64,000 bases of DNA. Origin: Aromatoleum buckelii. GTDB taxonomy: Bacteria; Pseudomonadota; Gammaproteobacteria; Burkholderiales; Rhodocyclaceae. The notes under the pieces are model-generated. The model was not told where the DNA came from. It saw only the letters and a program-made list of their open reading frames with translations, and ran no database searches. The stretch is taken from contig NZ_WTVH02000010.1 of the NCBI RefSeq assembly GCF_012910785.2, positions 1,116,001 to 1,180,000 on the forward strand, in the 5' to 3' direction. The position numbers and the translations under genes were made by a program. Shown one piece after another: positions 1 through 64,000 of the stretch; the stretch's first letter is position 1; each line of letters opens with the position of its first letter.

Positions 1-635
1 ACTTCCGCCGGGCGGCCGGCACGTTTCATCGGCACCAGCCGGGCGATCGCGGCCGCGTCGAACGTGTCTTCGCTCATCGCCGTGTCGATGATTCCCGGTG
101 CGACGACATTGACGGTAATGCCGCGGCTCGCGAGTTCCTGCGACAACGAGCGGCTCGCCGAATGCAGCGCCCCTTTCGCCGCAGCGTAGTTCGTCTGGCC
201 GCGGTTGCCGGTGATCGCCGCAACCGACGAGATCGTGATGATGCGCCCCCAACGAGTGCGGATCATCGGCATCGTCAGCGGCTGCGTGACATTGAAGAAC
301 CCGTTCAGTGACACGTCGATGACGCGCTGCCACTGCTGCGCGCGCATCCCCGGGAACACCGCGTCGTCGTGGATGCCGGCATTGTTCACGAGGATCTGGA
401 TTGGCGCTTCGGCGAGCAGGGTCTCGAGCGTGGCCGATGTTGCGGCGGCATCGGTGACATCGAACCCGACTGGCGTTGCGCTGCCGCCGCCCGCCAGGAT
501 GTCGTCGACGAGCGCGCGCGCCTGGTCGAGGTTGCGATGAGCATGGACGAAGACGTGGCAGCCGTCGGCTGCGAGGCGGCGGCAGATCGCGGCGCCGATG
601 CCGCCGCTGCCGCCGGTGACCAGGGCGCGTTTCAA
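1..635 (-). CDS. 3-oxoacyl-ACP reductase (SDR), cut by the window edge
   Basis: Short-chain dehydrogenase expected to reduce the beta-keto group of ACP-bound intermediates with NADPH. The first 211 codons are visible. The N-terminal nucleotide-binding motif TGGSGGIG lies at residues 7-14, followed by an NNAG motif, the catalytic serine region (ITISSV) and the catalytic YAAAK. About 35 C-terminal residues of a usual ~245 lie outside the window. The start is TTG, because no ATG fits; a GGAG lies about 8 bases upstream and the TTGA overlaps the stop of the preceding gene. It is the last visible gene of the polyene-type operon and corresponds to the ketoreductase (ApeQ) position. A second ketosynthase often follows in such clusters and would lie outside the window. 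Confidence 0.9.
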   Translation of the reverse strand, partial: MKRALVTGGSGGIGAAICRRLAADGCHVFVHAHRNLDQARALVDDILAGGGSATPVGFDVTDAAATSATLETLLAEAPIQILVNNAGIHDDAVFPGMRAQQWQRVIDVSLNGFFNVTQPLTMPMIRTRWGRIITISSVAAITGNRGQTNYAAAKGALHSASRSLSQELASRGITVNVVAPGIIDTAMSEDTFDAAAIARLVPMKRAGRPAE

Positions 636-1111
636 GGGAGACTCCGGGAAAGGCCGGCGCCGGGCGCGGCCGCATCGAGAATCACTGCGGCACGCCCCGA
701 AACGAGCGTCGTGCCTGCGGCGCAGACGGTGAAACCGTACAGCACCTGGCTGTCGTTGCCGGTTAGCCGCTCCGCACGGACTTCGAGTTCACCGGCAATG
801 GTGTCGAGCTGCGCCACGGCGAGCTCGACGCTGCGCACGCTGGCGAGGTAACCCGCACGCGGCGTGCCATCGGCTGGTGCGAGCAGCGCGCCGTGGACCG
901 CCATCGCCTGCGCCGCATATTCGATTGCGGCAGTCGCTGGCAGGCCACGCGTATCGCGTAGCGGATTGGCCCGATCACGGTGGCTGGTCGCCCGGCAGCG
1001 GATCGATTCGGCGTCCCACGCATCGACCCTGTCGAGCAGGCACATCGAGCCGTGATGCGGAATGCGCGCGGCGATCGCGGCGCGGTCCAGTGGCGCCGGT
1101 TGCGAGGTCAT
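632..1111 (-). CDS. Hot-dog 3-hydroxyacyl-ACP dehydratase, ApeP-like
   Basis: A 159-residue single hot-dog-fold protein, predicted to dehydrate 3-hydroxyacyl-ACP to build conjugated double bonds. The N-terminal IPHHGSMCLLDRV stretch (about residues 18-30) matches the FabA/FabZ-like dehydratase family, and AAIEYAAQAMAVHGAL carries the central hot-dog helix. The ATG at 1111 was chosen because it overlaps the stop of the upstream ketosynthase-like gene by four bases. The end overlaps the reductase start. It is one of two dehydratases in the operon, a hallmark of aryl-polyene clusters. Its role is assigned from family and context. Confidence 0.82.
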   Translation of the reverse strand: MTSQPAPLDRAAIAARIPHHGSMCLLDRVDAWDAESIRCRATSHRDRANPLRDTRGLPATAAIEYAAQAMAVHGALLAPADGTPRAGYLASVRSVELAVAQLDTIAGELEVRAERLTGNDSQVLYGFTVCAAGTTLVSGRAAVILDAAAPGAGLSRSLP

Positions 1112-1917
1112 GCGCTGAAGTCGACCGCGACGCGGGCATGGTCGAGATAGTCGAGCACGATCCGCCCCGCTTCGCCGCGCGCGATCGCGGCGAGCAGCGG
1201 TAGGCTGCGGGCAGCGGGAATCGCGCGGCGCAACGTGTCGAGGGCCGGATCGGCGAGCGCGTCGGCCGCGGCAGTCGTCAGCCCGGCACGGATGCGGCCG
1301 AAGTGAGTCGCGCCCGGCTCCGGCGTCAGCAGCAGCGCCGTGCCGAACGCATCGGGCACCGGGCGCGCCGCGCGTAGCGGTTCCGGGTAGTCGGCATCGT
1401 AGGCGATCAGCAGGCTCGGCACGCGCTCGACGCTGACCTGCACCAGCGCTTCGAGGAGTCCCGCGGCGAAGCTGCCGTCGAACGCGCACAGCACGGCTGC
1501 CGGAGCCGTCGCGCCGGTTGCGATGCCCCAGTAGCCGGCAGCGGCGTTATGCACCGAGTTGTGAAAACGGGTCGGCGAGACCTGGCGATCGTCGGATGCC
1601 AGCGCTTCGCAGATCAGGTGGCAGTTGTGGCCGTCGCCGCCGGACGAACTGAACACCGTTGCGAGAGCCGATGCGTCGGCTCCGGCGGCCGTCACGGCTT
1701 CGAGGCCGACGGTCAGCGCGAGCTTGACGACGCGCACCGAACGGCGCCGTTCGGCCGCGGGCAGCTGTTCCGGCGCGCTGAGCACGGTATCGGCCGGCAC
1801 CCAGAGGGCCTCGCCGGCGAGGATCGCGGCGGCGCCGGGCCAGTCGCGCAGGCCCGGGCCGAGCAGGCCGATGCCGCTGATCCACGCGCCGGGCAGCGAA
1901 CGGGTCGGGCCGGTCAT
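1108..1917 (-). CDS. Beta-ketoacyl synthase-like protein, chain-length-factor type
   Basis: A 269-residue protein matching only the N-terminal part of a ketosynthase (Ketoacyl-synt_2 type). It has the FSSSGGDG and NSVHNAAAGYWGIATG segments typical of this family. The active-site cysteine position reads ATAPAAVLCAFDGSF, so the usual CSS nucleophile elbow is altered, and the C-terminal histidine motifs are absent. It probably has no condensing activity alone and partners the full ketosynthase encoded immediately upstream, like ApeC-type chain-length factors. The ATG at 1917 overlaps the upstream stop (ATGA). Confidence 0.8.
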   Translation of the reverse strand: MTGPTRSLPGAWISGIGLLGPGLRDWPGAAAILAGEALWVPADTVLSAPEQLPAAERRRSVRVVKLALTVGLEAVTAAGADASALATVFSSSGGDGHNCHLICEALASDDRQVSPTRFHNSVHNAAAGYWGIATGATAPAAVLCAFDGSFAAGLLEALVQVSVERVPSLLIAYDADYPEPLRAARPVPDAFGTALLLTPEPGATHFGRIRAGLTTAAADALADPALDTLRRAIPAARSLPLLAAIARGEAGRIVLDYLDHARVAVDFSA

Positions 1918-3101
1918 TGCGCGCGGCCGATCACGAGGCTGCAGTTCGTGCCGCCGAAGCCGAACGAGTTGCTGAGCACGCGCCGGACGCGTGCCGGGCG
2001 GCTGGCGAGGAGGTAATTCATGTCCGGCTCGGGATCGCACGTGTTGGGGCTGCCGGGGAGAAAGCCGTCGCGCAGCGCCAGCGCGGCGATCACCGCTTCG
2101 ACGCCGCCGGCCGCGCCGAGCGTGTGGCCGGTTGCCCCTTTCGTGGAGCTGCAGGCGGTCGCTGCACCGAACAGCGCGCGCACGGCCTTGCTCTCCGCGC
2201 TGTCGTTGCTCGGGGTCGCCGTGCCGTGCAGGTTGATGTAGTCGATGTCGCCCGGCTCCAGCCCAGCGGCGGTGAGCGCCGCTTCCATCGCCCGTCGCGC
2301 GCCGAGGCCTTCGGGGTGCGGCGAGGACATGTGATAGGCGTCGCTCGATTCGCCGACGCCGAGGAGCAGGATCGCATCGTCGGCAAGTGGCTCGCTGACG
2401 CGTTCGAGCAGCGCGAACGCAGCCGCTTCGCCGATCGAGATGCCGTCGCGGCCCAGGTCGAACGGCCGACACGCCTGCTTCGACGTGAGTTCCAGCGAAG
2501 CGAAGCCGTACAGCGTCGTCAGGCACAGCGAATCGACGCCCCCGACGATCGCCGCGTCGATCAGGCCCGCTTCAATCATGCGTCGCGCCGACGCGAACAC
2601 TTTGGCGCTCGACGAGCAGGCTGACGACACGACGTTCGCCGGCCCGCCAAGTCCGAACGCGGCCTGCACGAACGCGGCGACTGAAAACGGATTGTGTGAG
2701 CCGGCATAGTTGAAACCGGCCGGTAGCGCGCCGCTGGCCCGATCGCGGCGCTGGTAGGCGAGCTCGGTTTCGAGGATCCCAGCGGTGCTTGTGCCGAGAA
2801 ACACGCCGATCCGGTCGGGGCCGTAGCGCCTTATCGCGTCCCGCACCGCCTCGGCGAACCCGTCCTGTTCGAAGCCGATCTGCGCGAGCCGGTTGTTGCG
2901 GCAGTCGAAACCGCGCAGGTGCTCCGGCAGCGCCTCGTCGTCCGCGCCGGCGACTTCGCCGATCCAGGTTTCGAGCGCAACGCCATCGAAGTCACAGTGT
3001 TTCAGGCCCGAACGGCCCGCGGCGAGCGCATCGCGCATCGGCCCGATGCCTCTGCCGAGGCAGGAGGTGGCGGTGTAGCGGGAGATCAGCAGCGGGTTCA
3101 C
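1914..3101 (-). CDS. Beta-ketoacyl-ACP synthase, ApeO/KAS-I-like
   Basis: Decarboxylative condensing enzyme that elongates the ACP-bound chain with malonyl units. The catalytic triad is visible: cysteine in SSACSSSAK, histidine in NLHGTATPSNDSAE and histidine in KGATGHTLGAAGG. The GTG at 3101 gives the standard N-terminus (PLLISRYTATSCLGRG). A TTG at 3149 would add 16 residues and has a weak AGGCG upstream, so the start is uncertain. The end overlaps the chain-length-factor gene. A 72-base gap separates it from the methyltransferase gene, unlike the overlaps elsewhere in this operon. Confidence 0.88.
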   Translation of the reverse strand: MNPLLISRYTATSCLGRGIGPMRDALAAGRSGLKHCDFDGVALETWIGEVAGADDEALPEHLRGFDCRNNRLAQIGFEQDGFAEAVRDAIRRYGPDRIGVFLGTSTAGILETELAYQRRDRASGALPAGFNYAGSHNPFSVAAFVQAAFGLGGPANVVSSACSSSAKVFASARRMIEAGLIDAAIVGGVDSLCLTTLYGFASLELTSKQACRPFDLGRDGISIGEAAAFALLERVSEPLADDAILLLGVGESSDAYHMSSPHPEGLGARRAMEAALTAAGLEPGDIDYINLHGTATPSNDSAESKAVRALFGAATACSSTKGATGHTLGAAGGVEAVIAALALRDGFLPGSPNTCDPEPDMNYLLASRPARVRRVLSNSFGFGGTNCSLVIGRAQ

Positions 3102-3173
3102 GGCGGCTCGGGCGTCGGACAAAGGCGCTAGTTTAACAAATCGCGGCAACGCGCCTGAAGCGCAGCGGCCGCT

Positions 3174-3905
3174 TCAAAGCGGCACCTGTGCGACGAGCAT
3201 CACGTTCGCGAACGATTTGCCGCGGCCCATCGGCTCGCCCTGCACTGAAAAGCCGAGCCCTTCGAGAAGTGCGATCCAGCTTCGCGACGATCGGCAGTAC
3301 AGCCGCGGCAGACGGTGCCCGCGGGCGAACGCGACGGCGAGGTCGACCGCGGTCGACAGGCGGTGCGGCAGGCCGGCGTCTGAGTCGCCGACGCGGGCCA
3401 AAAGCAGCCCGCCGGCGGGCAGCGCGGCGCGGACCTTGCGCAGCACGCTTTCCTGAGCGGCGAAGTCGAGGTAGTGCAGCACGTCGAGAACCGTGACGAC
3501 GTCGACCGGGCCGAAGTCCGCCCCTTCGAGCGTCGCGATGTCGCCTTGCCGGATCTCGACGAGCGCCGCATCCTCGGCGAGCGCGCGGCGCGCCCGCGCC
3601 ACATCGCGGGGATTGCGGTCGATGCCGCGCAGCCCCAGCAGCTTCGGCGGTGCCGGCCACTCTCCCGCCCATCGTCCGCCCTCATGAAGGCGCTGCGCAG
3701 CGAGCAGCCACGACGCCAGAAGCCCCTGGCCGCAGCCCAGATCGACGACACGGGCTGCGGCGGGGAACATGCCGCGCTGCAGCACCTTGCGGAACAGCGG
3801 GTCCCCCCCGAGCTTGCCGCGCGCGAAGTGGTACGCGAACGGACCCGCCGGACGGTACGCGGCGCTCGCCGCATCGAGCAGTGCGCGGAACAGGGTGTCG
3901 CTCAC
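3174..3905 (-). CDS. Class I SAM-dependent methyltransferase
   Basis: A 243-residue methyltransferase with the SAM-binding motif VVDLGCGQG at about residue 52, a later GIDRNP acidic strand and VVTVLDVLHYLDF as motif II. The substrate cannot be read from the sequence. Its place in a polyene-type operon suggests it methylates an oxygen or carbon of the aryl head or of an intermediate. The ATG at 3905 overlaps the stop of the deacetylase (ATGA). It occupies, with the deacetylase, the place where many related clusters carry a small DUF3261 lipoprotein; that comparison is from memory. Confidence 0.82.
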   Translation of the reverse strand: MSDTLFRALLDAASAAYRPAGPFAYHFARGKLGGDPLFRKVLQRGMFPAAARVVDLGCGQGLLASWLLAAQRLHEGGRWAGEWPAPPKLLGLRGIDRNPRDVARARRALAEDAALVEIRQGDIATLEGADFGPVDVVTVLDVLHYLDFAAQESVLRKVRAALPAGGLLLARVGDSDAGLPHRLSTAVDLAVAFARGHRLPRLYCRSSRSWIALLEGLGFSVQGEPMGRGKSFANVMLVAQVPL

Positions 3906-4702
3906 CGGATCGCCGCCCGCAAAGTGACCGGGCGCAGTCCGGCGGCCGCGCAGCCGGCGAGAAGGCGCGGCAGCACGTCGAGGATCACCGGCGTGCCGTC
4001 TTGGCTGCGTGCGGCGTTGCCGTCGTGCAGCAGCAGGATGTCGCCGCCCGCGAGCCCGCCGAGCAGGCGGTCGCCGATTTTTCCCGCGTCGCCATTACGC
4101 GTGTCGTAAGCGCGGCGCGTCCACGCCGCGAGCTGCAGGTCGAGGCGGGCCAGCACCGGTTCGAGGAACGGATTGCGCAGTCCGGCTGGGGCGCGGAAGA
4201 AGCGCGGGACGTCGCCGCAGCATGCGGCGATCGTCTGCTGCGCTGCCCGGATCTCGCGCTCGAACCAGCGTGGCCCGCGCAACGAGAAGCTTTTCAGGTG
4301 CTGTTCGCTGTGGTTTTCGAGCGCATGGCCGCGGGCGACGATCTCGCGCGCGAGCGCCGGATGCTGTGCGACACGCCGGCCGATGACGAAGAAGCTCGCC
4401 CGTGCGCCGTGGCGGTCGAGCAGGTCGAGCACGCGTGGCGTCACGTGCGGATCCGGGCCATCATCGATCGTCAGCGCGATTTCGCCGCGCCCCGCCGCCG
4501 CAGTCGGCAGGCGCGTCCAGTTCGGGCCGAGCAGCCGGCAGCGCGGCAGCAGGCCGGCAGTGGTCAGCAGCGCGTGGTTCGCTGAGAGCGCGCCCGCCGC
4601 CCACGGCCATGTATCCGGCTGCAGCAGCAGCCCGCCGGCAGCCGCGCCGTGCAGTGCGACGGACAGTCCGATCAGCGGGGTCGGGCGGTAGCGGCGGGGC
4701 AT
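3902..4702 (-). CDS. Polysaccharide deacetylase (NodB/CE4 family)
   Basis: A 266-residue CE4 esterase predicted to remove N-acetyl groups from an amino sugar. The motifs are in order: TIDDGPD (catalytic and metal aspartates), HSEQH in ENHSEQH (metal histidines), FFRAPAGLRNP and LLLHDGN. N-terminal hydrophobic stretches (about residues 8-55) suggest membrane anchoring. The ATG at 4702 overlaps the exporter stop by one base. In this operon it could act on a sugar head group of the exported pigment lipid; that is inference. CE4 enzymes are not core members of the aryl-polyene clusters I know. Confidence 0.88.
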   Translation of the reverse strand: MPRRYRPTPLIGLSVALHGAAAGGLLLQPDTWPWAAGALSANHALLTTAGLLPRCRLLGPNWTRLPTAAAGRGEIALTIDDGPDPHVTPRVLDLLDRHGARASFFVIGRRVAQHPALAREIVARGHALENHSEQHLKSFSLRGPRWFEREIRAAQQTIAACCGDVPRFFRAPAGLRNPFLEPVLARLDLQLAAWTRRAYDTRNGDAGKIGDRLLGGLAGGDILLLHDGNAARSQDGTPVILDVLPRLLAGCAAAGLRPVTLRAAIR

Positions 4703-7056
4703 CAGGGCCGCGACAGGACTGCCGCGAACAGCAGTGCGAGGATCGCACCGGGGCCGACGGTGCCGCCGATCGCCTGCAGCACCGGCACCGACGAGAACGC
4801 CAGCACGCCGAAACCGGCGACAGTGGTCAAGTTTGCGAACAGCATCGACGCGAGCGTGCGCGGAGTCGGTCCCCCGGAGCTTTCGCTGCCGTCGAAGAAG
4901 AGGGCGTAGTTCGAGCCGACCGCGACGATCAGGAGCAGGCCGACCAGATGCAGGATCGTCAGCGTGACGCCGGCGAGCACGAGGCCGGCGACGACGACCA
5001 GCACCGCTGCGACGAGCGGCGCGAGCACGCGCAGCACGCGGGCGGCCGAGCGCAGCACGAGCCCGAGCAGCGCGACGATTGCCGCAACACCGGCGAGCGC
5101 GAGGAGCAGCGCTTCGTTGAGGTAACCGGAATAGAGGCGGTCGGATTCGCCTTTCAGGTCGATGAACAGCGCGCGTGCGTCGGTCGCTTCGACCGCGGTG
5201 CGCACGCGGTTCGGGTCGATCGCATGCGCAAAGGGCCCGTCGCTCGGCGCGCGCAACGGCAGCAGCGCGATCCAGTGGTCCCGCTGCGGGATCAGCAGCG
5301 AATCGACGGCGAGGGCGAAGCTCGTACCGTCGAGATCGGCGCGCGTCAGCGGCGCCCGTTCGCGTGCGGCGGCGACATCGGAGACGAACGGCCCGAGGCG
5401 CGCGGCCGGGAGCGGCAGGCCGGTCGTCGCGAGTTCGAGCCGGCGGCCCAGTTCGGGCGGTTCGGGAAGGCTCGCGCGGCGGGCGAGCTGCGTTGCCTGC
5501 GACGGAAGATACAGCGCGGGACTCTCGAATCCTCCGATCGCCCCTTCGTTCGCGAGCTGCTGCAGGCGCGTGCCGACTGCTTCGGCGGCTTGTAGCGCGC
5601 TTTCGGCGTCGCGGCCGCTGACGACGACGAGATGGCGCACATCCGGGGCGCCGAGATCGCTGCGCAGTGCGAGGTCGAGGGCCTGGTCTGCAGCCGGGAC
5701 CGGGCTCAGCGCGGCGAGCTCGCGGTTCCATACGCGGTCGCGGTTGACGTGGATCACCGCTGCGGCGGCCAGCGCCAGCGCGACGATTCCCCAGCGCAGA
5801 TGGCGTGCGTTCACCAGCAGGTGCTGCAGCTGCACTCCGAGTGGACCGACGTCGCGGATCGCGAAGCCCGATGGCAGCAGATGAGGCAGCACGAAGCGCG
5901 TCGTCGCGACAGCCGCGACGAGGCCGGCGACCGAATACAGACCGAGCTGCGCGAGCCCCGGGAAGCCGGAGAACAGCAGCGTCGCGAACCCGCAGATCGA
6001 CGTCAGCACGCCGAGCTGGATCGTCGGCCAGAACGCCGCGATGCCGGGGCGGCGCTCCGCTTCGTTGCGCTCGCCGGCCGGCGCGGACTGGACGAAAAGG
6101 TAGATCGCGTAGTCGACCGCTTCGCCGATCAGCGTCGTGCCGAAGCCGAGCGTGATGCCATGGACGACGCCGAAACCGAGGCTCACTGCGACGACTCCGG
6201 CGAGCGCCCCGCAGACGACTGGCAGCAGCCCGAGCAGCAGCGCGGTCGCGGAACGGTAGATGAACAGCAGCAGCGTGACGATCAGTGTGATCGACACCAG
6301 CGTCAGCCGCAGCACTTCGTCCTGGATCGTCGCGCGCGAGGCGACGGCGAAGACGCCGGGGCCGGAAAGCAGCAAGCGCGCGTCGCCGGCCTGCTGCGCC
6401 TGCGCGACGGTCGTGAACGCTTCGCGCACTTTCGCGATCGCTTCCTGCTGGGCGTCGAGATCGGAACCGGCGGCGCGCGTCTGCGCGAGCAGCAGCGCGC
6501 GCTGCCCGTCACGCGACGCCCACGTGCCGTCGACGAGCGCAGGACGGGCGTCGCCGTCGAGACGTTCGAGGAGTTGCATCATCTCGCCGGTCGGATCGCG
6601 CGGCAGCAGCGACTTCGTCAGCATGCCCAGCGGCGAGGCAAGCAGATCGACCGACTCGCTAATCGCGGCATGCAGGCCTTCGACGCTGAAGCGCTGCGGC
6701 GTGACGGCGGGACTGAGCAGGTAGCGGTTGCCGAACAGCAGCGCCTGGTCGCGCTCGCGATGGACCGGTTCGCCGTTGGCGACGACGCCGAACGCCGGAT
6801 CGGCCCGCAGCTGTCGCGCAAGCTCGCGCGACAGCGCCGCGCGCATCGTGGCGTCGCCGCCTTCGATGCCGATCAGCAGCAGGCGCGACACCATGCCGTC
6901 GCGCAGCTGATCGACGAGGACCTGTTGTTCGGCGGTCGGGCTGGCGGGCAGGAAGGCCGACAGATCGCTGGTGAAGCGCGTCTGGCTGACGACCGCGACG
7001 GACAGCCCGACGAACGCGAGCCACGCCAGCAGCGCCGGCAGGAGGCGTCGCGTCAT
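4702..7056 (-). CDS. MMPL/RND-type exporter
   Basis: A 784-residue inner-membrane transporter of the RND/MMPL superfamily with two repeats. Each repeat has one N-terminal helix, a large periplasmic loop and a five-helix bundle (about residues 255-400 and 640-784). The GEAVDYAIYLFVQ segment is the typical TM4 proton-relay region. It is expected to move the finished polyene lipid or a precursor across the inner membrane with help from the adjacent LolA-like carrier (ApeM position). The ATG at 7056 overlaps the stop of the LolA-like gene. Confidence 0.88.
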   Translation of the reverse strand: MTRRLLPALLAWLAFVGLSVAVVSQTRFTSDLSAFLPASPTAEQQVLVDQLRDGMVSRLLLIGIEGGDATMRAALSRELARQLRADPAFGVVANGEPVHRERDQALLFGNRYLLSPAVTPQRFSVEGLHAAISESVDLLASPLGMLTKSLLPRDPTGEMMQLLERLDGDARPALVDGTWASRDGQRALLLAQTRAAGSDLDAQQEAIAKVREAFTTVAQAQQAGDARLLLSGPGVFAVASRATIQDEVLRLTLVSITLIVTLLLFIYRSATALLLGLLPVVCGALAGVVAVSLGFGVVHGITLGFGTTLIGEAVDYAIYLFVQSAPAGERNEAERRPGIAAFWPTIQLGVLTSICGFATLLFSGFPGLAQLGLYSVAGLVAAVATTRFVLPHLLPSGFAIRDVGPLGVQLQHLLVNARHLRWGIVALALAAAAVIHVNRDRVWNRELAALSPVPAADQALDLALRSDLGAPDVRHLVVVSGRDAESALQAAEAVGTRLQQLANEGAIGGFESPALYLPSQATQLARRASLPEPPELGRRLELATTGLPLPAARLGPFVSDVAAARERAPLTRADLDGTSFALAVDSLLIPQRDHWIALLPLRAPSDGPFAHAIDPNRVRTAVEATDARALFIDLKGESDRLYSGYLNEALLLALAGVAAIVALLGLVLRSAARVLRVLAPLVAAVLVVVAGLVLAGVTLTILHLVGLLLIVAVGSNYALFFDGSESSGGPTPRTLASMLFANLTTVAGFGVLAFSSVPVLQAIGGTVGPGAILALLFAAVLSRP

Positions 7057-7640
7057 CGCGCGACGCGCTCCGGGACGATCTCCATCACCGAGCTGTCGCC
7101 GTCGGCCTGCAGGATCTCGATGCCGTCCAATTGCGCATGGCTGCCGCTGATCGTGATGCGCAGCACGACTTCGGCCATTTTCGGGTCGCGCGGCAGCAGC
7201 GTCAGTGTCCAGCTCTGGGGCGTGCCCGCGAGGCTTGTTGCGTAAGTCCGCTCGAGCGCGGCCCGGTCGCCGGCGAGGGTCGCGCGGATGCTGTCGATGA
7301 ACGCGGCGATCTCACGGTAATCGGACAGCTGCACGACGTGGCGGCGCTCGCCGCGCACCACCGTCAAGGTGTTGCCTTCGAGCACCAGCGATTCGGGGCG
7401 CGGCTCGAGCGTGATCTTCTCCAGCCGGTCGGGAGCGCGAAAGCGCAGCTCGCCGGACGACTCGACCGGGGCGTCGAGGATTGCGAGGTGCTTGCGTTCG
7501 ACGAAGTGCGCCCGACCGGAGCGCTGCTTGCCGAGCGCGTGCATCAGCTGTTCGAGGCTCCATGCTTCGGCAGCAGCGAGCGGCGCTGCGATCGCGAGCG
7601 CGACAGCACACAGCAGCGGGATCAGGCCGGCTCGTCGCAC
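7053..7640 (-). CDS. LolA-like periplasmic carrier of the polyene operon
   Basis: A 195-residue secreted protein of the LolA-related outer-membrane carrier family found in polyene clusters. The GTG at 7640 was chosen because a GGGAG lies about 7 bases upstream and it gives a good signal peptide (RRAGLIPLLCAVALA, cleavage after AAPLAAA). The middle reads ELRFRAPDRLEKITLEPRPE, the curved beta-sheet typical of LolA folds. It probably receives a lipidic product from the MMPL exporter in the periplasm. It is distinct from the housekeeping lolA at 24698-25348. Confidence 0.82.
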   Translation of the reverse strand: MRRAGLIPLLCAVALAIAAPLAAAEAWSLEQLMHALGKQRSGRAHFVERKHLAILDAPVESSGELRFRAPDRLEKITLEPRPESLVLEGNTLTVVRGERRHVVQLSDYREIAAFIDSIRATLAGDRAALERTYATSLAGTPQSWTLTLLPRDPKMAEVVLRITISGSHAQLDGIEILQADGDSSVMEIVPERVAR

Positions 7641-7656
7641 CAGCGGCTCCCGGACG

Positions 7657-8640
7657 TCAGTCGGCGTCCCGGCTGCGCGCCGGTTGCCAGAAATCGAAGA
7701 AGTTGAACCAGTTGAACGGTGCTTGCCGCACGTGATGTTCGAGCCGCGCGGCGTAGCGGACGATCGCGTCGCGCTGCGCCGCGCCGCGGGTTTCGCGCGT
7801 GACGTTGCTGAAATCGGCAAGCTGTTCGAAATGGATGTCGTAGCGGTTGCCGCCGCGGTAGAGGCCGACCATCAGGATCACCGGACGTTTCAGCATCGCC
7901 GCGATGCGCCACGGTCCGGCGGGGAAGTTTGCCGGCGCGCCGACAAAATCGACGCGTTCGACTGCGTCCGGACCCACGCTGCGGTCGGCGAGCATGCCGA
8001 CGAGCATGCCGTCGTCGAGCCGTTCGCGCACCTGCAGCATCGAATCGAGTCGGCCGAGCGGGATGATGTCCTGCTGCGCGGCCGGATTGATCGCCGCCAG
8101 CGTGCGGTTGATTTTCTGCGCGTTGTCTTCGTACATCACCATCGCGACCCTGATCCCCGGCTGCTGGCGCCCGACCGCGCGGATCACCTCGAAGCTCCCG
8201 ATGTGGGCGCCAATCAGGAACACGCCATTGCCGTCGGCGACGATGTCGCGGATCAGTTCGCCGCCGTGGACGCGGATGTCGAACAGGTCGAATCGTTCGT
8301 TGAGGAGATAGATGCGGTCGTGGATCGTCGTCGCGAAACCGAGGAAATGCCGGAACAATTCGGCCGGCCGCGGCGCGCGTTCGAGCACGCGCGCCAGGTA
8401 CGCCCGTGACGCACGCCGTGCGGCGGGCGCGAACAGCAGAAAATAGCCGGCGATGAGCCGCAGCACGAGCCGTCCGGCGCGACGCCCGAGACGCAGCGAA
8501 ATCCACGTCATCAGCCGCAACATCGCCTGGTTGCTGCGCTCGGGGCGTTGCGTCCAGCTGGTGTCGGCCGCGGGCGCTCGGGCGTCCGCCGAACCGTCCA
8601 GGTCCGGGGGCTGCGCGGCTGCGGTTCGGGTGCGAGTCAC
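7657..8640 (-). CDS. LpxL/HtrB-type lipid acyltransferase
   Basis: A 327-residue membrane-associated acyltransferase of the LPLAT superfamily. It has the family N-terminus (TSWTQRPERSNQAMLRL, then LGRRAGRLVLRLIAGYFLLF) and GAHIGSFEVIRAVGR, which carries the altered HxxxxE-like active site reading H-I-G-S-F-E. The GTG at 8640 overlaps the dehydratase stop (GTGA). In E. coli the comparable gene is fused to a glycosyltransferase; here no glycosyltransferase domain is attached. It is likely to acylate the carrier lipid or sugar of the product. Confidence 0.82.
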   Translation of the reverse strand: MTRTRTAAAQPPDLDGSADARAPAADTSWTQRPERSNQAMLRLMTWISLRLGRRAGRLVLRLIAGYFLLFAPAARRASRAYLARVLERAPRPAELFRHFLGFATTIHDRIYLLNERFDLFDIRVHGGELIRDIVADGNGVFLIGAHIGSFEVIRAVGRQQPGIRVAMVMYEDNAQKINRTLAAINPAAQQDIIPLGRLDSMLQVRERLDDGMLVGMLADRSVGPDAVERVDFVGAPANFPAGPWRIAAMLKRPVILMVGLYRGGNRYDIHFEQLADFSNVTRETRGAAQRDAIVRYAARLEHHVRQAPFNWFNFFDFWQPARSRDAD

Positions 8641-8939
8641 GGCGCCGTCACTTTCAACGTGCCCGACGCGACCGTCGCATCGCCGGCGAGAATCTCGAAG
8701 TGCCACGCACCGCCGGGCTGGCGCACATGGCGGATCAGCAGCGAGGTGCCGGGACGGACCGGCTGCAGGAACTTTGCCGCGGCGATCTGGCACGGCGGCA
8801 CCGGCCGGCCCAGCGCGGTGCCGAGCGCGCCGGCTGCCCAGCCAAGCAGCACGACGCCGGGCAGGATCGGCTGACCGGGGAAATGCCCGGCGAATGCCGG
8901 ATGGTCCGGCGGGACGACGATCGTGGTTTCGAACTTCAT
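8637..8939 (-). CDS. Hot-dog dehydratase, ApeI/FabZ-like
   Basis: A 100-residue hot-dog protein. The segment FAGHFPGQPILPGVV is the FabZ-type active-site helix, with catalytic histidine in GHFPG and the conserved PGVV turn. It probably dehydrates 3-hydroxyacyl-ACP during polyene assembly, working with the second dehydratase at 632-1111. The ATG at 8939 overlaps the stop of the ligase gene (ATGA), consistent with translational coupling. Confidence 0.85.
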   Translation of the reverse strand: MKFETTIVVPPDHPAFAGHFPGQPILPGVVLLGWAAGALGTALGRPVPPCQIAAAKFLQPVRPGTSLLIRHVRQPGGAWHFEILAGDATVASGTLKVTAP

Positions 8940-10276
8940 GCGTGATCGCCGCGCAAGCGGCGGCACAGCTCGTCGAGCGCCGCGCGCGGCAGCTTGCCGG
9001 TCGCGTTGCGCGGGAGCCGGTCGGCGAACAGCAGCGGGCGCGGCAGGAACAGCGGGTCGATGCGCTCGCGCAACGCGTGCAGCAGCGCGGCCCGGTCGAG
9101 ACCGGGCGCGACGACGACCGCCCACAAGCGCGTCGCGCCGTCGATCTGCTCGTCGTCCGGCATCACGAAGCTGCCGTCCACCACGCCCGGAATCGCGTTC
9201 AACTGGTGGTTCAGATAGCTCAGCGAACTGCGTTTGCCGGCGATGTTGACGAGGTCCGCCGACCGTCCGTGCAGCAGGAAACGGTCGTCGGCGGTTGGTT
9301 CGAGGATGTCGCCGAGCGCGGTGCGCTGCTCGACGTGTCCGCCGTATGCCCACGCCTGGCCGTCCTCGACGCTCAGGCGAACGTCGCGAAAAAGCTGCCA
9401 TTCCGCTGTCAGCGCGGTGCGCCGCGTCGCGGTCTGCCCGGTTTCGGTACAGCCGTAGATTTCCAGCAGCGGGCCGCGCAGCCGCGCTTCGGTTTCGGCG
9501 GCCAGGTTGCCCGACAGCGGGGCAGTCGCCGAGACGACGAGATCGGTGACGGGCAGCGCCACGTCGGCGGCGAGCAGCGTGCGCAGGTGAAACGGCGTCG
9601 AGACGAGCACGCGCGGGCGGGGCACGGCGTCGAGCGCGGCGGCGATATCGGCCGGGTAGAACGGCCGTCCGGCCCAGAACGCGCCGCCGCCCTGCAGCGC
9701 GAGCAGCACCGTCGACTCGAAGCCGTACATGTGCTGCGGCGGCACCGTGCCGACGATCGCATGAGGCGCGGCGGGCGACAGTCCGAGGCGCTCGGCTTCG
9801 GCCGCGGCGTTGCGCACGAGCGCGCCCCAGGTCTTGCGGTGCGGCACCGGCGTTCCGGTCGACCCGGAGGTGAACACGCAGGCGACGAGCTGGTCGGCGG
9901 CGACGGCGGGCACCGGGCCGGCATGGTCCGGGCCGGCGAGTTCGGGGTATTGGAACTGCGGCAGGTCGATGTCGCACGCGCCGTCGGCGAGGCAGAACGC
10001 ATCGGGCGCAAACGCCGCGAGCTGGCGCACCGTCTCCGGCGTGTGCGTCGACGGCAGCAGGCTGACCTTGCCGGCGAGCAGGCTGGCCGCGAGTCCCACC
10101 GTGAAGCGGTAGCGGTCGGCGCAGATATTGAGCACGTGGCCGCCGGCCGGCAGCAACGCGGCGAGCCGGTGCGCGTCGCCGAGAAAGCGCGCGACGCTGA
10201 TGCGTTCGCCGTCACGCCATGCGAGGGCGGCACCGAGGCACGTATGGCCCAGCAGCGGCAGCGCAACCTCGCTCAT
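8936..10276 (-). CDS. Acyl/aryl-adenylating ligase, ApeH-like
   Basis: A 446-residue ANL-superfamily enzyme, shorter than ordinary acyl-CoA ligases (~550). Visible motifs are the phosphate loop FTSGSTGTPVPHRKTW, the adenosine motif IYGCTETGQTATR and the C-terminal lysine motif RNATGKLPR. It is predicted to activate the aryl starter, for example a hydroxybenzoate or hydroxycinnamate, and load it onto the ACP. No ammonia-lyase or chorismate-lyase gene is visible to supply the starter. The ATG at 10276 overlaps the stop of the membrane protein gene. Confidence 0.86.
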   Translation of the reverse strand: MSEVALPLLGHTCLGAALAWRDGERISVARFLGDAHRLAALLPAGGHVLNICADRYRFTVGLAASLLAGKVSLLPSTHTPETVRQLAAFAPDAFCLADGACDIDLPQFQYPELAGPDHAGPVPAVAADQLVACVFTSGSTGTPVPHRKTWGALVRNAAAEAERLGLSPAAPHAIVGTVPPQHMYGFESTVLLALQGGGAFWAGRPFYPADIAAALDAVPRPRVLVSTPFHLRTLLAADVALPVTDLVVSATAPLSGNLAAETEARLRGPLLEIYGCTETGQTATRRTALTAEWQLFRDVRLSVEDGQAWAYGGHVEQRTALGDILEPTADDRFLLHGRSADLVNIAGKRSSLSYLNHQLNAIPGVVDGSFVMPDDEQIDGATRLWAVVVAPGLDRAALLHALRERIDPLFLPRPLLFADRLPRNATGKLPRAALDELCRRLRGDHA

Positions 10277-10965
10277 CGTTGGGCCGGGCGCGTTGCCGGC
10301 GTTCCGCGCGATGCTGCGAGCGCAGCGCTTGCCGGCGGCTGCAGGTAGGCGCGCACCGCGTCGAGGATGCCGCTGCGCTCTTCGGGCGGCAGGACTCGCA
10401 GGCGCACCGCGTATTCGCTGGCGAACATCAGCGCCACGAGCGGAAAAGTCAGCAGGTTCGCGAAAGCGGACCACACGTCGAGCGGTCCGAACGCGAACAG
10501 TGCGACCGACGCCATCGTCATCAGGCCGAAGAACAGCGTCCAGGCGAGCGTCACGCCGCGCGTGTAGCGGGCGAGCGCGGGACCGGGTGCGCCGTGGATG
10601 AGCGCCGCGACGCGCGTGCACATCGGCTCGCGCCCGCCGATCAGGGTGCGGCCGAACGCGATGCCGAGCAGGGCGTTGGTGCCGACATGCTGGATGAAAT
10701 ACATCCAGCCGACGTTGCGCGCGAGCGTCGGCCACAGCAGCGCGAGCCCGAGCGCCGCGAAAGCCAGCAGCGCGAGCAGCGCAGTGCGCAACGGCGAGTG
10801 CCAGGCGAATGTTGCGGCGACGAACGCGAACGGCGCGACGCCGAGCAGCGCTCCCCACGAGGAAGTCTCGACCAGCGCGGTCGTGTAATGGGCCGCCACC
10901 GCCCAGGCCACGACGATGCAGACCAGTGCGGCGCGATGCGTGCCGCGCTCGAAATCGAGCTTCAT
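10273..10965 (-). CDS. COG4648-type inner-membrane protein
   Basis: A 230-residue protein with about five or six hydrophobic segments (for example ALVCIVVAWAVAAHYTTALV and TALLALLAFAALGLALLWPTL) and the conserved FIQHVGTNALLGIAFG. It matches the uncharacterised membrane protein family (COG4648, ApeG position) found beside the ligase in aryl-polyene operons. No catalytic residues can be assigned. The ATG at 10965 overlaps the ACP stop (ATGA). Confidence 0.8.
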   Translation of the reverse strand: MKLDFERGTHRAALVCIVVAWAVAAHYTTALVETSSWGALLGVAPFAFVAATFAWHSPLRTALLALLAFAALGLALLWPTLARNVGWMYFIQHVGTNALLGIAFGRTLIGGREPMCTRVAALIHGAPGPALARYTRGVTLAWTLFFGLMTMASVALFAFGPLDVWSAFANLLTFPLVALMFASEYAVRLRVLPPEERSGILDAVRAYLQPPASAALAASRGTPATRPAQR

Positions 10966-11258
10966 TGCGTGCGGTGGCTGGCGATGTATCCGGTCAGGCT
11001 GCGCAGCGAACGGAAGATCCTGACGTTGTCGTCGTCATCGGCGCGCAGCTGGAAGCCGTAGCGTTTCGATACCACGAGGGCCACTTCGAGGATGTCGATC
11101 GAATCGAGCCCGAGGCCTTCGCCGAACAGGGAGTCGTCGGGAGGGATCGATTCCGGCGCCTGCTCGAGGTTGAGCGCTTCGACGATGATCCCGGCAACCT
11201 CGAGCCGGAGTGCGTCGAGGTTGTCCGGAGCGGGCGGGGCAGGAGCGATTTCTTTCAT
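10962..11258 (-). CDS. Acyl carrier protein of the polyene operon
   Basis: A 98-residue acidic carrier protein whose GLDSIDILE motif places the 4'-phosphopantetheine serine at about residue 53. It is longer than FabF-pathway ACPs and resembles the second (ApeF-like) ACP of aryl-polyene systems. Only one ACP is visible; two are usual. It is the first gene of the operon. A 73-base spacer separates it from the HDOD gene upstream. On the minus strand a TAGAAT (11305-11310) might serve as a -10, but I see no good -35. Confidence 0.87.
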   Translation of the reverse strand: MKEIAPAPPAPDNLDALRLEVAGIIVEALNLEQAPESIPPDDSLFGEGLGLDSIDILEVALVVSKRYGFQLRADDDDNVRIFRSLRSLTGYIASHRTQ

Positions 11259-11331
11259 TAGTGGCGCGATGTCTGGGTGGGCGATCGGGAAAGCAAACCG
11301 CGGGATTCTATCGAAAACTGCCGCTCGCCGC

Positions 11332-12198
11332 TCAGGCGCACACGGCGTTGAGGATGTGCTGGCGCTGCGCCCGGGCGGTGTCGAGCAGCTGCGTCAGCTG
11401 GGTGCTTTCGATGCCCGAAATCGATGTGCCGAGCAACGCCGGTCGGCCGCGGATGCCGAGCAGCGTGTCGAACGGGTGCGGCGTCTCGGCGGCCAGCGAC
11501 GCGATGAACAGGACGTCGGCCAGCTCGGCCGGTGGCCATGAACCCCCGTAGGGGTCTTCGTAGGGGAAAGCGTCGAGGATCTCGTCGGGCAGTTCGAAGG
11601 CTTCCAGCACCGCGCGGCCGACCGGCTCGTTCCACGTCGCGGCGAACTCCGCGAAGCGTTCGATGCCGCTCTCGAGCGCCGGATAATCGGCGGCGCGCGC
11701 GACGAGGAAGAACTGGCCGATGTCGGTCATCATGCCGCTGAACATTGCCGTATCGGGATTGGCCACTTTCAGGTGCCTGGCGATCGCGTAGGCCCACGCC
11801 GCGACATCGAGCGAATGCATCCACAGGCCGGAAGCGATCAGGCGAAGGTTGCGCGAGCGGTGGTCCTGCACGAGCTGTTCCGCGGCGACGGCGAAAGCGA
11901 GGCAGCGCAGCGCGGACAGGCCGATGCGCCCGACCGCGTCGCCGACATTCGTCGTCTGCTTGCCGTAAGGGTTGAGCGCGATGGCGTTCGCCATCCGCAC
12001 CGCTTTCGCGCTCAGCACCGGTTCCGCCTTGACCACGGTCGTGATCTCGTCGAGCGTCGATTCGGGATTGTCGGCGAGCCGCTTGATGCGCAGCGAAACG
12101 TCGAACGAGGTCGGAAAGCTGATGTTGTCCTCTTCGAGTTCCCGTTCGATCTGTTTGCGAAACGCCTGCATTTGAGCTTCGAATTCGTCCATGTCCAT
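11332..12198 (-). CDS. HDOD-domain signalling protein
   Basis: A 288-residue protein with an HDOD domain over most of its length: SFPTSFDVSLRIKRLADNP, the KAEPVLSAKAVRMANA helix, and MHSLDVAAWAYAIARHL where catalytic HD residues would lie in HD-GYP proteins. HDOD proteins lack HD phosphohydrolase activity and act as scaffolds in stress and motility signalling. The start at 12198 (MDMDE) is followed by a second possible ATG two codons later. It lies between the HD-GYP gene and the polyene operon, on the same strand. Confidence 0.85.
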   Translation of the reverse strand: MDMDEFEAQMQAFRKQIERELEEDNISFPTSFDVSLRIKRLADNPESTLDEITTVVKAEPVLSAKAVRMANAIALNPYGKQTTNVGDAVGRIGLSALRCLAFAVAAEQLVQDHRSRNLRLIASGLWMHSLDVAAWAYAIARHLKVANPDTAMFSGMMTDIGQFFLVARAADYPALESGIERFAEFAATWNEPVGRAVLEAFELPDEILDAFPYEDPYGGSWPPAELADVLFIASLAAETPHPFDTLLGIRGRPALLGTSISGIESTQLTQLLDTARAQRQHILNAVCA

Positions 12199-12304
12199 TC
12201 CTGCTGGAGGCTTGCGAAGAGTTTAGCGTGCCCGGACGGGCCCGGTAAGTGTGATCGAATAAGCGGCACGGCCGGTGCAAAGCGGCTCGTACCATTCCGG
12301 GCGA

Positions 12305-13582
12305 TCAGGCGGACGCAGCGGCAGCTCCCGCCGGCGAAGCGTCGTCCAGCGTCTCGATCAGCGGCGCCAGCAGTGCCAGGTCGGCTCCATCCGCGTGGGT
12401 TTCGGCGCGCAAATAAAGGTTGCGTGCGAGGCTGCGCATCCGCCAGTCGATTTCCCGGGCGACCTGGCTGCTTTCCGCGACCAGCTGCCGGTCGAGTTCT
12501 TCGCCGAGCGAAGCGGCTTCGGCCGCGCCGGTGGCGCGCAGGGACTTTTCGAGATTGTGCAGTTGCTGCAGGGCCATTGCGACGCTCTGGCGCGCGAACG
12601 GAGTGTCGAGGGACGCGTGCAAGTCTTCGGCACGGGTGATCGCACGATCGAGCCGGGCATGAGTCGCGTGAGTGTCGGCCCCTCCCTGGCAGTCGTCCTC
12701 GCCGAAGCTGTCGCCGTCCTTGCGCAGCGCCTGGGTGACGGCGGCGACGGCGTCCCGGTCGAACTCTTCCGGCACCAGGCGCAGCGCGAGCGCCGCGCGC
12801 AACGGTGCTCCGGGGTGCCCTCCCGAGAGAATCGCGCCGACTGTTTCCGCAACTGCGAGCCAGCCGCCGAGGCGGTGAAGCTTGCTGCGTTCGAGCTGGT
12901 TCGGATAGCCGCTGCCATCGAGCCGTTCGTGGTGATGGGCGACGCACAATCCGATTGCGGCCGGGAGCGTCGTCAGCTCCTGGATCAGCAACTGCCCGAT
13001 GCGGGGGTGGCTCGCGACGTGCTTCCAGTCGTGTGGCCGCAACTGTTGGCTCCCGCTCAGGTAGTCGGGATGGATGTACATCTCGCCCAGGTCATGCAGC
13101 AACGCGGCCGTCAGCAGGGTCTGCGCATCGTGCTCGCTGGCGTTTAGCCGGGTCGCGATGCAGGCGCACACCAGTATCGTCGCGAGGGCGTGCCCGAAGC
13201 TGCGGTTGCCGTTGGCGTGGGCAGTCGTCAGCAGCAGGCGCAGCGGTTGCGGCAGCGGTATCGTCCTGAGACCGCCAAGAAGCGCCAGCGCGTCGCGACT
13301 GGCGAAACGGGCGAACAGCGGATTGTCCTCGGCCTGCGCGCGGCAGGCATCGACGACGTTGGAGAAGGCGACGGCTCCTTCGACGGCGAGCGTCGCCTCG
13401 AGCGGCTTGGCCAGCTTGCGGCGCAGCAGCTTTTCCTGCAGATCCGCCGACACCGGCCTGCCCTTGGCCCACAGCTTGATGCCGCGTTCGTCGAAGATGT
13501 CCTCGGCGGCTTCGACGGTATGGGTTTGGGCGAGCTGGACGATGTTGTGCAGGCAGTGCCGGTTGACCGAGTTGAATAGCAT
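12305..13582 (-). CDS. HD-GYP domain protein, predicted c-di-GMP phosphodiesterase
   Basis: A 425-residue protein with a complete HD-GYP domain: HD in [12 protein letters not shown] at residues 163-164 and [11 protein letters not shown] at 217-227, the motif expected for c-di-GMP hydrolysis. The N-terminal 110 residues resemble no input domain I recognise. The C-terminal part (about 300-425) is helical and contains no catalytic motif. It is not preceded by a receiver or PAS domain, so how it is controlled is unclear. The ATG at 13582 is the only sensible start. Confidence 0.88.
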
Positions 13583-13905
13583 GGTGTGCCGCTGGGAATT
13601 CTTCCTGGATCATGGCTGTGGCACGCGCCGTGCGCTGCGCGGTGCTCATCGGTGCTGAATGCCGGTTGCAAGGGTGCCGAAGATGCCAGCCGGGCGTGAT
13701 GCTATCATCCCGCGGCAGCCGCGGCCGTGTTGTTCGTCACATGACAACGCAATGTTGCAGCGCGCGCCGGCCGGTCCGGTTCGAACGCCGCGCGTCGAGG
13801 GTGGGTCGCGAAACCTGGCGCGCGCTTGAGCGGGCGTTGCGATCAGCGACGGGCGACGCGTTTCCCCTTATAATCCGCGCCACATTTTCCATGGGAGAGG
13901 GAATT
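13583..13905. other. Divergent intergenic region, HD-GYP / ppa
   Basis: A 323-base gap between divergent genes. The only clear signal is a TATAAT at 13869-13874, 31 bases before the ppa start. No good -35 lies 16-18 bases before it. I see no ORF, hairpin or repeat worth naming in the rest. Confidence 0.5.
13869..13874 (+). promoter_or_regulatory. Putative -10 element for ppa
   Basis: A perfect TATAAT located 31 bases upstream of the ppa ATG. The -35 region is poor (GC-rich), so this is a candidate only. Confidence 0.5.
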
Positions 13906-14433
13906 ATGGGTTTCGACCTCGTGAAGGCCGGCAAGGATGTGCCGAACGACATCAACGTCATCATCGAGATTTCGGCGCAGGGCGAGCCGATCAAGTTCGA
14001 AGTGGATAAGGACAGCGGCGCGGTGTTCGTCGATCGCTTCATGGGCACGTCGATGCGCTACCCGATCAACTACGGCTACGTGCCGCACACCGTCGCGGGC
14101 GACGGCGATCCGGTCGACGTGCTGGTGGTGACCCCGTTTCCCCTGATGCCGGGCGTGGTGATCCGCTGCCGTCCGGTCGGCGTGCTGAAGATGGAAGACG
14201 ACGGCGGCCAGGACGCGAAAGTCGTCGCGGTGCCGGTGTCGAAGCTCACGCCGCTGTACGACAAGGTCCAGACCACGGACGACCTGCCCGAGCTGCTGAT
14301 GAAGCAGACGGTGCATTTCTTCGAGCATTACAAGGATCTCGAGCCGGGCAAGTGGGTCAAGGTGCTCGGCTGGGGCACGGTGGAAGACGCGAAGCAGGAA
14401 ATCCTCGACGGCCTGAAGAACGCCGCAAAATAA
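13906..14433 (+). CDS. ppa: Inorganic pyrophosphatase
   Basis: A 175-residue family I soluble pyrophosphatase that hydrolyses PPi to phosphate and drives biosynthetic reactions. Metal-binding segments are present: INYGYVPHT and the signature [10 protein letters not shown] with its three aspartates. Length matches the E. coli enzyme. The ATG at 13906 follows GGGAGAGGG and gives the normal N-terminus ([15 protein letters not shown]); upstream in-frame codons extend only into non-coding DNA. A strong hairpin follows the gene. Confidence 0.96.
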
Positions 14434-14456
14434 ATACACTGCAAGCAGTTTTGTCT

Positions 14457-14487
14457 GAGAACGGCCCGCCGAGCGCGGGCCGTTCTC
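14457..14487. terminator. Hairpin between convergent ppa and COG3146 genes
   Basis: A perfect 13-bp stem (14457-14469 with 14475-14487) around the loop CGAGC. It lies between convergent genes and touches the stop of the minus-strand gene. No clear U-tract follows on either strand, so it may be a bidirectional or Rho-assisted terminator. Confidence 0.7.
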
Positions 14488-15631
14488 ATTCCGGCGCTGT
14501 CCTTTGCGACGTGCGGAACGGGGAGCGCTCGGTGAGTTCGTCGAGATAGAAATCGATGCCCGCCGTTTCCTGCGCGAGAAAGCGGTCCACTGCGTCGCGC
14601 CAGCGCGGTTCGCGAATCCAGTGCGCGGAGCGCGTGACGACCGGCAGCAGCCCGCGCGCGAGCTTGTGCTCGCCCTGTGCGCCGCCTTCGAAGCGGCTCA
14701 GGCGATGGCCGATGCAGTAGTCGATCGCCCGGTAATAGCACAACTCGAAATGCAGGAACGGCAGATGTTCGGTCGCGCCCCAGTAGCGGCCGTAAAGCGC
14801 TTCGCCGTCGCACAGGAAAAAAGCGCTTGCGACCGGCTTGCCCTCGCGTTCGGCGAGCAGCAGGCGCACGCTGTGCGGCGCGCGCGACGCCAGCTGCGTG
14901 AAGAACGGCGCGCGGAGGTAGGGCGTCGAGCGGTGCAGCGCGTAAGTCGCCGCGTAACAGCGATGGAAGAACGCCCAGTCGGCGGCGTTCGCCGTCGTGC
15001 CGTCGAGCCAGCGGAACGTCAGCGCATGGGCGGCCGCGTGGCGCCTGTCCTGGCGGATTTTCTTGCGCTTTTCGTGATTCAGACTGCCGAGAAAGTCGTT
15101 GAAATCCTGGTAACGCGCGTTGAACCAGTGGAACTGCACGCCCTGGCGGATCAGCAGGCCGGCTTCCCGCATCCATCCGGCCTCGGGTTCGGTAGGGAAA
15201 AGCACATGCAGCGACGACAGGCCGCTTTCCTCGGCCAACGCCAGCGTTGCCTGTAGCAGCGCTTGCCGGCTTGTCGTGTCGCGGCCCAGCAGGCGCATCC
15301 CGGGCACCGGTGTGAACGGCACTGCCGCAAGCCACTTGGGATAGTACGCGAGGCCATGGCGCGAATACGCCTCGGCCCACGCCCAGTCGAAGACGTATTC
15401 GCCGTACGAGTGGTGCTTCTCGTACAACGGCATCGCCGCGACCAGTTGTGCGCCTTCCCACAGCGTTGCATGGCGCGGCAGCCAGCCCGTGCCAAGCCCG
15501 ACGCATCCGGTCGTCTCGAGGGTGGCGAGGAAGGCGTGCGACACGCAGGCCTGCCCGTCGGTGAGCGCATCCCAGGCGGCGGGAACGATGCCGTTCACAT
15601 CGTCGAAACGGCGAAAGCGGTATGTCGGCAC
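14486..15631 (-). CDS. COG3146 (DUF482) GNAT/FemAB-like protein
   Basis: A 381-residue protein of a widely conserved but poorly characterised family related to GNAT and FemAB aminoacyl transferases. Characteristic segments are PLYEKHHSYGEYVFDWAWAEAY near residue 70, KRKKIRQDRRHA in the middle and RFEGGAQGEHKLARG near residue 325. The substrate is unknown. The ATG at 15631 gives the family's normal N-terminus. It is monocistronic by appearance, with 271 bases of non-coding DNA before it. Confidence 0.85.
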   Translation of the reverse strand: MPTYRFRRFDDVNGIVPAAWDALTDGQACVSHAFLATLETTGCVGLGTGWLPRHATLWEGAQLVAAMPLYEKHHSYGEYVFDWAWAEAYSRHGLAYYPKWLAAVPFTPVPGMRLLGRDTTSRQALLQATLALAEESGLSSLHVLFPTEPEAGWMREAGLLIRQGVQFHWFNARYQDFNDFLGSLNHEKRKKIRQDRRHAAAHALTFRWLDGTTANAADWAFFHRCYAATYALHRSTPYLRAPFFTQLASRAPHSVRLLLAEREGKPVASAFFLCDGEALYGRYWGATEHLPFLHFELCYYRAIDYCIGHRLSRFEGGAQGEHKLARGLLPVVTRSAHWIREPRWRDAVDRFLAQETAGIDFYLDELTERSPFRTSQRTAPE

Positions 15632-15783
15632 GTTGGCAGCCCGGTAGTGGTCGAAGCGAGCGGTGGGACCGCGGCCGGCGCGGTTCGTTTGTCGCGTGCC
15701 GGCGGCGTTCGCGCAGGTGCCCGATTATTGCGCATCCTCGTATTTTCCTTGCGGGCAGGGGACTTGGAGCGCTTGCTCACGTC

Positions 15784-15815
15784 TTATCCACAGCTTTCCC
15801 CACGCCCCCTGTGGG
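15784..15815. promoter_or_regulatory. DnaA-box-like 9-mer and adjacent inverted repeat
   Basis: TTATCCACA (15784-15792) is a perfect match to the classical DnaA box. It is followed by CCCAC (15799-15803) and GTGGG (15811-15815), a short inverted repeat. It lies in the non-coding stretch 15632-15902 upstream of the COG3146 gene. A single box can occur by chance; there is no cluster, so this is not an origin. Confidence 0.35.
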
Positions 15816-15902
15816 TGAAAACGACCGATCGGACGAGGCGAACGGCTTTCGCTGTCCCCGTACTGGGAGAATTGAACCCGGCAGTCGAGGGTGGCAAGCC
15901 GG

Positions 15903-17123
15903 TCAAATTGCGGCACTCATCAGCCATCCTGCAAGGCCGCTGCCGACGACGACGACCCACGGCGGGAGTTTCCAGAACACCAGCGCGACGAAGGCGACGA
16001 CGGCGAGCCCGAAGTCTCGCGGCTGGTGGATCGCGCTCGTCCACACCGGCTGGTATAAGGCGGCCAGCAGCAGGCCGACGACCGCTGCGTTCACTCCGGC
16101 CAGCGCGGAGCGTGCTCGGGGACTGCGGCGCAGTTGCTCCCAGAACGGCAGCGCGCCGACCACGAGCAGGAACGACGGGGCGAAAATCGCCGCCAGGCAG
16201 ATCGCAGCTCCCGCCGAGCCCCCGGGCCCATCGTTCATCGCTGCACCGAGAAACCCCGCGAACGTGAACAGCGGTCCGGGCACCGCCTGCGCGGCGCCAT
16301 AGCCGGCGAGGAAAGTTTCGCGGTCGACCCATCCGCTCGGCACCACCTCGGCCTGCAGCAACGGCAGGACGACATGCCCGCCGCCGAACACCAGCGCTCC
16401 GGCACGGTAGAAGGCGTCGATCATCGCGACAGCCGGGTTCGCCACGAACTGCGCGAAGAGGGGCAGGCCGATCAGCAGCGCAAGGAAAGCGCACAGGCAT
16501 CCGACGGCCGCACGGCGCGTGACGAGAATGGGTAGCGGATCGTGGGCAACGGCCGGTTCGGGTCTGAACAGGACCATTCCGGCGATCGCCGCCGCGCCGA
16601 TTACGCCGACCTGCGTCCCGGCCGTCGAGTCGATGAGGACGACGCAGGTCGCGATCGCCATGACCGTGATGCGCAGCGCGTCGGTGCAGAGGTTTCGCGC
16701 CATTCCCCACACTGCTTGCGCCACCACCGCGACCGCGACGACTTTCAGGCCGTGCAGCGCGCCGGGCGAGAGGACGCCGCCGTGACGCGACACGCCTTGC
16801 GCGAACAGGATCAGCGCGATCGCCGACGGCAGCGTGAAGCCTGCCCACGCTGCGAACATCCCCGCGTAACCGGCGCGAGCCAGGCCCAGCGCCATGCCGA
16901 CTTGGCTGCTCGCCGGCCCCGGCAGGAACTGGCACAGCGCGACGAGGTCGGCGTAGCTGCGTTCGCCGAGCCAGCGCCGGCGGGTGACGAATTCGTCACG
17001 AAAGTAGCCGAGGTGTGCAACCGGGCCGCCGAACGAGGTCAGGCCGAGGCGCAGGAAAACGAGAAAGACGGCCCACGGGCCGTGCTCGTCGGCCTGCCTC
17101 GCGAGGGTGTCCGGAATGGCCAT
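15903..17123 (-). CDS. chrA: Chromate efflux transporter
   Basis: A 406-residue two-domain (long) CHR-family transporter. Both halves show family motifs: FGGPVAHLGYFRDEF and CQFLPGPASSQVG in the N-terminal half, FGGGHVVLPLLQAEVV and AVPGPLFTFAGFLGA in the C-terminal half. There are about 10-12 hydrophobic helices. It is expected to export chromate using the proton gradient. No chrB regulator gene is adjacent, so it may be unregulated or have another substrate. Confidence 0.92.
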   Translation of the reverse strand: MAIPDTLARQADEHGPWAVFLVFLRLGLTSFGGPVAHLGYFRDEFVTRRRWLGERSYADLVALCQFLPGPASSQVGMALGLARAGYAGMFAAWAGFTLPSAIALILFAQGVSRHGGVLSPGALHGLKVVAVAVVAQAVWGMARNLCTDALRITVMAIATCVVLIDSTAGTQVGVIGAAAIAGMVLFRPEPAVAHDPLPILVTRRAAVGCLCAFLALLIGLPLFAQFVANPAVAMIDAFYRAGALVFGGGHVVLPLLQAEVVPSGWVDRETFLAGYGAAQAVPGPLFTFAGFLGAAMNDGPGGSAGAAICLAAIFAPSFLLVVGALPFWEQLRRSPRARSALAGVNAAVVGLLLAALYQPVWTSAIHQPRDFGLAVVAFVALVFWKLPPWVVVVGSGLAGWLMSAAI

Positions 17124-17255
17124 GCGGTTCGCCTGTCGGTCGGCAATGTCGGTCGGCCATGATAGTCCAGACGCGGCCCCGGAATCCTGCCGCGGCGCTT
17201 GGCGACTGGGCTTGCGGCTCCGCCGATTGCGGGCTGAAACGGTATAGTTGCGTCT

Positions 17256-18872
17256 ATGGACAAAACGCTCGCTATCGCTGTCGCCCAGCTGAATTTCACC
17301 GTCGGCGACCTCACCGGCAACGCCGACCGGATCATCCGCGCCCTCGACCAGGCCCGTGCAGCCGGCGCCGACCTGTTGCTGACGCCCGAACTGGCGCTAT
17401 CCGGTTATCCGCCCGAAGACTTGCTGCTGCGACCGGATTTCTACCGTGCATGCAGCCGGGAAGTGGCCCGCATCGCTCTGCACACCCAAGGCATCACGCT
17501 GGTGCTCGGGCATCCGGAAGAGCGCCGCGACTGGCGCTACAACGCCGCGTCGGTGATTCGCGACGGCGAAGTCCTCGCGACCTACCACAAGCATCTGCTG
17601 CCGAACTACGAAGTGTTCGACGAGGAACGCTATTTCGACCGCGGCCTCGACGCGTGCGTGTTCGAACTGAACGGCGTGAAACTGGGCGTCAATATCTGCG
17701 CCGATCTGTGGGAGTCGGGCCCGGCCGAACTGTTGCGCGCCGAAGGCGCGGAACTGCTGCTCGGCCTGAACGCGTCGCCGTACCACATGAACAAGCTCGC
17801 GCGCCGCTACGAAGTGCTGCGCGGGCGCGTCGCCGACACCGGCCTGCCGGTGGTGTATTGCAACATGGTCGGCGGCCAGGACGAACTGGTTTTCGACGGC
17901 GCATCGTTCGCGCTCGACGCCGACGGCAAGGTCATGTATCAGGCGGCGTCCTTCGAGGAGCGGCTCGACGTGCTGCATTTTCGCGGCGGACGCTGGGAGC
18001 CGGGCGAAATCGTTCCCGCACGGCCGATCGAGGAGGAAGTCTATGAGGCGCTCAAGACCGGTGTGCGCGACTACCTCGGCAAGAACGGTTTTCCCGGCGC
18101 GATCATCGGCCTGTCCGGCGGCATCGATTCCGCGCTGACGCTGTGCATCGCCGTCGACGCGCTCGGGCCGGAGCGGGTGCGTGCGGTGATGATGCCTTCG
18201 CCCTACACGGCGCAGATGAGCCTCGACGATTCGCGTGCACTCGTCGCGAACCTCGGCGTGCGCTACGACGAAATCCCGATCGAGCCGGCGATGAACACTT
18301 TCGCCGACCTGCTCGCCCGGCAGTTCGAGGGGCTGCCGGCGGACACCACCGAGGAAAACCTGCAGAGCCGCATTCGCGGCATGATCCTGATGGCGCTGTC
18401 GAACAAGACCGGCGCGATCGTGCTGACGACGGGCAACAAGAGCGAGATGGCGACCGGCTACGCGACGCTGTACGGCGACATGGCAGGCGGCTTCGCGGTG
18501 CTGAAGGATCTCTACAAGACGTTCGTGTTCCGCCTGTCGCGCTGGCGCAACACGGTCAGTCCGGTGATGCCGGAAAACATCATCACCCGCCCGCCGTCGG
18601 CGGAGCTGAAACCGGACCAGACCGACCAGGATTCGCTGCCGCCGTACGACGTGCTCGACGCGATCATCGAGGCCTACATGGAGCGCGACGAATCGCCGCG
18701 CGAGATCATCGCGCGCGGCTTCCCCGAAGCCGACGTGCGGCGCACCGTGGGGATGCTCAAGCGCAACGAATACAAGCGCCGCCAGTCACCGGTCGGCATC
18801 CGGGTGACGAGGCGTGGCTTCGGCAGGGACTGGCGTTATCCGATAACATCGCGCTATCAGGACGAATACTGA
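17256..18872 (+). CDS. nadE: Glutamine-dependent NAD+ synthetase
   Basis: A 538-residue enzyme that amidates deaminated NAD to NAD using glutamine. The N-terminal nitrilase-type glutaminase shows its triad in TPELALSGYPPEDL (Glu), ATYHKHLLPNYEVFD (Lys) and NICADLWE (Cys). The C-terminal synthetase has the PP-loop LSGGIDSALTL at about residue 287 and TTGNKSEMATGYATLYGD. The ATG at 17256 is the normal start. The PII gene follows after 54 bases on the same strand, so the two may be cotranscribed. Confidence 0.96.
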   Translation: MDKTLAIAVAQLNFTVGDLTGNADRIIRALDQARAAGADLLLTPELALSGYPPEDLLLRPDFYRACSREVARIALHTQGITLVLGHPEERRDWRYNAASVIRDGEVLATYHKHLLPNYEVFDEERYFDRGLDACVFELNGVKLGVNICADLWESGPAELLRAEGAELLLGLNASPYHMNKLARRYEVLRGRVADTGLPVVYCNMVGGQDELVFDGASFALDADGKVMYQAASFEERLDVLHFRGGRWEPGEIVPARPIEEEVYEALKTGVRDYLGKNGFPGAIIGLSGGIDSALTLCIAVDALGPERVRAVMMPSPYTAQMSLDDSRALVANLGVRYDEIPIEPAMNTFADLLARQFEGLPADTTEENLQSRIRGMILMALSNKTGAIVLTTGNKSEMATGYATLYGDMAGGFAVLKDLYKTFVFRLSRWRNTVSPVMPENIITRPPSAELKPDQTDQDSLPPYDVLDAIIEAYMERDESPREIIARGFPEADVRRTVGMLKRNEYKRRQSPVGIRVTRRGFGRDWRYPITSRYQDEY

Positions 18873-19265
<393 letters not shown>

Positions 19266-19301
19266 TTATCTGATTGCTTCCGCCCCGGTTGCCGGCCGCG
19301 T

Positions 19302-20393
19302 TCACTCCTTCGGCGGATTGCCGGCCCGCAGCAGCACCAGCAGCGCCCCGGAGCCGCCTTCGTTCGGACCGGCCTGGCAGAAGGCGAGGATTTCCTCGCG
19401 TTGCGCGAGCCAGCCGCGCGACAGGTGCTTGAGGATCGACAGCTTGCCCGGCGACCCGAGCCCCTTGCCGTGAATCACGCGCACGCAGCGGCGCCCCTGC
19501 TGGAGGCTCGCCGCGAGAAAGCGTGCCAGCGCTTCGCGGGCGTCGTCCCGATTGTAGCCGTGCAGGTCCACTTCTCCCTGCAGCACCCAGCGCCCGCGGC
19601 GCAAGTCCACGAGCACGCGGCGCGGCAGGCCGGGGCGCAGGAATATCGCCTCGTCCCCCATTTCCAGCCGGTCTTCGAGGCTCATCGGCGCGTCGAGCGA
19701 TTCGCGCAACGCAGCCTGCTCGTCTTCGCTGTGCTTCAGCGGCTCCGGGGGCGGCGGCGGAGGCTGCAGCTCGACCCGGTCGCGCGACTCGATCTGCCGG
19801 GCGCCGCGCACCGCATGACGGAAAAGCTCCGCCGGATCGAGCGCGTCGGGATCGGGCGGCAGCAGCAGCGACGTCGGATCGGTCTCGATGCGGTGCCGAT
19901 CTTCGTCCCGCATGTGCAGCGGATAGGGCGAGGGACGGGCGCGACCGAGCTCCGCGTGCCCCGGGTCGCGAAGCGGCGTAACGTCGCCGATCGCCGAACG
20001 AAAGAGCGCCGCATCCTCGAGTGTGTCGGCGGGCAAGCCCTTGGCGGGAGACGGCGCATCGGGTTCGACCGATCGGGGACGCGGCAGCGGCGGTGGCTTC
20101 GGTGTCTCGATTTCCGCTCGCCCGCCCCCTTTGGTAAGCGGTGCGACATTGCGCACGGCGTCGCGGAACAGTGCTGGATCGTCATCAGGGGAAGCGCCCG
20201 GATGAATTCCGTTGGCTGTCGCGGCGCGGGTGGGCTTGGCCGCAGCCGAGGCCGACTCCGGTTGCGCCGGCTTTTGGCTGCTCGCGGCCGGCGTCAGCTT
20301 GCCGCGCAGCGCGGCAAGTTCCTCGAGGGTATGCAGCGCGCGCCCGGTTCGGCCTCCCGGTTTCGGTGCAGCAGGGGGAAGCCGCCGGGCCAT
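19302..20393 (-). CDS. Smr-domain protein with a triplicated N-terminal motif
   Basis: A 363-residue protein with a C-terminal Smr (MutS2-related) domain: VDLHGYNRDDAREAL and VIHGKGLGSPGKL, the LDxHG and HGKG motifs of a predicted nuclease. Relatives (SmrA/YdaL type) are about 180-220 residues; this one has a long Pro-rich N-terminus. In that region an LFRxAVxxVxPL-type motif occurs three times (DPALFRDAVRNVAPL, DAALFRSAIGDVTPL, AELFRHAVRGARQI), each followed by a proline-rich stretch. The ATG at 20393 lies 8 bases after the trxB stop, so it is likely cotranscribed with trxB. Confidence 0.87.
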   Translation of the reverse strand: MARRLPPAAPKPGGRTGRALHTLEELAALRGKLTPAASSQKPAQPESASAAAKPTRAATANGIHPGASPDDDPALFRDAVRNVAPLTKGGGRAEIETPKPPPLPRPRSVEPDAPSPAKGLPADTLEDAALFRSAIGDVTPLRDPGHAELGRARPSPYPLHMRDEDRHRIETDPTSLLLPPDPDALDPAELFRHAVRGARQIESRDRVELQPPPPPPEPLKHSEDEQAALRESLDAPMSLEDRLEMGDEAIFLRPGLPRRVLVDLRRGRWVLQGEVDLHGYNRDDAREALARFLAASLQQGRRCVRVIHGKGLGSPGKLSILKHLSRGWLAQREEILAFCQAGPNEGGSGALLVLLRAGNPPKE

Positions 20394-20401
20394 GGTCGTG
20401 C

Positions 20402-21481
<1,080 letters not shown>

Positions 21482-21551
21482 TCAGGGGAGATGACGTGCC
21501 CAATCCGCGCGATGTCGCGGTTCGGGCGGGAAAGTCAATCGTGGATTCCGG

Positions 21552-21557
21552 TATAAT
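21552..21557 (+). promoter_or_regulatory. Putative -10 element for the Crp-type regulator
   Basis: A perfect TATAAT 69 bases upstream of the ATG at 21627, within the 271-base divergent gap with trxB. No convincing -35 is visible, so activation by a regulator or an extended -10 would be needed. Confidence 0.45.
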
Positions 21558-21626
21558 CAGTGGCATTGTCCATCGCCAGTTTTCCTGTTTTCTGGTACGC
21601 ACGTTCGAGCTAATTTCGGAGTCGCC

Positions 21627-22298
21627 ATGACCCAGCCTACCGCGGTGTCTACCACTGCCCTGAAGACCTTTCCGCTGTTTCAAGGTTTGTCCGACGACAC
21701 CCTGGCGATGGTTTCCCGCTCCGCGATGATGCGCCGCATTCCCCGCGGGCAGAGCGTGGTGCATGCCGGCGAGCGCTGCGATTTTGTCTACCTGGTCCTG
21801 ACCGGGAGCCTCAAGGTCGTCGTCAGCGACGAGGACGGCCGCGAGGTGATCCTGACGATTCTGGGGCAGGGCGAACTGTTCGGCGAGATGGGCATGTTCG
21901 GCGAGCAACCGCGCTCGGCGACCGTCGTCGCGGTGATGCCTTCCGACCTCGTGATGATCGCGAAAAACGATTTTCGCACGATCATGCAGGGCAACTTCGA
22001 AGTGGCCTGGCGCATCATGGCCAACCTCGCCGAACGCCTGCGCAATGCCGATCGCAAGATCGAGAGCCTCGCGCTGATGGACGTCTACGGCCGCGTCGCG
22101 CGCCTGCTGCTTGAAATGTCCGAGGAAGTGAACGGGGATACGGTGGTGGTGCGCAAGATCACGAAGCAGGACATCGCGAAAATGATCGGTGCGTCGCGCG
22201 AGATGGTCAGCAGGGTCATGAAGGACCTCGCCGCGCAAGGGCTTATCGAGGAAACCGGCGCCGGCATCGTGCTGCGCGATCGCCTGCAGATCGTCTGA
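21627..22298 (+). CDS. Crp/Fnr-family transcriptional regulator
   Basis: A 223-residue regulator with an N-terminal cyclic-nucleotide-binding fold and a C-terminal winged helix-turn-helix (ITKQDIAKMIGASREMVSRVMKDL). The phosphate-binding cassette FGEMGMFGEQPRSATV keeps the Glu, Arg and Ser that contact cAMP in Crp. The N-terminal cysteine cluster of FNR is missing, so it is unlikely to be an oxygen sensor. It lies between trxB and ftsK. Confidence 0.9.
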   Translation: MTQPTAVSTTALKTFPLFQGLSDDTLAMVSRSAMMRRIPRGQSVVHAGERCDFVYLVLTGSLKVVVSDEDGREVILTILGQGELFGEMGMFGEQPRSATVVAVMPSDLVMIAKNDFRTIMQGNFEVAWRIMANLAERLRNADRKIESLALMDVYGRVARLLLEMSEEVNGDTVVVRKITKQDIAKMIGASREMVSRVMKDLAAQGLIEETGAGIVLRDRLQIV

Positions 22299-22355
22299 AT
22301 CGATCCGGTCTGTTTCCCTTCGCAACAGCGGCAACGGCCATGTTGACGGATCGCA

Positions 22356-22361
22356 TATAAT
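22356..22361 (+). promoter_or_regulatory. Putative -10 element for ftsK
   Basis: TATAAT 39 bases before the ftsK ATG. A TTGACG at 22343-22348 is too close (7 bases) to be its -35. Candidate only. Confidence 0.4.
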
Positions 22362-22400
22362 TTCGCACCGTCGTTTTCCTCCGGCCTCAAGTTTCTCCTC

Positions 22401-24701
22401 ATGTCGTCCCGCCTGTCCTCACGCTCCCAGCCTTTGCCGGAAAAGATCTCGCTGCTGCTGCAAGAAGCCCGCTGGCTGATTCTCGGCGTGATGTCGCTGT
22501 ATGTCGGCCTCGTGCTGCTCGGCTACAGCAAGGCCGATCCGGGCTGGTCGCACGCCGCCGAAGTGTCGCGTATCGCCAACCCGGGCGGGCGCTTTGGCGC
22601 GTGGCTCGCGGATCTGCTGTATTACCTGTTCGGCGTGTCCGCGTGGTGGTGGGTGGTTTTTCTCGGCTACGGGCTGGTGTGGGGCTTTCGCCGGCTGAAG
22701 CATGACCTGCGCCTCGACAGGCGGTCGTTCTTCATCGTTCTGGTAGGTTTCTTCGTCGTGCTGGTCGCCAGTAGCGCGCTCGAATCGCTGCGCTTTCACT
22801 CGCACGGCGCAAGCATTCCGCTGGCTCCCGGCGGCCTCGTCGGCATGGAACTGGGCGCGGCGGTGCAGCGTTATCTCGGCTTTACGGGCGGCACGCTGCT
22901 GTTGTTGGCGCTGTTCGCGTCCGGGTTGAGTCTTTTCTCGGGCATCTCGTGGCTGTCGCTCGTCGAGCGGATCGGCACTTCGGTCGAGCGCGGGTGCAGC
23001 ACGCTGCGGCAGGCGTGGCGTGGCCGAACCGAGCGCAAGGCGGCGCAACCGGTGGCGCAAAAGGCCGCGCTCGTCGAGCCGAAGCGGCGCAAAGCCGAAG
23101 CGTCGCCGTCCCCGTCCGGGCGCATCGAGCCGGCGCGGATCGAGCCGGCGATGGTCGACACGCCAAAGCCCGAGCGCGTCGAGAAAGGCCGGCAGCAGCC
23201 GCTCTTCGTCGATCTGCCGGCCGGATCGATGCCGCCGCTCGCGCTGCTCGATCGGCCGTCGGCCGACCTCGAGCCGCCGTCGGCCGAATTGCTGGAGTCG
23301 ACGTCGCGCCTGATCGAAACGAAGCTCGCGGATTTCGGCGTCGAGGTCAAAGTGCTGGCGGCGTATCCCGGGCCGGTCGTGACGCGCTACGAAATCGAGC
23401 CGGCGACCGGCGTCAAGGGCAGCCAGGTGGTGAATCTCGCGAAAGACCTTTCGCGTGCGCTGTCGCTGGTGTCGATCCGCGTCGTCGAGACGGTGCCCGG
23501 CAAGTCGTGCATGGCGCTGGAACTGCCGAACCCGAAGCGGCAGATGGTGCGCCTGTCCGAGATCCTGGGTTCGAAGGCGTATCAGGACATGCATTCGTCG
23601 CTGACGGTCGCGCTCGGCAAGGACATCGGCGGGCAGCCGGTCGTCGCCGATCTGGCGAAGATGCCGCACCTGCTCGTCGCCGGCACGACCGGTTCGGGCA
23701 AATCGGTCGGCATCAACGCGATGATCCTGTCGCTGCTGTACAAGGCCGAGCCCGAGAAAGTGCGGCTGATCATGGTCGACCCGAAGATGCTGGAATTGTC
23801 GATCTACGAAGGCATCCCGCACCTGCTGGCACCGGTCGTCACCGACATGAAGCACGCGGCGAACGCGCTGAACTGGTGCGTCGTCGAGATGGACAAGCGC
23901 TACAAGCTGATGGCGGCGGTCGGCGTGCGCAATCTCGCCGGCTTCAATAAGGCGGTCACCCAGGCGGCGGAAACGGATAAGCCGATGACGAACCCGTTCG
24001 CGATCAATCCTGACAACCCGGAGCCGCTCGAGACGCTGCCGCACATCGTCGTCGTCGTCGACGAGCTCGCCGACATGATGATGGTCGTCGGCAAGAAGGT
24101 CGAGGAGCTGATCGCGCGGCTCGCGCAGAAGGCGCGCGCGGCCGGCATCCACCTGATCCTCGCGACGCAGCGCCCGTCGGTCGACGTTATCACCGGCCTG
24201 ATCAAGGCCAACGTGCCCACGCGCATCGCGTTCCAGGTGTCGAGCAAGATCGACTCGCGCACTATCCTCGACCAGATGGGCGCGGAAGCCTTGCTCGGCA
24301 TGGGCGACATGCTTTACCTCGCGCCCGGCACCGGCCTGCCGGTACGCGTGCACGGCGCGTTCGTCGCCGACGACGAAGTGCACAAGGTCGTCGACCATCT
24401 CAAGCGCAGCGGTCCGCCGGATTATGTCGAAGGGATCCTGTCGGCCGCCGAGGAGGAGACTGACGGGGCGCTCGGCGGCGCAGACAGCGGCGACGGCGAG
24501 GCCGATCCGCTCTATGACCAGGCCGTGGAGATCGTCGTCAAGACCCGGCGGCCGTCGATTTCGCTCGTGCAGCGTCATCTGCGCATCGGCTACAACCGCG
24601 CGGCGCGGCTGATCGAACAGATGGAACGTTCGGGGCTGGTATCGGCGATGGGCAGCAACGGCAACCGCGAAGTGATCGCGCCTGTGAAGGAGACCGAGTG
24701 A
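22401..24701 (+). CDS. ftsK: DNA translocase FtsK
   Basis: A 766-residue septum-located DNA pump that resolves chromosomes at division. It has four N-terminal membrane helices (about residues 25-190), a short charged Pro-rich linker (about 205-290), a RecA-like motor with Walker [11 protein letters not shown] at about residue 428 and Walker [15 protein letters not shown], and the C-terminal gamma winged helix ([29 protein letters not shown]). The linker is much shorter than in E. coli, as in other betaproteobacteria. The stop overlaps the lolA start. Confidence 0.97.
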
Positions 24702-25348
24702 GTCATTGGAGCAGGGGTCGGGCAGCGTTCATTGCACGCGTGCTGCTGTGCGCAGCAGCGGCTTGGGCGTCCTCGGGAGCGGCGGCAGCGGCGAGCGGCG
24801 TCGAACAGTTGCGCGAGTTCGTCGATACCGCGCGCAGCGCGCAGGGCGAATTCGAACAGACCGTGTCGTCCGCTTCGGGGCGCAGGGCGCAGCAGGCGAG
24901 CGGCAGCTTCGTGTTCCTGCGCCCCGGCAAGTTCCGCTGGAGCTACGACAAGCCGTATCCGCAGCTGCTCGTCAGCGACGGCGAGAAACTGTGGTCGTGG
25001 GACCGGGATCTCAACCAGGTCACCGTGAAGCGCCTGGGCGACGCCCTGGGGAGCACGCCGGCCGCTATCCTTGCCGGCAGCGGCACGCTGGACCGCGATT
25101 TCAATCTCGCTGAAGCGGGCTCGGGCGACGGGCTCGACTGGGTGCTGGCAACACCGAAGCACGCGGAAAGCGGTTTCCAGTCGATACGCCTGGGCCTCGC
25201 GGGTGGGCTGTTGAAGCGCATGGAGTTGCAGGACAACTTCGGCCAGACGACGATGATCGTGTTCAGGTCGCTGGAACCGAACGCGCGTCCCGATCCGTCG
25301 CTGTTCCGTTTCGTCCCGCCCGCGGGCGCCGACGTCATCGGCGACTGA
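24698..25348 (+). CDS. lolA: Outer-membrane lipoprotein carrier LolA
   Basis: A 216-residue periplasmic chaperone that takes lipoproteins from LolCDE to LolB. The GTG start at 24698 overlaps the ftsK stop (GTGA). It is followed by an unusually Arg-containing but plausible signal peptide ending near GAAAAAS. Typical LolA segments are [37 protein letters not shown] and [14 protein letters not shown]. The ftsK-lolA-rarA-serS order is common in Betaproteobacteria. Confidence 0.94.
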
Positions 25349-25361
25349 CGCGCGATCCCGG

Positions 25362-26690
25362 ATGGCGGATCTTTTCGACGACGTCGAGCCGCCGCGCGTA
25401 CCGCTCGCCGAGCGGATGCGCCCGACGACGCTCGCCGAGGTCGCCGGCCAGCGCCATCTGCTCGGTCCCGGCAAGCCGCTGCGGCTCGCCTTCGAATCCG
25501 GCAAGCTGCATTCGATGATCCTGTGGGGACCTCCGGGTGTGGGCAAGACGACGCTCGCACGCCTGATGGCGCAGGCCTTCGATGCGGAATTCATCGCACT
25601 ATCGGCGGTGTTCTCCGGAGTCAAGGACATTCGCGAAGCGGTCGCGCACGCGCAGACTGAAAAGGCGCGCGGACGCCACACGATCCTGTTCGTCGACGAG
25701 GTGCATCGCTTCAACAAGGCGCAGCAGGACGCGTTTCTGCCTTATGTCGAGCAAGGCGTCGTGACGCTGATCGGCGCGACGACCGAGAATCCGTCGTTCG
25801 AAGTCAATTCGGCGCTGCTGTCGCGCGCGGCGGTCTATGTGCTCGAACCCCTCGACGACGAAGCGTTGGGGGAACTGTTCGAGCGCGCCCGCCTGCTGGC
25901 GTGTCCGCAGCTGGAATTTGCGCCGGCCGCGCGTGAACGCATGATCGGCTTTGCCGACGGCGACGCGCGGCGCTTGATGAACCTCATCGAGCAGGTCGAG
26001 GTTGCTGCGGAAACCGCAGGGATAGTCACGGTGACGCCCGAGTTTGTCGACGAGGCGCTATCGACTCGCCTGCGACGTTTCGACAAGGGAGGCGAAGCGT
26101 TCTACGACCAGATATCGGCACTACACAAATCGGTGCGGGGTTCGAATCCGGATGCCGCCCTTTACTGGCTGTGCCGGATGCTGGACGGCGGAGCGGACGC
26201 ACTCTATCTCGGACGGCGCCTGATCCGCATGGCGACCGAGGACATCGGGCTCGCCGATCCGCGCGCCCTCGAAATCGCGTTGAACGCATGCGCGACCTAC
26301 GAACGGCTCGGTTCTCCGGAAGGGGAACTGGCGCTTGCCGAAGCGACGGTCTTCCTTGCCTGCGCGGCGAAATCCAACGCGGTCTACAAAGCCTACAACG
26401 CTGCGCGAAAACACGTCGCGCAGGACGTCTCGCGTCCGGTGCCGCTACATCTGCGCAACGCTCCCACTCGCCTGATGAAGGAACTGGGCCATGGCAAGGC
26501 TTATCGCTACGCGCATGACGAACCCGAAGCGTACGCCGCTGGCGAAAACTACCTGCCCGACGGCATGAAGGCGCCAGGATGGTATCGCCCGACGCAGTAC
26601 GGACTCGAAGCGCGGATCGCGGCAAAACTCGAGCATCTGCGCGAACTCGACGAGCAGATGGCTATGCGCGTCCCGAAGGACGCGAGTTGA
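25362..26690 (+). CDS. rarA: Replication-associated recombination protein A (AAA ATPase)
   Basis: A 442-residue AAA+ ATPase (RarA/MgsA) that acts at stalled replication forks and interacts with SSB. It has Walker A GPPGVGKTT at about residue 54, Walker B ILFVDEVHRFNKAQQDAFLP, sensor 1 IGATTENPSFEVN and the C-terminal tetramerisation region with KSVRGSNPDAALYWLCRML. It follows lolA by 13 bases, consistent with one operon. Confidence 0.95.
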   Translation: MADLFDDVEPPRVPLAERMRPTTLAEVAGQRHLLGPGKPLRLAFESGKLHSMILWGPPGVGKTTLARLMAQAFDAEFIALSAVFSGVKDIREAVAHAQTEKARGRHTILFVDEVHRFNKAQQDAFLPYVEQGVVTLIGATTENPSFEVNSALLSRAAVYVLEPLDDEALGELFERARLLACPQLEFAPAARERMIGFADGDARRLMNLIEQVEVAAETAGIVTVTPEFVDEALSTRLRRFDKGGEAFYDQISALHKSVRGSNPDAALYWLCRMLDGGADALYLGRRLIRMATEDIGLADPRALEIALNACATYERLGSPEGELALAEATVFLACAAKSNAVYKAYNAARKHVAQDVSRPVPLHLRNAPTRLMKELGHGKAYRYAHDEPEAYAAGENYLPDGMKAPGWYRPTQYGLEARIAAKLEHLRELDEQMAMRVPKDAS

Positions 26691-26717
26691 CAGCCGATCA
26701 ATGCGGAGGAGCAGCTT

Positions 26718-26981
26718 TCAGTGCGGGAGAGGGTGGTCGGCCATGAAGCGGGCGCGTACATTCTTGGCCCGCTCGGCCCTTTCGAGATCCCCACGTTCGG
26801 TGGCTCGCTCGATGAGGTCTTGCATGTAGGTCGTCAACATCAGCACCCCTTCCGGGGTTTGCACCATGCCGCACACGACTTGCGCAGCGGCACCCTCGGG
26901 AATGCCCTCGTGTTCTGCAACGAGCGCAACTTCGTCATCCGTCAAATCGCAATAATCAAGGCAGTCTCTAATGGACAACAT
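26718..26981 (-). CDS. Small conserved hypothetical protein
   Basis: An 87-residue acidic protein. The start at 26981 (MLSIRDCLDYCDLT) was chosen because GAGGAGA lies about 8 bases upstream; a longer reading to 27011 has no such signal. The sequence is helical, with the pattern LTDDEVALVAEHEGIPE, the central CGMVQTPEGVLML and a C-terminal helix of alternating charges. I recognise it as a type of uncharacterised protein seen in other Betaproteobacteria, but no function is known to me. It is convergent with rarA and divergent from serS. Confidence 0.72.
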   Translation of the reverse strand: MLSIRDCLDYCDLTDDEVALVAEHEGIPEGAAAQVVCGMVQTPEGVLMLTTYMQDLIERATERGDLERAERAKNVRARFMADHPLPH

Positions 26982-27218
26982 CGGCCTCTTCTCCTCTAGT
27001 GTTGCGGACACCGTCTTCCGCGGTGTTGGCTTACTAAGCTTAAGATACAGGGCGCCGAATGCAAGGAAAGTTTATCGATCGCCAAGAATATAAACGATTG
27101 ATTCCATTAATGGATTTGTGCATCGCCGCAAGCTCTTCGCGAGGCTGACGAAAGGCCGGCGAACAAAGCGGCGCGGTCCCCGAAGATGTCCTGCCAGAAA
27201 ACCCCGCTTTCCCATTGA

Positions 27219-28526
<1,308 letters not shown>

Positions 28527-28530
28527 AATC

Positions 28531-29958
28531 TCAGTCGCCGGCACCGCCGAGCTTCAGGCCGGATGGCTGCAGCGGCGCGGTGTAGGGCGGTTCGAGGCGC
28601 GCGAGAATGCCGTGGAAGTTGCGGATGTTCTCGGTCATGATCACCGCCTCGCCGCCGCGCGCCGGGCCAGCCTTGAGCCGCGCCGCGTATTCGGCTCGCG
28701 ACAGCAGCGGAAGGACGGCTTTCATGTCCCACCACGTCGTGTCGTCCCGGCCCATGCCGCGGGCGATCGCCCGTGCGCCGTTCATGTGGCCCATGCCGAG
28801 GTTGTATGCTGCCACCGCGATCCAAGAGCGGTCGGGTTCGGCAATCCCACCGGGCAACTGGTCCCTCAGCATCGAAAAATAGCGCGCCCCGCCGAGAATG
28901 CTCTCGCGCGCATCGAGGCGGTCGCCCACGCCGAGCCGGTCTGCGGTCTCGGAAGTCAGCATCATCATTCCCCGCACCCCGGTGCGCGACGTCGCGAGCG
29001 GGTCCCACCGCGATTCCTGGTATGCGAGAGCGGCGAGAAAGCGCCAATCGACGCCGGTGCGTGCCTGCGCGTCATGGAAATGCCGGCGATAGGCGGGTAG
29101 GCGCGTGCGCATGTGGTCCAGAAAAACCGCCACGTCCTGGTCGTCGAGGCGGCGGATGTGGCCGAAGTAGCGATCGGCGATCCGGGCGAGCAGCGCGCTT
29201 TCGCGGGCGCTGGCGAGAAAGGCGTCGACCTCGGCGCCCAGGCTCTCCTCGTCGATCGGCAGGGCCCATGCGATTTCCGACCGAACCGGCAGGTCGTAGG
29301 CAATTACGACGGTCGGCTCGGTTTGTGCTGCCAGTGCGAAATGCACCCGGTCGGTGGCGACGAGATCGAGTTTGCGCTGTCCCAACTCCTCGAGCAGCGC
29401 CTCATCGCCAAGCTTGGCCGGAAAGTGCAGAGTGAGGCCGGGAACGCGCTTGCGGACTCGCTCGAGTGCCTCGACGGGCGGGGAACCGCGCCGCATGCTT
29501 ATGGTTCGACCGGCGAGATCGTCCTCGCTGCCGATCTCCCGGCCGTCCGAACGCCCGACCAGTACATAGTCCACCTCTCGCAGCGGAGCCGACCACCGCA
29601 ACGGAAAGCGTTCGTTGCGGGCGATTCCGGCCGCGGCGAGATGCACCTCGCCGTTGAGGACCGCGTCGAGCGCCCGCGGGGCATCGGGATACACGATGAA
29701 ACGCACTGGCACGTCGAGGCGTTGCCCCAGTTTCTGCAGCAGGTCGTGTTCGAATCCGGACGCCTCGCCCTGCGCCTCCTGACGGTAGGAAATCGCATCC
29801 AGCCGAGTCGCGACGCGCAGTTCGCCGGCCGCCCGATAGTCCCCGACCCGTTGCGGAGTCGCCTCGGGTGTGCATCCGGACAGCGCGAACAGCGCAATGA
29901 ACAGAAAGACAGGCAAGAAGGCACTCCCCAGAGGCGACCCCGGATTTTGCGCGAGCAT
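28531..29958 (-). CDS. mltF: Membrane-bound lytic murein transglycosylase F
   Basis: A 475-residue lipoprotein that cleaves peptidoglycan glycan strands. It has a lipobox LSGC, an N-terminal periplasmic substrate-binding (SBP_bac_3) domain (about residues 45-270) and a C-terminal lysozyme-like domain with catalytic glutamate in ALAYQESRWDP, then TGVRGMMMLTSETA and AAYNLGMGHMNGAR. The start is uncertain: ATG at 29958 is listed, but a TTG at 29916 has a much better GGGGAG ribosome site and leaves a short lipoprotein signal. Confidence 0.92.
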   Translation of the reverse strand: MLAQNPGSPLGSAFLPVFLFIALFALSGCTPEATPQRVGDYRAAGELRVATRLDAISYRQEAQGEASGFEHDLLQKLGQRLDVPVRFIVYPDAPRALDAVLNGEVHLAAAGIARNERFPLRWSAPLREVDYVLVGRSDGREIGSEDDLAGRTISMRRGSPPVEALERVRKRVPGLTLHFPAKLGDEALLEELGQRKLDLVATDRVHFALAAQTEPTVVIAYDLPVRSEIAWALPIDEESLGAEVDAFLASARESALLARIADRYFGHIRRLDDQDVAVFLDHMRTRLPAYRRHFHDAQARTGVDWRFLAALAYQESRWDPLATSRTGVRGMMMLTSETADRLGVGDRLDARESILGGARYFSMLRDQLPGGIAEPDRSWIAVAAYNLGMGHMNGARAIARGMGRDDTTWWDMKAVLPLLSRAEYAARLKAGPARGGEAVIMTENIRNFHGILARLEPPYTAPLQPSGLKLGGAGD

Positions 29959-30069
29959 ATGTCGGGAGGCAACGACACTCGGGGCACCAATCTTCGTCAG
30001 CGGCGCGCAGGTCCTTGTTCGCTTTCCGGGCAAGACACTGAAACACCGTTCGCCATGCGAAGTTATTTC

Positions 30070-30098
30070 TTGTTTGATACCGATCGTGTACGTATAAT
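30070..30098 (+). promoter_or_regulatory. Sigma-70 promoter of tRNA-Ser
   Basis: TTGTTT (30070-30075) and TATAAT (30093-30098) separated by exactly 17 bases, followed by a GC-rich discriminator (GCGCCCTCCC) typical of stable-RNA promoters under stringent control. The tRNA begins 31 bases after the -10. This is the best sigma-70 promoter I found in the window. Confidence 0.8.
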
Positions 30099-30128
30099 GC
30101 GCCCTCCCGTGAGACGATCGCGGGACGC

Positions 30129-30218
<90 letters not shown>

Positions 30219-30545
30219 TAAGCATTCAAGAGCCACATTTTTCAGTTCTATCAAGGACTTGGAAAATGTGGCTCTTCCCATTGTATGCCACCTCCTCTTG
30301 CCACCATCCTGGATGACGGTCCTGCGGTGATGCCTGTCCTCTCCTAAAGCCGCTCGGGATGTCCCTGGCACTCAGAAGACCTCCAGGCGATCGGGGCTGA
30401 GGCGGATGTTCCCGGATTTTCCGGCATTGACCGGACTTCAAATCCAGTCAGCTCCGTGGCCATGGTCGACGGGAGACCGTTGTTCGTGGCTGCGTATCTC
30501 TGGCGTGCGATCTGCGCCACTGGAAAGAACTCGTGGAGGAAGGGG
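30219..30545. other. Non-coding stretch after tRNA-Ser with a long inverted repeat
   Basis: A 327-base gap. A perfect 14-bp inverted repeat (30228-30241 with 30263-30276, 21-base loop) begins 10 bases after the tRNA. It may terminate the tRNA transcript, although the loop is long and no U-tract follows. No integrase or direct repeat of the tRNA 3' end is visible. The rest holds no ORF I would support; the ribosome site of the next gene is at its end. Confidence 0.55.
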
Positions 30546-31652
30546 ATGGAGACCATCGATTGCGCGGTCATCGGGGCAGGCGTGGTCGGCCTCGCGTGCG
30601 CCCGCGCGTTCGCCGGGGCCGGACGCGAAGTTGTCGTGATCGAGCGCGAATCGACTTTCGGAACCGGCGTGAGCTCGCGCAACAGCGAAGTGATCCACGC
30701 CGGTCTTTACTATGCGCCCGGCTCGCTCAGGGCGCGCTTATGCGTCGAGGGACGCGAAATGCTTTACGCGTTCTGCCAGGAGCGGGCGATCCCGTACGCG
30801 CGCTGCGGCAAGCTCGTCGTCGCCGCGCGGGCCGAACAAGTCGAAGCGCTGCGGCAGATCCGCGCGCGCGCCGAAGCCAATGGCGTGGGCGACCTGCGCG
30901 AGCTCGATCGTGCGGCAGTTGCCGCGCTTGAACCGGCGCTGGACGTCTACGCGGCGCTGCTGTCGCCTTCGACCGGCATTGTGGATAGCCACGCGCTGAT
31001 GCTCGCGCTGCTCGGCGACGCCGAGCGCGACGGGGCGATGTTCGCGTTCGGCAGTCCGGTGCTCGGCGGATATTCCGATTCAGAAGGCATGGTGCTGCAG
31101 GTCGGCGGCGAGCACGAGACCGATCTGCGCGCGCGCTGGGTCATCAACGCATCCGGCCTCGACGCCGTGGCGCTGGGCCATCGCCTCGGCGGCCCGACCG
31201 CTGAAAGTCTGCCCCAGGCGTGGTTCGCGCGCGGCATGTATTTCGCCTTGAGCGGCAAGGCGCCGTTCTCGCGGCTGATCTATCCGATCCCCGAGCCCGG
31301 CGGGCTTGGCGTGCATCTGACGCTCGATCTGGGCGGGCAGGCGAAGTTCGGACCGGATGTCGAATGGATCGACGCGCCCGCCTACGACGTCGATCCGACG
31401 CGAGCGCAGCGTTTTTACGCCGCGATCCGCAACTGGTGGCCGGCGCTCGAAGACGGACGGCTCGTGCCGGGATATGCCGGCGTGCGCCCGAAGATCGCCG
31501 GCCCCGGCATGCCGGATGCGGATTTTCGCATCGACGGGCCCGATCGGCATGGCGTGCCGGGACTCATTCACCTGTTCGGCATCGAATCGCCCGGCCTCAC
31601 GGCGGCAATGGCGATCGGACGCCATGTCGTGCGCGGGATTGCGGGGCGGTGA
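30546..31652 (+). CDS. FAD-dependent oxidoreductase, L-2-hydroxyglutarate dehydrogenase-like
   Basis: A 368-residue DAO-family flavoenzyme. It has the N-terminal FAD motif [18 protein letters not shown], the family segment [14 protein letters not shown] (typical of LhgO/L2HGDH) and a C-terminal [15 protein letters not shown]. It probably oxidises a 2-hydroxy acid such as L-2-hydroxyglutarate and passes electrons to the quinone pool; the exact substrate is inferred. The ATG at 30546 was chosen for the strong GGAGGAAGGGG just before it; no upstream in-frame start has such support. Confidence 0.87.
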
Positions 31653-31728
31653 CCGTGTAAGGTTGGCGGCGGTGTTGTAAGGGTTTTCAGGCTGGGGCGT
31701 GGGACTTGGGGCGGGGGCAGGAGCGCGG

Positions 31729-31746
31729 CGGGCATTCCGATTGCAC
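31729..31746 (+). promoter_or_regulatory. Sigma-54-type promoter before the DUF2795 gene
   Basis: GG at 31731-31732 and GC at 31743-31744, ten bases between, with a TTGCA -12 core; the -24 reads GGCATT. The GC is 36 bases from the ATG at 31780. Two TGTAA half-sites at 31656-31660 and 31676-31680 lie upstream where an activator could bind. Confidence 0.6.
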
Positions 31747-31779
31747 GAGGCTGGCCCCGTGCCACTCCAGGAGACAATC

Positions 31780-32010
31780 ATGGCCAGCCAGCAGAAAGAC
31801 GAAACGACGTCGGACCAGGCAGTACCGAACCCGGTTCAGGTTCAGAAGTTTCTCGGCGGCCTGGATTACCCCGTCGGGAAGCAGGAGCTTGTCGAACAGG
31901 CGCGCAAGAAAGGCGCCGACGCGAACGTGATGGACGCGCTCGAGCGGATCCCGGATCGGCAGTATGAGAGCCCCGTCTCGGTATCTGCGGAGATTGGCAA
32001 ACTTGGCTGA
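31780..32010 (+). CDS. DUF2795 small protein
   Basis: A 76-residue soluble protein of the DUF2795 family, recognised by the pattern VQKFLGGLDYPVGKQELVEQARKKGAD followed by VMDALERIPDRQYESPVSVSAEIGK. Members are common in soil and stress-tolerant bacteria and have no established function. The ATG at 31780 follows CAGGAGACA. Its end overlaps the probable start of the glycosyltransferase gene, and a sigma-54-type element lies just upstream. Confidence 0.8.
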   Translation: MASQQKDETTSDQAVPNPVQVQKFLGGLDYPVGKQELVEQARKKGADANVMDALERIPDRQYESPVSVSAEIGKLG

Positions 32011-33493
32011 GGGAACCGCAGCCGCGACTGCTTCGGCAAACCTCGCTTCGCGCTTGGAACTGCAATCCGGCTTCATCGTCGCGTTTCACGATGGTCTCCT
32101 TGCCGGCCGGGACGCCCCATTGCCTGCCGAGCCGGCCGGTTGGTGGCAGTGGATCGAGGAAAACCACCGCAGCAACACGGCGTTGTGGCGCGAAGAGGAC
32201 CGGGCGCGGCGCACCGACGTGCCGGACGACGAGATCGTGCGTTGCAAGCGCAACATCGACGCGTTGAACCAGCGGCGCAACGACGCGGTCGAGGCGCTGG
32301 ACGATTGTCTTCTTGCGGCCCTCGAGCGGGTCGTGCCGACACCCGCTCCCGATGCGCGGCTGTCGAGCGAGACCGCGGGTGCGATCATCGACCGGCTGTC
32401 GATTCTGGCGCTGAAGATCCACCACATGCGCCAAGCGTCGCAACGTCGCGAGGCCGGGGTCGAGCACATGCAGCGGTGCTCCGACAAGCTCGCGACGCTG
32501 GTCGCGCAGCGCGAGGACCTGGCGGCTTGTCTCGACCGCCTGCTGCAGGAAGCGAGCTGCGGAGTCGCGCGTTTCAGGACGTACCGGCAGTTCAAGATGT
32601 ACAACGATCCGTCGCTGAACCCCGAGCTGTACCGCCGCTCGCGCCCGGCGAACGATACGGCGGCGGCGAAGACGCCCTTCGCCGTGGATGTGCTGATCCC
32701 GACTTGCGACCGGCCCGCTGCGCTCGCCGTGACGCTGACCTCGCTTTTCGCGCAAAGCCTCGGTGCACTGCGGATCGTGGTGTCCGACCAGGGCGAGCGT
32801 CGCAGCGCCGAGGCCTCGTCCGAAGTGCAGGCGGTCGTGCGGCTTCTCGCCGCTAAAGGGCATGTTGTCGAGTTCCACCGTCACCTGCCGCGCCGCGGTC
32901 TCGCCGAGCAGCGCCATTTCCTGCTCGCGCAGGCGCAGGCGCCGTATGTGCTGTTTCTCGACGATGATGTCGTCGTCGAGCCGGATCTCGTCGAGCGTCT
33001 GCTGAAGGCGATCCGGGAGCAGGGCTGCGGCTTCGTCGGCAGCGCCCTGATCGGCCTGAGCCATGCCGCGGACCGACGGCCGCACCAGCAGAACATCGAG
33101 TTCTGGGATGGTCCGGTCGAGCCCGAAGAGGTGCTGCCGGACAGTCCGGCGTGGGCGCGCCACGAGTTGCACAGTGCTGCCAACCTGTACCACGTGCAGA
33201 CGAATCTCGGCCTGACGCCGGACCGGCAACGGCTCTATCGTGTCGCGTGGGTCGGCGGCTGCGTGCTGTTCGACCGGGCGAAGCTCGAGGCTGCGGGCGG
33301 ATTCGAATTCTGGCGCGAGCTGCCCCCCGAGCACTGCGGCGAGGACGTGTTCGCGCAGCTGCGGGTCATGGCACGCGACGGCGGTTGCGGCATCATCCCG
33401 TCGGGCGCTTACCACCAGGAACTGGCGACGACGGTACCGCGGCGTGACGTCGATGCGCCACGCGTGCTGCGCACGAAGCTGGAGGCACGATGA
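31964..33493 (+). CDS. DUF4254-GT2 glycosyltransferase fusion
   Basis: A 509-residue protein with two parts. Residues ~35-225 match DUF4254: ENHRSNTALWREEDRARR, KRNIDALNQRRNDAVEALDD, GAIIDRLSILALKIHHMRQ and the terminal RQFKMYNDPSLNPELYRR. Residues ~238-500 are a family 2 glycosyltransferase: VDVLIPTCDRPAALAVTLTSL, the metal-binding LFLDDDVVVEPD, and VGGCVLFDRAKLEAAGGFEF with the later EDVFAQLR. DUF4254 proteins usually stand alone near glycan genes. The start is uncertain: ATG 31964 is listed; TTG 32003 overlaps the DUF2795 stop and has GGAGA nine bases upstream. Confidence 0.82.
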   Translation: MRAPSRYLRRLANLAEGTAAATASANLASRLELQSGFIVAFHDGLLAGRDAPLPAEPAGWWQWIEENHRSNTALWREEDRARRTDVPDDEIVRCKRNIDALNQRRNDAVEALDDCLLAALERVVPTPAPDARLSSETAGAIIDRLSILALKIHHMRQASQRREAGVEHMQRCSDKLATLVAQREDLAACLDRLLQEASCGVARFRTYRQFKMYNDPSLNPELYRRSRPANDTAAAKTPFAVDVLIPTCDRPAALAVTLTSLFAQSLGALRIVVSDQGERRSAEASSEVQAVVRLLAAKGHVVEFHRHLPRRGLAEQRHFLLAQAQAPYVLFLDDDVVVEPDLVERLLKAIREQGCGFVGSALIGLSHAADRRPHQQNIEFWDGPVEPEEVLPDSPAWARHELHSAANLYHVQTNLGLTPDRQRLYRVAWVGGCVLFDRAKLEAAGGFEFWRELPPEHCGEDVFAQLRVMARDGGCGIIPSGAYHQELATTVPRRDVDAPRVLRTKLEAR

Positions 33494-33550
33494 CGGGTTC
33501 GGCAGGCAAGGCTGCGCCCTCGCGTTTCGCCAAAGTTGCGGCTGCCGAAG

Positions 33551-34609
33551 TCACGGAGCTGGCGCTGGAGCTGCGGCGCGATACGCAGGCATTGCCAGCA
33601 GTGCCCGCGCCTGCGCCAGCACCTCGCTGAGGTCTTCGTCGCCACCGCCCTGAGCCCCTCGGTCGCGCGCCGGCGCCCATACCGGTCGATGCAGCGCCCG
33701 ATCGAGCGGCGCCCAGCGCGCGATCTCCGACGCCCGGAAGAGGATCACGCACGGCAGTTTGAGCGCCGCGGCGAGATGCGCGACGCCGGTGTCGTTGCAC
33801 ACCAGCAGCCGCGCGCCGCCCAGCAGGGCCGCAAGGGCACCGGCGGAGATCGGCGCCGCAGCATCGATCGCGGGAGCGCGCATCGCAGCCTTTACCGCAG
33901 CGGTGATCGAAGTCTCGTACTGCGAGCCGGTCAGCACCAGCGGCAAGCCGCAGTCGTCATGCAAGGCATCGCCAACCGCGGCGAACCGCTCGGGCGGCCA
34001 GCGCCGTTCCGCTGCTCGTGCGCCAGCGTGCAGACAAACGTACCCATCCGGCCGCAGGCCTTCAGCGACGCTGCTCGCCGCGAGTTCGGCGTGGTCGGCA
34101 GCGGTGAGCGGAAACTCCAGGTGTTCCCCGACAGGCGGGGCGCCGAGAAAGCGCATCAGCGCCAGCAGACGCCGGATCTCCGCGCCGTCGTCGGGATAGG
34201 GCAGGAACGCCCTGTCGCCACTGCCCGGAGCGCCGAAGCCGGCATTGAACCGCGCGCCGAACTGGGCGACGAGCGGGTTCGTGATCGTGCCGTTGCCATG
34301 CATCTGGATCGCCAGATCGGCTCGCCGCGCCCGCATCCCGTCGAGGAACTCGGACAGCGCGGCGGAATCGGGGGGTTGTTCCGGCAGGCCCGGAAAGCCG
34401 GGAAAGGCGACGAAATCGTCGAGATGGCGAGGGTAGCGGGCGGCAAACGCCGCGGCCCACGGCAGGCCGACGAGCGTGATGTGCGCGTGCGGACAGGCTG
34501 CGCGCAACGCGCGCAGCGCGGGCACCGCACACAGCATGTCGCCCAGTTGCAGCGCGCGGAACACGACGATCGTCCGCGGCTGCAGAACTTCCAGCAAGGG
34601 ATGCGGCAT
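33551..34609 (-). CDS. Glycosyltransferase family 9 (heptosyltransferase-like)
   Basis: A 352-residue GT9 enzyme. The N-terminus reads TIVVFRALQLGDMLCAVPALRAL, the heptosyltransferase fold start. Later segments are YVCLHAGARAAERRWPPERFAAV and LLVCNDTGVAHLAAALKLPCVILF, the nucleotide-sugar binding region. It transfers a heptose or other sugar to a lipopolysaccharide or glycan acceptor. It is convergent with the DUF4254-GT2 gene, 57 bases apart, and the pair may act on the same glycan. Confidence 0.88.
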   Translation of the reverse strand: MPHPLLEVLQPRTIVVFRALQLGDMLCAVPALRALRAACPHAHITLVGLPWAAAFAARYPRHLDDFVAFPGFPGLPEQPPDSAALSEFLDGMRARRADLAIQMHGNGTITNPLVAQFGARFNAGFGAPGSGDRAFLPYPDDGAEIRRLLALMRFLGAPPVGEHLEFPLTAADHAELAASSVAEGLRPDGYVCLHAGARAAERRWPPERFAAVGDALHDDCGLPLVLTGSQYETSITAAVKAAMRAPAIDAAAPISAGALAALLGGARLLVCNDTGVAHLAAALKLPCVILFRASEIARWAPLDRALHRPVWAPARDRGAQGGGDEDLSEVLAQARALLAMPAYRAAAPAPAP

Positions 34610-34811
34610 TCGGGTTTCCTGCTAAGGACGAGCTTGCGCTGCTGCAATCGGGATGCCGGGCCGAATTGGCCGCATTGCAGAATCGGTCGGATGCTGCGGG
34701 GACGGGCACGCGTGATTGGCGCGGGCCGAGCAGGTCGCCAGGCGCTTCTTACAAGGCCGTGTAGTTGTTGCACCCGGTATTGCAGGACGATTGCGCCGCG
34801 CGAATGACAGG

Positions 34812-34829
34812 CGGGCCTTCCGCTTGCTT
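34812..34829 (+). promoter_or_regulatory. Sigma-54-type promoter before the PRC-barrel gene
   Basis: GG at 34814-34815 and GC at 34826-34827 with a TTGCT -12 core; the -24 reads GGCCTT. The GC is 79 bases from the ATG. A TTACA (34749-34753) and a TGTAG (34760-34764) lie about 55-60 bases upstream. The surrounding divergent gap 34610-34905 holds no gene. Confidence 0.58.
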
Positions 34830-34905
34830 CGGCGAGGCAGGGGCGGGAGCTCGACCCGGGGAGGGGGTGGCGCTCCATCGCACTGCGTCATAAGGAGGGA
34901 TCGAG

Positions 34906-35775
34906 ATGAATATGAATACCAAGACCAAGCGCAAATTGATCGCTGCGATCGCGGCTGCGGCCGTGGGGCTGCCTGCCTACGTGGGACACGCAGCCGAAGA
35001 ACGTCCGGCACCCCCCGCGACGTCGACGCGCGAAGCGCCGCCAGCCGCTGCCCCGAACGCCGCAGCGGCCCAATCGCGTGTTGCCCGGGCAAGCAAGCTG
35101 ATCGGCGCCGAAGTCAAGAATCCGGTGGGCGAAAAGCTTGGCGAAATCAAGGACCTCATCGTGGATGTGCGAAACGCGACGGCGCATTATGCAGTGCTGT
35201 CGTTCGGCGGCATCGCGGGGATCGCCGACAAGCTCTTTGCTTATCCCGTGAGCATGCTCCGGTGGGGGCCGGGCAAGGACGAGCTGATACTCGACATCGA
35301 ACGCTCGAGGCTCGAAGCGGCTCCTGGGTTCGGGCCGAGCAACTGGCCGGACTGGGACGTCGATTCGTATCGCCGCAGCGTCGATGAGTATTTCAAGACC
35401 GACCGGCCCGCCGAACTCGGACCCGATCCGCAGCTGATGCAAGCCAGCAAGCTGCTCGACGTCAAGGTCGAGGACCGCGAGAAGCGCAACGCGGGCGAAA
35501 TCAAGGATCTCGTCGTAAGCCTCGCGGACGGAACGGTGCCGTATGCGGTGGTCGATCTCGACAAGGCGTGGAGCGCCGACGACAAGCTGATTCCGCTTCC
35601 CCTGTCGTCGTTCGAGTTTTCGACGGACGACGAGAAGATCGTGCTCAAGGAGTCGCGCGAGGGCCTGGACACGAGCCGGGGCTTCGACGAGAAGAACTGG
35701 CCCGACATGAACGATCCCGCCTTGCGCGGTGACATGAACAAGTCTCCGGGCGAGCGCGAGCGGGACCGCAGGTAG
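34906..35775 (+). CDS. Secreted protein with two PRC-barrel domains
   Basis: A 289-residue exported protein. A signal peptide (KLIAAIAAAAVGLPAYVGHAA) is followed by a low-complexity Ala/Pro linker and two PRC-barrel domains at about residues 62-130 (SKLIGAEVKNPVGEKLGEIKD) and 180-250 (SKLLDVKVEDREKRNAGEIKD). The C-terminus is charged. PRC barrels bind proteins or RNA in other systems; its periplasmic role is unknown. AAGGAGGGATCGAG precedes the ATG. Such genes are often induced by osmotic or general stress. Confidence 0.86.
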   Translation: MNMNTKTKRKLIAAIAAAAVGLPAYVGHAAEERPAPPATSTREAPPAAAPNAAAAQSRVARASKLIGAEVKNPVGEKLGEIKDLIVDVRNATAHYAVLSFGGIAGIADKLFAYPVSMLRWGPGKDELILDIERSRLEAAPGFGPSNWPDWDVDSYRRSVDEYFKTDRPAELGPDPQLMQASKLLDVKVEDREKRNAGEIKDLVVSLADGTVPYAVVDLDKAWSADDKLIPLPLSSFEFSTDDEKIVLKESREGLDTSRGFDEKNWPDMNDPALRGDMNKSPGERERDRR

Positions 35776-35855
35776 GCCAGGCTTTTGGGCATACCCTGGC
35801 CCCGGGGCGATGCTGCGGGTTCGCTTGCGCGCTTGTCCTACTACACTGGGAAAAT

Positions 35856-35873
35856 CGGGCCATGGTTTTGCCA
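35856..35873 (+). promoter_or_regulatory. Sigma-54-type promoter before the EgtD-like gene
   Basis: GG at 35858-35859 and GC at 35870-35871 with a TTGC -12 core; the -24 reads GGCCAT. The GC is 61 bases from the ATG at 35932. The match in the -24 half is moderate. Confidence 0.5.
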
Positions 35874-35931
35874 TGCGCCCGAGGGCTGGCCCCTTCCGCG
35901 GCCGGTGCCGGACGATTGCAAGGGGACGCCG

Positions 35932-36939
35932 ATGCAGATGAGTGACCCGGGCAAAGGCCCGCTGTGGAAAGCACCGACGACAGATGGGGCGCGGCATCCG
36001 CTGCGGGATGGAGCCGAGGACGACGACTTCTGCAGTGCGTTGCTTGCCGGCCTCGCAGCGACACCGAAACAGGTGTCGTGCAAGTTTTTTTACGACGCCG
36101 AAGGTTCGGCGCTGTTCGACCGTATCTGCACGCTGCCGGAGTATTACCCGACGCGCGTGGAATTCGACCTTCTCGAACGCCACACAGCCGAACTGGCCGG
36201 GCTCATCGGCCCAGACGTCGAACTCGTCGAGTTCGGCGCGGGGTCGGGCCGCAAGGTGCGGCGGCTGCTCGACGCGCTGCAACGGCCGCGCGCGTACGTT
36301 CCGGTCGACATCTCGGGCGAACATCTGCGGCAGGCCGCGAGCCGGCTGAGCGCGGATTACCCGCGGCTCGACGTCCGGCCGATCGTCGCCGACTACACGC
36401 ATGCGTTCGATCTTCCGCCAAGCATCTCCGCGGTGCGGCGGCGTGTCGGTTTTTTCCCCGGCTCGACGATCGGCAATTTCGCCCCGGAAGAGGCCACCGG
36501 ATTCCTCGCCATGGCCGCTGCGTTGCTGGACGGCGGCGGCCTGCTGATCGGCGTCGACCTGGTCAAGGATCCGGCGCTTTTGCACGCCGCCTACAACGAC
36601 TCGCAGGGCGTCACTGCGGCATTCAACAAGAATCTGCTGGCGCGGGCAAACCGCGAGCTCGGTGCGGACTTCGCCGAGGACGGTTTTGCCCATTACGCGT
36701 TCTACCAGCCGCTTGCGCGACGCGTCGAAATGCATCTGGTGAGTCTCGCCGCGCAGCGGGTGCGGGTTGCCGGGCGGGAATTCCGTTTCGCCGCCGGCGA
36801 GACGCTGCATACCGAGAATTCCTACAAGTACACGATCGACGGGTTCCGCTCGCTGGCCGAACAGGCGGGGTTTGTGCCGCGCAGGTACTGGACCGACGCG
36901 GCACGCCTGTTCAGTCTGCACTGGCTCGAAGTGGCCTGA
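35932..36939 (+). CDS. egtD: EgtD-like histidine-specific methyltransferase
   Basis: A 335-residue SAM methyltransferase of the Methyltransf_33/EgtD family, which makes hercynine by trimethylating histidine, the first step to ergothioneine. Family segments are KFFYDAEGSALFDRICTLPEYYPTR (shown here in part: SALFDRICTLPEYYPTR), VEFGAGSGRKVRRLLDAL, FFPGSTIGNFAPEEA and ENSYKYTIDGFRSLAEQAGF. The ATG at 35932 follows AAGGGGACG. No egtB, egtC or egtE is adjacent, so it may produce only hercynine, or egtB lies elsewhere. Confidence 0.82.
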   Translation: MQMSDPGKGPLWKAPTTDGARHPLRDGAEDDDFCSALLAGLAATPKQVSCKFFYDAEGSALFDRICTLPEYYPTRVEFDLLERHTAELAGLIGPDVELVEFGAGSGRKVRRLLDALQRPRAYVPVDISGEHLRQAASRLSADYPRLDVRPIVADYTHAFDLPPSISAVRRRVGFFPGSTIGNFAPEEATGFLAMAAALLDGGGLLIGVDLVKDPALLHAAYNDSQGVTAAFNKNLLARANRELGADFAEDGFAHYAFYQPLARRVEMHLVSLAAQRVRVAGREFRFAAGETLHTENSYKYTIDGFRSLAEQAGFVPRRYWTDAARLFSLHWLEVA

Positions 36940-36954
36940 CCGGCCTGGGACGCC

Positions 36955-36972
36955 AAGGCACGGCGCTTGCGA
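36955..36972 (+). promoter_or_regulatory. Sigma-54 promoter before the DUF2892-glgB-glgE-treS operon
   Basis: GGCACG at 36957-36962 and TTGC at 36967-36970, with exact GG-N10-GC spacing. Both halves match the consensus fully. The GC is 93 bases before the first ATG at 37063. One of the two best matches in the window. Confidence 0.72.
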
Positions 36973-37062
36973 ACGGCGACAGGGCCGCGACGGCGAGGCT
37001 GCTGCTTTGCCGGCCCGGCCCTCGCGTCCGCTCTTAGCGCTTTCAGCTTTCAGGAGGCAGCC

Positions 37063-37512
37063 ATGTTGTCATCGACCGTAGACCGCGTCCCGGCGCACAC
37101 CGCCGCCCACATCAACCAGCGGATCCGACAGCTTACCCGGGAGAACATCGAGCGCGCGTCGCTCGGTGGGCCGGCGCAAATCGACCGGCGGCTGGCGGAA
37201 CTGGACGAGGAGTGGGACATCGAGCGCACGCTCGAGGCGAATGCGGCCTCGGTGATGCTCGCCGGCACCGCGCTGGCGCTGTTCGTCGATCGTCGCTTCC
37301 TGGCGCTGCCCGCGCTCGTCGGCGCGTTTCTGCTGCAGCATGCGCTGCAGGGCTGGTGCCCGCCGCTGCCGCTGTTCCGGCGCCTGGGCGTGCGCACCGC
37401 GGGCGAGATCGAGGAGGAGCGCCGCGCGCTGCAAGCGATGCGCAATGGCACGCCCCGCGCGACCGGTTCCCCTGTCCACGGCGCGGGCGCCGCGATCGAG
37501 CGGATCCGCTGA
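37063..37512 (+). CDS. DUF2892-type small membrane protein
   Basis: A 149-residue protein with a charged helical N-terminus ([18 protein letters not shown]), one hydrophobic hairpin ([19 protein letters not shown] and [17 protein letters not shown]) and a [14 protein letters not shown] segment. The hairpin followed by CPP(L)xxLRRLGVRT matches the YgaP-type transmembrane domain (DUF2892). It is the first gene after a sigma-54 promoter, with glgB 13 bases downstream. CAGGAGGCAGCC precedes the ATG. Function unknown. Confidence 0.78.
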
Positions 37513-37525
37513 CGAGGGGGGCCGG

Positions 37526-39413
<1,888 letters not shown>

Positions 39414-39433
<20 letters not shown>

Positions 39434-41456
39434 CGTAATGGAGGATGCGCGCCGCGTGCCGGACGAAGGGCGGATTCGCGCAGTCATCGAATCGGTCACG
39501 CCGCAGGTCGACGGCGGTCGCTTCGCTGTCAAGCGCGTCGTTGGCGACGAGTTCGACGTCGAGGCCGACTGCTTCGCGGATGGTCACGACGCGGTGCTCG
39601 CGATGCTGTGCTGGCGGCGCGACGAGGACGAGCAGTGGCACGCGGTGCCGATGACGGCGATCGGCAACGACCGCTGGCGCGGGCGCATCAGGCTCGGCGA
39701 GATCGGGCGCTGCTGGTACACCGTCACGGCGTGGGTCGATGCGTTCGAGTCGTGGCGCCGGGATCTCGCGCGGCGTGTCGAGCCCGACGACATCCGCATG
39801 GCGAGCCTGATCGGCGCCGACCTGATCGAGGAGACCGCCGAACGCGCGACGATCGGCGACGACCGCGAGCGGCTCGCGGCGTGGGCGCGGCGGCTGCGCG
39901 ACGCGAGCCAGGCCGAAGGCGCGGATGCGCAGGCGCTCAAGGCGCTGGGGCTCGATGCGCGCTTCGGCGAGATCGCGGCACGCCATCCGGACCGCCGCTT
40001 CGCTGCCGTCCACCCGATGCTGCCGCTCGATATCGACCGTCCGCTCGCGCGCTTCGGCGCGTGGTACGAGCTTTTCCCGCGGTCGACCGCGCCGGTCGCC
40101 GGGGCGCACGGAACGCTGCGCAGCTGCGCCGACCGTCTCGCCGATATCGCCGCGATGGGCTTCGACGTGCTGTACCTGCCGCCGATCCATCCGGTCGGCC
40201 GGGAGCGGCGCAAGGGGCCGAACAACACGCTCGCCGCCGGGCCGGATGACGTCGGCAGCCCGTGGGCGATCGGCGCCGCGGAAGGCGGACACCTTGCGGT
40301 GCACCCGCTGCTCGGCACGGTCGACGATTTGCGCTTTCTGATTGCGCGTGCGCGAGAGCACGGCGTCGAGCTCGCGCTCGACATCGCGCTGCAGTGCGCG
40401 CCGGATCATCCGTGGGTCGCCGAGCATCCCGAATGGTTTCGCCGCCGGCCCGACGGGAGTGTGCAGTACGCCGAGAACCCGCCGAAGAAATACCAGGACA
40501 TCTACCCGTTCGACTTCGAGACCGGCGACTGGCAGGCGATGTGGGAAGCGCTCGCCGGCATCTTCCGCCACTGGATCGCAGACGGCGTGCGAATATTCCG
40601 CGTCGATAATCCGCACACCAAGGCTTTTCCGTTCTGGGAATGGGCGATCGCGAGCATCCGCGGTGATCATCCGGACGCGATCTTCCTCGCCGAAGCCTTC
40701 ACGCGGCCGCGCGTCATGCACCGGCTCGCGAAGCTCGGCTTCACGCAGTCGTACACGTACTTCACGTGGCGCAACACGCGCGCCGAGCTCACCGAGTATT
40801 TCACCGAGCTCGCGCACGGCCCAGGCGCCGATTACTTCCGCCCGAACGTCTGGCCCAATACGCCCGACATCCTGCCCGAATATCTGCAGCTGGGTGGGCG
40901 GCCGGCCTTCGTCGTGCGCCTCGTGCTCGCGGCGACGCTCGCAGCGACCTACGGCATCTACGGCCCCGCCTTCGAGCTGATGGAGCACGTGCCGCGCGAG
41001 CCGGGCAGCGAGGAATATCTCAATTCCGAGAAATACCAGCTGCGCGAATGGGACCTCGATCGGCCCGACAGCCTCGCCGCGCTGATCGGGCGCGTCAATC
41101 GCGTGCGCCGCGACAATCCGGCGCTGCATGACAACACGTCGCTGCGTTTCCTGCCCATCGACAACGACCAGCTGATCGCGTACTCGAAGACGGCGGAGGC
41201 AGGTGACAACATCATCGTCGTCGTCGCGAATCTCGATCCGCACAACGTCCATTCGGGCTGGCTCGAACTCGACCTCGACGCGCTCGGCATCGTCGCCGGG
41301 ACGAGCTTCCAGATGCACGACCTGCTGTCCGGCGCGCGCTACCTGTGGAGCAGCGCGCGCAACTTCGTGCGGCTCGACCCGCAGCGCGTTCCGGCACACC
41401 TTTTCGTGCTGCGCCGCCGCGTGCGCAGCGAACGCGATTTCGACTACTTCCTGTAA
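39414..41456 (+). CDS. glgE: Alpha-1,4-glucan:maltose-1-phosphate maltosyltransferase
   Basis: A 680-residue GH13_3 enzyme that extends alpha-glucan with maltose units from maltose-1-phosphate. The catalytic nucleophile is Asp398 in FRVDNPHTK and the acid Glu427 in FLAEAFTRP. An N-terminal beta domain (about residues 20-115) and helical insertion precede the barrel, as in characterised GlgE. The ATG at 39414 has GGAGGTCG just before it and overlaps the glgB end. It takes its substrate from the fused maltokinase encoded next. Confidence 0.95.
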
Positions 41457-41468
41457 GGGCTGTCGACG

Positions 41469-44400
41469 ATGGATCTGTTGCCCGCAATGGCCGCGCCGGA
41501 CAAGGAAACCGACGACGGGCTCTGGTACAAGGACGCGGTGGTGTACGAGCTGCACGTCAAGGCGTTCTTCGACGCCAATGACGACGGCGTCGGCGACTTC
41601 AACGGTCTGACGCGCAAGCTCGACTACATCCGCGACCTCGGCGTCAACACGATCTGGCTGCTGCCGTTCTACCCGTCGCCGCTGAAGGACGACGGCTACG
41701 ACGTCGCCGACTACCACGGCGTACTGCCGGCATATGGCACGCGCGCCGATTTCCGTCAGTTCGTCCGCGAAGCGCATCGGCGCGGCCTGCGCGTCATCAC
41801 CGAGCTCGTCGTCAACCACACCTCCGACCAGCACGCATGGTTCCAGGCCGCACGCCGCGCCCCGGCAGGGTCGTCGAAGCGCAACTACTACGTGTGGAGC
41901 GATGATCCGACGCGTTACAGCGGCACGCGCATCATCTTCACCGACACCGAGACGTCGAACTGGGCGTGGGACCCGGTGGCGAAGTCGTACTACTGGCACC
42001 GCTTCTTCAGCCACCAGCCGGACCTCAACTTCGAGAACCCGCACGTCCTCAAGGCGGTGCTGCGCACGATGCGCTTCTGGCTCGACATGGGCGTCGACGG
42101 CTTCCGCCTCGACGCGGTGCCGTACCTGCGCGAACGCGAAGGCACGAACAACGAGAATCTGCCCGAGACGCACGACGTGATCCGCGAGATCAGGAAATGC
42201 ATCGACGCGCACTACCGCGGCCGCGTGCTGCTCGCCGAAGCGAACCAGTGGCCCGAAGACGTGCGCGAGTATTTCGGCGACGGCGACGAATGCCACATGG
42301 CTTACCACTTCCCGCTGATGCCGCGGCTCTTCATGGCGGTCGCGCAGGAAGACCGCTTCCCGGTTGTCGACATCATGCGCCAGACGCCGGACATCCCCGA
42401 AAACTGCCAGTGGGCGATCTTCCTGAGGAACCACGACGAGCTGACGCTCGAGATGGTCACCGACCGCGAGCGCGACTACATGTGGCAGTTCTTCGCCAAC
42501 GACCCGCGCATGCGCATCAACGTCGGCATCCGGCGGCGTCTTGCACCGCTGCTCGAGAACAGCCGCGACCGCATCGAGCTGATGAGCTTCCTGCTGCTGA
42601 CGATGCCCGGCTCGCCGATCATCTATTACGGCGACGAGCTCGGCATGGGCGACAACGTCTTTCTCGGCGACCGCGACGGCGTGCGCACGCCGATGCAATG
42701 GACGCCGGACCGCAACGCCGGGTTCTCGCGTGCCGACCCGCAGCAGCTCTACCTGCCGCCGATCATGGACCCGATCTACGGCTTCCAGGCGATCAACGTC
42801 GAAGCGCAGGCGCGCAACCCGCATTCGCTGCTGAACTTCACGCGGCGGCTGATCGCGATGAGGAACGGCTCGAAGGCATTCGGCCGCGGCACGCTGCGAT
42901 TCCTCGAACCCGGCAACCGCAAGGTGCTCGCCTACCTGCGCGAATATCGCGACCAGAGCGTGCTGTGCGTCGCGAACCTCGCGCGCACGCCGCAGGCGGT
43001 CGAACTCGACCTCGCGCGCTTCGAGGGCCGCGTGCCGGTCGAGATCGTCGGCCGCGTGCCGTTCCCGCCCGTCGGCAAGCTGCCGTATCTGCTGACGCTC
43101 GCCGGCCACGGCTTTTTCGCCTTCGAGCTGTCCGCCGATGCGCCGGCGCCGAACTGGCACGAGGAGCGGCTGCCGCAGACCGAGCTGCCAATCCTCGTGC
43201 TCACCGAAGGCTGGCGCACGTTCTTCCGCGGACATCAGGGCGGCAGCGCGGTGCGTCGCGCGATCGCCACTCGGAGCCGCGACCAGCTGCAGAACGAAGT
43301 GCTGCTGCCGTATCTGCAGGCGCGACGGTGGTTCGCCGCGAAAGGCGAGGCGGTGACGCGCATCGAAGTCGTCGAGGAGCAGGAATGGGCTGCCGGCGGC
43401 GGCAACTGGCTGCTCGCGCTGCTCGAAGTCAGCCTGGCGGGCGGATCGTCGCACCTGTACTTCCTGCCGCTCGGCATCGCGTGGGAGACCGCCGGTGACA
43501 ACCCGGTCGATCGCTTCGGCGCGGCGGCGCTCGCCCGCGTTCGCGAGAAAGCGCGCATCGGCATCCTGTACGACGCGTTCATCGATCCGGTGTATTGCCG
43601 CGCGCTCGGCCAGAGCATCGGCGGGGGCGGACCGCAGCCGCTGGGCGGCGGCAGTCTGCGCTTCACGGCGAGCGAACACTATGCGCGGCTTGCCGAGGCG
43701 CTCGACGACGAGGTGCGCCAGCCGCTGCAGGAGCAGACCAACACCGGCGTGTTCTTCGGCTCGCGGCTGTACCTGAAAGGTTACCGGCGCCTGCAGTTCG
43801 GCACCAACCCGGAAATCGAAGTCGGCTATTTCCTCGGCAGCGCGCCGGGATTTTCTCGCGTCGCCGCGGTCGCCGGTTCGGTCGAATACATCGCGCCCGA
43901 TGGCCGGGCGGCGGCGCTGGCGATGCTGCAGGAATTCGTCGATAACCAGGGCAACGCGTGGGATTACACGCTGAATCATCTGGACCGGCTCTTTTCTCCC
44001 GATACCTGGCCTGCTGCGGCAGTCGACGAAGCCGAGGCCGAGGGGATGGACCGAGTCTACCTGCTGCTCGCGCAGACGCTCGGGCGGCGTATCGGCGAGA
44101 TGCATGCGGCGTTCGCGCACGGCACTGATCCGGCGTTTGTCCCGGAACCGCTCGGTGACGCTGAAGCCGAAACGTGGCGTGCGCAGGTGATCGGCGATGT
44201 CGAGCGCACGCTGAGCCTTCTCGAAGCGGCGTTGCCGCGTCTGGACGAGCGTGTCCGCAACGAGGCGAGGCAGGTGCTTGCAGCGCGCCCCCCGCTGGTC
44301 GCGAGACTCGTCGGGCTCGACCTGGCGTCACCCGGCCTCGTGAAAACGCGGCTGCACGGCGACCTGCATCTCGGGCAGGTGCTGATCGCGCAGAACGATT

Positions 44401-44810
44401 TCGTCATCGTCGATTTCGAGGGCGAGCCGGCCCGGCCGATCGACGAGCGGCGGTGCAAGCATTCGCCGCTGCGGGACATCGCCGGCATGCTGCGTTCGTT
44501 CGACTACGCGGTGCGCACAGTCGGATACCACCACCTCCAGGCGCGCCCCGAGCACGCTGATGCGCTCACGCGGGCGCTGGTCGAGTGGAAGGAGGGGGTG
44601 GTCCGGAGCTTCATGCAGGCGTACGGCGAGGTCGTCGCGCCGCTGCCTTCCGTTCCGTCGGACGCGGCCGTCGCCGCGGATTTCGTGACGCTGTTCGTCA
44701 TCGAGAAACTGCTCTACGAACTGCGTTACGAACTGGACAACCGTCCGGAATGGGTACGCGTTCCGCTCTCGGCGCTCGCGGAAATTGCGGCGTTGCCGCA
44801 GGGAAGCTGA
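41469..44810 (+). CDS. treS: Trehalose synthase / maltokinase fusion
   Basis: A 1113-residue bifunctional protein. The N-terminal ~560 residues are trehalose synthase (GH13): DGFRLDAVPYLRERE, LLAEANQWPEDVREYF and IFLRNHDELTLEMV carry the catalytic residues. The C-terminal ~500 residues are a maltokinase (Pep2/Mak): QARRWFAAKGEAV at its start and the kinase motif LHGDLHLGQVLIAQNDFVIVDFEGEPARP. It converts trehalose to maltose and then to maltose-1-phosphate for GlgE. Together with GlgE and GlgB the whole trehalose-to-glucan route is encoded here. AAGGGCTGTCGACG precedes the ATG. Confidence 0.95.
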   Translation: MDLLPAMAAPDKETDDGLWYKDAVVYELHVKAFFDANDDGVGDFNGLTRKLDYIRDLGVNTIWLLPFYPSPLKDDGYDVADYHGVLPAYGTRADFRQFVREAHRRGLRVITELVVNHTSDQHAWFQAARRAPAGSSKRNYYVWSDDPTRYSGTRIIFTDTETSNWAWDPVAKSYYWHRFFSHQPDLNFENPHVLKAVLRTMRFWLDMGVDGFRLDAVPYLREREGTNNENLPETHDVIREIRKCIDAHYRGRVLLAEANQWPEDVREYFGDGDECHMAYHFPLMPRLFMAVAQEDRFPVVDIMRQTPDIPENCQWAIFLRNHDELTLEMVTDRERDYMWQFFANDPRMRINVGIRRRLAPLLENSRDRIELMSFLLLTMPGSPIIYYGDELGMGDNVFLGDRDGVRTPMQWTPDRNAGFSRADPQQLYLPPIMDPIYGFQAINVEAQARNPHSLLNFTRRLIAMRNGSKAFGRGTLRFLEPGNRKVLAYLREYRDQSVLCVANLARTPQAVELDLARFEGRVPVEIVGRVPFPPVGKLPYLLTLAGHGFFAFELSADAPAPNWHEERLPQTELPILVLTEGWRTFFRGHQGGSAVRRAIATRSRDQLQNEVLLPYLQARRWFAAKGEAVTRIEVVEEQEWAAGGGNWLLALLEVSLAGGSSHLYFLPLGIAWETAGDNPVDRFGAAALARVREKARIGILYDAFIDPVYCRALGQSIGGGGPQPLGGGSLRFTASEHYARLAEALDDEVRQPLQEQTNTGVFFGSRLYLKGYRRLQFGTNPEIEVGYFLGSAPGFSRVAAVAGSVEYIAPDGRAAALAMLQEFVDNQGNAWDYTLNHLDRLFSPDTWPAAAVDEAEAEGMDRVYLLLAQTLGRRIGEMHAAFAHGTDPAFVPEPLGDAEAETWRAQVIGDVERTLSLLEAALPRLDERVRNEARQVLAARPPLVARLVGLDLASPGLVKTRLHGDLHLGQVLIAQNDFVIVDFEGEPARPIDERRCKHSPLRDIAGMLRSFDYAVRTVGYHHLQARPEHADALTRALVEWKEGVVRSFMQAYGEVVAPLPSVPSDAAVAADFVTLFVIEKLLYELRYELDNRPEWVRVPLSALAEIAALPQGS

Positions 44811-44871
44811 TCCTGCCCGCGCGTCGAACGATTTCCGGCCGGCGCGGCTGCCATTGACTCGACCAAATACA

Positions 44872-44952
44872 TTCGGGTCGAGCTTGTCGAAGCTTTGGCA
44901 GCGCCCTTCGACAAGCCTGTCCTGAGCCAAGTCGAAGGGCTCAGGGCGAACG
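44872..44952. repeat. Dispersed intergenic palindromic repeat (REP-like)
   Basis: GCCCTTCGAC (44903-44912) and GTCGAAGGGC (44931-44940) form a perfect 10-bp inverted repeat, followed by TCAGGGCGAACGG. From memory, the family GCCCTTCGACAGGCTCAGGG is widespread in intergenic DNA of many proteobacteria. A second partial copy (GGTCGAGCTTGTCGAAGC) precedes it. It lies between convergent treS and pagL, so it may also act as a terminator. Confidence 0.7.
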
Positions 44953-44983
44953 GCTGTAACGGTTATATTTGATTACCGTCCTG

Positions 44984-45652
44984 TCAGAAGCGATGGCTGA
45001 CGGTGAGCTGGAACACCTCGATGCCGTGATTCGGTTGCTTCAGCCCGGCATTCGAATAATGGCTCAGCCGCAAGCCCACTGACGTCTCGCCTTCGCCCCC
45101 GGCCCTGCCTCCCCATGCGACGCCGGCGCCGATGAGTTCGCCGAACTGGAAGCGGGTGGACAGGTTCCTGCGTCCGACTTTTTTTTCCGAAAACAGATTC
45201 AGGCCGAGGCCCGCCTCGAGATACGGGTACGCGCCGGTACGAATCGGAGAGATGCGGAACGTCGCGAAAGCGCCTCCCTGGACCGCTTTGTCCGAGTGGC
45301 TGCGGAGGAGGTTCAACTGAACTTCCGGGTGGCCGGAGATGCGCCAGTTCTTCCATTCGGTGCGATACCAGACCGGCATCAACCACTGCACTCCGACGCT
45401 ATCGACCGAGTCGTAGCTTCCGGCCTGCAAAGCGACGCCCTGCGCCGCCGGGCACGCGGTTGCGGCCGCGAACAACGCCAGCCCGAAGGACATGCCGACC
45501 AAGCCGGGCGGTCGCCGCTCGGCCGTGAAGCGCCAGGGTTCGCCGCTTGTTGCCAGACAGCAGCGCGCCGCCGCCCTTGCCCGGAACCGGAAACCTTTCG
45601 GGATGACGCGTGGCATCGCGCCGGGGAGGGGGAGTGGCGAAATCGTTTGCAC
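44984..45652 (-). CDS. pagL: Lipid A 3-O-deacylase PagL
   Basis: A 222-residue outer-membrane beta-barrel that removes the 3-O-acyl chain from lipid A. The C-terminal signature LSHYSNAGLKQPNHGIE carries catalytic His198 and Ser200 with Glu212, and the chain ends in Phe as barrel proteins do. The GTG at 45652 has an excellent CAGGAGAG site. It puts about 50 residues, rich in Arg, before the likely signal peptide (MSFGLALFAAATACPAAQG), so a start at 45493 is also possible. A sigma-54-type element lies 67 bases upstream. Confidence 0.88.
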   Translation of the reverse strand: MQTISPLPLPGAMPRVIPKGFRFRARAAARCCLATSGEPWRFTAERRPPGLVGMSFGLALFAAATACPAAQGVALQAGSYDSVDSVGVQWLMPVWYRTEWKNWRISGHPEVQLNLLRSHSDKAVQGGAFATFRISPIRTGAYPYLEAGLGLNLFSEKKVGRRNLSTRFQFGELIGAGVAWGGRAGGEGETSVGLRLSHYSNAGLKQPNHGIEVFQLTVSHRF

Positions 45653-45716
45653 GATGACTCTCCTGTCCGTTGTTGTTGTTTGTATCGCGCAACACGGCGG
45701 CGACGACGATTCACCT

Positions 45717-45734
45717 TAGCAACCTCCTTGCCTG
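45717..45734 (-). promoter_or_regulatory. Sigma-54-type promoter before pagL
   Basis: On the minus strand GGCAAG and TTGCT with GG-N10-GC spacing (GG at 45732-45731, GC at 45720-45719). The GC is 67 bases before the GTG at 45652. Confidence 0.62.
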
Positions 45735-45809
45735 CGTGCCGAGAGAGTTGTTTCACTTGTCGACGTTGGCGCGCTGCAGGAGAAGCGGTGCATATTTCCT
45801 ACTCGCGTC

Positions 45810-45900
45810 TGTAATTTCTACAGCAAGCGTGGAGAAAATTCCCACGACCGTTGCAGCGGCGACGGCGTGCAAAGAGAGGGACGTGGTCTTTATTCCCACG
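45810..45900. promoter_or_regulatory. Candidate activator (enhancer) sites between divergent sigma-54 promoters
   Basis: Three palindromes. TGTAATTTCTACA at 45810-45822 is a TGTAA-N3-TTACA-type site with one mismatch. CGTGG-N9-CCACG occurs twice, at 45828-45846 and 45882-45900, with centres 54 bases apart, about five helical turns. They lie 43-133 bases before the plus-strand -24 element, a usual place for enhancer-binding proteins. The binding protein is unknown. Confidence 0.6.
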
Positions 45901-45940
45901 TTCACAGGGCGCGGCGCGGTCGACGACCCTGCTGATACCG

Positions 45941-45958
45941 TAGGCACGGGATTTGCAC
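45941..45958 (+). promoter_or_regulatory. Sigma-54 promoter of the ferritin-like/SDR operon
   Basis: GGCACG at 45943-45948 and TTGCA at 45953-45957, exact GG-N10-GC spacing, full match in both cores. The GC is 75 bases before the GTG at 46032. The best -24/-12 match in the window. Confidence 0.78.
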
Positions 45959-46031
45959 GATTCTCCCATGATGAGGCACGAGCCTCCCCGGCTCCAGCCT
46001 CCCGAAGTCTTATCGCCCGGAGGAAATTGCC

Positions 46032-47192
46032 GTGGACCTGCTGGAAAACAAAGGGGTGCAGATCGACAAGCAGTCTTTGACGTGGAAGGACATGGCGGGG
46101 AAGCCGATCAGCAAGCTCGACGACGAGGCTTTCACGCGCGTCCGCATTCTCCTGATGAACGCGCTCGAGCTCGACGCGCTGCGGCTGTCGCACATGGGGA
46201 TGCGGATGAACAACGAATTGCGACAGTCGCTCGCCCAGATCCGCCGCATCGAGCAGCACCAGGCGACAGCCGTGAACTGGCTGTTGTCGGCCGATCATTC
46301 GCCGCTGGAGACGACGATCGCGTACGAACAGGTGGCCGTCGAAGTGACCGCAGCGGTCGCCCAGCGCGAGCCGGATCCGTATCTCGCTCAGGTCTACCGC
46401 TTCGGGCTGCTCGAGGATTTCGACCATCTCTACCGCTACTCGGCGCTCCTCGACCGGCTCGAAGGCAAGGATGCGAACAATATCCTGCAGGGCCATACCG
46501 ACATCGCCCCGGGCCGTCCGACCGTCGAGGGACACCGGGCGCCGGTCGATGACCTGCGGTTACCCCACGGGCGTGACGCCACACTCCTGACGAAGCTGCA
46601 CGCGACCCTGATCACCGCTGCCGAATACCAGACGCACGACTATTACATGACGATCGGCCCGATGTTCGCCGACCCTGTCGCGCGGCAGCTGTACGCGGAG
46701 ATCGCGTCGATCGAGGAGCAGCACACGACACAGTACGGCTCGCTGCTGGACCCGCGGCAAAGCTTCCTGGAACTGTGGCTGCTCCATGAGGCCACCGAGG
46801 TCTACGGCTACTACAGCTGCGCCCAGTCTGAAAGCAATCCGCGCATCCGCGAAATGTGGGAGCGTTTCTGCGACTACGAACTGGGCCACCTGCATCACGT
46901 GTGCGGCCTGTTCAGGCAGTACGAGAAGCGCGATCCGGCCGAAGTGCTGGCGCGAACGCTGCCGGCGCCGCTCGAGTTCAAGAGCCAGCGCGACTTCGTC
47001 CGCGACGTGCTTGCGGCCGAAGTCGACCTGCGTGCGAACGGCGTCGATTTCGTCAAGCTCGCCCGTGAGAGTTCCCTATCCCGCGAGTACCGCCGCAGGA
47101 TCAACGCCGACGGGTCGCCTTCGACGCGAGTGGCGACGGCTTATCACTGGACGTCGGGCACCGAACTCAACCGATCGCTGAAAGCAGCATGA
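46032..47192 (+). CDS. Ferritin-like diiron protein (large, uncharacterised)
   Basis: A 386-residue all-helical protein. Diiron-type residues are visible in the second half: Glu in ITAAEYQTHDYYMT, EExxH in IASIEEQHTTQYGS, Glu in LLHEATEVYGYY and ExxHxH in CDYELGHLHHVCG. An N-terminal helical region of ~170 residues with many Arg/Asp pairs precedes them. I recognise no named family. GTG at 46032 follows CGGAGGAAATTGCC. Its end overlaps the next ferritin-like gene by four bases, so the two are coupled. Confidence 0.78.
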   Translation: MDLLENKGVQIDKQSLTWKDMAGKPISKLDDEAFTRVRILLMNALELDALRLSHMGMRMNNELRQSLAQIRRIEQHQATAVNWLLSADHSPLETTIAYEQVAVEVTAAVAQREPDPYLAQVYRFGLLEDFDHLYRYSALLDRLEGKDANNILQGHTDIAPGRPTVEGHRAPVDDLRLPHGRDATLLTKLHATLITAAEYQTHDYYMTIGPMFADPVARQLYAEIASIEEQHTTQYGSLLDPRQSFLELWLLHEATEVYGYYSCAQSESNPRIREMWERFCDYELGHLHHVCGLFRQYEKRDPAEVLARTLPAPLEFKSQRDFVRDVLAAEVDLRANGVDFVKLARESSLSREYRRRINADGSPSTRVATAYHWTSGTELNRSLKAA

Positions 47193-48010
47193 ACTCGACA
47201 CGCGACATCCACCCGCTGCTGCGGTGGTTATTCGACGAACCTGAATGTGCGGAAGGAAGAATCATGGATGACGGCACCGAACCGGGCTTCAATCGCACCG
47301 GTGCGCAATCCTCGCCGCTGTCGGTCCACAGCATGCAGTTGTATGCAGATGAACGGGTGCCGGAGGAAGTGAGCGCTCCCGACGAGATGCCCGACGGCAA
47401 GGAGATGGCCGCCGTGCGTTGCGACTACGCGGTCGAAGCCGAACGCATCGGCTCGGTGCCGATGCCGGGCGTGCTGACCAGCGCATTCACCGCCGTGGTG
47501 TCGAAGCTCGGGGCGAGGAAGCCCGAAGTGCTGGTCGACAAGCTCGGCGAGCGGCTCGCCTTCGAGCGTATCGGCGTGCGCCTCTACCAGGCGCTGATCG
47601 ACAAGGCGGCGGCACTCGCGACGCAGCAGCGGATGCCGTTCTCGGTCGACGATCTGCAGCGCCTGCGCGACGACGAGCTGGCGCACATGCACGTGCTCGC
47701 TTCCGCGCTCGATTCGCTCGGCGCGGACTCGACCGCGCAGACACCCGCCGCGGCGGTTTCAGCGGTCGCAATCAGCGGCCTGATGCAGGTTCTCACCGAC
47801 CCGCGCACGACGCTCGTGCATTGCCTCGAAGCGATGCTGATCGCCGAGCTTGCCGACGATGCGAGCTGGGAGCTGCTGATCAGCCTGACCGCGGAAGCTG
47901 ACCAGGACCAGTTCTTGCCCCAGTTCCGCAGCGCGCGCGACAACGAAAAGGCGCACGTGCGCCAGATCCGCGGCTGGCTGCAGACGGTCGTCCTCGGGGA
48001 AGCGCGCTGA
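47189..48010 (+). CDS. Ferritin-like diiron protein (second)
   Basis: A 273-residue protein with a ferritin-like four-helix bundle in residues ~90-265. The probable metal ligands are Glu in GERLAFERIGVRLYQ, ExxH in RDDELAHMHVL, Glu in LEAMLIAELADDASW and ExxH in RDNEKAHVRQI. The N-terminal 80 residues look disordered. The ATG overlaps the stop of the preceding gene. The two proteins probably form a hetero-complex; oxidase, iron-storage or peroxide-detoxifying roles are all possible. Confidence 0.78.
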   Translation: MNSTRDIHPLLRWLFDEPECAEGRIMDDGTEPGFNRTGAQSSPLSVHSMQLYADERVPEEVSAPDEMPDGKEMAAVRCDYAVEAERIGSVPMPGVLTSAFTAVVSKLGARKPEVLVDKLGERLAFERIGVRLYQALIDKAAALATQQRMPFSVDDLQRLRDDELAHMHVLASALDSLGADSTAQTPAAAVSAVAISGLMQVLTDPRTTLVHCLEAMLIAELADDASWELLISLTAEADQDQFLPQFRSARDNEKAHVRQIRGWLQTVVLGEAR

Positions 48011-48072
48011 CCACCCGATGAATCGCAGGCCGCGGGCCGCGACGTGGCGCGATTCGCACGCGGAGACTTGCA

Positions 48073-48939
48073 ATGAGCGACCAGACAACCGTTGAGCAGA
48101 TTCCAGCACAGCACCAGGACACGCAGCCGGGGCACGAAGAGCCGATGGTGCCGCGCCCCGAAGACGAAATGAAGCATTACCGCGGCTCGGGCAAGCTGGC
48201 CGGTAAAGCCGCGATCGTCACCGGCGGCGACAGCGGTATCGGGCGTGCGGTGTCGATCGGCTTCGCGAAGGAAGGCGCGGACGTCGCGATCGTGTACCTG
48301 TGCGAACACGAGGACGCCGAACACACGCAGCGGCAGATCGAGGCCCAGGGGGCGAAGTGCCTGCTGCTGGCCGGGGATGTCGGCGACGAGGCGTTCTGCG
48401 CGGACGTCGTCGAAAAGGTGATCGCGAAGTTCGGCCGCCTCGACATCCTGGTCAACAACGCTGCCGAACAGCACCCGCAGGAGGACTTGGCGGCGATCTC
48501 CCGGGAGCAGCTGGAGCGCACTTTCCGCACCAACCTGTTCTCGATGTTCGACCTCACCCGTCACGCGCTGGCGCATCTGAAAGAGGACGCCTGCATCATC
48601 AACTCGACGTCGGTGACGGCGTACCGTGGCAGTTCGCACCTGATCGACTATTCGGCGTCGAAAGGCGCGATCGTGTCGTTCACGCGGTCACTTGCCCAGT
48701 CGCTTGCGAAGCGCCGCATACGCGTGAACGGCGTGGCCCCGGGCCCGATCTGGACGCCGCTGATCCCGGCGAGCTTCGAAGCTGAAAAAGTCGAGCATTT
48801 CGGCGAAAAGCAGCCTTTGGGCGGTGCTGGCCAGCCCGACGCCGTCGCGCCGAGCTACATCTTCCTCGCCAGCAGCGATTCGAGCTACATGACGGGGCAG
48901 GTGCTGCATCCGAATGGCGGCGAGATCGTCAACGGGTAA
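48073..48939 (+). CDS. SDR-family oxidoreductase
   Basis: A 288-residue short-chain dehydrogenase of the subgroup with a ~45-residue hydrophilic N-terminal extension (QHQDTQPGHEEPMVPRPEDE), the YhdF/YghA type. It shows the cofactor motif VTGGDSGIGRA, NNAAEQ, catalytic Ser in INSTSV and Tyr/Lys in YSASKGAIVSF. Substrate unknown; relatives are often stress- or sporulation-associated. It follows the ferritin-like genes by 62 bases and is probably in the same operon. Confidence 0.9.
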   Translation: MSDQTTVEQIPAQHQDTQPGHEEPMVPRPEDEMKHYRGSGKLAGKAAIVTGGDSGIGRAVSIGFAKEGADVAIVYLCEHEDAEHTQRQIEAQGAKCLLLAGDVGDEAFCADVVEKVIAKFGRLDILVNNAAEQHPQEDLAAISREQLERTFRTNLFSMFDLTRHALAHLKEDACIINSTSVTAYRGSSHLIDYSASKGAIVSFTRSLAQSLAKRRIRVNGVAPGPIWTPLIPASFEAEKVEHFGEKQPLGGAGQPDAVAPSYIFLASSDSSYMTGQVLHPNGGEIVNG

Positions 48940-48964
48940 GGAGCAGTCGGGAACGTGACCGGCC

Positions 48965-48982
48965 GCGGTACGCCGATTGCAA
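48965..48982 (+). promoter_or_regulatory. Sigma-54-type promoter before the Cys-rich protein gene
   Basis: GGTACG at 48967-48972 and TTGCA at 48977-48981 with GG-N10-GC spacing. The GC is 55 bases before the ATG at 49035. Confidence 0.6.
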
Positions 48983-49034
48983 CGGCCCGCGTCACGGGCG
49001 GCACTGCCGCGCCTTTGCCAAAGGAGATTTTCCG

Positions 49035-49379
49035 ATGTCTCAGCAAACCACGCTATCGCCTGAAATGCTGGCCTGCATCGAGCTGTGCCGGCGTTGCCAG
49101 ATGGTCTGCCTCAGTATGGCGACCGGCCACTGTCTCGAGAAAGGCGGCCGCCATGTCGAGCCCGAACATCTACGCACGATGATCGTTTGCGCGGAGATCT
49201 GCCAGACGGCCGCGAACGTGATGGCGACCAACTCGACGCTGCATCGCCAAGTATGCGCAGTCTGCGCAGACATTTGCGATGCGTGCATCAGCAGCTGCCG
49301 CGACCTGGACGAGATGGAGGAATGCATCTTCGCCTGCGAGCGCTGCAAGAACAGTTGCGAAGCAATGACTTCCGTGTGA
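49035..49379 (+). CDS. Four-helix-bundle copper-binding protein (DUF326/Csp-like)
   Basis: A 114-residue protein with 16 cysteines placed along the inner faces of helices (CIELCRRCQMVC, CAEICQ, CAVCADICDACISSC, CIFACERCKNSC). This matches the DUF326 copper-storage (Csp3-like) family, which binds many Cu(I) ions in the core of a four-helix bundle. No signal peptide, so it is cytosolic. AAAGGAGATTTTCCG precedes the ATG. It may buffer copper for the surrounding stress genes. Confidence 0.88.
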   Translation: MSQQTTLSPEMLACIELCRRCQMVCLSMATGHCLEKGGRHVEPEHLRTMIVCAEICQTAANVMATNSTLHRQVCAVCADICDACISSCRDLDEMEECIFACERCKNSCEAMTSV

Positions 49380-49387
49380 GGGCCGTA

Positions 49388-49400
49388 AGTAGAAGTTACA
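49388..49400. promoter_or_regulatory. Candidate activator site
   Basis: On the minus strand this 13-mer reads TGTAACTTCTACT, nearly identical to TGTAATTTCTACA at 45810-45822. It lies 87 bases before the -24 of the next promoter, in the 183-base gap after the copper-protein gene. Confidence 0.45.
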
Positions 49401-49484
49401 GCGCGGCGTAAGAATTGCGCTTCCGGAGTGTCACCCGACCGCCCGTTTTGGGGAGTTTCGCCTGCCCCGATAGGGTTTCCGCAC

Positions 49485-49502
49485 GCGGTACGGATGTTGC
49501 TG
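49485..49502 (+). promoter_or_regulatory. Sigma-54-type promoter before the membrane protein gene
   Basis: GGTACG at 49487-49492 and TTGCT at 49497-49501 with GG-N10-GC spacing; the GC is 63 bases before the ATG at 49563. A second, weaker GG-N10-GC (49405-49418, TTGC) lies upstream. Confidence 0.58.
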
Positions 49503-49562
49503 ATGGAATCACACGTTCGCTTGCGGACGGGCATTTCACCCTCACAAACGGAAGGACAGACC

Positions 49563-50399
49563 ATGGAAATCAGATCGGAAACCAGAAGCGTGGACCCTGC
49601 ACGAGTGAGCAGCGTAACCATCGAGCCGGAAGGCACTCCGCTGTACAGCATCCGTTGGAGTGCGATCATCGCCGGTTTCGCCGTCGGTTTGGGCGTGCAT
49701 GTGCTGTTCGTCCTGATCGGCATCGCTGCGGGTCTTGCCGTCGTCGGCGCCGGCGAGCGGCCGGAGGGAGAGAGCATCTCGATCGCCGCCGCGACGTGGA
49801 ACACCGTCAGCATGCTGATCGCGGCGTTCATCGGCGGTTACGTGGCTTCCCGCTCGTCGGGCCTGCGGCGCACTTCCGACGGCATGTTGCACGGTGTGGT
49901 GTCGTGGGGAGCGACGATGCTGTTCTTTGCCATCCTCACGGGTTCGGTTACCGGCAACGCGCTCGGTGGGATGTTCGGCATGGCGGCGAATACGGCGACG
50001 ACGGCGGCAGCTTCGGCAGCCGGAGCGCCCGGCGACTCGGCCGTAGGCGAGCTGTTGTCGAGCCTCGAACGCGGTGACCGCGCGGCAGCGGTCAATATCC
50101 TGCAGAACCGCTTCGGCATGAACCCGGACCAGGCCAACCGTGCCGCCGAGCAGGCGTTGGCGCTGACGGGACGTTCGCCGTCCGGAGCCGATGCGCAGGC
50201 CGGCGGCGAGCCCATCGACGTCGCTCAGACTGCGTCGGCGGCAAGTGCGTGGCTGAGCGCGGCGATCCTGCTGTCGCTCCTGGCCGGCGCCGGTGGCGGT
50301 CTCCTTGGTGCGCGCGGTGCGCGCCGCCCGATCGTGCCCGAGCGCCACGAACGTCACGTGTCGGCGACCCCGCGTCGTCATGTGCCGACTGCGGGCTGA
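49563..50399 (+). CDS. Multi-helix inner-membrane protein, unknown function
   Basis: A 278-residue protein with four predicted helices: IRWSAIIAGFAVGLGVHVLF to about residue 60, SMLIAAFIGGYVASR, VSWGATMLFFAILTGSVTG and, near the C-terminus, WLSAAILLSLLAGAGGGLLG. Between the third and fourth is a soluble segment (about residues 155-225) with a helical repeat of Asn/Ala. Proteins starting TIRWSAIIAG are frequent but uncharacterised. GGAAGGACAGACC precedes the ATG. Its last 22 bases overlap the convergent amidohydrolase gene. Confidence 0.75.
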   Translation: MEIRSETRSVDPARVSSVTIEPEGTPLYSIRWSAIIAGFAVGLGVHVLFVLIGIAAGLAVVGAGERPEGESISIAAATWNTVSMLIAAFIGGYVASRSSGLRRTSDGMLHGVVSWGATMLFFAILTGSVTGNALGGMFGMAANTATTAAASAAGAPGDSAVGELLSSLERGDRAAAVNILQNRFGMNPDQANRAAEQALALTGRSPSGADAQAGGEPIDVAQTASAASAWLSAAILLSLLAGAGGGLLGARGARRPIVPERHERHVSATPRRHVPTAG

Positions 50400-51181
50400 G
50401 CGCGTTTCTCAAGCTCCAGCGCCTCGGCGAGCGAGGCGATGATCGCAGCCCGCAGCGCGCGCCACTCGGCGCGCCCGGGCGCGACATGCCGCTGATTGAC
50501 TTCGAGTTCGATGCCGACGTAGTCGGCGGCAGCGTGGTGGCGCCGCATCCATGCACATAATCCGTCGGATTTTCCGGGGTAGGGGTAGTTGCGCCGCACT
50601 TTCACGTGCGGCGCGCGCGCCTGAAGCGCCGCGATCCAGCGCGCGCTCAGCGCCACTTCGCCCGGCCGGCCCGGATCGTAGAGGATGCCGACATCGGCGT
50701 TGCGCACGACGCCGTCGAGCACCGGCGTGAAGCTGTGGCTCGAGACATGGACGACCCGCTGTCCGCGGCCGATCGAGCCGGCGACGAGTTCTTCGACTTG
50801 GCGCCGGTACGGCAGGTAGTGGCGGGCGCGGATGTCCGCGCGGACGCCGGGGGGCGACGCGGGAACCCATTCGGAGTGGAGTTTGGGATGGCCCGGGCTG
50901 CGGTTCAGGTCGACGAGCAGGCGCGTGGTCGTCGCCGCGACGAGCGGCGCACCCAGCCTCCGCGCCAGCTCGCGTGCGACGGTGAGCGCGCCCGGATCGT
51001 AGCCGCGGTGGCTGGCGAGTGCCGCCTGCGCCGTCGCGAACAGCTCGCGGTAACGCGCCGGCACGCGGTTGCCGCCGTGCTCACACGAAACGACGAAAGC
51101 GACCCGGCCGTCGCTCCCGGCCGCATCCGCTGCCGCGGACGCTACGCGGTCCCCTCGAACTGGCGGTTGTCGCGCAGGCAT
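50378..51181 (-). CDS. N-formylglutamate amidohydrolase-family protein
   Basis: A 267-residue FGase-family hydrolase. The start of the fold reads VAFVVSCEHGGNRVPARYREL, with metal ligands in CEHGGN. Further motifs are DLNRSPGHPKLHSEW, VHVSSHSF and the C-terminal YVGIELEVNQRH. The family removes a formyl or glutamyl group. Here it sits last in an amidoligase operon, so it may trim or release a peptide rather than act in histidine breakdown. The ATG at 51181 overlaps the ligase gene by 40 bases; no other start codon fits. Confidence 0.84.
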   Translation of the reverse strand: MPARQPPVRGDRVASAAADAAGSDGRVAFVVSCEHGGNRVPARYRELFATAQAALASHRGYDPGALTVARELARRLGAPLVAATTTRLLVDLNRSPGHPKLHSEWVPASPPGVRADIRARHYLPYRRQVEELVAGSIGRGQRVVHVSSHSFTPVLDGVVRNADVGILYDPGRPGEVALSARWIAALQARAPHVKVRRNYPYPGKSDGLCAWMRRHHAAADYVGIELEVNQRHVAPGRAEWRALRAAIIASLAEALELEKRAQPAVGT

Positions 51182-52449
51182 TCGCCCAGCTCTCGATAGA
51201 TTTCGCGCATCTGCAGCCGGCCGGCGTCCTCGCCGAGCGCGGCGACGATGCGGCGGGCGAGCGGGCCGCGCTCGAGGATCAGCTGCAGCGGTGCGTGCCA
51301 GCGCGGCGCGAGCCGGTCCTCGGCGACCAGCAGGTCGATGACGCGCGCCCATAGCTCGTGCGCCCGGCAGGGGCCGCAGTCGAGCCCGAGTTGCGCGAGA
51401 TAGCTCGCGTCGTCGATCTGTGTCCGCTCGGCGTCGCACAGGCACGCGCGAAACGTCCTCACGAGGGCAGCGGTGCGAATCGTGGCGTCGGCATCGGGAG
51501 CGGAGTGGTACGAAGCATAGAGACGCTGCACCAGGGCCGCGGTCACGGCGGCGATCGCCAAGTCTGCCTGCGGGCATTCCTGCACGTCGAGGACGCGGAT
51601 CTCGATCGCGTTGCGCTCGAAGCGCGGGATCGCCGCGCGCACGTTCAGCCATTCGTGCTGCAGCACGCCGCCGTCGCCGTATTCGGCCGCCTCGCGGTAC
51701 ATCGGGGCGAGGATCTGCGCGCGGTATTCGGCCGGGGAAGCGCTCGGGCGCGGAATGCACTCGCCGATCGACGAGGGCAGCTGGCGCTGGTGGTCGCGAT
51801 ACACTTCGAGCCGATAATCCATGAAGCCGGTCAGGTGCCCGTCGGCGATCGGCGAGCTAGCGGCGAGCGCCGGCAGGATCGGCAGCACCAGGCGGATGGC
51901 GGCGTGCAGGCGCGCGAACTGTTCATCGTCGCCGAACGGCAGGTTCAGGTGCACGCTCTGCAGGTTTCCCCAGCCGTGGCGGCGGCAGTCGAAAATGCGG
52001 TCGTAGGTGCTGTAGATCGTGCAGTTCTCGTGCGTCCACAACCGGGTTTCGGCGTGCGGGTCCATCCACGGATGCATGCCGCCGGGCAGGAGCTGCGCGC
52101 CGTGCCGCCCGAGCAGCGTGTTGATCGCGGTGATCTCGGCATGGAAAGCTTCGGGCAGCGCGTCGAGGGTCGCGGACGGGACGCGATTCTTGACCTCCAG
52201 CACATGCAGCGCGAGCTCGTTCGACCATCCCATGTCGCCCCGCACGACGTCGGCGGCAGGATGTCCGGCGCCGAGGCACAGCAATTCATCCGCGATCGGG
52301 CGGACGTCGAGTCCGTCGCGGTCGACGATCATGTATTCGATCTCGACGCCGTAGCCGCCGAACGCATCCAGCACCGGGGCGCGGCTCTCGCCGCTCTGCC
52401 CGGCACCATGCGGGCTCGTGCGGACGTGGGTCGGGTGTTCCGGACTCAT
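51142..52449 (-). CDS. GCS2-family carboxylate-amine ligase
   Basis: A 435-residue member of the glutamate-cysteine ligase type 2 family (YbdK-like), which joins an amino group to a carboxylate with ATP. Visible family segments are YGVEIEYMIVD, WSNELALHVLEVKN, LLPGGMHPWMDP and GNLQSVHLNLPFGDDEQFARLH. True glutathione synthesis is unlikely because no glutathione synthetase accompanies it; the operon partner is a RimK-like ATP-grasp ligase. The ATG at 52449 overlaps that gene's stop. Confidence 0.87.
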   Translation of the reverse strand: MSPEHPTHVRTSPHGAGQSGESRAPVLDAFGGYGVEIEYMIVDRDGLDVRPIADELLCLGAGHPAADVVRGDMGWSNELALHVLEVKNRVPSATLDALPEAFHAEITAINTLLGRHGAQLLPGGMHPWMDPHAETRLWTHENCTIYSTYDRIFDCRRHGWGNLQSVHLNLPFGDDEQFARLHAAIRLVLPILPALAASSPIADGHLTGFMDYRLEVYRDHQRQLPSSIGECIPRPSASPAEYRAQILAPMYREAAEYGDGGVLQHEWLNVRAAIPRFERNAIEIRVLDVQECPQADLAIAAVTAALVQRLYASYHSAPDADATIRTAALVRTFRACLCDAERTQIDDASYLAQLGLDCGPCRAHELWARVIDLLVAEDRLAPRWHAPLQLILERGPLARRIVAALGEDAGRLQMREIYRELGECLRDNRQFEGTA

Positions 52450-53915
52450 GTCGGATTTCCTCCACTGCGGTCCTGTTCCAGGCGGCGCAGGAACACGCCC
52501 ATCACCTCGCGATAGAGCGCGTCCTTCAGCACCCCGTCCTCGTTGCCGGCGTCGACGTTCGGGTTGTCGTTAACCTCGATGATGCAGCAGCGATTGCCGC
52601 TCTGCTTGATGTCGACGCCATAGAAGCCGTCGCCGATCAGGTTCGCCGCCTGCAGCGCGATCGTCACGACGTCCTCCGGCGCTTCGCCGATCGCGAGCGC
52701 TTCGGTCGGGCCTTCGTTGCGGCCGGTTTCGCTGTTGTGATCGATGATCTGCCAGTGGCCATGCGCCATGTAATATTTACAGACGAAGATCACCCGTCCG
52801 TCAAGAATGCCGACGCGCCAGTCGAATTCGGTCGGCAGCCACTCCTGCGCGACGATCAGGTCCGACATCTCGAGCAGTTCGGCGACTTTCGCGCGTAGTT
52901 CCCTTTCATCGCTGACCTTGTCGACGCCGACCGAGAACGAACTGTCCGGCTGCTTGAGCACGCACGGCAGCGCGAGCAATGGGACGATCTGGTCGATGTT
53001 GTCGCGGTGGATCAGCAGCGTGCGCGGCGCCGGCAGGTTGTGGTGGGCGAGCAGCTCGGCCAGGTACACCTTGTTGTTGCACTTGAGGATCGAGTCGGGG
53101 TCGTCGATGACGACGAGCCCCTCGGCTTTCGCGCGCCGTGCGAAGCGGTAGGTGTAATGGTGGACGAAAGTGGTGTCGCGGATGAACAGCGCGTCGAACT
53201 CCGGCAGGCGGCCGAAATCGCCGGGCAGGATGAACTCGGGCTGCATGCCGAGCGCAGTGGCGGCCGCGGCGAACTTGCGCAGCGCTGGGGCGTTGGACGG
53301 CTGGTGGGCTTCTTCCGGATTGTGCAGGATCGCGATGCGAAAGCGCCGCGCGGCGCTCTGGGGGCCGGTGCTGCGCCGCGCAAAGTGCCGCGCCGCGGCG
53401 TCGAATGCGAACTGCCGATGCTCCGGCGGGATGTCGTTGATGCCGATGAGGTCGATCGAGCGCGTCTGCCAGTGGCCCTTGACGCGCTCGAAGCGGGCGC
53501 GCAGCAGCGGCACCTGCAGCAGCTTGAAGAGCTGCCCGGCGAGCACGTTGTAGCGCTGCGCGACGTTCAGCCCGAAATACACGCTCAGCTCGAACTGCGC
53601 GGACTTCAGCGGCGCGAGCGTCTGCTCGACGAGCTGTGCGAGCTCGCTCGTCAGCACCTGTACGAGGTTTTGCGACTGCAGGTCCTCGATCGTGCCGGCG
53701 GGCGGCCAAGGCCGGTGTCCGCGCGCCTCGGCGAGCAGCGAAACGTAGTAGCCGAGCTTCTGGTAGTGGAACGACTGGCACAGGTTGAACACGCGGGCGG
53801 AGCGGTCTTCGCCGTAGGCCGGGTCGGTCAGGTAACTCCGGGCGGGAACAACCGGCGGGCCGCTCTCGCCCAGCGGCCAGTCGTCGGGGTCTTCGACGAC
53901 GATCAGTGAATTCAC
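52446..53915 (-). CDS. RimK-like ATP-grasp ligase with N-terminal RLAN domain
   Basis: A 489-residue peptide ligase. Residues 1-~170 match the RimK-like ATP-grasp N-terminal domain (DPDDWPLGESGPPVVPARSYL, VFNLCQSFHYQKLGYYVSLL). Residues ~285-480 are the ATP-grasp: NNKVYLAELLAHHNLPAPRT, CVLKQPDSSFSVGVDKV, VAQEWLPTEFDWRVGILDG and IEVNDNPNVDAGNED with metal-binding Glu/Asn. The GTG at 53915 has GGAG five bases upstream and overlaps the peptidase stop (GTGA). It would add amino acids to a carboxylate acceptor. Confidence 0.88.
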   Translation of the reverse strand: MNSLIVVEDPDDWPLGESGPPVVPARSYLTDPAYGEDRSARVFNLCQSFHYQKLGYYVSLLAEARGHRPWPPAGTIEDLQSQNLVQVLTSELAQLVEQTLAPLKSAQFELSVYFGLNVAQRYNVLAGQLFKLLQVPLLRARFERVKGHWQTRSIDLIGINDIPPEHRQFAFDAAARHFARRSTGPQSAARRFRIAILHNPEEAHQPSNAPALRKFAAAATALGMQPEFILPGDFGRLPEFDALFIRDTTFVHHYTYRFARRAKAEGLVVIDDPDSILKCNNKVYLAELLAHHNLPAPRTLLIHRDNIDQIVPLLALPCVLKQPDSSFSVGVDKVSDERELRAKVAELLEMSDLIVAQEWLPTEFDWRVGILDGRVIFVCKYYMAHGHWQIIDHNSETGRNEGPTEALAIGEAPEDVVTIALQAANLIGDGFYGVDIKQSGNRCCIIEVNDNPNVDAGNEDGVLKDALYREVMGVFLRRLEQDRSGGNPT

Positions 53916-54670
53916 GGCAGCTCCGGGTCGGCAGACGTGGGCTTGCGCGGCGAGATCACCAGTAGGTTCGCGTCGTGGGTGACGATGCCGAGAAGTATCG
54001 ACGCGATGACGCGGTCCATCCGGATCCAGTATTCGCGCATGCCGCCGTACGGATGGGGGCCATACGGGTCGGCGACGAGCAGCCGGCGTGCCGGCCGGTC
54101 GTAGCCCGCGATGATGACGAAATGCCCGGACGGCGTGCCGCGCACGTCGTCCGGAATGTCGTTCGGGCCGAATTCCCGCGCCGTGCGGTACAGGAACGTC
54201 GAGCTGAGCCCGGTGATGATCGGATGGCGGCGACGCAACAGCCCGCGCAGCATCGGCGGCGAGAGGTCCGTGAACCGCAACCGGCCGCCGAGCCGCAGGA
54301 AATCGAGGTAACCCTCGGTCGCGTGCAGCAGGCGCGGGTTGTCCTTGACTTCGCGCTGTGCCTGCAGCCGCTCGGCAACGTCCAGCTTGTCGCGGAACCA
54401 CGTCGGGTCGAACACGGTGAGGTTGTACGTGTAGATCGTCGCTTCGAAGCCGTTCGCGAGCGCGTCGCAGGCGAGGAACACTGCGTAAGTGCCGCCATGG
54501 ACCAGCGCGCGCGTGCGCCTGATCACCGCATCGAGCGAGATGTCCTCGCCCCAGTACCGATACACCGCGTGCAGGCAGGTCGGCCCGCAAGTGGTCTCGG
54601 TCGGCTGGGGCAGGAGGTCGACGTTCAGTCGCAGCGACGCCGGCAGCACGGATTGCGAGCCTCCGGTCAA
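53912..54670 (-). CDS. C39-like cysteine peptidase
   Basis: A 252-residue papain-fold peptidase. The active-site cysteine is in ETTCGPTCLHAVYRYWG (about residue 29), the histidine in SGHFVIIAGYD and the aspartate in VADPYGPHPYGG. Family members hydrolyse peptides or act as transglutaminase-like enzymes. The TTG at 54670 was chosen because it overlaps the preceding stop (TTGA), the pattern of this operon; no ATG fits the family start. The absence of a transporter domain excludes a bacteriocin exporter. Confidence 0.82.
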   Translation of the reverse strand: MTGGSQSVLPASLRLNVDLLPQPTETTCGPTCLHAVYRYWGEDISLDAVIRRTRALVHGGTYAVFLACDALANGFEATIYTYNLTVFDPTWFRDKLDVAERLQAQREVKDNPRLLHATEGYLDFLRLGGRLRFTDLSPPMLRGLLRRRHPIITGLSSTFLYRTAREFGPNDIPDDVRGTPSGHFVIIAGYDRPARRLLVADPYGPHPYGGMREYWIRMDRVIASILLGIVTHDANLLVISPRKPTSADPELP

Positions 54671-54879
54671 TAGCCCGAGTGCGGCGGCACGGTCGTGCCG
54701 GTGATCTCTTCGACCTCGCCGGGCTCGGCGGGCGGCGAGGAACGCTGCTTCATGGAAATCGGACTGCGATAAGGGACGGGCAGGCGCCGCACGCGTGCGC
54801 GCATGCGTGCCGGGTCGAGGAAATACAGGGCGCTGGCGCCCAGGGCAAGAGTGCCGATCGCGATCAGGGCTGATTTCAT
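54667..54879 (-). CDS. Small membrane protein, first gene of the amidoligase operon
   Basis: A 70-residue protein with one N-terminal helix (ALIAIGTLALGASALYFLDP) followed by an Arg-rich stretch (ARMRARVRRLP) and an acidic, Pro-rich tail. The helix ending in YFLDPxRxR is typical of small stress-induced membrane proteins (the YtxH-like style). The tail (PGEVEEITGTT) could be an acceptor for peptide modification by the ligases that follow; this is only inference. ATG at 54879; a sigma-54-type element lies 40 bases upstream. Confidence 0.72.
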   Translation of the reverse strand: MKSALIAIGTLALGASALYFLDPARMRARVRRLPVPYRSPISMKQRSSPPAEPGEVEEITGTTVPPHSGY

Positions 54880-54916
54880 TATGAGTTCCAGAGGGAAGGG
54901 AAGGTATCGTCAGGAG

Positions 54917-54934
54917 AGGCAAACGTCATGCCCG
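54917..54934 (-). promoter_or_regulatory. Sigma-54-type promoter of the amidoligase operon
   Basis: On the minus strand GGCATG and TTGCC with exact GG-N10-GC spacing (GG at 54932-54931, GC at 54920-54919). The GC is 40 bases before the ATG at 54879. Confidence 0.65.
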
Positions 54935-54966
54935 CCCGCACGGGCCTCCTGGAGCTGCCGGAGTTC

Positions 54967-54984
54967 CGGGCCCCGTTTTTGCAT
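54967..54984 (+). promoter_or_regulatory. Sigma-54-type promoter before the CBS gene
   Basis: GG at 54969-54970 and GC at 54981-54982, with TTGCA as -12 core and GGCCCC as a weak -24. The GC is 51 bases before the ATG at 55033. It lies back-to-back with the promoter of the amidoligase operon. Confidence 0.52.
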
Positions 54985-55032
54985 TGTGTAGGGACGCAGG
55001 CGGTGCCTGCTTCCTGATTGAGGAGGTGAATC

Positions 55033-55458
55033 ATGCAAGTAAGCGAGGCAATGACGATGGACGTGCGAATGCTCGATCCGGAGCAGACCATCGAGGACGC
55101 AGCCCGCATGATGGCGGAGTGGAACGTGGGAGCACTGCCGGTCAACGATGGCGAAAAGCTCATCGGCATGGTGACCGACCGCGACATCACGGTCCGCGCG
55201 GTTGCGAGCGGGAAGAGTCCCGACACCCGCGTTCGTGACGTCATGACGAAGGAAGTCAAATACTGCTTCGAGGACGAGGATATCGCTCACGTTGCCCGCA
55301 ACATGGGTGACGAGCAGATCCATCGGCTGGTCGTGCTCGATCGCAACAAGCGGCTCGTGGGGATCGTTGCGCTTGCCGACATCGCAAACACCGAAGGCGC
55401 CGAGCCTGCGGGCGAAGCGATATGCGGCATTTCGGAACCCACCGGTTCCACTCACTAA
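55033..55458 (+). CDS. CBS-pair domain protein
   Basis: A 141-residue soluble protein made almost entirely of two CBS motifs: MTMDVRMLDPEQTIEDAARMMAEWNVGALPV (residues ~8-40, first), and VMTKEVKYCFEDEDIAHVARNM to VALADIANTEG (second). The GMVTDRDITVRAVASG segment is a typical adenosine-nucleotide-binding loop. It would sense AMP/ATP/SAM-type ligands; the partner is unknown. TGAGGAGGTGAATC precedes the ATG. A strong terminator follows. Confidence 0.9.
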   Translation: MQVSEAMTMDVRMLDPEQTIEDAARMMAEWNVGALPVNDGEKLIGMVTDRDITVRAVASGKSPDTRVRDVMTKEVKYCFEDEDIAHVARNMGDEQIHRLVVLDRNKRLVGIVALADIANTEGAEPAGEAICGISEPTGSTH

Positions 55459-55509
55459 TGGGCTCCTTGGAGCCTGCGCTGGCACGACGAAAAATCGCGC
55501 CGCAACACG

Positions 55510-55537
55510 AAACCGGACCCTCGAGAGGGTCCGGTTT
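55510..55537 (+). terminator. Rho-independent terminator after the CBS gene
   Basis: A perfect 12-bp stem (55510-55521 with 55526-55537) and four-base loop, with TTTT at 55535-55538 ending the stem. It lies 51 bases after the CBS stop. Confidence 0.85.
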
Positions 55538-55565
55538 TCATTGGGCGTCCGGAGCGCTCCATGCT

Positions 55566-55724
55566 CTATAAAGCGCCGAGCAGCACCAGCACCAGAAGTA
55601 CGACCAGGATTACCCCCAGCAGTCCGCTCGGACCGTAGCCCCAGGAACTGCTGTAGCCCCAGGTAGGGAGCGCGCCGATCACCAGCAGCACCAGCAGGAT
55701 GAGGAGTATCGTCGATAAGGCCAT
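55566..55724 (-). CDS. DUF3309 dwarf membrane protein
   Basis: A 52-residue hydrophobic protein with the DUF3309 pattern: an N-terminal helix (STILLILLVLLVIGALPTW), a short Tyr/Ser/Gly loop (GYSSSWGYGPSG) and a second helix (LLGVILVVLLVLVLLGAL). The loop with WGYxxxWGYGPSG is diagnostic. The function is unknown. The ATG at 55724 is preceded by AAGGACGACGATC. A sigma-54-type promoter lies 51 bases upstream. Confidence 0.85.
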   Translation of the reverse strand: MALSTILLILLVLLVIGALPTWGYSSSWGYGPSGLLGVILVVLLVLVLLGAL

Positions 55725-55772
55725 GATCGTCGTCCTTTGAAGGCAGGCGGCTCACGCCGCGGTAATCACGAC

Positions 55773-55790
55773 AGGCAGCTTCCGTGCCCG
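55773..55790 (-). promoter_or_regulatory. Sigma-54-type promoter before the DUF3309 gene
   Basis: On the minus strand GGCACG (full -24 match) and CTGC (one mismatch in the -12) with GG-N10-GC spacing. The GC is 51 bases before the ATG at 55724. Confidence 0.6.
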
Positions 55791-55841
55791 GAACGCCTCA
55801 AGCGGTGCTGCAGCCTCCCGTCCGGGGGACGCGTTGGTGCA

Positions 55842-55854
55842 TGTAAGCGTTACA
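55842..55854. promoter_or_regulatory. Perfect palindrome TGTAA-N3-TTACA between divergent sigma-54 promoters
   Basis: TGTAAGCGTTACA, a perfect inverted repeat. It lies 54 bases from the minus-strand -24 and 64 bases from the plus-strand -24, almost midway between the two divergent promoters. It is the clearest candidate binding site for the shared activator. Confidence 0.6.
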
Positions 55855-55915
55855 ACGTCGGTGGCGATCATGCAATTTTCCCGGATGTCATTTACGCCAT
55901 GATGCTGCCGCGCTC

Positions 55916-55933
55916 CGGGCACGCGGTTTGCCT
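55916..55933 (+). promoter_or_regulatory. Sigma-54 promoter before the DUF1328 gene
   Basis: GGCACG at 55918-55923 and TTGC at 55928-55931 with exact GG-N10-GC spacing, full match in both cores. The GC is 54 bases before the ATG at 55985. Confidence 0.72.
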
Positions 55934-55984
55934 CCTCCCTGTCGTCAGCGGGAAATTCCCCCTGCGCATGAATGGAGGTGTCCC

Positions 55985-56146
55985 ATGTTGTATTACGCAG
56001 CGATATTCCTCGTGATCGCGATCGTCGCCGCCCTGTTCGGGTTCGGCGGAATCGCAAGCGGTGCAGTCGGCATCGCCAAGATCCTTTTCTACATCTTCCT
56101 CGTTATCGCAGTGATCTCCCTGATCCTCGGGATCATGCAGAAATAG
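55985..56146 (+). CDS. DUF1328 dwarf membrane protein (copy 1)
   Basis: A 53-residue protein with two helices: [21 protein letters not shown] and [21 protein letters not shown], joined by IASGAVG. This is the DUF1328 (YtjA) family, known from other bacteria as small stress-linked inner-membrane proteins without assigned function. GGAGGTGTCCC precedes the ATG. A second copy is at 60552-60725. The BON lipoprotein gene follows after 76 bases on the same strand. Confidence 0.9.
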
Positions 56147-56222
56147 AACGTCGCGCCTGCGCTCACCGCAGCGCCGTTGCGGTGGAGTGCGCGGAGCGCG
56201 GACATCGAAAGGAGGTCTGCTC

Positions 56223-56600
56223 ATGAAGCTTCGATTCCCGATTCTTGTTGCCAGCCTGGGCCTTGCGGCCCTCGCAGGATGCGACGACCGTCCGGCCGAG
56301 CCGGGCACGACGACCGGGGCGGCGCCTGCCACCGCGGACACCACGGAAAGAGTGGAGACGAACGCCAACCGCGCCGGTCAGGCGGTCGACGACGCGGTCC
56401 TTACGACGAAGGTCAAAACGGCGCTGCTCGCCGAAGAGGGGCTGGACGCGGGCTCGATCAGCGTCAGCTCGGAAAACGGCGTCGTGACGTTGAGCGGGGC
56501 CATTCCGGCCAACCAGATCACGCGCGCCGACGCCGTTGCCCGCAAGGTCGAAGGCGTACAGGAAGTGGTCAATGCGCTGAAGGCGCCGCCAGCGTCCTGA
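56223..56600 (+). CDS. BON-domain lipoprotein
   Basis: A 125-residue exported protein. The lipobox LAGC follows a signal peptide (MKLRFPILVASLGLAALAGC), so it is membrane-anchored in the periplasm. Residues ~50-122 form one BON domain (DDAVLTTKVKTALLAEEGL, ISVSSENGVVTLSGAIP, RKVEGVQEVVNAL). BON proteins such as OsmY bind phospholipid and are osmotically induced. AAAGGAGGTCTGCTC precedes the ATG. Confidence 0.9.
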   Translation: MKLRFPILVASLGLAALAGCDDRPAEPGTTTGAAPATADTTERVETNANRAGQAVDDAVLTTKVKTALLAEEGLDAGSISVSSENGVVTLSGAIPANQITRADAVARKVEGVQEVVNALKAPPAS

Positions 56601-56772
56601 CCCCGATATCGGCTCCTGTCATGCGCGAGCACGAAAGGACAGCGGCCGGCACTAGTTGCTCTTGCCGGAATTTCGGCGAGGCGAACGCGGCGCTGTTCGG
56701 CGCCGGGTAAGCGTGAAAGGTGTCGTCGTTCCGGCGATGCCGGTGATTTCCCAGAACGGAGGACCACAGAAA

Positions 56773-57096
56773 ATGACAAGCAGAAGAACAATGCTGACTG
56801 CCGCTCTCGCGGCGCTTGCCCTGCCCGTCGTCAGTGCATGTGCGGGTCGCGGGTCACGCGAATCGACTGGCGAATACATCGACGATGCGACGATCACGAC
56901 GCGCGTGAAAGCCGCACTGATCGACGACCCGCAGGTCAAGGCGCGCGAGGTGAACGTCGAGACCTCCCGGGGTGTGGTGCAGCTGAGCGGCTTCGTCGCG
57001 CAGTCCAGTGATGCGGAGCGTGCGGTCGAGATCGCGCGCAAAGTCCCTGGCGTCAAGTCGGTCAGGAATGACATCAGGGTCAAGCCGGCGTCCTGA
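56773..57096 (+). CDS. Second BON-domain protein
   Basis: A 107-residue BON protein with a signal peptide ending in VVSAC (possible lipobox SAC). The BON domain spans residues ~36-105 (YIDDATITTRVKAALIDDP, VNVETSRGVVQLSGFV, RKVPGVKSVRNDIRVK). GGAGGACCACAGAAA precedes the ATG. The end overlaps the most likely start of the cardiolipin-synthase-like gene. Its sequence is clearly related to the BON lipoprotein upstream but not a recent duplicate. Confidence 0.9.
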   Translation: MTSRRTMLTAALAALALPVVSACAGRGSRESTGEYIDDATITTRVKAALIDDPQVKAREVNVETSRGVVQLSGFVAQSSDAERAVEIARKVPGVKSVRNDIRVKPAS

Positions 57097-58534
57097 ACGC
57101 TGCTTCGGAAACGCTTCCTTCGACCGCGGGCGCGAATTCTTCGGGAGCGGGTGGGGCGCGCTGTCTGTTCCATTCGTGCTCGCGGCCTGCGTTACGGGTC
57201 CCGCTGTCGACACCGTAGCGCCACCTGCGGCGCGCGCTTCGCCGACCTCGGTCGAAGTTCGCGTCCAGCACGCGGACGGCGAGGTGCGCACGCATTCCTC
57301 GCCCAGGCTTGCACAACAGCTCGAAGCCGACGGGGTCGGCAAGGAGCTGCTCGTACACCATCTCGCGCATGTCGAGGACGTCCTCGCAGCGCCGCTGGTC
57401 CTCGGCAACGACGCACACCTCCTGATCGACGGCCCGGCGACGTACCGGGCGATGTTCGAGGCGATCGAGAAAGCGCGGCGCCATGTCCATCTTGAAACCT
57501 ACATCCTCGAGTCGGGCGAGCAGGGCGACCGCCTTGCCGGTCTGCTTGCGGCGAAGCGGCAGCAGGGCGTCGAAGTTCGCGTCCTGTACGACAGTGTCGG
57601 CTCGCTCGAAACCCCTCCCCGTTATTTCGAGGGACTAGCCGCGGCGGGCATCGCAGTGTGCGAATTCAACCCAGTCAATCCGCTGAAACTCGCAGGCGAT
57701 CCGCGACTGAGCCTCAACAACCGGGACCATCGCAAGCTGCTGGTCATCGACGGGCAAGTTGCCTTTACGGGCGGCATCAACATCAGCGGCGTGTATCGCG
57801 CCGGTTCGTTCGGCAGCAAGCGACGCGTCCCGACGCGCGACGAGGGATGGCGCGACACGCACGTGATGGTGCGGGGGCCGGTCGTGGCGCAGTTCGAAGA
57901 ACTGTTCAACGACGCATGGCGCGACCAGCGCTGCCCGGCTCCGGTAGTGCGGCAGGCGAAAAACCGCCTCACCGAGCCCGTCGGCAGCATGGCGATGCGC
58001 CTTGTGGCCGCCGATCCGGTGTCGGAACGCAGCGAACTGTACGTTGCGCTGATGTCCGCACTCGAACATGCGCGCGAGCGCGCGTGGCTGACCTACGGAT
58101 ATTTCGTGCCGGACGAACGCACCCTGCACTCGCTGCGCGACGCGGCGCAACGGGGAGTCGACGTGCGGCTCGTGCTGCCGGGGTTCAGCGACTTCTGGGC
58201 GCCGTTCCACGCCGGTCGTTCGCATTATCAGGACTTGCTGGGTGCGGGGGTGCGTATCTTCGAACGGCGCGACGCGCTGTTGCATGCGAAGACTGCGGTC
58301 ATCGACGGGGTGTGGTCGAGCGTCGGCTCGACGAATCTCGACTGGCGCAGCTTCGTGCATAACTTCGAAGCCGATGTGCTGGTGCTCGACGGCGTGTTCG
58401 CGGACGAAATGGAAGAGCTCTTCAGCCTCGACCAATCTGCCTCCCATGAAGTGAGGCTCGAGCAGTGGAAGGATCGCGGCGTGCGGGCCCGGCTGCTCGA
58501 ATGGCTTGCGCGGCGCTGGGAGTACTTTCTGTAG
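57068..58534 (+). CDS. Cardiolipin synthase-like PLD-superfamily protein
   Basis: A 488-residue phospholipase-D-type protein with two HKD motifs: NNRDHRKLLVIDGQVAFTGG and LLHAKTAVIDGVWSSVGSTN. It also has the usual YILESGEQGDRLAGLL opening of the first domain and resembles ClsC/ClsB. It would condense phosphatidylglycerol with another phospholipid into cardiolipin. The ATG at 57068 overlaps the BON gene and gives a lipobox LAAC at about residue 41, which would anchor it on the membrane. The exact start is uncertain; no better start codon lies before the lipobox. Confidence 0.87.
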   Translation: MTSGSSRRPERCFGNASFDRGREFFGSGWGALSVPFVLAACVTGPAVDTVAPPAARASPTSVEVRVQHADGEVRTHSSPRLAQQLEADGVGKELLVHHLAHVEDVLAAPLVLGNDAHLLIDGPATYRAMFEAIEKARRHVHLETYILESGEQGDRLAGLLAAKRQQGVEVRVLYDSVGSLETPPRYFEGLAAAGIAVCEFNPVNPLKLAGDPRLSLNNRDHRKLLVIDGQVAFTGGINISGVYRAGSFGSKRRVPTRDEGWRDTHVMVRGPVVAQFEELFNDAWRDQRCPAPVVRQAKNRLTEPVGSMAMRLVAADPVSERSELYVALMSALEHARERAWLTYGYFVPDERTLHSLRDAAQRGVDVRLVLPGFSDFWAPFHAGRSHYQDLLGAGVRIFERRDALLHAKTAVIDGVWSSVGSTNLDWRSFVHNFEADVLVLDGVFADEMEELFSLDQSASHEVRLEQWKDRGVRARLLEWLARRWEYFL

Positions 58535-58606
58535 CCAGCCTCCTGTAGCCGGCCTCCCGCAGCCGGGCGGGAACGGAATGTTTCGTAGCCGCACTCGGCA
58601 GAACGG

Positions 58607-59788
58607 TCAGCTCCCGGGAGGCCCCGTTTCCTGCGGCGGCAGCGACGAGAGGGTCGGCTCCTGCGTCCCCGCAGACGTTTCCGCATCCTCCTCGACGTAC
58701 AGCATGCGCACCAGCACCAGCGCGATCGCCGTCAGCGGCGTCGCGAACACGACGCCGAGCGCCCCGAGCAACGCGCCGAGGAGCACCTGGGCGCTGATCG
58801 TCAGCGCGGGTGGCAAGTGCACGCTGTACTGGTCGATCAGCGGCGTGACGACGTAGTTTTCGGCGGCCTGCACGGCAAGGAAGAGCAGCAGCACGTAGAA
58901 CGCGTCGCTCGGGCCGGTCGCGAGCGCGACGAGCAGCGCGGGCAGCGCGGCAAGGATCGGGCCGAGGTAGGGAACGAAATCGAGCACGAAGGCGATCAGC
59001 CCGAGCGCAAGCGCGAGCTGGATATCGAGCAGCCACAGGCCGACGGTGACGCTCAGGCCGACGACCGCCATGCGCGCGAACGTGCCGATCAGCCACCAGC
59101 GCATCGTCGTCGTCACCGTATCGAGCACTTCCCGGGCGCGCGAGCGGGCGTGGGCGGGAACCAGCAGCAGCAGGCCGTGCCGATACACTGCCGGTGCCGC
59201 AGCGCCGTAGAGCCCGATGAACACCGCGATCAACCACCCCCCGATGGCACCGATCGTCATCGAGAATGCGCCTCCCAGCAGCGTGGGCCAACTCCCGTCC
59301 TCGGGGAGCAGCGCGCTGAGGTTGCGCTCCGAGAAGAGGATCCGCCCCCACTCGTAGCGGTAGACGCCGTTCAGCAACTTCTCCCATGCCAAGTGCAGGC
59401 TGGGCCCGAGCTGATCGAGCTGGGTCGCCATCTCGTTGCCTAACAGGACTCCTCCGACGACCAGCACCGCGGCGAGCGTCGCGAGCACGATACCGAACGA
59501 CACTGTTCCGGACAGGCCGGTGAGGGCGCTCACGCCATCGCTGAGCCCGCGCAGGAACACCCCGACCAGGATGCCGGCGAACACCAGCAGCAACACGTCG
59601 GCGATGGTCCACACCAGCAGGCCGAAGACAACCAGCAGCAGAACCATCGAGACGATGACGATCGAGCGGTCCGCACGACGGGCGTCTGCGTCACGCGTGG
59701 GTCTCGGTGGCGTGGGCAGGGCAGCTTCGGTCGGTCGGGCGGCAGCGCGTGCGAGGCGGCGCGCTGGCGGCGTGTGCCCGGGTTTCAA
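58607..59788 (-). CDS. AI-2E-family (PerM-type) permease
   Basis: A 393-residue membrane protein with the family layout: two N-terminal helices ([39 protein letters not shown]), a soluble loop, and a C-terminal helical bundle containing [24 protein letters not shown] and [17 protein letters not shown]. Family members transport autoinducer-2, or sodium/protons under stress; the substrate is unknown. The start is TTG at 59788 with GAGG about 10 bases upstream; the first 40 residues are Arg/Pro-rich. The gap to the upstream hypothetical gene is 12 bases. Confidence 0.85.
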
Positions 59789-59800
59789 GCGGCGGCCTCG

Positions 59801-60286
59801 TCAGGCGCGAATTTTCGCCGGAGTTCTCCAGTCGAGCCCCGACGGGACCCCTCCATGCGACACCGAAAGAGGAGTCGACGCGGGAGCGACCGGCGCTCGC
59901 TCGCCGGGCGTGCCCGCGTCGTCCTCCGGCATGCCGACGACCTTGGCCTTGAATTCGCGCCTGCTGTCCGGAGGGCGGACGGTGAGCGTGTGCCGGTCGC
60001 TGTCAGTATTTCCGACAAACATGTCCGCACTGATGATGAGCCCTGCCACCAATCCGGTCGGCAACTCGGGCAAGGCCACGTCGCTGTGGCGATCGTGCGG
60101 CGAAGGCAATTCGTCGCCCGAGCCGGAAATCATCGCTGCGCGCTCCGGTTTTGCCGCGCTCATCCAGGCCTGCTGCGGCCCCTGCGTTGAGGGCGAAGGG
60201 ATTGTCCGATGGATCGTTTCGCCCGCCAGCGCCACGCCGATGACAAGACCGGCCCCGGCAAATGTCGTTATGATTTCCCCTAGCAT
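59801..60286 (-). CDS. Hypothetical exported or membrane-anchored protein
   Basis: A 161-residue protein with one N-terminal hydrophobic segment ([21 protein letters not shown]) and a hydrophilic remainder rich in Pro, Ser and Asp. No domain recognised. GGAGACGACGTC precedes the ATG at 60286, a sigma-54-type element lies 40 bases upstream, and it is followed by the permease gene after 12 bases; these contexts argue that it is real. Codon use is less biased than in neighbours, so I give only moderate confidence. Confidence 0.5.
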
Positions 60287-60323
60287 GACGTCGTCTCCGC
60301 TAGAACTCGTCGTACCAGTCCGA

Positions 60324-60341
60324 ATGCAAGCTCCATGCCTA
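60324..60341 (-). promoter_or_regulatory. Sigma-54-type promoter of the hypothetical/permease unit
   Basis: On the minus strand GGCATG and TTGCA with exact GG-N10-GC spacing (GG at 60339-60338, GC at 60327-60326). The GC is 40 bases from the ATG at 60286. Confidence 0.65.
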
Positions 60342-60359
60342 TCGGCGAAGCACGTTCAA

Positions 60360-60377
60360 TGGGTACGGCGTTTGCTG
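60360..60377 (+). promoter_or_regulatory. Sigma-54-type promoter before DUF1328 copy 2
   Basis: GGTACG at 60362-60367 and TTGCT at 60372-60376 with GG-N10-GC spacing. The GC is 177 bases before the ATG at 60552, longer than elsewhere, so the assignment is weaker. It faces away from the promoter at 60324-60341, only 22 bases apart. Confidence 0.45.
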
Positions 60378-60551
60378 CCGGTTGCGGTACCGGGCGGGAC
60401 GCAAGTCGTGCTGCCGATGCGGGCGAAAGGCGGAAAAACTTCCCGTCGGCGGGTAATTCCTCCCGGTTCTCCCGTTCAAAAAAAACGAAAGCAGTGTCGT
60501 CAGTGTCGCGATTCCCGGATCGCTCCCGATCCGCCACTAGGAGTAAACAAA

Positions 60552-60725
60552 ATGATCAAGTGGGCGATCATCTTCTTCGTCATCTCCGTCATCGCCGGCC
60601 TGCTCGGTTTCACAGGCATCGCGGCAGGAGCCGCGGGCATTGCGAGAGTGCTGTTCTACATTGCGCTGGCGATCTTCCTCATCGTCCTGGTGTTCGGCGT
60701 TTTGCTTGGCGTGCTCGTGTTCTGA
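60552..60725 (+). CDS. DUF1328 dwarf membrane protein (copy 2)
   Basis: A 57-residue paralogue of the protein at 55985-56146, with the same two-helix layout: [20 protein letters not shown], then [20 protein letters not shown] and a longer C-terminal hydrophobic tail. CACTAGGAGTAAACAAA precedes the ATG. Having two copies within 5 kb, each behind a -24/-12 element, suggests coordinated induction. Confidence 0.9.
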
Positions 60726-60749
60726 GCCTCCGCGCGGCGCCGGCCGCGC

Positions 60750-62297
60750 TCAGTGGAGTTTCATGCGCGGCCGCGCACGCCGCGGCAGCCATTCGCCGAG
60801 CGTCATCAGCAGCGTCCGCATGCCACCGAGCAGGACCGTCAGGTGGCGGCGGTACAGCATCCAGTAGCTCAGGCGCGCGAACAGGCCGCCGATACCGCTT
60901 CGATCGCCGCCCGCATCGCCTCCGGGCGCTTCGTTGCGTACTGGCGACAGCGCGCCGGGTTCGCGGTAGCGGAACGGGATCAGCGATTTGCCGGCCAGGC
61001 GGCGCTCCAGCGAACGGGCCAGCAGCTTCGCCTGCTGCTGGGCGGCGCGCGCGAGCGGAGGTGCGAGCGTCTCGCCTTCGGACGAGACGCAGTTCGCGCA
61101 GTCACCGATGGCGAAAATGTTGTCGTCGCGGAAGGTCTGCAGGGTCGTGCGGACCAGCAACTGCTGCCGCTCGTTCGTGTCGAGAGCGCCGAGCGACGCG
61201 AGCACTTCCGGCCCGCGGATGCCGGCCGTCCATACGACCAGGTCCGCAACGACGACCTCTCCGTTGGCAAGCAGCACACTGTCGGGTCGCACTTCGGCAA
61301 CGCGGCGGTTCAACCGCACGTCGATGCCGCGCCGCACCAGTTCGCGATGGATGCGCTCGGCAGCTTCCGCCGGAAGCGACGCGAGCAGCCGGCCCGTCGC
61401 TTCGAGCATGCGAATCTTCACCGGCTCGCCGGCCTGGCGCAGCAGGTACCCGCACGAGGCGATCTCCTCGACCGCGCCGGTCAGTTCGTCCGCGAGCTCG
61501 ACCCCGGTCGCGCCGCCGCCGACGATCACCAGCTGGACTGGCCGCGGGGCGCGCTGGGCGGCGCCGGCGCACAACGACAGCAGCCGGCTGCGAAAGTGCT
61601 CCGCGTCCGCCACGCTGTTGAGCGAAATTGCGTGGCGCCGCACTCCCGGTGTGTCGAAGTCGTCATCGGTGGCTCCGATCGCGATTACCAGCGTGTCGTA
61701 CCTGAGCTGCCGGCGCGCTGCCATCTCGATGCCTTCCTCGTCGACGAGCGGCGCGAGCCAGATTTCGCGACGGTGGCGCACGAGCCCTTCGATCCGCCCC
61801 GGATGAAAGCGGAAATGGTGCTGTCGCGCCTGCTGCAGGTAGTCGAGCGCCTGTTCGTGCGGGCTGCGCGTGCCCGCCGCGACTTCGTGCAGCAGCGGCT
61901 TCCATAAATGGGTAGGCATCGGATCGACCAGGACGACTTCGGCTTCGCCACGCCGGCCGACGCCGTCGCCGAGACGCGCTGCCAGTTCCAGCCCCCCGGC
62001 GCCGCCTCCGACGATGACGATGCGGTGTGACGTGGTGTCGGCGCAGGCGCCGGGCCAGGCCGGGTTCGATGTGGGTTTGTCGCGCCTTTCGTCATCCTCG
62101 GGCAGAAAATCCTGTCCCGGGGTGCCGAGGAAATACGTGCGCGGCGCGGCGCCGACCATAGAGGTCTGCATCGCGTCGGGCCACGCGGCGAACGGTGTCG
62201 GCGAGGACGCTGGCGACGCGCTCAACAGGGCGGGGCCGAGAAGACGTGAGGCGTGCGGAAGTGAGGCGTGCGGAAAGTTGGCTGCCAGTCCCGTCAT
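60750..62297 (-). CDS. Type II NADH dehydrogenase (NDH-2)-like flavoprotein
   Basis: A 515-residue FAD-dependent NAD(P)H oxidoreductase. It shows the FAD motif RIVIVGGGAGGLELAARLG at about residue 92, the NADH motif QLVIVGGGATGVELADELTG and FAIGDCANCVSSEG, the conserved FAD-binding end. The C-terminal helix (YRRHLTVLLGGMRTLLMTL) matches the NDH-2 membrane anchor. It passes electrons from NADH to quinone without pumping protons. The ATG at 62297 has an AAGGT site and a sigma-54-type element; it leaves an unusual 90-residue Pro/Ala-rich N-terminal extension. A start at 62174 (MQTSMVG) would shorten it. Confidence 0.87.
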   Translation of the reverse strand: MTGLAANFPHASLPHASRLLGPALLSASPASSPTPFAAWPDAMQTSMVGAAPRTYFLGTPGQDFLPEDDERRDKPTSNPAWPGACADTTSHRIVIVGGGAGGLELAARLGDGVGRRGEAEVVLVDPMPTHLWKPLLHEVAAGTRSPHEQALDYLQQARQHHFRFHPGRIEGLVRHRREIWLAPLVDEEGIEMAARRQLRYDTLVIAIGATDDDFDTPGVRRHAISLNSVADAEHFRSRLLSLCAGAAQRAPRPVQLVIVGGGATGVELADELTGAVEEIASCGYLLRQAGEPVKIRMLEATGRLLASLPAEAAERIHRELVRRGIDVRLNRRVAEVRPDSVLLANGEVVVADLVVWTAGIRGPEVLASLGALDTNERQQLLVRTTLQTFRDDNIFAIGDCANCVSSEGETLAPPLARAAQQQAKLLARSLERRLAGKSLIPFRYREPGALSPVRNEAPGGDAGGDRSGIGGLFARLSYWMLYRRHLTVLLGGMRTLLMTLGEWLPRRARPRMKLH

Positions 62298-62336
62298 CGC
62301 TGTACCTTAGGGGAAATGATTGTAATTCCGTCCCTT

Positions 62337-62354
62337 TGGCAAGACGTGTTCCTG
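62337..62354 (-). promoter_or_regulatory. Sigma-54-type promoter before NDH-2
   Basis: On the minus strand GGAACA (weak -24) and TTGC with GG-N10-GC spacing (GG at 62352-62351, GC at 62340-62339). The GC is 42 bases before the ATG at 62297. Confidence 0.45.
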
Positions 62355-62537
62355 CAGCCCGGGAGCGCGAAATCGGGACGCGCAGGAGGTGCAGGATCCG
62401 TTTCGGGAAATACGTCGTCACCACGCAAAAAGTTGCGAAATCAGGCGGAAATACTGGTTTTCATGTCTTGTGACAAAAAAATGGTAACGGTACTCTAGCC
62501 CCAAGTTGGGTCTTCGGTCTGGGGTATATGAGAGAAG

Positions 62538-62555
62538 CTGGCTCGAATCCTGCTG
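62538..62555 (+). promoter_or_regulatory. Possible sigma-54-type promoter
   Basis: TGGCTCG at 62539-62545 and CTGCT with GG-N10-GC spacing, one mismatch in each half. It is 140 bases before the ATG at 62693, so the link is uncertain. Confidence 0.4.
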
Positions 62556-62692
62556 GAACTGAGTATGAGCCGGCGCTCCCGAGCCGGCCGCACGATGAAT
62601 CAGCGCGTTTGCTGTGGGTGCGCTCGCGAGGGCCAATTCACCGGTCGCCGTGTAGACGCAGGTCGTGGTGCGAGTGAACGCCGAGGACCATT

Positions 62693-63031
62693 ATGCATTG
62701 TTCAATTTATTGCCTGATCTCCCGCCTCGAAGAACTGCAGCCCACGATGGCGAGGATGACGGACGCCGGTGTACCGAGCGAAGACGTGACGATGGTTTTT
62801 CACTCGGGCGGCTACTGGCTGTCGCGCAAGGCCGATGACACGCTGGACTTGGGTCCGTCCGTGTGGGAGGCCCCGTTCGTTTCGATGGCGTTGTGGTGGG
62901 AACTCGCGACCTTGGGTCTGACCGGAGGTCGGGCGGAAGCGCCTCCCCGTCGCAGCTGCAACGCCAGTCCGGCAGTAGTCGTTCCGCTGACGACGTTCGA
63001 GCAGCGGCGGATGCGAAAGCGCGGGAATTAA
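62693..63031 (+). CDS. Hypothetical protein, possibly general-stress related
   Basis: A 112-residue protein. The N-terminal half (LEELQPTMARMTDAGVPSEDVTMVF) resembles the first helix-strand unit of small stress proteins in which a helix is followed by AGIPxxDI. The glycine-rich membrane segment expected next is missing, so it may be a truncated or divergent relative. GAGGACC lies upstream of the ATG, and a hairpin with T-run overlaps the end. Function unknown. Confidence 0.55.
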   Translation: MHCSIYCLISRLEELQPTMARMTDAGVPSEDVTMVFHSGGYWLSRKADDTLDLGPSVWEAPFVSMALWWELATLGLTGGRAEAPPRRSCNASPAVVVPLTTFEQRRMRKRGN

Positions 63032-63047
63032 CCCGCGCTCCCCGTTT
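63018..63047 (+). terminator. Terminator after the 62693 gene
   Basis: An 8-bp GC-rich stem (63018-63025 with 63032-63039), loop AATTAA, followed by CCCCGTTTT. The stem overlaps the stop codon of the gene. Confidence 0.65.
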
Positions 63048-63057
63048 TCAACACCCG

Positions 63058-63093
63058 GTGGCACGCTCCCGCCATTTTCCAGGAGCGTGCCAC
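63058..63093 (-). terminator. Hairpin at the end of the phasin gene
   Basis: A perfect 12-bp inverted repeat (63058-63069 with 63082-63093, loop 12) located just beyond the stop of the minus-strand phasin gene. No U-tract follows, so it may need Rho. Confidence 0.6.
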
Positions 63094-63098
63094 GGTGG

Positions 63099-63899
63099 TC
63101 ATGCGGCCTTGTGCGAACGTGAACCACGCTCGGAGCGTGTTGCCTCCTCGCTGCCGCGGGACATTTCTTCCCGCGCTTCCTCGCCTGCTTCACGCGCCTC
63201 TTCAGCGAATTCCTGACCTTGGCGCCGCGCCGCTTCGGCGTGGCGGCTGGTGAGTTCCCGGCTGCGTTCGAAACCTTCCCGAACCGTCGCCCGGAACTGT
63301 TCACCACCTTCGCGCAAGGTTTCACGCGTCGACTCGCTGAGGGAATCCGTCGCCATTGCAAGCTCATCGGCCTGCTGGCGTACCAGTTCCTTGAGATCGT
63401 CGAGACTTTCGGTCGCCTGATGCTGCAACTCCTGCAAGCCGGTCTGCCACGCTTCGGTCAGATCCATCGTCTGCTGTTCCCACAGGCGCCCGAGATGGCG
63501 CTGAATCTCTCCGGCGGTGCGGTTCGCGTGGCGATTCGATTGCAGCAGCGTGTCGGTCGTGGTCGAAAACAGGCGCTTCGCCCGCTCGTCGGCCAGCTCG
63601 AAGAAATGTGAATAGTCGGGAAAACCCATCGCCGACAGGGCGCGAGCCTGCGCGCGCATGAAGATGCGCGCGCTTGCCGCCTCCATGTCGTACAGCTGGC
63701 CGAACCCGCGCAGCGTCGTTGCTGCCATGTCCACCGATTCCCGCCCGCGACCGCCGGAGCTTTCCTGCCGTCCTTGCTGGCGAGAGGATTCAGCATTCAT
63801 CTCCTCGTTCCTCTGCTGGCGTACGTCTTCATTCTGCCGACCTGGGCGCTCCGCCGTTTGTCGACGAGGGTCTTCATTCGTTTGCCGTTGCTGGGCCAT
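63099..63899 (-). CDS. Phasin-family protein
   Basis: A 266-residue protein. Residues ~60-165 match the phasin_2 domain (AARIFMRAQARALSAMGFPDYS, then helical amphipathic repeats with LQHQATESLDDLKELVRQQ), which coats polyhydroxyalkanoate granules. The N-terminal ~60 residues are Gln/Arg/Glu-rich and disordered, and the C-terminal ~90 residues are an Arg/Glu-rich coiled coil (FAEEAREAGEEAREEMSRG). The ends are much more charged than in classical PhaP. ATG at 63899. I found no sigma-54 element before it. Confidence 0.82.
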   Translation of the reverse strand: MAQQRQTNEDPRRQTAERPGRQNEDVRQQRNEEMNAESSRQQGRQESSGGRGRESVDMAATTLRGFGQLYDMEAASARIFMRAQARALSAMGFPDYSHFFELADERAKRLFSTTTDTLLQSNRHANRTAGEIQRHLGRLWEQQTMDLTEAWQTGLQELQHQATESLDDLKELVRQQADELAMATDSLSESTRETLREGGEQFRATVREGFERSRELTSRHAEAARRQGQEFAEEAREAGEEAREEMSRGSEEATRSERGSRSHKAA

Positions 63900-63928
63900 C
63901 TGAATACTCCTGCACAGAGTTGAAAGAT

Positions 63929-63957
63929 GCGAAATGGCCGTAATCCGGCCATTTCGC
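63929..63957. other. Palindrome upstream of the phasin gene
   Basis: A perfect 12-bp inverted repeat (63929-63940 with 63946-63957, five-base loop). It may be the terminator of a gene outside the window or an operator for the phasin gene; I cannot decide from the sequence. Confidence 0.45.
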
Positions 63958-64000
63958 TGCTGGTCACCCTCGCTTCCGAAGGTTGCTGTTGCATAGCAAC

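What the first reader, a model, noticed from the sequence alone, without database searches (positions are those of the whole stretch)
31729..62555. A dense sigma-54 regulon controls the accessory stress half of the window
By eye I find 16 GG-N10-GC elements with -12 cores TTGC (14 exact) or CTGC in the 5' regions of nearly all transcription units from 31.7 to 62.7 kb, mostly 36-93 bases from the start codon and always on the right strand. Three match GGCACG-N4-TTGC completely (36957, 45943, 55918). By my own rough estimate, at about 66% GC an exact GG-N8-TTGC should occur near 0.3 times per kb per strand, so one or fewer would be expected in the few kb read. I noticed no comparable site before the housekeeping genes at 11-30 kb. 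The targets (GlgE pathway, PRC-barrel, BON, CBS, DUF1328/3309, copper and ferritin-like proteins, amidoligases) form a coherent stress set. A sigma-54-dependent stress island of this content is, to my knowledge, not described.
Basis: partly seen in the sequence, partly recalled or inferred. Interest (0 to 1): 0.92.

Follow-up and report, generated by a model that had tools for sequence, protein, structure and literature searches.

The report
Second sigma-54 runs stress island
A roughly 75-kb block of stress-survival genes in an Aromatoleum-like bacterium carries its own second sigma-54 factor, its own activator gene and matching switch sequences before many of its genes; the same sigma-activator pair recurs in related bacteria, which suggests a job for a second sigma-54 that others have called enigmatic.

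Summary
In detail: intergenic GG-N8-TTGC is absent from 1-31 kb and occurs 19 times in 31-64 kb, 16 of 19 facing a start codon within 300 bp. By sigma-54 matrix, 11 intergenic sites against 0.40 in shuffles. The island (about C2:1147-1224 kb) also encodes a second rpoN (rpoN2), a response-regulator activator (EBP) and a hybrid kinase. A palindrome, TGTAA-N3-TTACA, lies 49-125 bp upstream of many sites; 7 of its 15 near-perfect genome copies are in the island. EBP and second RpoN co-occur: 35 of 43 EBP-positive genomes have two RpoN, 0 of 28 tested EBP-negative ones. Most RpoN2 form one clade with an altered RpoN box. Stress promoters avoid T at -26 (8 of 157); rpoN2's own promoter usually has it (16 of 24). 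Proposed: EBP with RpoN1 turns on rpoN2, then EBP with RpoN2 turns on stress genes. Nothing was tested at the bench. Nine paper searches found no description of it, though rpoN2 of Ralstonia and Burkholderia has been studied.

The parts
31730..31745 (+). sigma-54-type promoter before a DUF2795 gene (31780-32010)
   Evidence: 13.2 bits; site over 11 in 3 of 3 relatives with the orthologue
34643..34658 (-). sigma-54-type promoter before a glycosyltransferase-9 gene (33551-34609, -)
   Evidence: 13.2 bits; site in 1 of 5 relatives, the other four being poor orthologues (38-53% identity)
34760..34772 (.). palindrome copy, 2 mismatches, 117 bp upstream of the 34643 promoter
36956..36971 (+). sigma-54-type promoter before the GlgE operon (37063-44810: YgaP-like TM, CBM48/amylase, GlgE, amylase-maltokinase fusion)
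   Evidence: 12.2 bits; site in 3 of 3 relatives; Pfam
45718..45733 (-). sigma-54-type promoter before PagL (44984-45493, -)
   Evidence: 13.3 bits; site over 11 in only 1 of 4 relatives
45810..45822 (.). palindrome TGTAATTTCTACA between the divergent 45718 and 45942 promoters
   Evidence: 1 mismatch
45942..45957 (+). sigma-54-type promoter before a gene without Pfam match (46032-47192)
   Evidence: 16.6 bits; site in 3 of 4 relatives
48966..48981 (+). sigma-54-type promoter before a small cysteine-rich protein gene (49065-49379)
   Evidence: 16.2 bits; site in 4 of 5 relatives
49385..49399 (.). palindrome GTAAGTAGAAGTTAC, 101 bp upstream of the 49486 promoter
49486..49501 (+). sigma-54-type promoter before a gene without Pfam match (49605-50399)
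   Evidence: 15.5 bits; site in 5 of 5 relatives
54918..54933 (-). sigma-54-type promoter before a reverse-strand gene run 54879 down to 50378 (C39-like peptidase, RimK-like ATP-grasp, GCS2, FGase)
   Evidence: 12.5 bits; site in 3 of 3 relatives; Pfam
54968..54983 (+). weak sigma-54-like site before a CBS-domain gene (55057-55458)
   Evidence: 8.8 bits here, but 13.3-16.4 bits in 5 of 5 relatives
55774..55789 (-). weak sigma-54-like site (CTGC) before a DUF3309 gene (55566-55724, -)
   Evidence: 9.4 bits; site over 11 (without the -26 column) in 2 of 3 relatives
55842..55854 (.). perfect palindrome TGTAAGCGTTACA, 75 bp upstream of the 55917 promoter
   Evidence: 0 mismatches; one of two perfect places in the genome
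55917..55932 (+). sigma-54-type promoter before DUF1328 (55985-56146) and BON genes
   Evidence: 12.5 bits; site in 8 of 8 relatives
60325..60340 (-). strong sigma-54-type site, no predicted gene within 600 bp downstream
   Evidence: 16.7 bits
60361..60376 (+). sigma-54-type promoter before DUF1328 (60552-60725)
   Evidence: 13.9 bits; site in 6 of 8 relatives
62338..62353 (-). weak sigma-54-like site before a pyridine nucleotide-disulphide oxidoreductase gene (60750-62159, -)
   Evidence: 10.2 bits; over 11 in 0 of 4 relatives listed
31780..63734 (.). left part of the island; it continues to about C2:1224 kb (44 kb beyond the window), where rpoN2 (C2:1188809-1190251, -), the EBP (C2:1211909-1213333, +) and the hybrid kinase (C2:1215224-1218220, +) lie. 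Window coordinate = C2 coordinate minus 1116000

Best explanation
The right half of the window is the left part of a roughly 75-kb stress-tolerance island (GlgE, glycogen and trehalose-type metabolism, ferritin-like, BON, PRC-barrel, CBS, DUF1328, mechanosensitive channel, envelope genes), many of whose transcription units have sigma-54-type promoters, governed by regulators encoded in the same island. Proposed working: a hybrid histidine kinase phosphorylates a response-regulator enhancer-binding protein (EBP); the EBP binds TGTAA-N3-TTACA some 50-125 bp upstream of the -24 element; with the housekeeping RpoN1 it switches on rpoN2, whose promoter usually starts TGG, and with the resulting RpoN2 it switches on the stress genes, whose promoters mostly start G/C/A-GG. 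Shown by computation: promoter-like sites, the palindrome and its spacing, recurrence in relatives, co-occurrence of EBP and a second RpoN, an altered RpoN box, the -26 difference. Inferred: EBP binding to that palindrome, phosphorylation by that kinase, the RpoN1-to-RpoN2 order, and that RpoN2 rather than RpoN1 reads the stress promoters.
For: Sites: 11 intergenic against 0.40 in shuffles; 18 of 150 GGYAY-N5-TTGC sites of the genome in 76 kb, 2.7 expected; 86 intergenic hits in 53 kb non-coding against 19 in 347 kb coding in 20 stretches of relatives. Palindrome: 7 of 15 genome places in 58 kb; at 22 of 58 sites in relatives within 2 mismatches, 0.75 in shuffles, 3 on the downstream side; before the EBP gene in 6 of 7 close-family genomes, 0.15 expected. 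Co-occurrence: 35 of 43 EBP-positive genomes with two or more RpoN, 28 of 28 tested EBP-negative with one, mostly within about 31 kb. RpoN2 clade of 23 at 100/99. -26 T: 16 of 24 rpoN2 sites, 8 of 157 others; 6 of 7 sites at other EBP loci and control loci of the own genome. RpoN box ARRTV[TS]KYR in 21 of 23 RpoN2, ARRT[VI]AKYR in 17 of 17 RpoN1. Published: rpoN2 expression needs rpoN1 in Ralstonia (PMC4371752).
Against: The palindrome is within 2 mismatches at only 6 of 18 own sites and has 3 mismatches before the own rpoN2; of its 8 places outside the island 1 (L164) has a sigma-54 site at a fitting distance; before rpoN2 and the EBP in the rest of the order it is weak (5 of 18 and 3 of 18; 0.91 and 0.81 expected). 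8 of 43 EBP genomes show a single RpoN. Two RpoN2 (G154, G290) keep the canonical RpoN box although G154's stress sites also lack T, so the box change cannot be the only cause. Two rpoN2 genes (G013, G319) have no site over threshold and 8 of 24 rpoN2 sites lack T. The genome-wide VGG count is modest (114 against 75 control; 80 against 90; p 0.015) and shows no excess in G008 and little in the own genome. Five linked RpoN fall outside the RpoN2 clade. Related genomes make the p values too small.
Confidence: 0.72

Rival explanations
1. A sigma-54 regulon driven by this EBP, but read by the housekeeping RpoN1; RpoN2 is a redundant or differently expressed copy and the -26 difference has no function.
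For: 8 of 43 EBP genomes show one RpoN, so there RpoN1 must serve any such promoters; the VGG excess is modest; G057, with one RpoN, has strong sites of TGG type beside its EBP.
Against: Co-occurrence and linkage of the two genes, the altered RpoN box and the -26 contrast inside the same islands. In Ralstonia the two RpoN are not interchangeable (PMC4676750, abstract).
Confidence: 0.2
2. Sigma-54 promoters are real, but the activator is another of the genome's EBPs, and the palindrome belongs to a different regulator, for example a repressor.
For: The genome has 18 strong EBP matches; the palindrome is missing at 12 of 18 own sites at 2 mismatches.
Against: The palindrome lies at enhancer-like distance, is shared by divergent sigma-54 promoters and precedes this EBP's own gene in 6 of 7 close-family genomes; the EBP co-occurs with RpoN2.
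Confidence: 0.12
3. Chance matches or observer bias: GC-rich intergenic DNA gives GG-N10-GC by accident.
For: The bare pattern GG-N8-TTGC is not enriched over the whole window.
Against: 11 intergenic matrix hits against 0.40 in shuffles, near absence from coding DNA here and in relatives, recurrence before orthologues.
Confidence: 0.01

Closest known systems
rpoN1/rpoN2 pair of Ralstonia solanacearum (PMC4371752 passages and two sections; PMC4676750 abstract) and rpoN2 of Burkholderia pseudomallei (PMC4745423 passages)
   Same: A second RpoN in related betaproteobacteria; Ralstonia rpoN2 has a TGG sigma-54 site 63 bp upstream and is silent without rpoN1; the Burkholderia rpoN2 mutant loses stationary-phase katE expression.
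   Different: No island, EBP, enhancer or -26 difference is described in what I saw; the role was called enigmatic in Ralstonia. Whether those genes belong to the RpoN2 clade found here was not tested.
RpoN1/RpoN2 of Rhodobacter sphaeroides (cited in PMC3162934, passage)
   Same: Sigma-54 paralogues that divide promoters by one position.
   Different: There the position is -11 (and -12 in Bradyrhizobium japonicum); here -26; R. sphaeroides RpoN2 serves flagella (passage of PMC12316311).
RpoNp of Bradyrhizobium sp. DOA9 (PMC13207237, abstract)
   Same: A second RpoN said to act mainly on stress adaptation with a restricted regulon.
   Different: Alphaproteobacterium; the abstract names no linked EBP or island.
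EcfG general stress response of Alphaproteobacteria, e.g. Sphingomonas melonis (PMC6599016, passages)
   Same: Overlapping targets: ferritin-like proteins, trehalose/GlgX genes, PRC-barrel, mechanosensitive channels, a hybrid kinase.
   Different: An ECF sigma factor with an anti-sigma switch, not an activator-dependent sigma-54.

Membership tests
sigma-54 (RpoN) regulon | -24/-12 elements before the genes, beyond chance | tested here: met
sigma-54 (RpoN) regulon | an RpoN and an EBP encoded in the genome | tested here: met
   two RpoN, 18 strong EBP matches
sigma-54 (RpoN) regulon | transcription depends on RpoN and starts about 12 bases after the GC | not testable with these tools
   needs transcript mapping and mutants
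NtrC-type response-regulator EBP | receiver, AAA+ sigma-54-interaction and Fis-type domains with GAFTGA-like loop | tested here: met
   PF00072, PF00158, PF02954; loop reads GSFTGA in the translation
NtrC-type response-regulator EBP | palindromic enhancer upstream of target promoters | tested here: inconclusive
   palindrome found beyond chance, not at every site; binding untested
dedicated sigma-54 paralogue | distinct clade, co-inherited with the activator | tested here: met
   clade of 23 at 100/99 with six copies outside
dedicated sigma-54 paralogue | own promoter specificity | tested here: inconclusive
   -26 contrast and RpoN box change; genome-wide count modest
general stress response regulon | broad set of stress-tolerance genes | tested here: met
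   Pfam content, (function by family name only)
general stress response regulon | induction by several unrelated stresses | not testable with these tools
   needs expression data; RpoS is also present

The most novel reading that the evidence does not exclude
Many Burkholderiales carry a dedicated stress sigma-54 (RpoN2) whose changed RpoN box moved its promoter preference at -26 away from T, so that one response-regulator EBP can run a two-step cascade, RpoN1 turning on rpoN2 and RpoN2 turning on a general stress regulon: a sigma-54 counterpart of the EcfG response.
Probability: 0.55. Interest if true: 0.85.

Novelty: new variant of a known kind. Interest (0 to 1): 0.76.

Why it matters
It gives a testable role to the second rpoN of many betaproteobacteria, which the Ralstonia authors called enigmatic (PMC4371752), and points to a general-stress-type programme run by an activator-dependent sigma factor beside RpoS. 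If the -26 difference is functional it adds a further way for sigma-54 paralogues to share one cell. It also supplies concrete parts to test: promoters, enhancer, activator, sigma factor and a candidate kinase.

Tried and rejected
Bare pattern GG-N8-TTGC over the whole window: not enriched, so a matrix and the intergenic split were used. A 4-mer dyad count on the upstream regions gave only GC-rich noise; the palindrome was first seen by eye in the sequences printed there and tested afterwards, so its own-genome statistics are partly post hoc and the relatives are the cleaner test. The -26 contrast was likewise noticed by eye (note) before it was counted, and some of the regions counted are those in which it was noticed. 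Loss of RpoS as a reason for the island: not supported, RpoS is present in the own genome. EBP outside the order: none among 398 genomes of the phylum at E <= 1e-120, a sample only. The low-oxygen (lxa) locus of Burkholderia as the same thing: only a search listing seen, not pursued. Places picked outside the island for looking sigma-54-like include some inside genes (L170, L178, L179, L180), so the pattern alone does not make a promoter.

Dropped or limited before counts: one search kept only intergenic sites over 11.5 bits with a same-strand start within 700 bp (18 own, 66 in relatives, 58 without the near-identical G005), and a palindrome between divergent promoters counts for both. One search kept intergenic sites over 12 bits with a start within 400 bp (24, 1 and 157 in 30 regions; G019 gives two of the 24; the region of G057 has no RpoN2). 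One search set aside six RpoN outside the two main clades (four S or T, two A at the RpoN-box position). Two EBP-positive genomes (G135, G179) were not searched for RpoN; G056 (EBP fragment, two RpoN) is left out of the 35 of 43; G161 counts as two although its second copy is in two pieces. The 15 EBP-negative genomes were taken from those listed, not at random; EBP absence was judged at E <= 1e-100 or 1e-130. The sigma-54 matrix and the names RpoN box and -24/-12/-26 are recalled.
Full report
WHAT WAS CHECKED. Among non-coding positions (genes called by my own codon-usage script; starts are approximate) GG-N8-TTGC occurs 0 times in 1-31 kb and 19 times in 31-64 kb, 16 of 19 facing a start codon within 300 bp. 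Over the whole window the bare pattern is at chance level (49 against 43.7), so the signal is purely intergenic. With a 16-column matrix recalled from the published consensus, 31-64 kb has 11 intergenic sites over 12 bits; 1000 dinucleotide shuffles of the same non-coding pieces give 0.40 on average and 4 at most. Fourteen 20-kb control stretches of the genome give 8 hits in 42.7 kb non-coding. A site over 12 bits (with the -26 column switched off) lies within 350 bp upstream of 1.0% of 314 control genes and 30% of 63 island genes.

THE ISLAND GOES ON BEYOND THE WINDOW. The window is C2:1116001-1180000 of a 4.16-Mb genome. Of 150 GGYAY-N5-TTGC sites in the genome 18 lie in C2:1147731-1223545, where 2.7 are expected. 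That stretch holds a second rpoN (C2:1188809-1190251; the first is on contig C5), an EBP with receiver, sigma-54-interaction and Fis-type domains (C2:1211909-1213333) and a 998-aa hybrid histidine kinase with PAS, HisKA, HATPase and receiver domains (C2:1215224-1218220). By Pfam the island also encodes GlgE, an amylase-maltokinase fusion, three CBM48 amylase-family proteins, a GlgC-type nucleotidyl transferase, a starch synthase, ferritin-like, ChaB, BON, PRC-barrel, CBS, DUF1328, DUF3309 and DUF4142 proteins, a mechanosensitive channel, PagL, a histidine-specific methyltransferase, a phospholipase-D-type protein and an ATP-grasp/GCS2 pair. The closest named relative with the EBP is Aromatoleum anaerobium LuFRes1, 95% identical; the genus of the window is inferred from that.

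RECURRENCE IN RELATIVES. Upstream of orthologues of window genes, a site over 11 bits is found in 3 of 3 relatives for DUF2795, 3 of 3 for the GlgE operon, 3 of 4 for the 46032 gene, 4 of 5 and 5 of 5 for the 49065 and 49605 genes, 3 of 3 for the 54667 gene, 5 of 5 for CBS (where the window's own site is weak) and 8 of 8 and 6 of 8 for the two DUF1328 genes; but only 1 of 4 for PagL, 1 of 5 for GT9 (poor orthologues) and 0 of 4 for the oxidoreductase. Five of these relatives are 90% or more alike in most proteins, so part of this is mere closeness. Twenty further 20-kb stretches around EBP or second RpoN across the order hold 86 intergenic sites over 12 bits in 53 kb non-coding, against 19 in 347 kb coding.

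AN ENHANCER. A palindrome TGTAA-N3-TTACA was noticed by eye in upstream sequences. Within one mismatch it has 15 places in the genome, 7 of them in 58 kb of the island (0.2 expected). Upstream (-30 to -200) of 58 intergenic sigma-54 sites in relatives other than the near-identical G005, a copy within 2 mismatches occurs at 22, against 0.75 in shuffles and 3 on the downstream side. In 20 distinct copies its centre lies 49-125 bp from the -24 element, and it is often shared by divergent promoters. It precedes the EBP gene itself in 6 of 7 close-family genomes (0.15 expected) and rpoN2 in 3 of 7 (0.11 expected); the own copy before rpoN2 has 3 mismatches. It does not explain every promoter: 6 of 18 own sites have it within 2 mismatches, and in the rest of the order it is weak. 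Of the 8 near-perfect places outside the island, one (L164) has a sigma-54 site at a fitting distance.

CO-OCCURRENCE. The EBP is found in 13 of 61 genomes (own, genus, family, order; E <= 1e-100; one is a fragment) and in 36 of 399 genomes drawn from the order (E <= 1e-130); among 398 drawn from the phylum the six with it all belong to the order. Pooling, 35 of 43 genomes with the EBP have at least two RpoN; 28 of 28 tested genomes without it have one. In the genus, 8 of 8 EBP genomes have two and 9 of 9 others one. From the listed positions, a second RpoN lies on the same contig within about 31 kb of the EBP in 9 of 10 family genomes (not G014) and in 22 of 25 two-RpoN genomes. In a maximum-likelihood tree of 46 RpoN, 17 housekeeping copies form one clade (100/99) and 23 second copies another (100/99): 20 labelled linked, one of which (G014) is in island context but far from its EBP, and 3 (G421, G290, G272) whose linkage was not seen. 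Six further copies, five labelled linked, sit outside on long branches, so the linked copies do not form a single clade.

TWO KINDS OF PROMOTER. With the -26 column switched off so that selection cannot bias it, T stands at -26 in 16 of 24 sites before rpoN2 but in 8 of 157 before other genes (G in 94); chance hits in coding DNA have T in 9 of 37. Fisher p is 1e-11, overstated because the genomes are related and because the contrast was seen by eye first. In the own genome the 7 sites found at 17 other EBP loci and 14 control loci have T in 6, while of the 18 island sites only the one before rpoN2 has it. The sigma factors differ in the RpoN box, known from recall as the -24 recognition helix: ARRT[VI]AKYR in 17 of 17 RpoN1, ARRTV[TS]KYR in 21 of 23 RpoN2. 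The two exceptions keep the canonical box, and one of them (G154) still has non-T stress sites, so this change cannot be the only cause. A genome-wide count of VGGCAYR-N4-TTGCW agrees modestly: 114 against 75 control in 8 RpoN2-positive genomes, 80 against 90 in 9 negative ones, p 0.015, with no excess in G008 and little in the own genome.

OUTSIDE THE ISLAND. Sites of the same kind precede other genes that look stress-related by eye (no family search was run on these): a hemerythrin-like gene with a palindrome 121 bp upstream (L164), a PRC-barrel-like gene (L173), divergent sites with a two-mismatch palindrome between them (L171) and an erythromycin-esterase-like gene (L176); a fliE-like gene has a TGG site (L174). 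Other picked sites lay inside genes (L170, L178, L179, L180) (all).

MECHANISM AND LITERATURE. The best reading is a two-step cascade: EBP plus RpoN1 turns on rpoN2, EBP plus RpoN2 turns on the stress genes. Published results fit. In R. solanacearum an rpoN2-lacZ fusion is silent without rpoN1, rpoN2 has TGGCACAGCCTTTGCA 63 bp upstream, and its role was called enigmatic (PMC4371752, two sections read). A Burkholderia rpoN2 mutant loses katE expression, which the wild type shows at 48-72 h (PMC4745423, passages). R. solanacearum rpoN2 does not fully replace rpoN1 (PMC4676750, abstract). Whether those genes belong to the RpoN2 clade found here was not tested. Single-position promoter discrimination between RpoN paralogues is known, at -11 and -12 (PMC3162934, passage). 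Nine paper searches gave no description of this system (listings and the papers named); the library holds open-licence papers only, so subscription work may have been missed.

LIMITS. All evidence is sequence comparison. Activity, binding, phosphorylation and the order of the cascade are inferred. RpoS is also present, so this regulon's share in stress survival is unknown.

Noticed in passing
window 60325-60340, -: One of the strongest sigma-54-type sites has no predicted gene within 600 bp downstream on its strand; a small gene or RNA there is possible.
   Followed up: no
window 52769-52781 and 44955-44967: Two further palindrome copies (0 and 1 mismatch), one inside the GCS2-family gene and one between the convergent amylase-maltokinase and PagL genes, not at a promoter.
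   Followed up: no
L147, L150, L157, L158, L159, and the joined regions of G029 (L077-L078) and G057 (L081): A second, shorter EBP homologue of about 300-360 aa stands near the full-length EBP in these genomes, in several of them next to rpoN2; by its length it would lack the receiver domain.
   Followed up: no
plasmid records; L161: EBP relatives occur on 70 plasmid records (62 Burkholderia, 5 Paraburkholderia, 2 Cupriavidus, 1 Comamonadaceae); on a Paraburkholderia sabiae plasmid one lies near a BREX defence system with no annotated rpoN within 16 kb.
   Followed up: partly
window 632-11258, -: A reverse-strand run of genes that by eye resembles a polyketide or fatty-acid-type biosynthetic cluster (ketosynthase-, dehydratase- and acyl-carrier-like starts); no family search was run.
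   Followed up: no
PMC11722255 (passages): In Bordetella an EBP gene (BP2158) is described with a near-perfect sigma-54 promoter of its own and an unknown regulon; its relation to this EBP was not tested.
   Followed up: no
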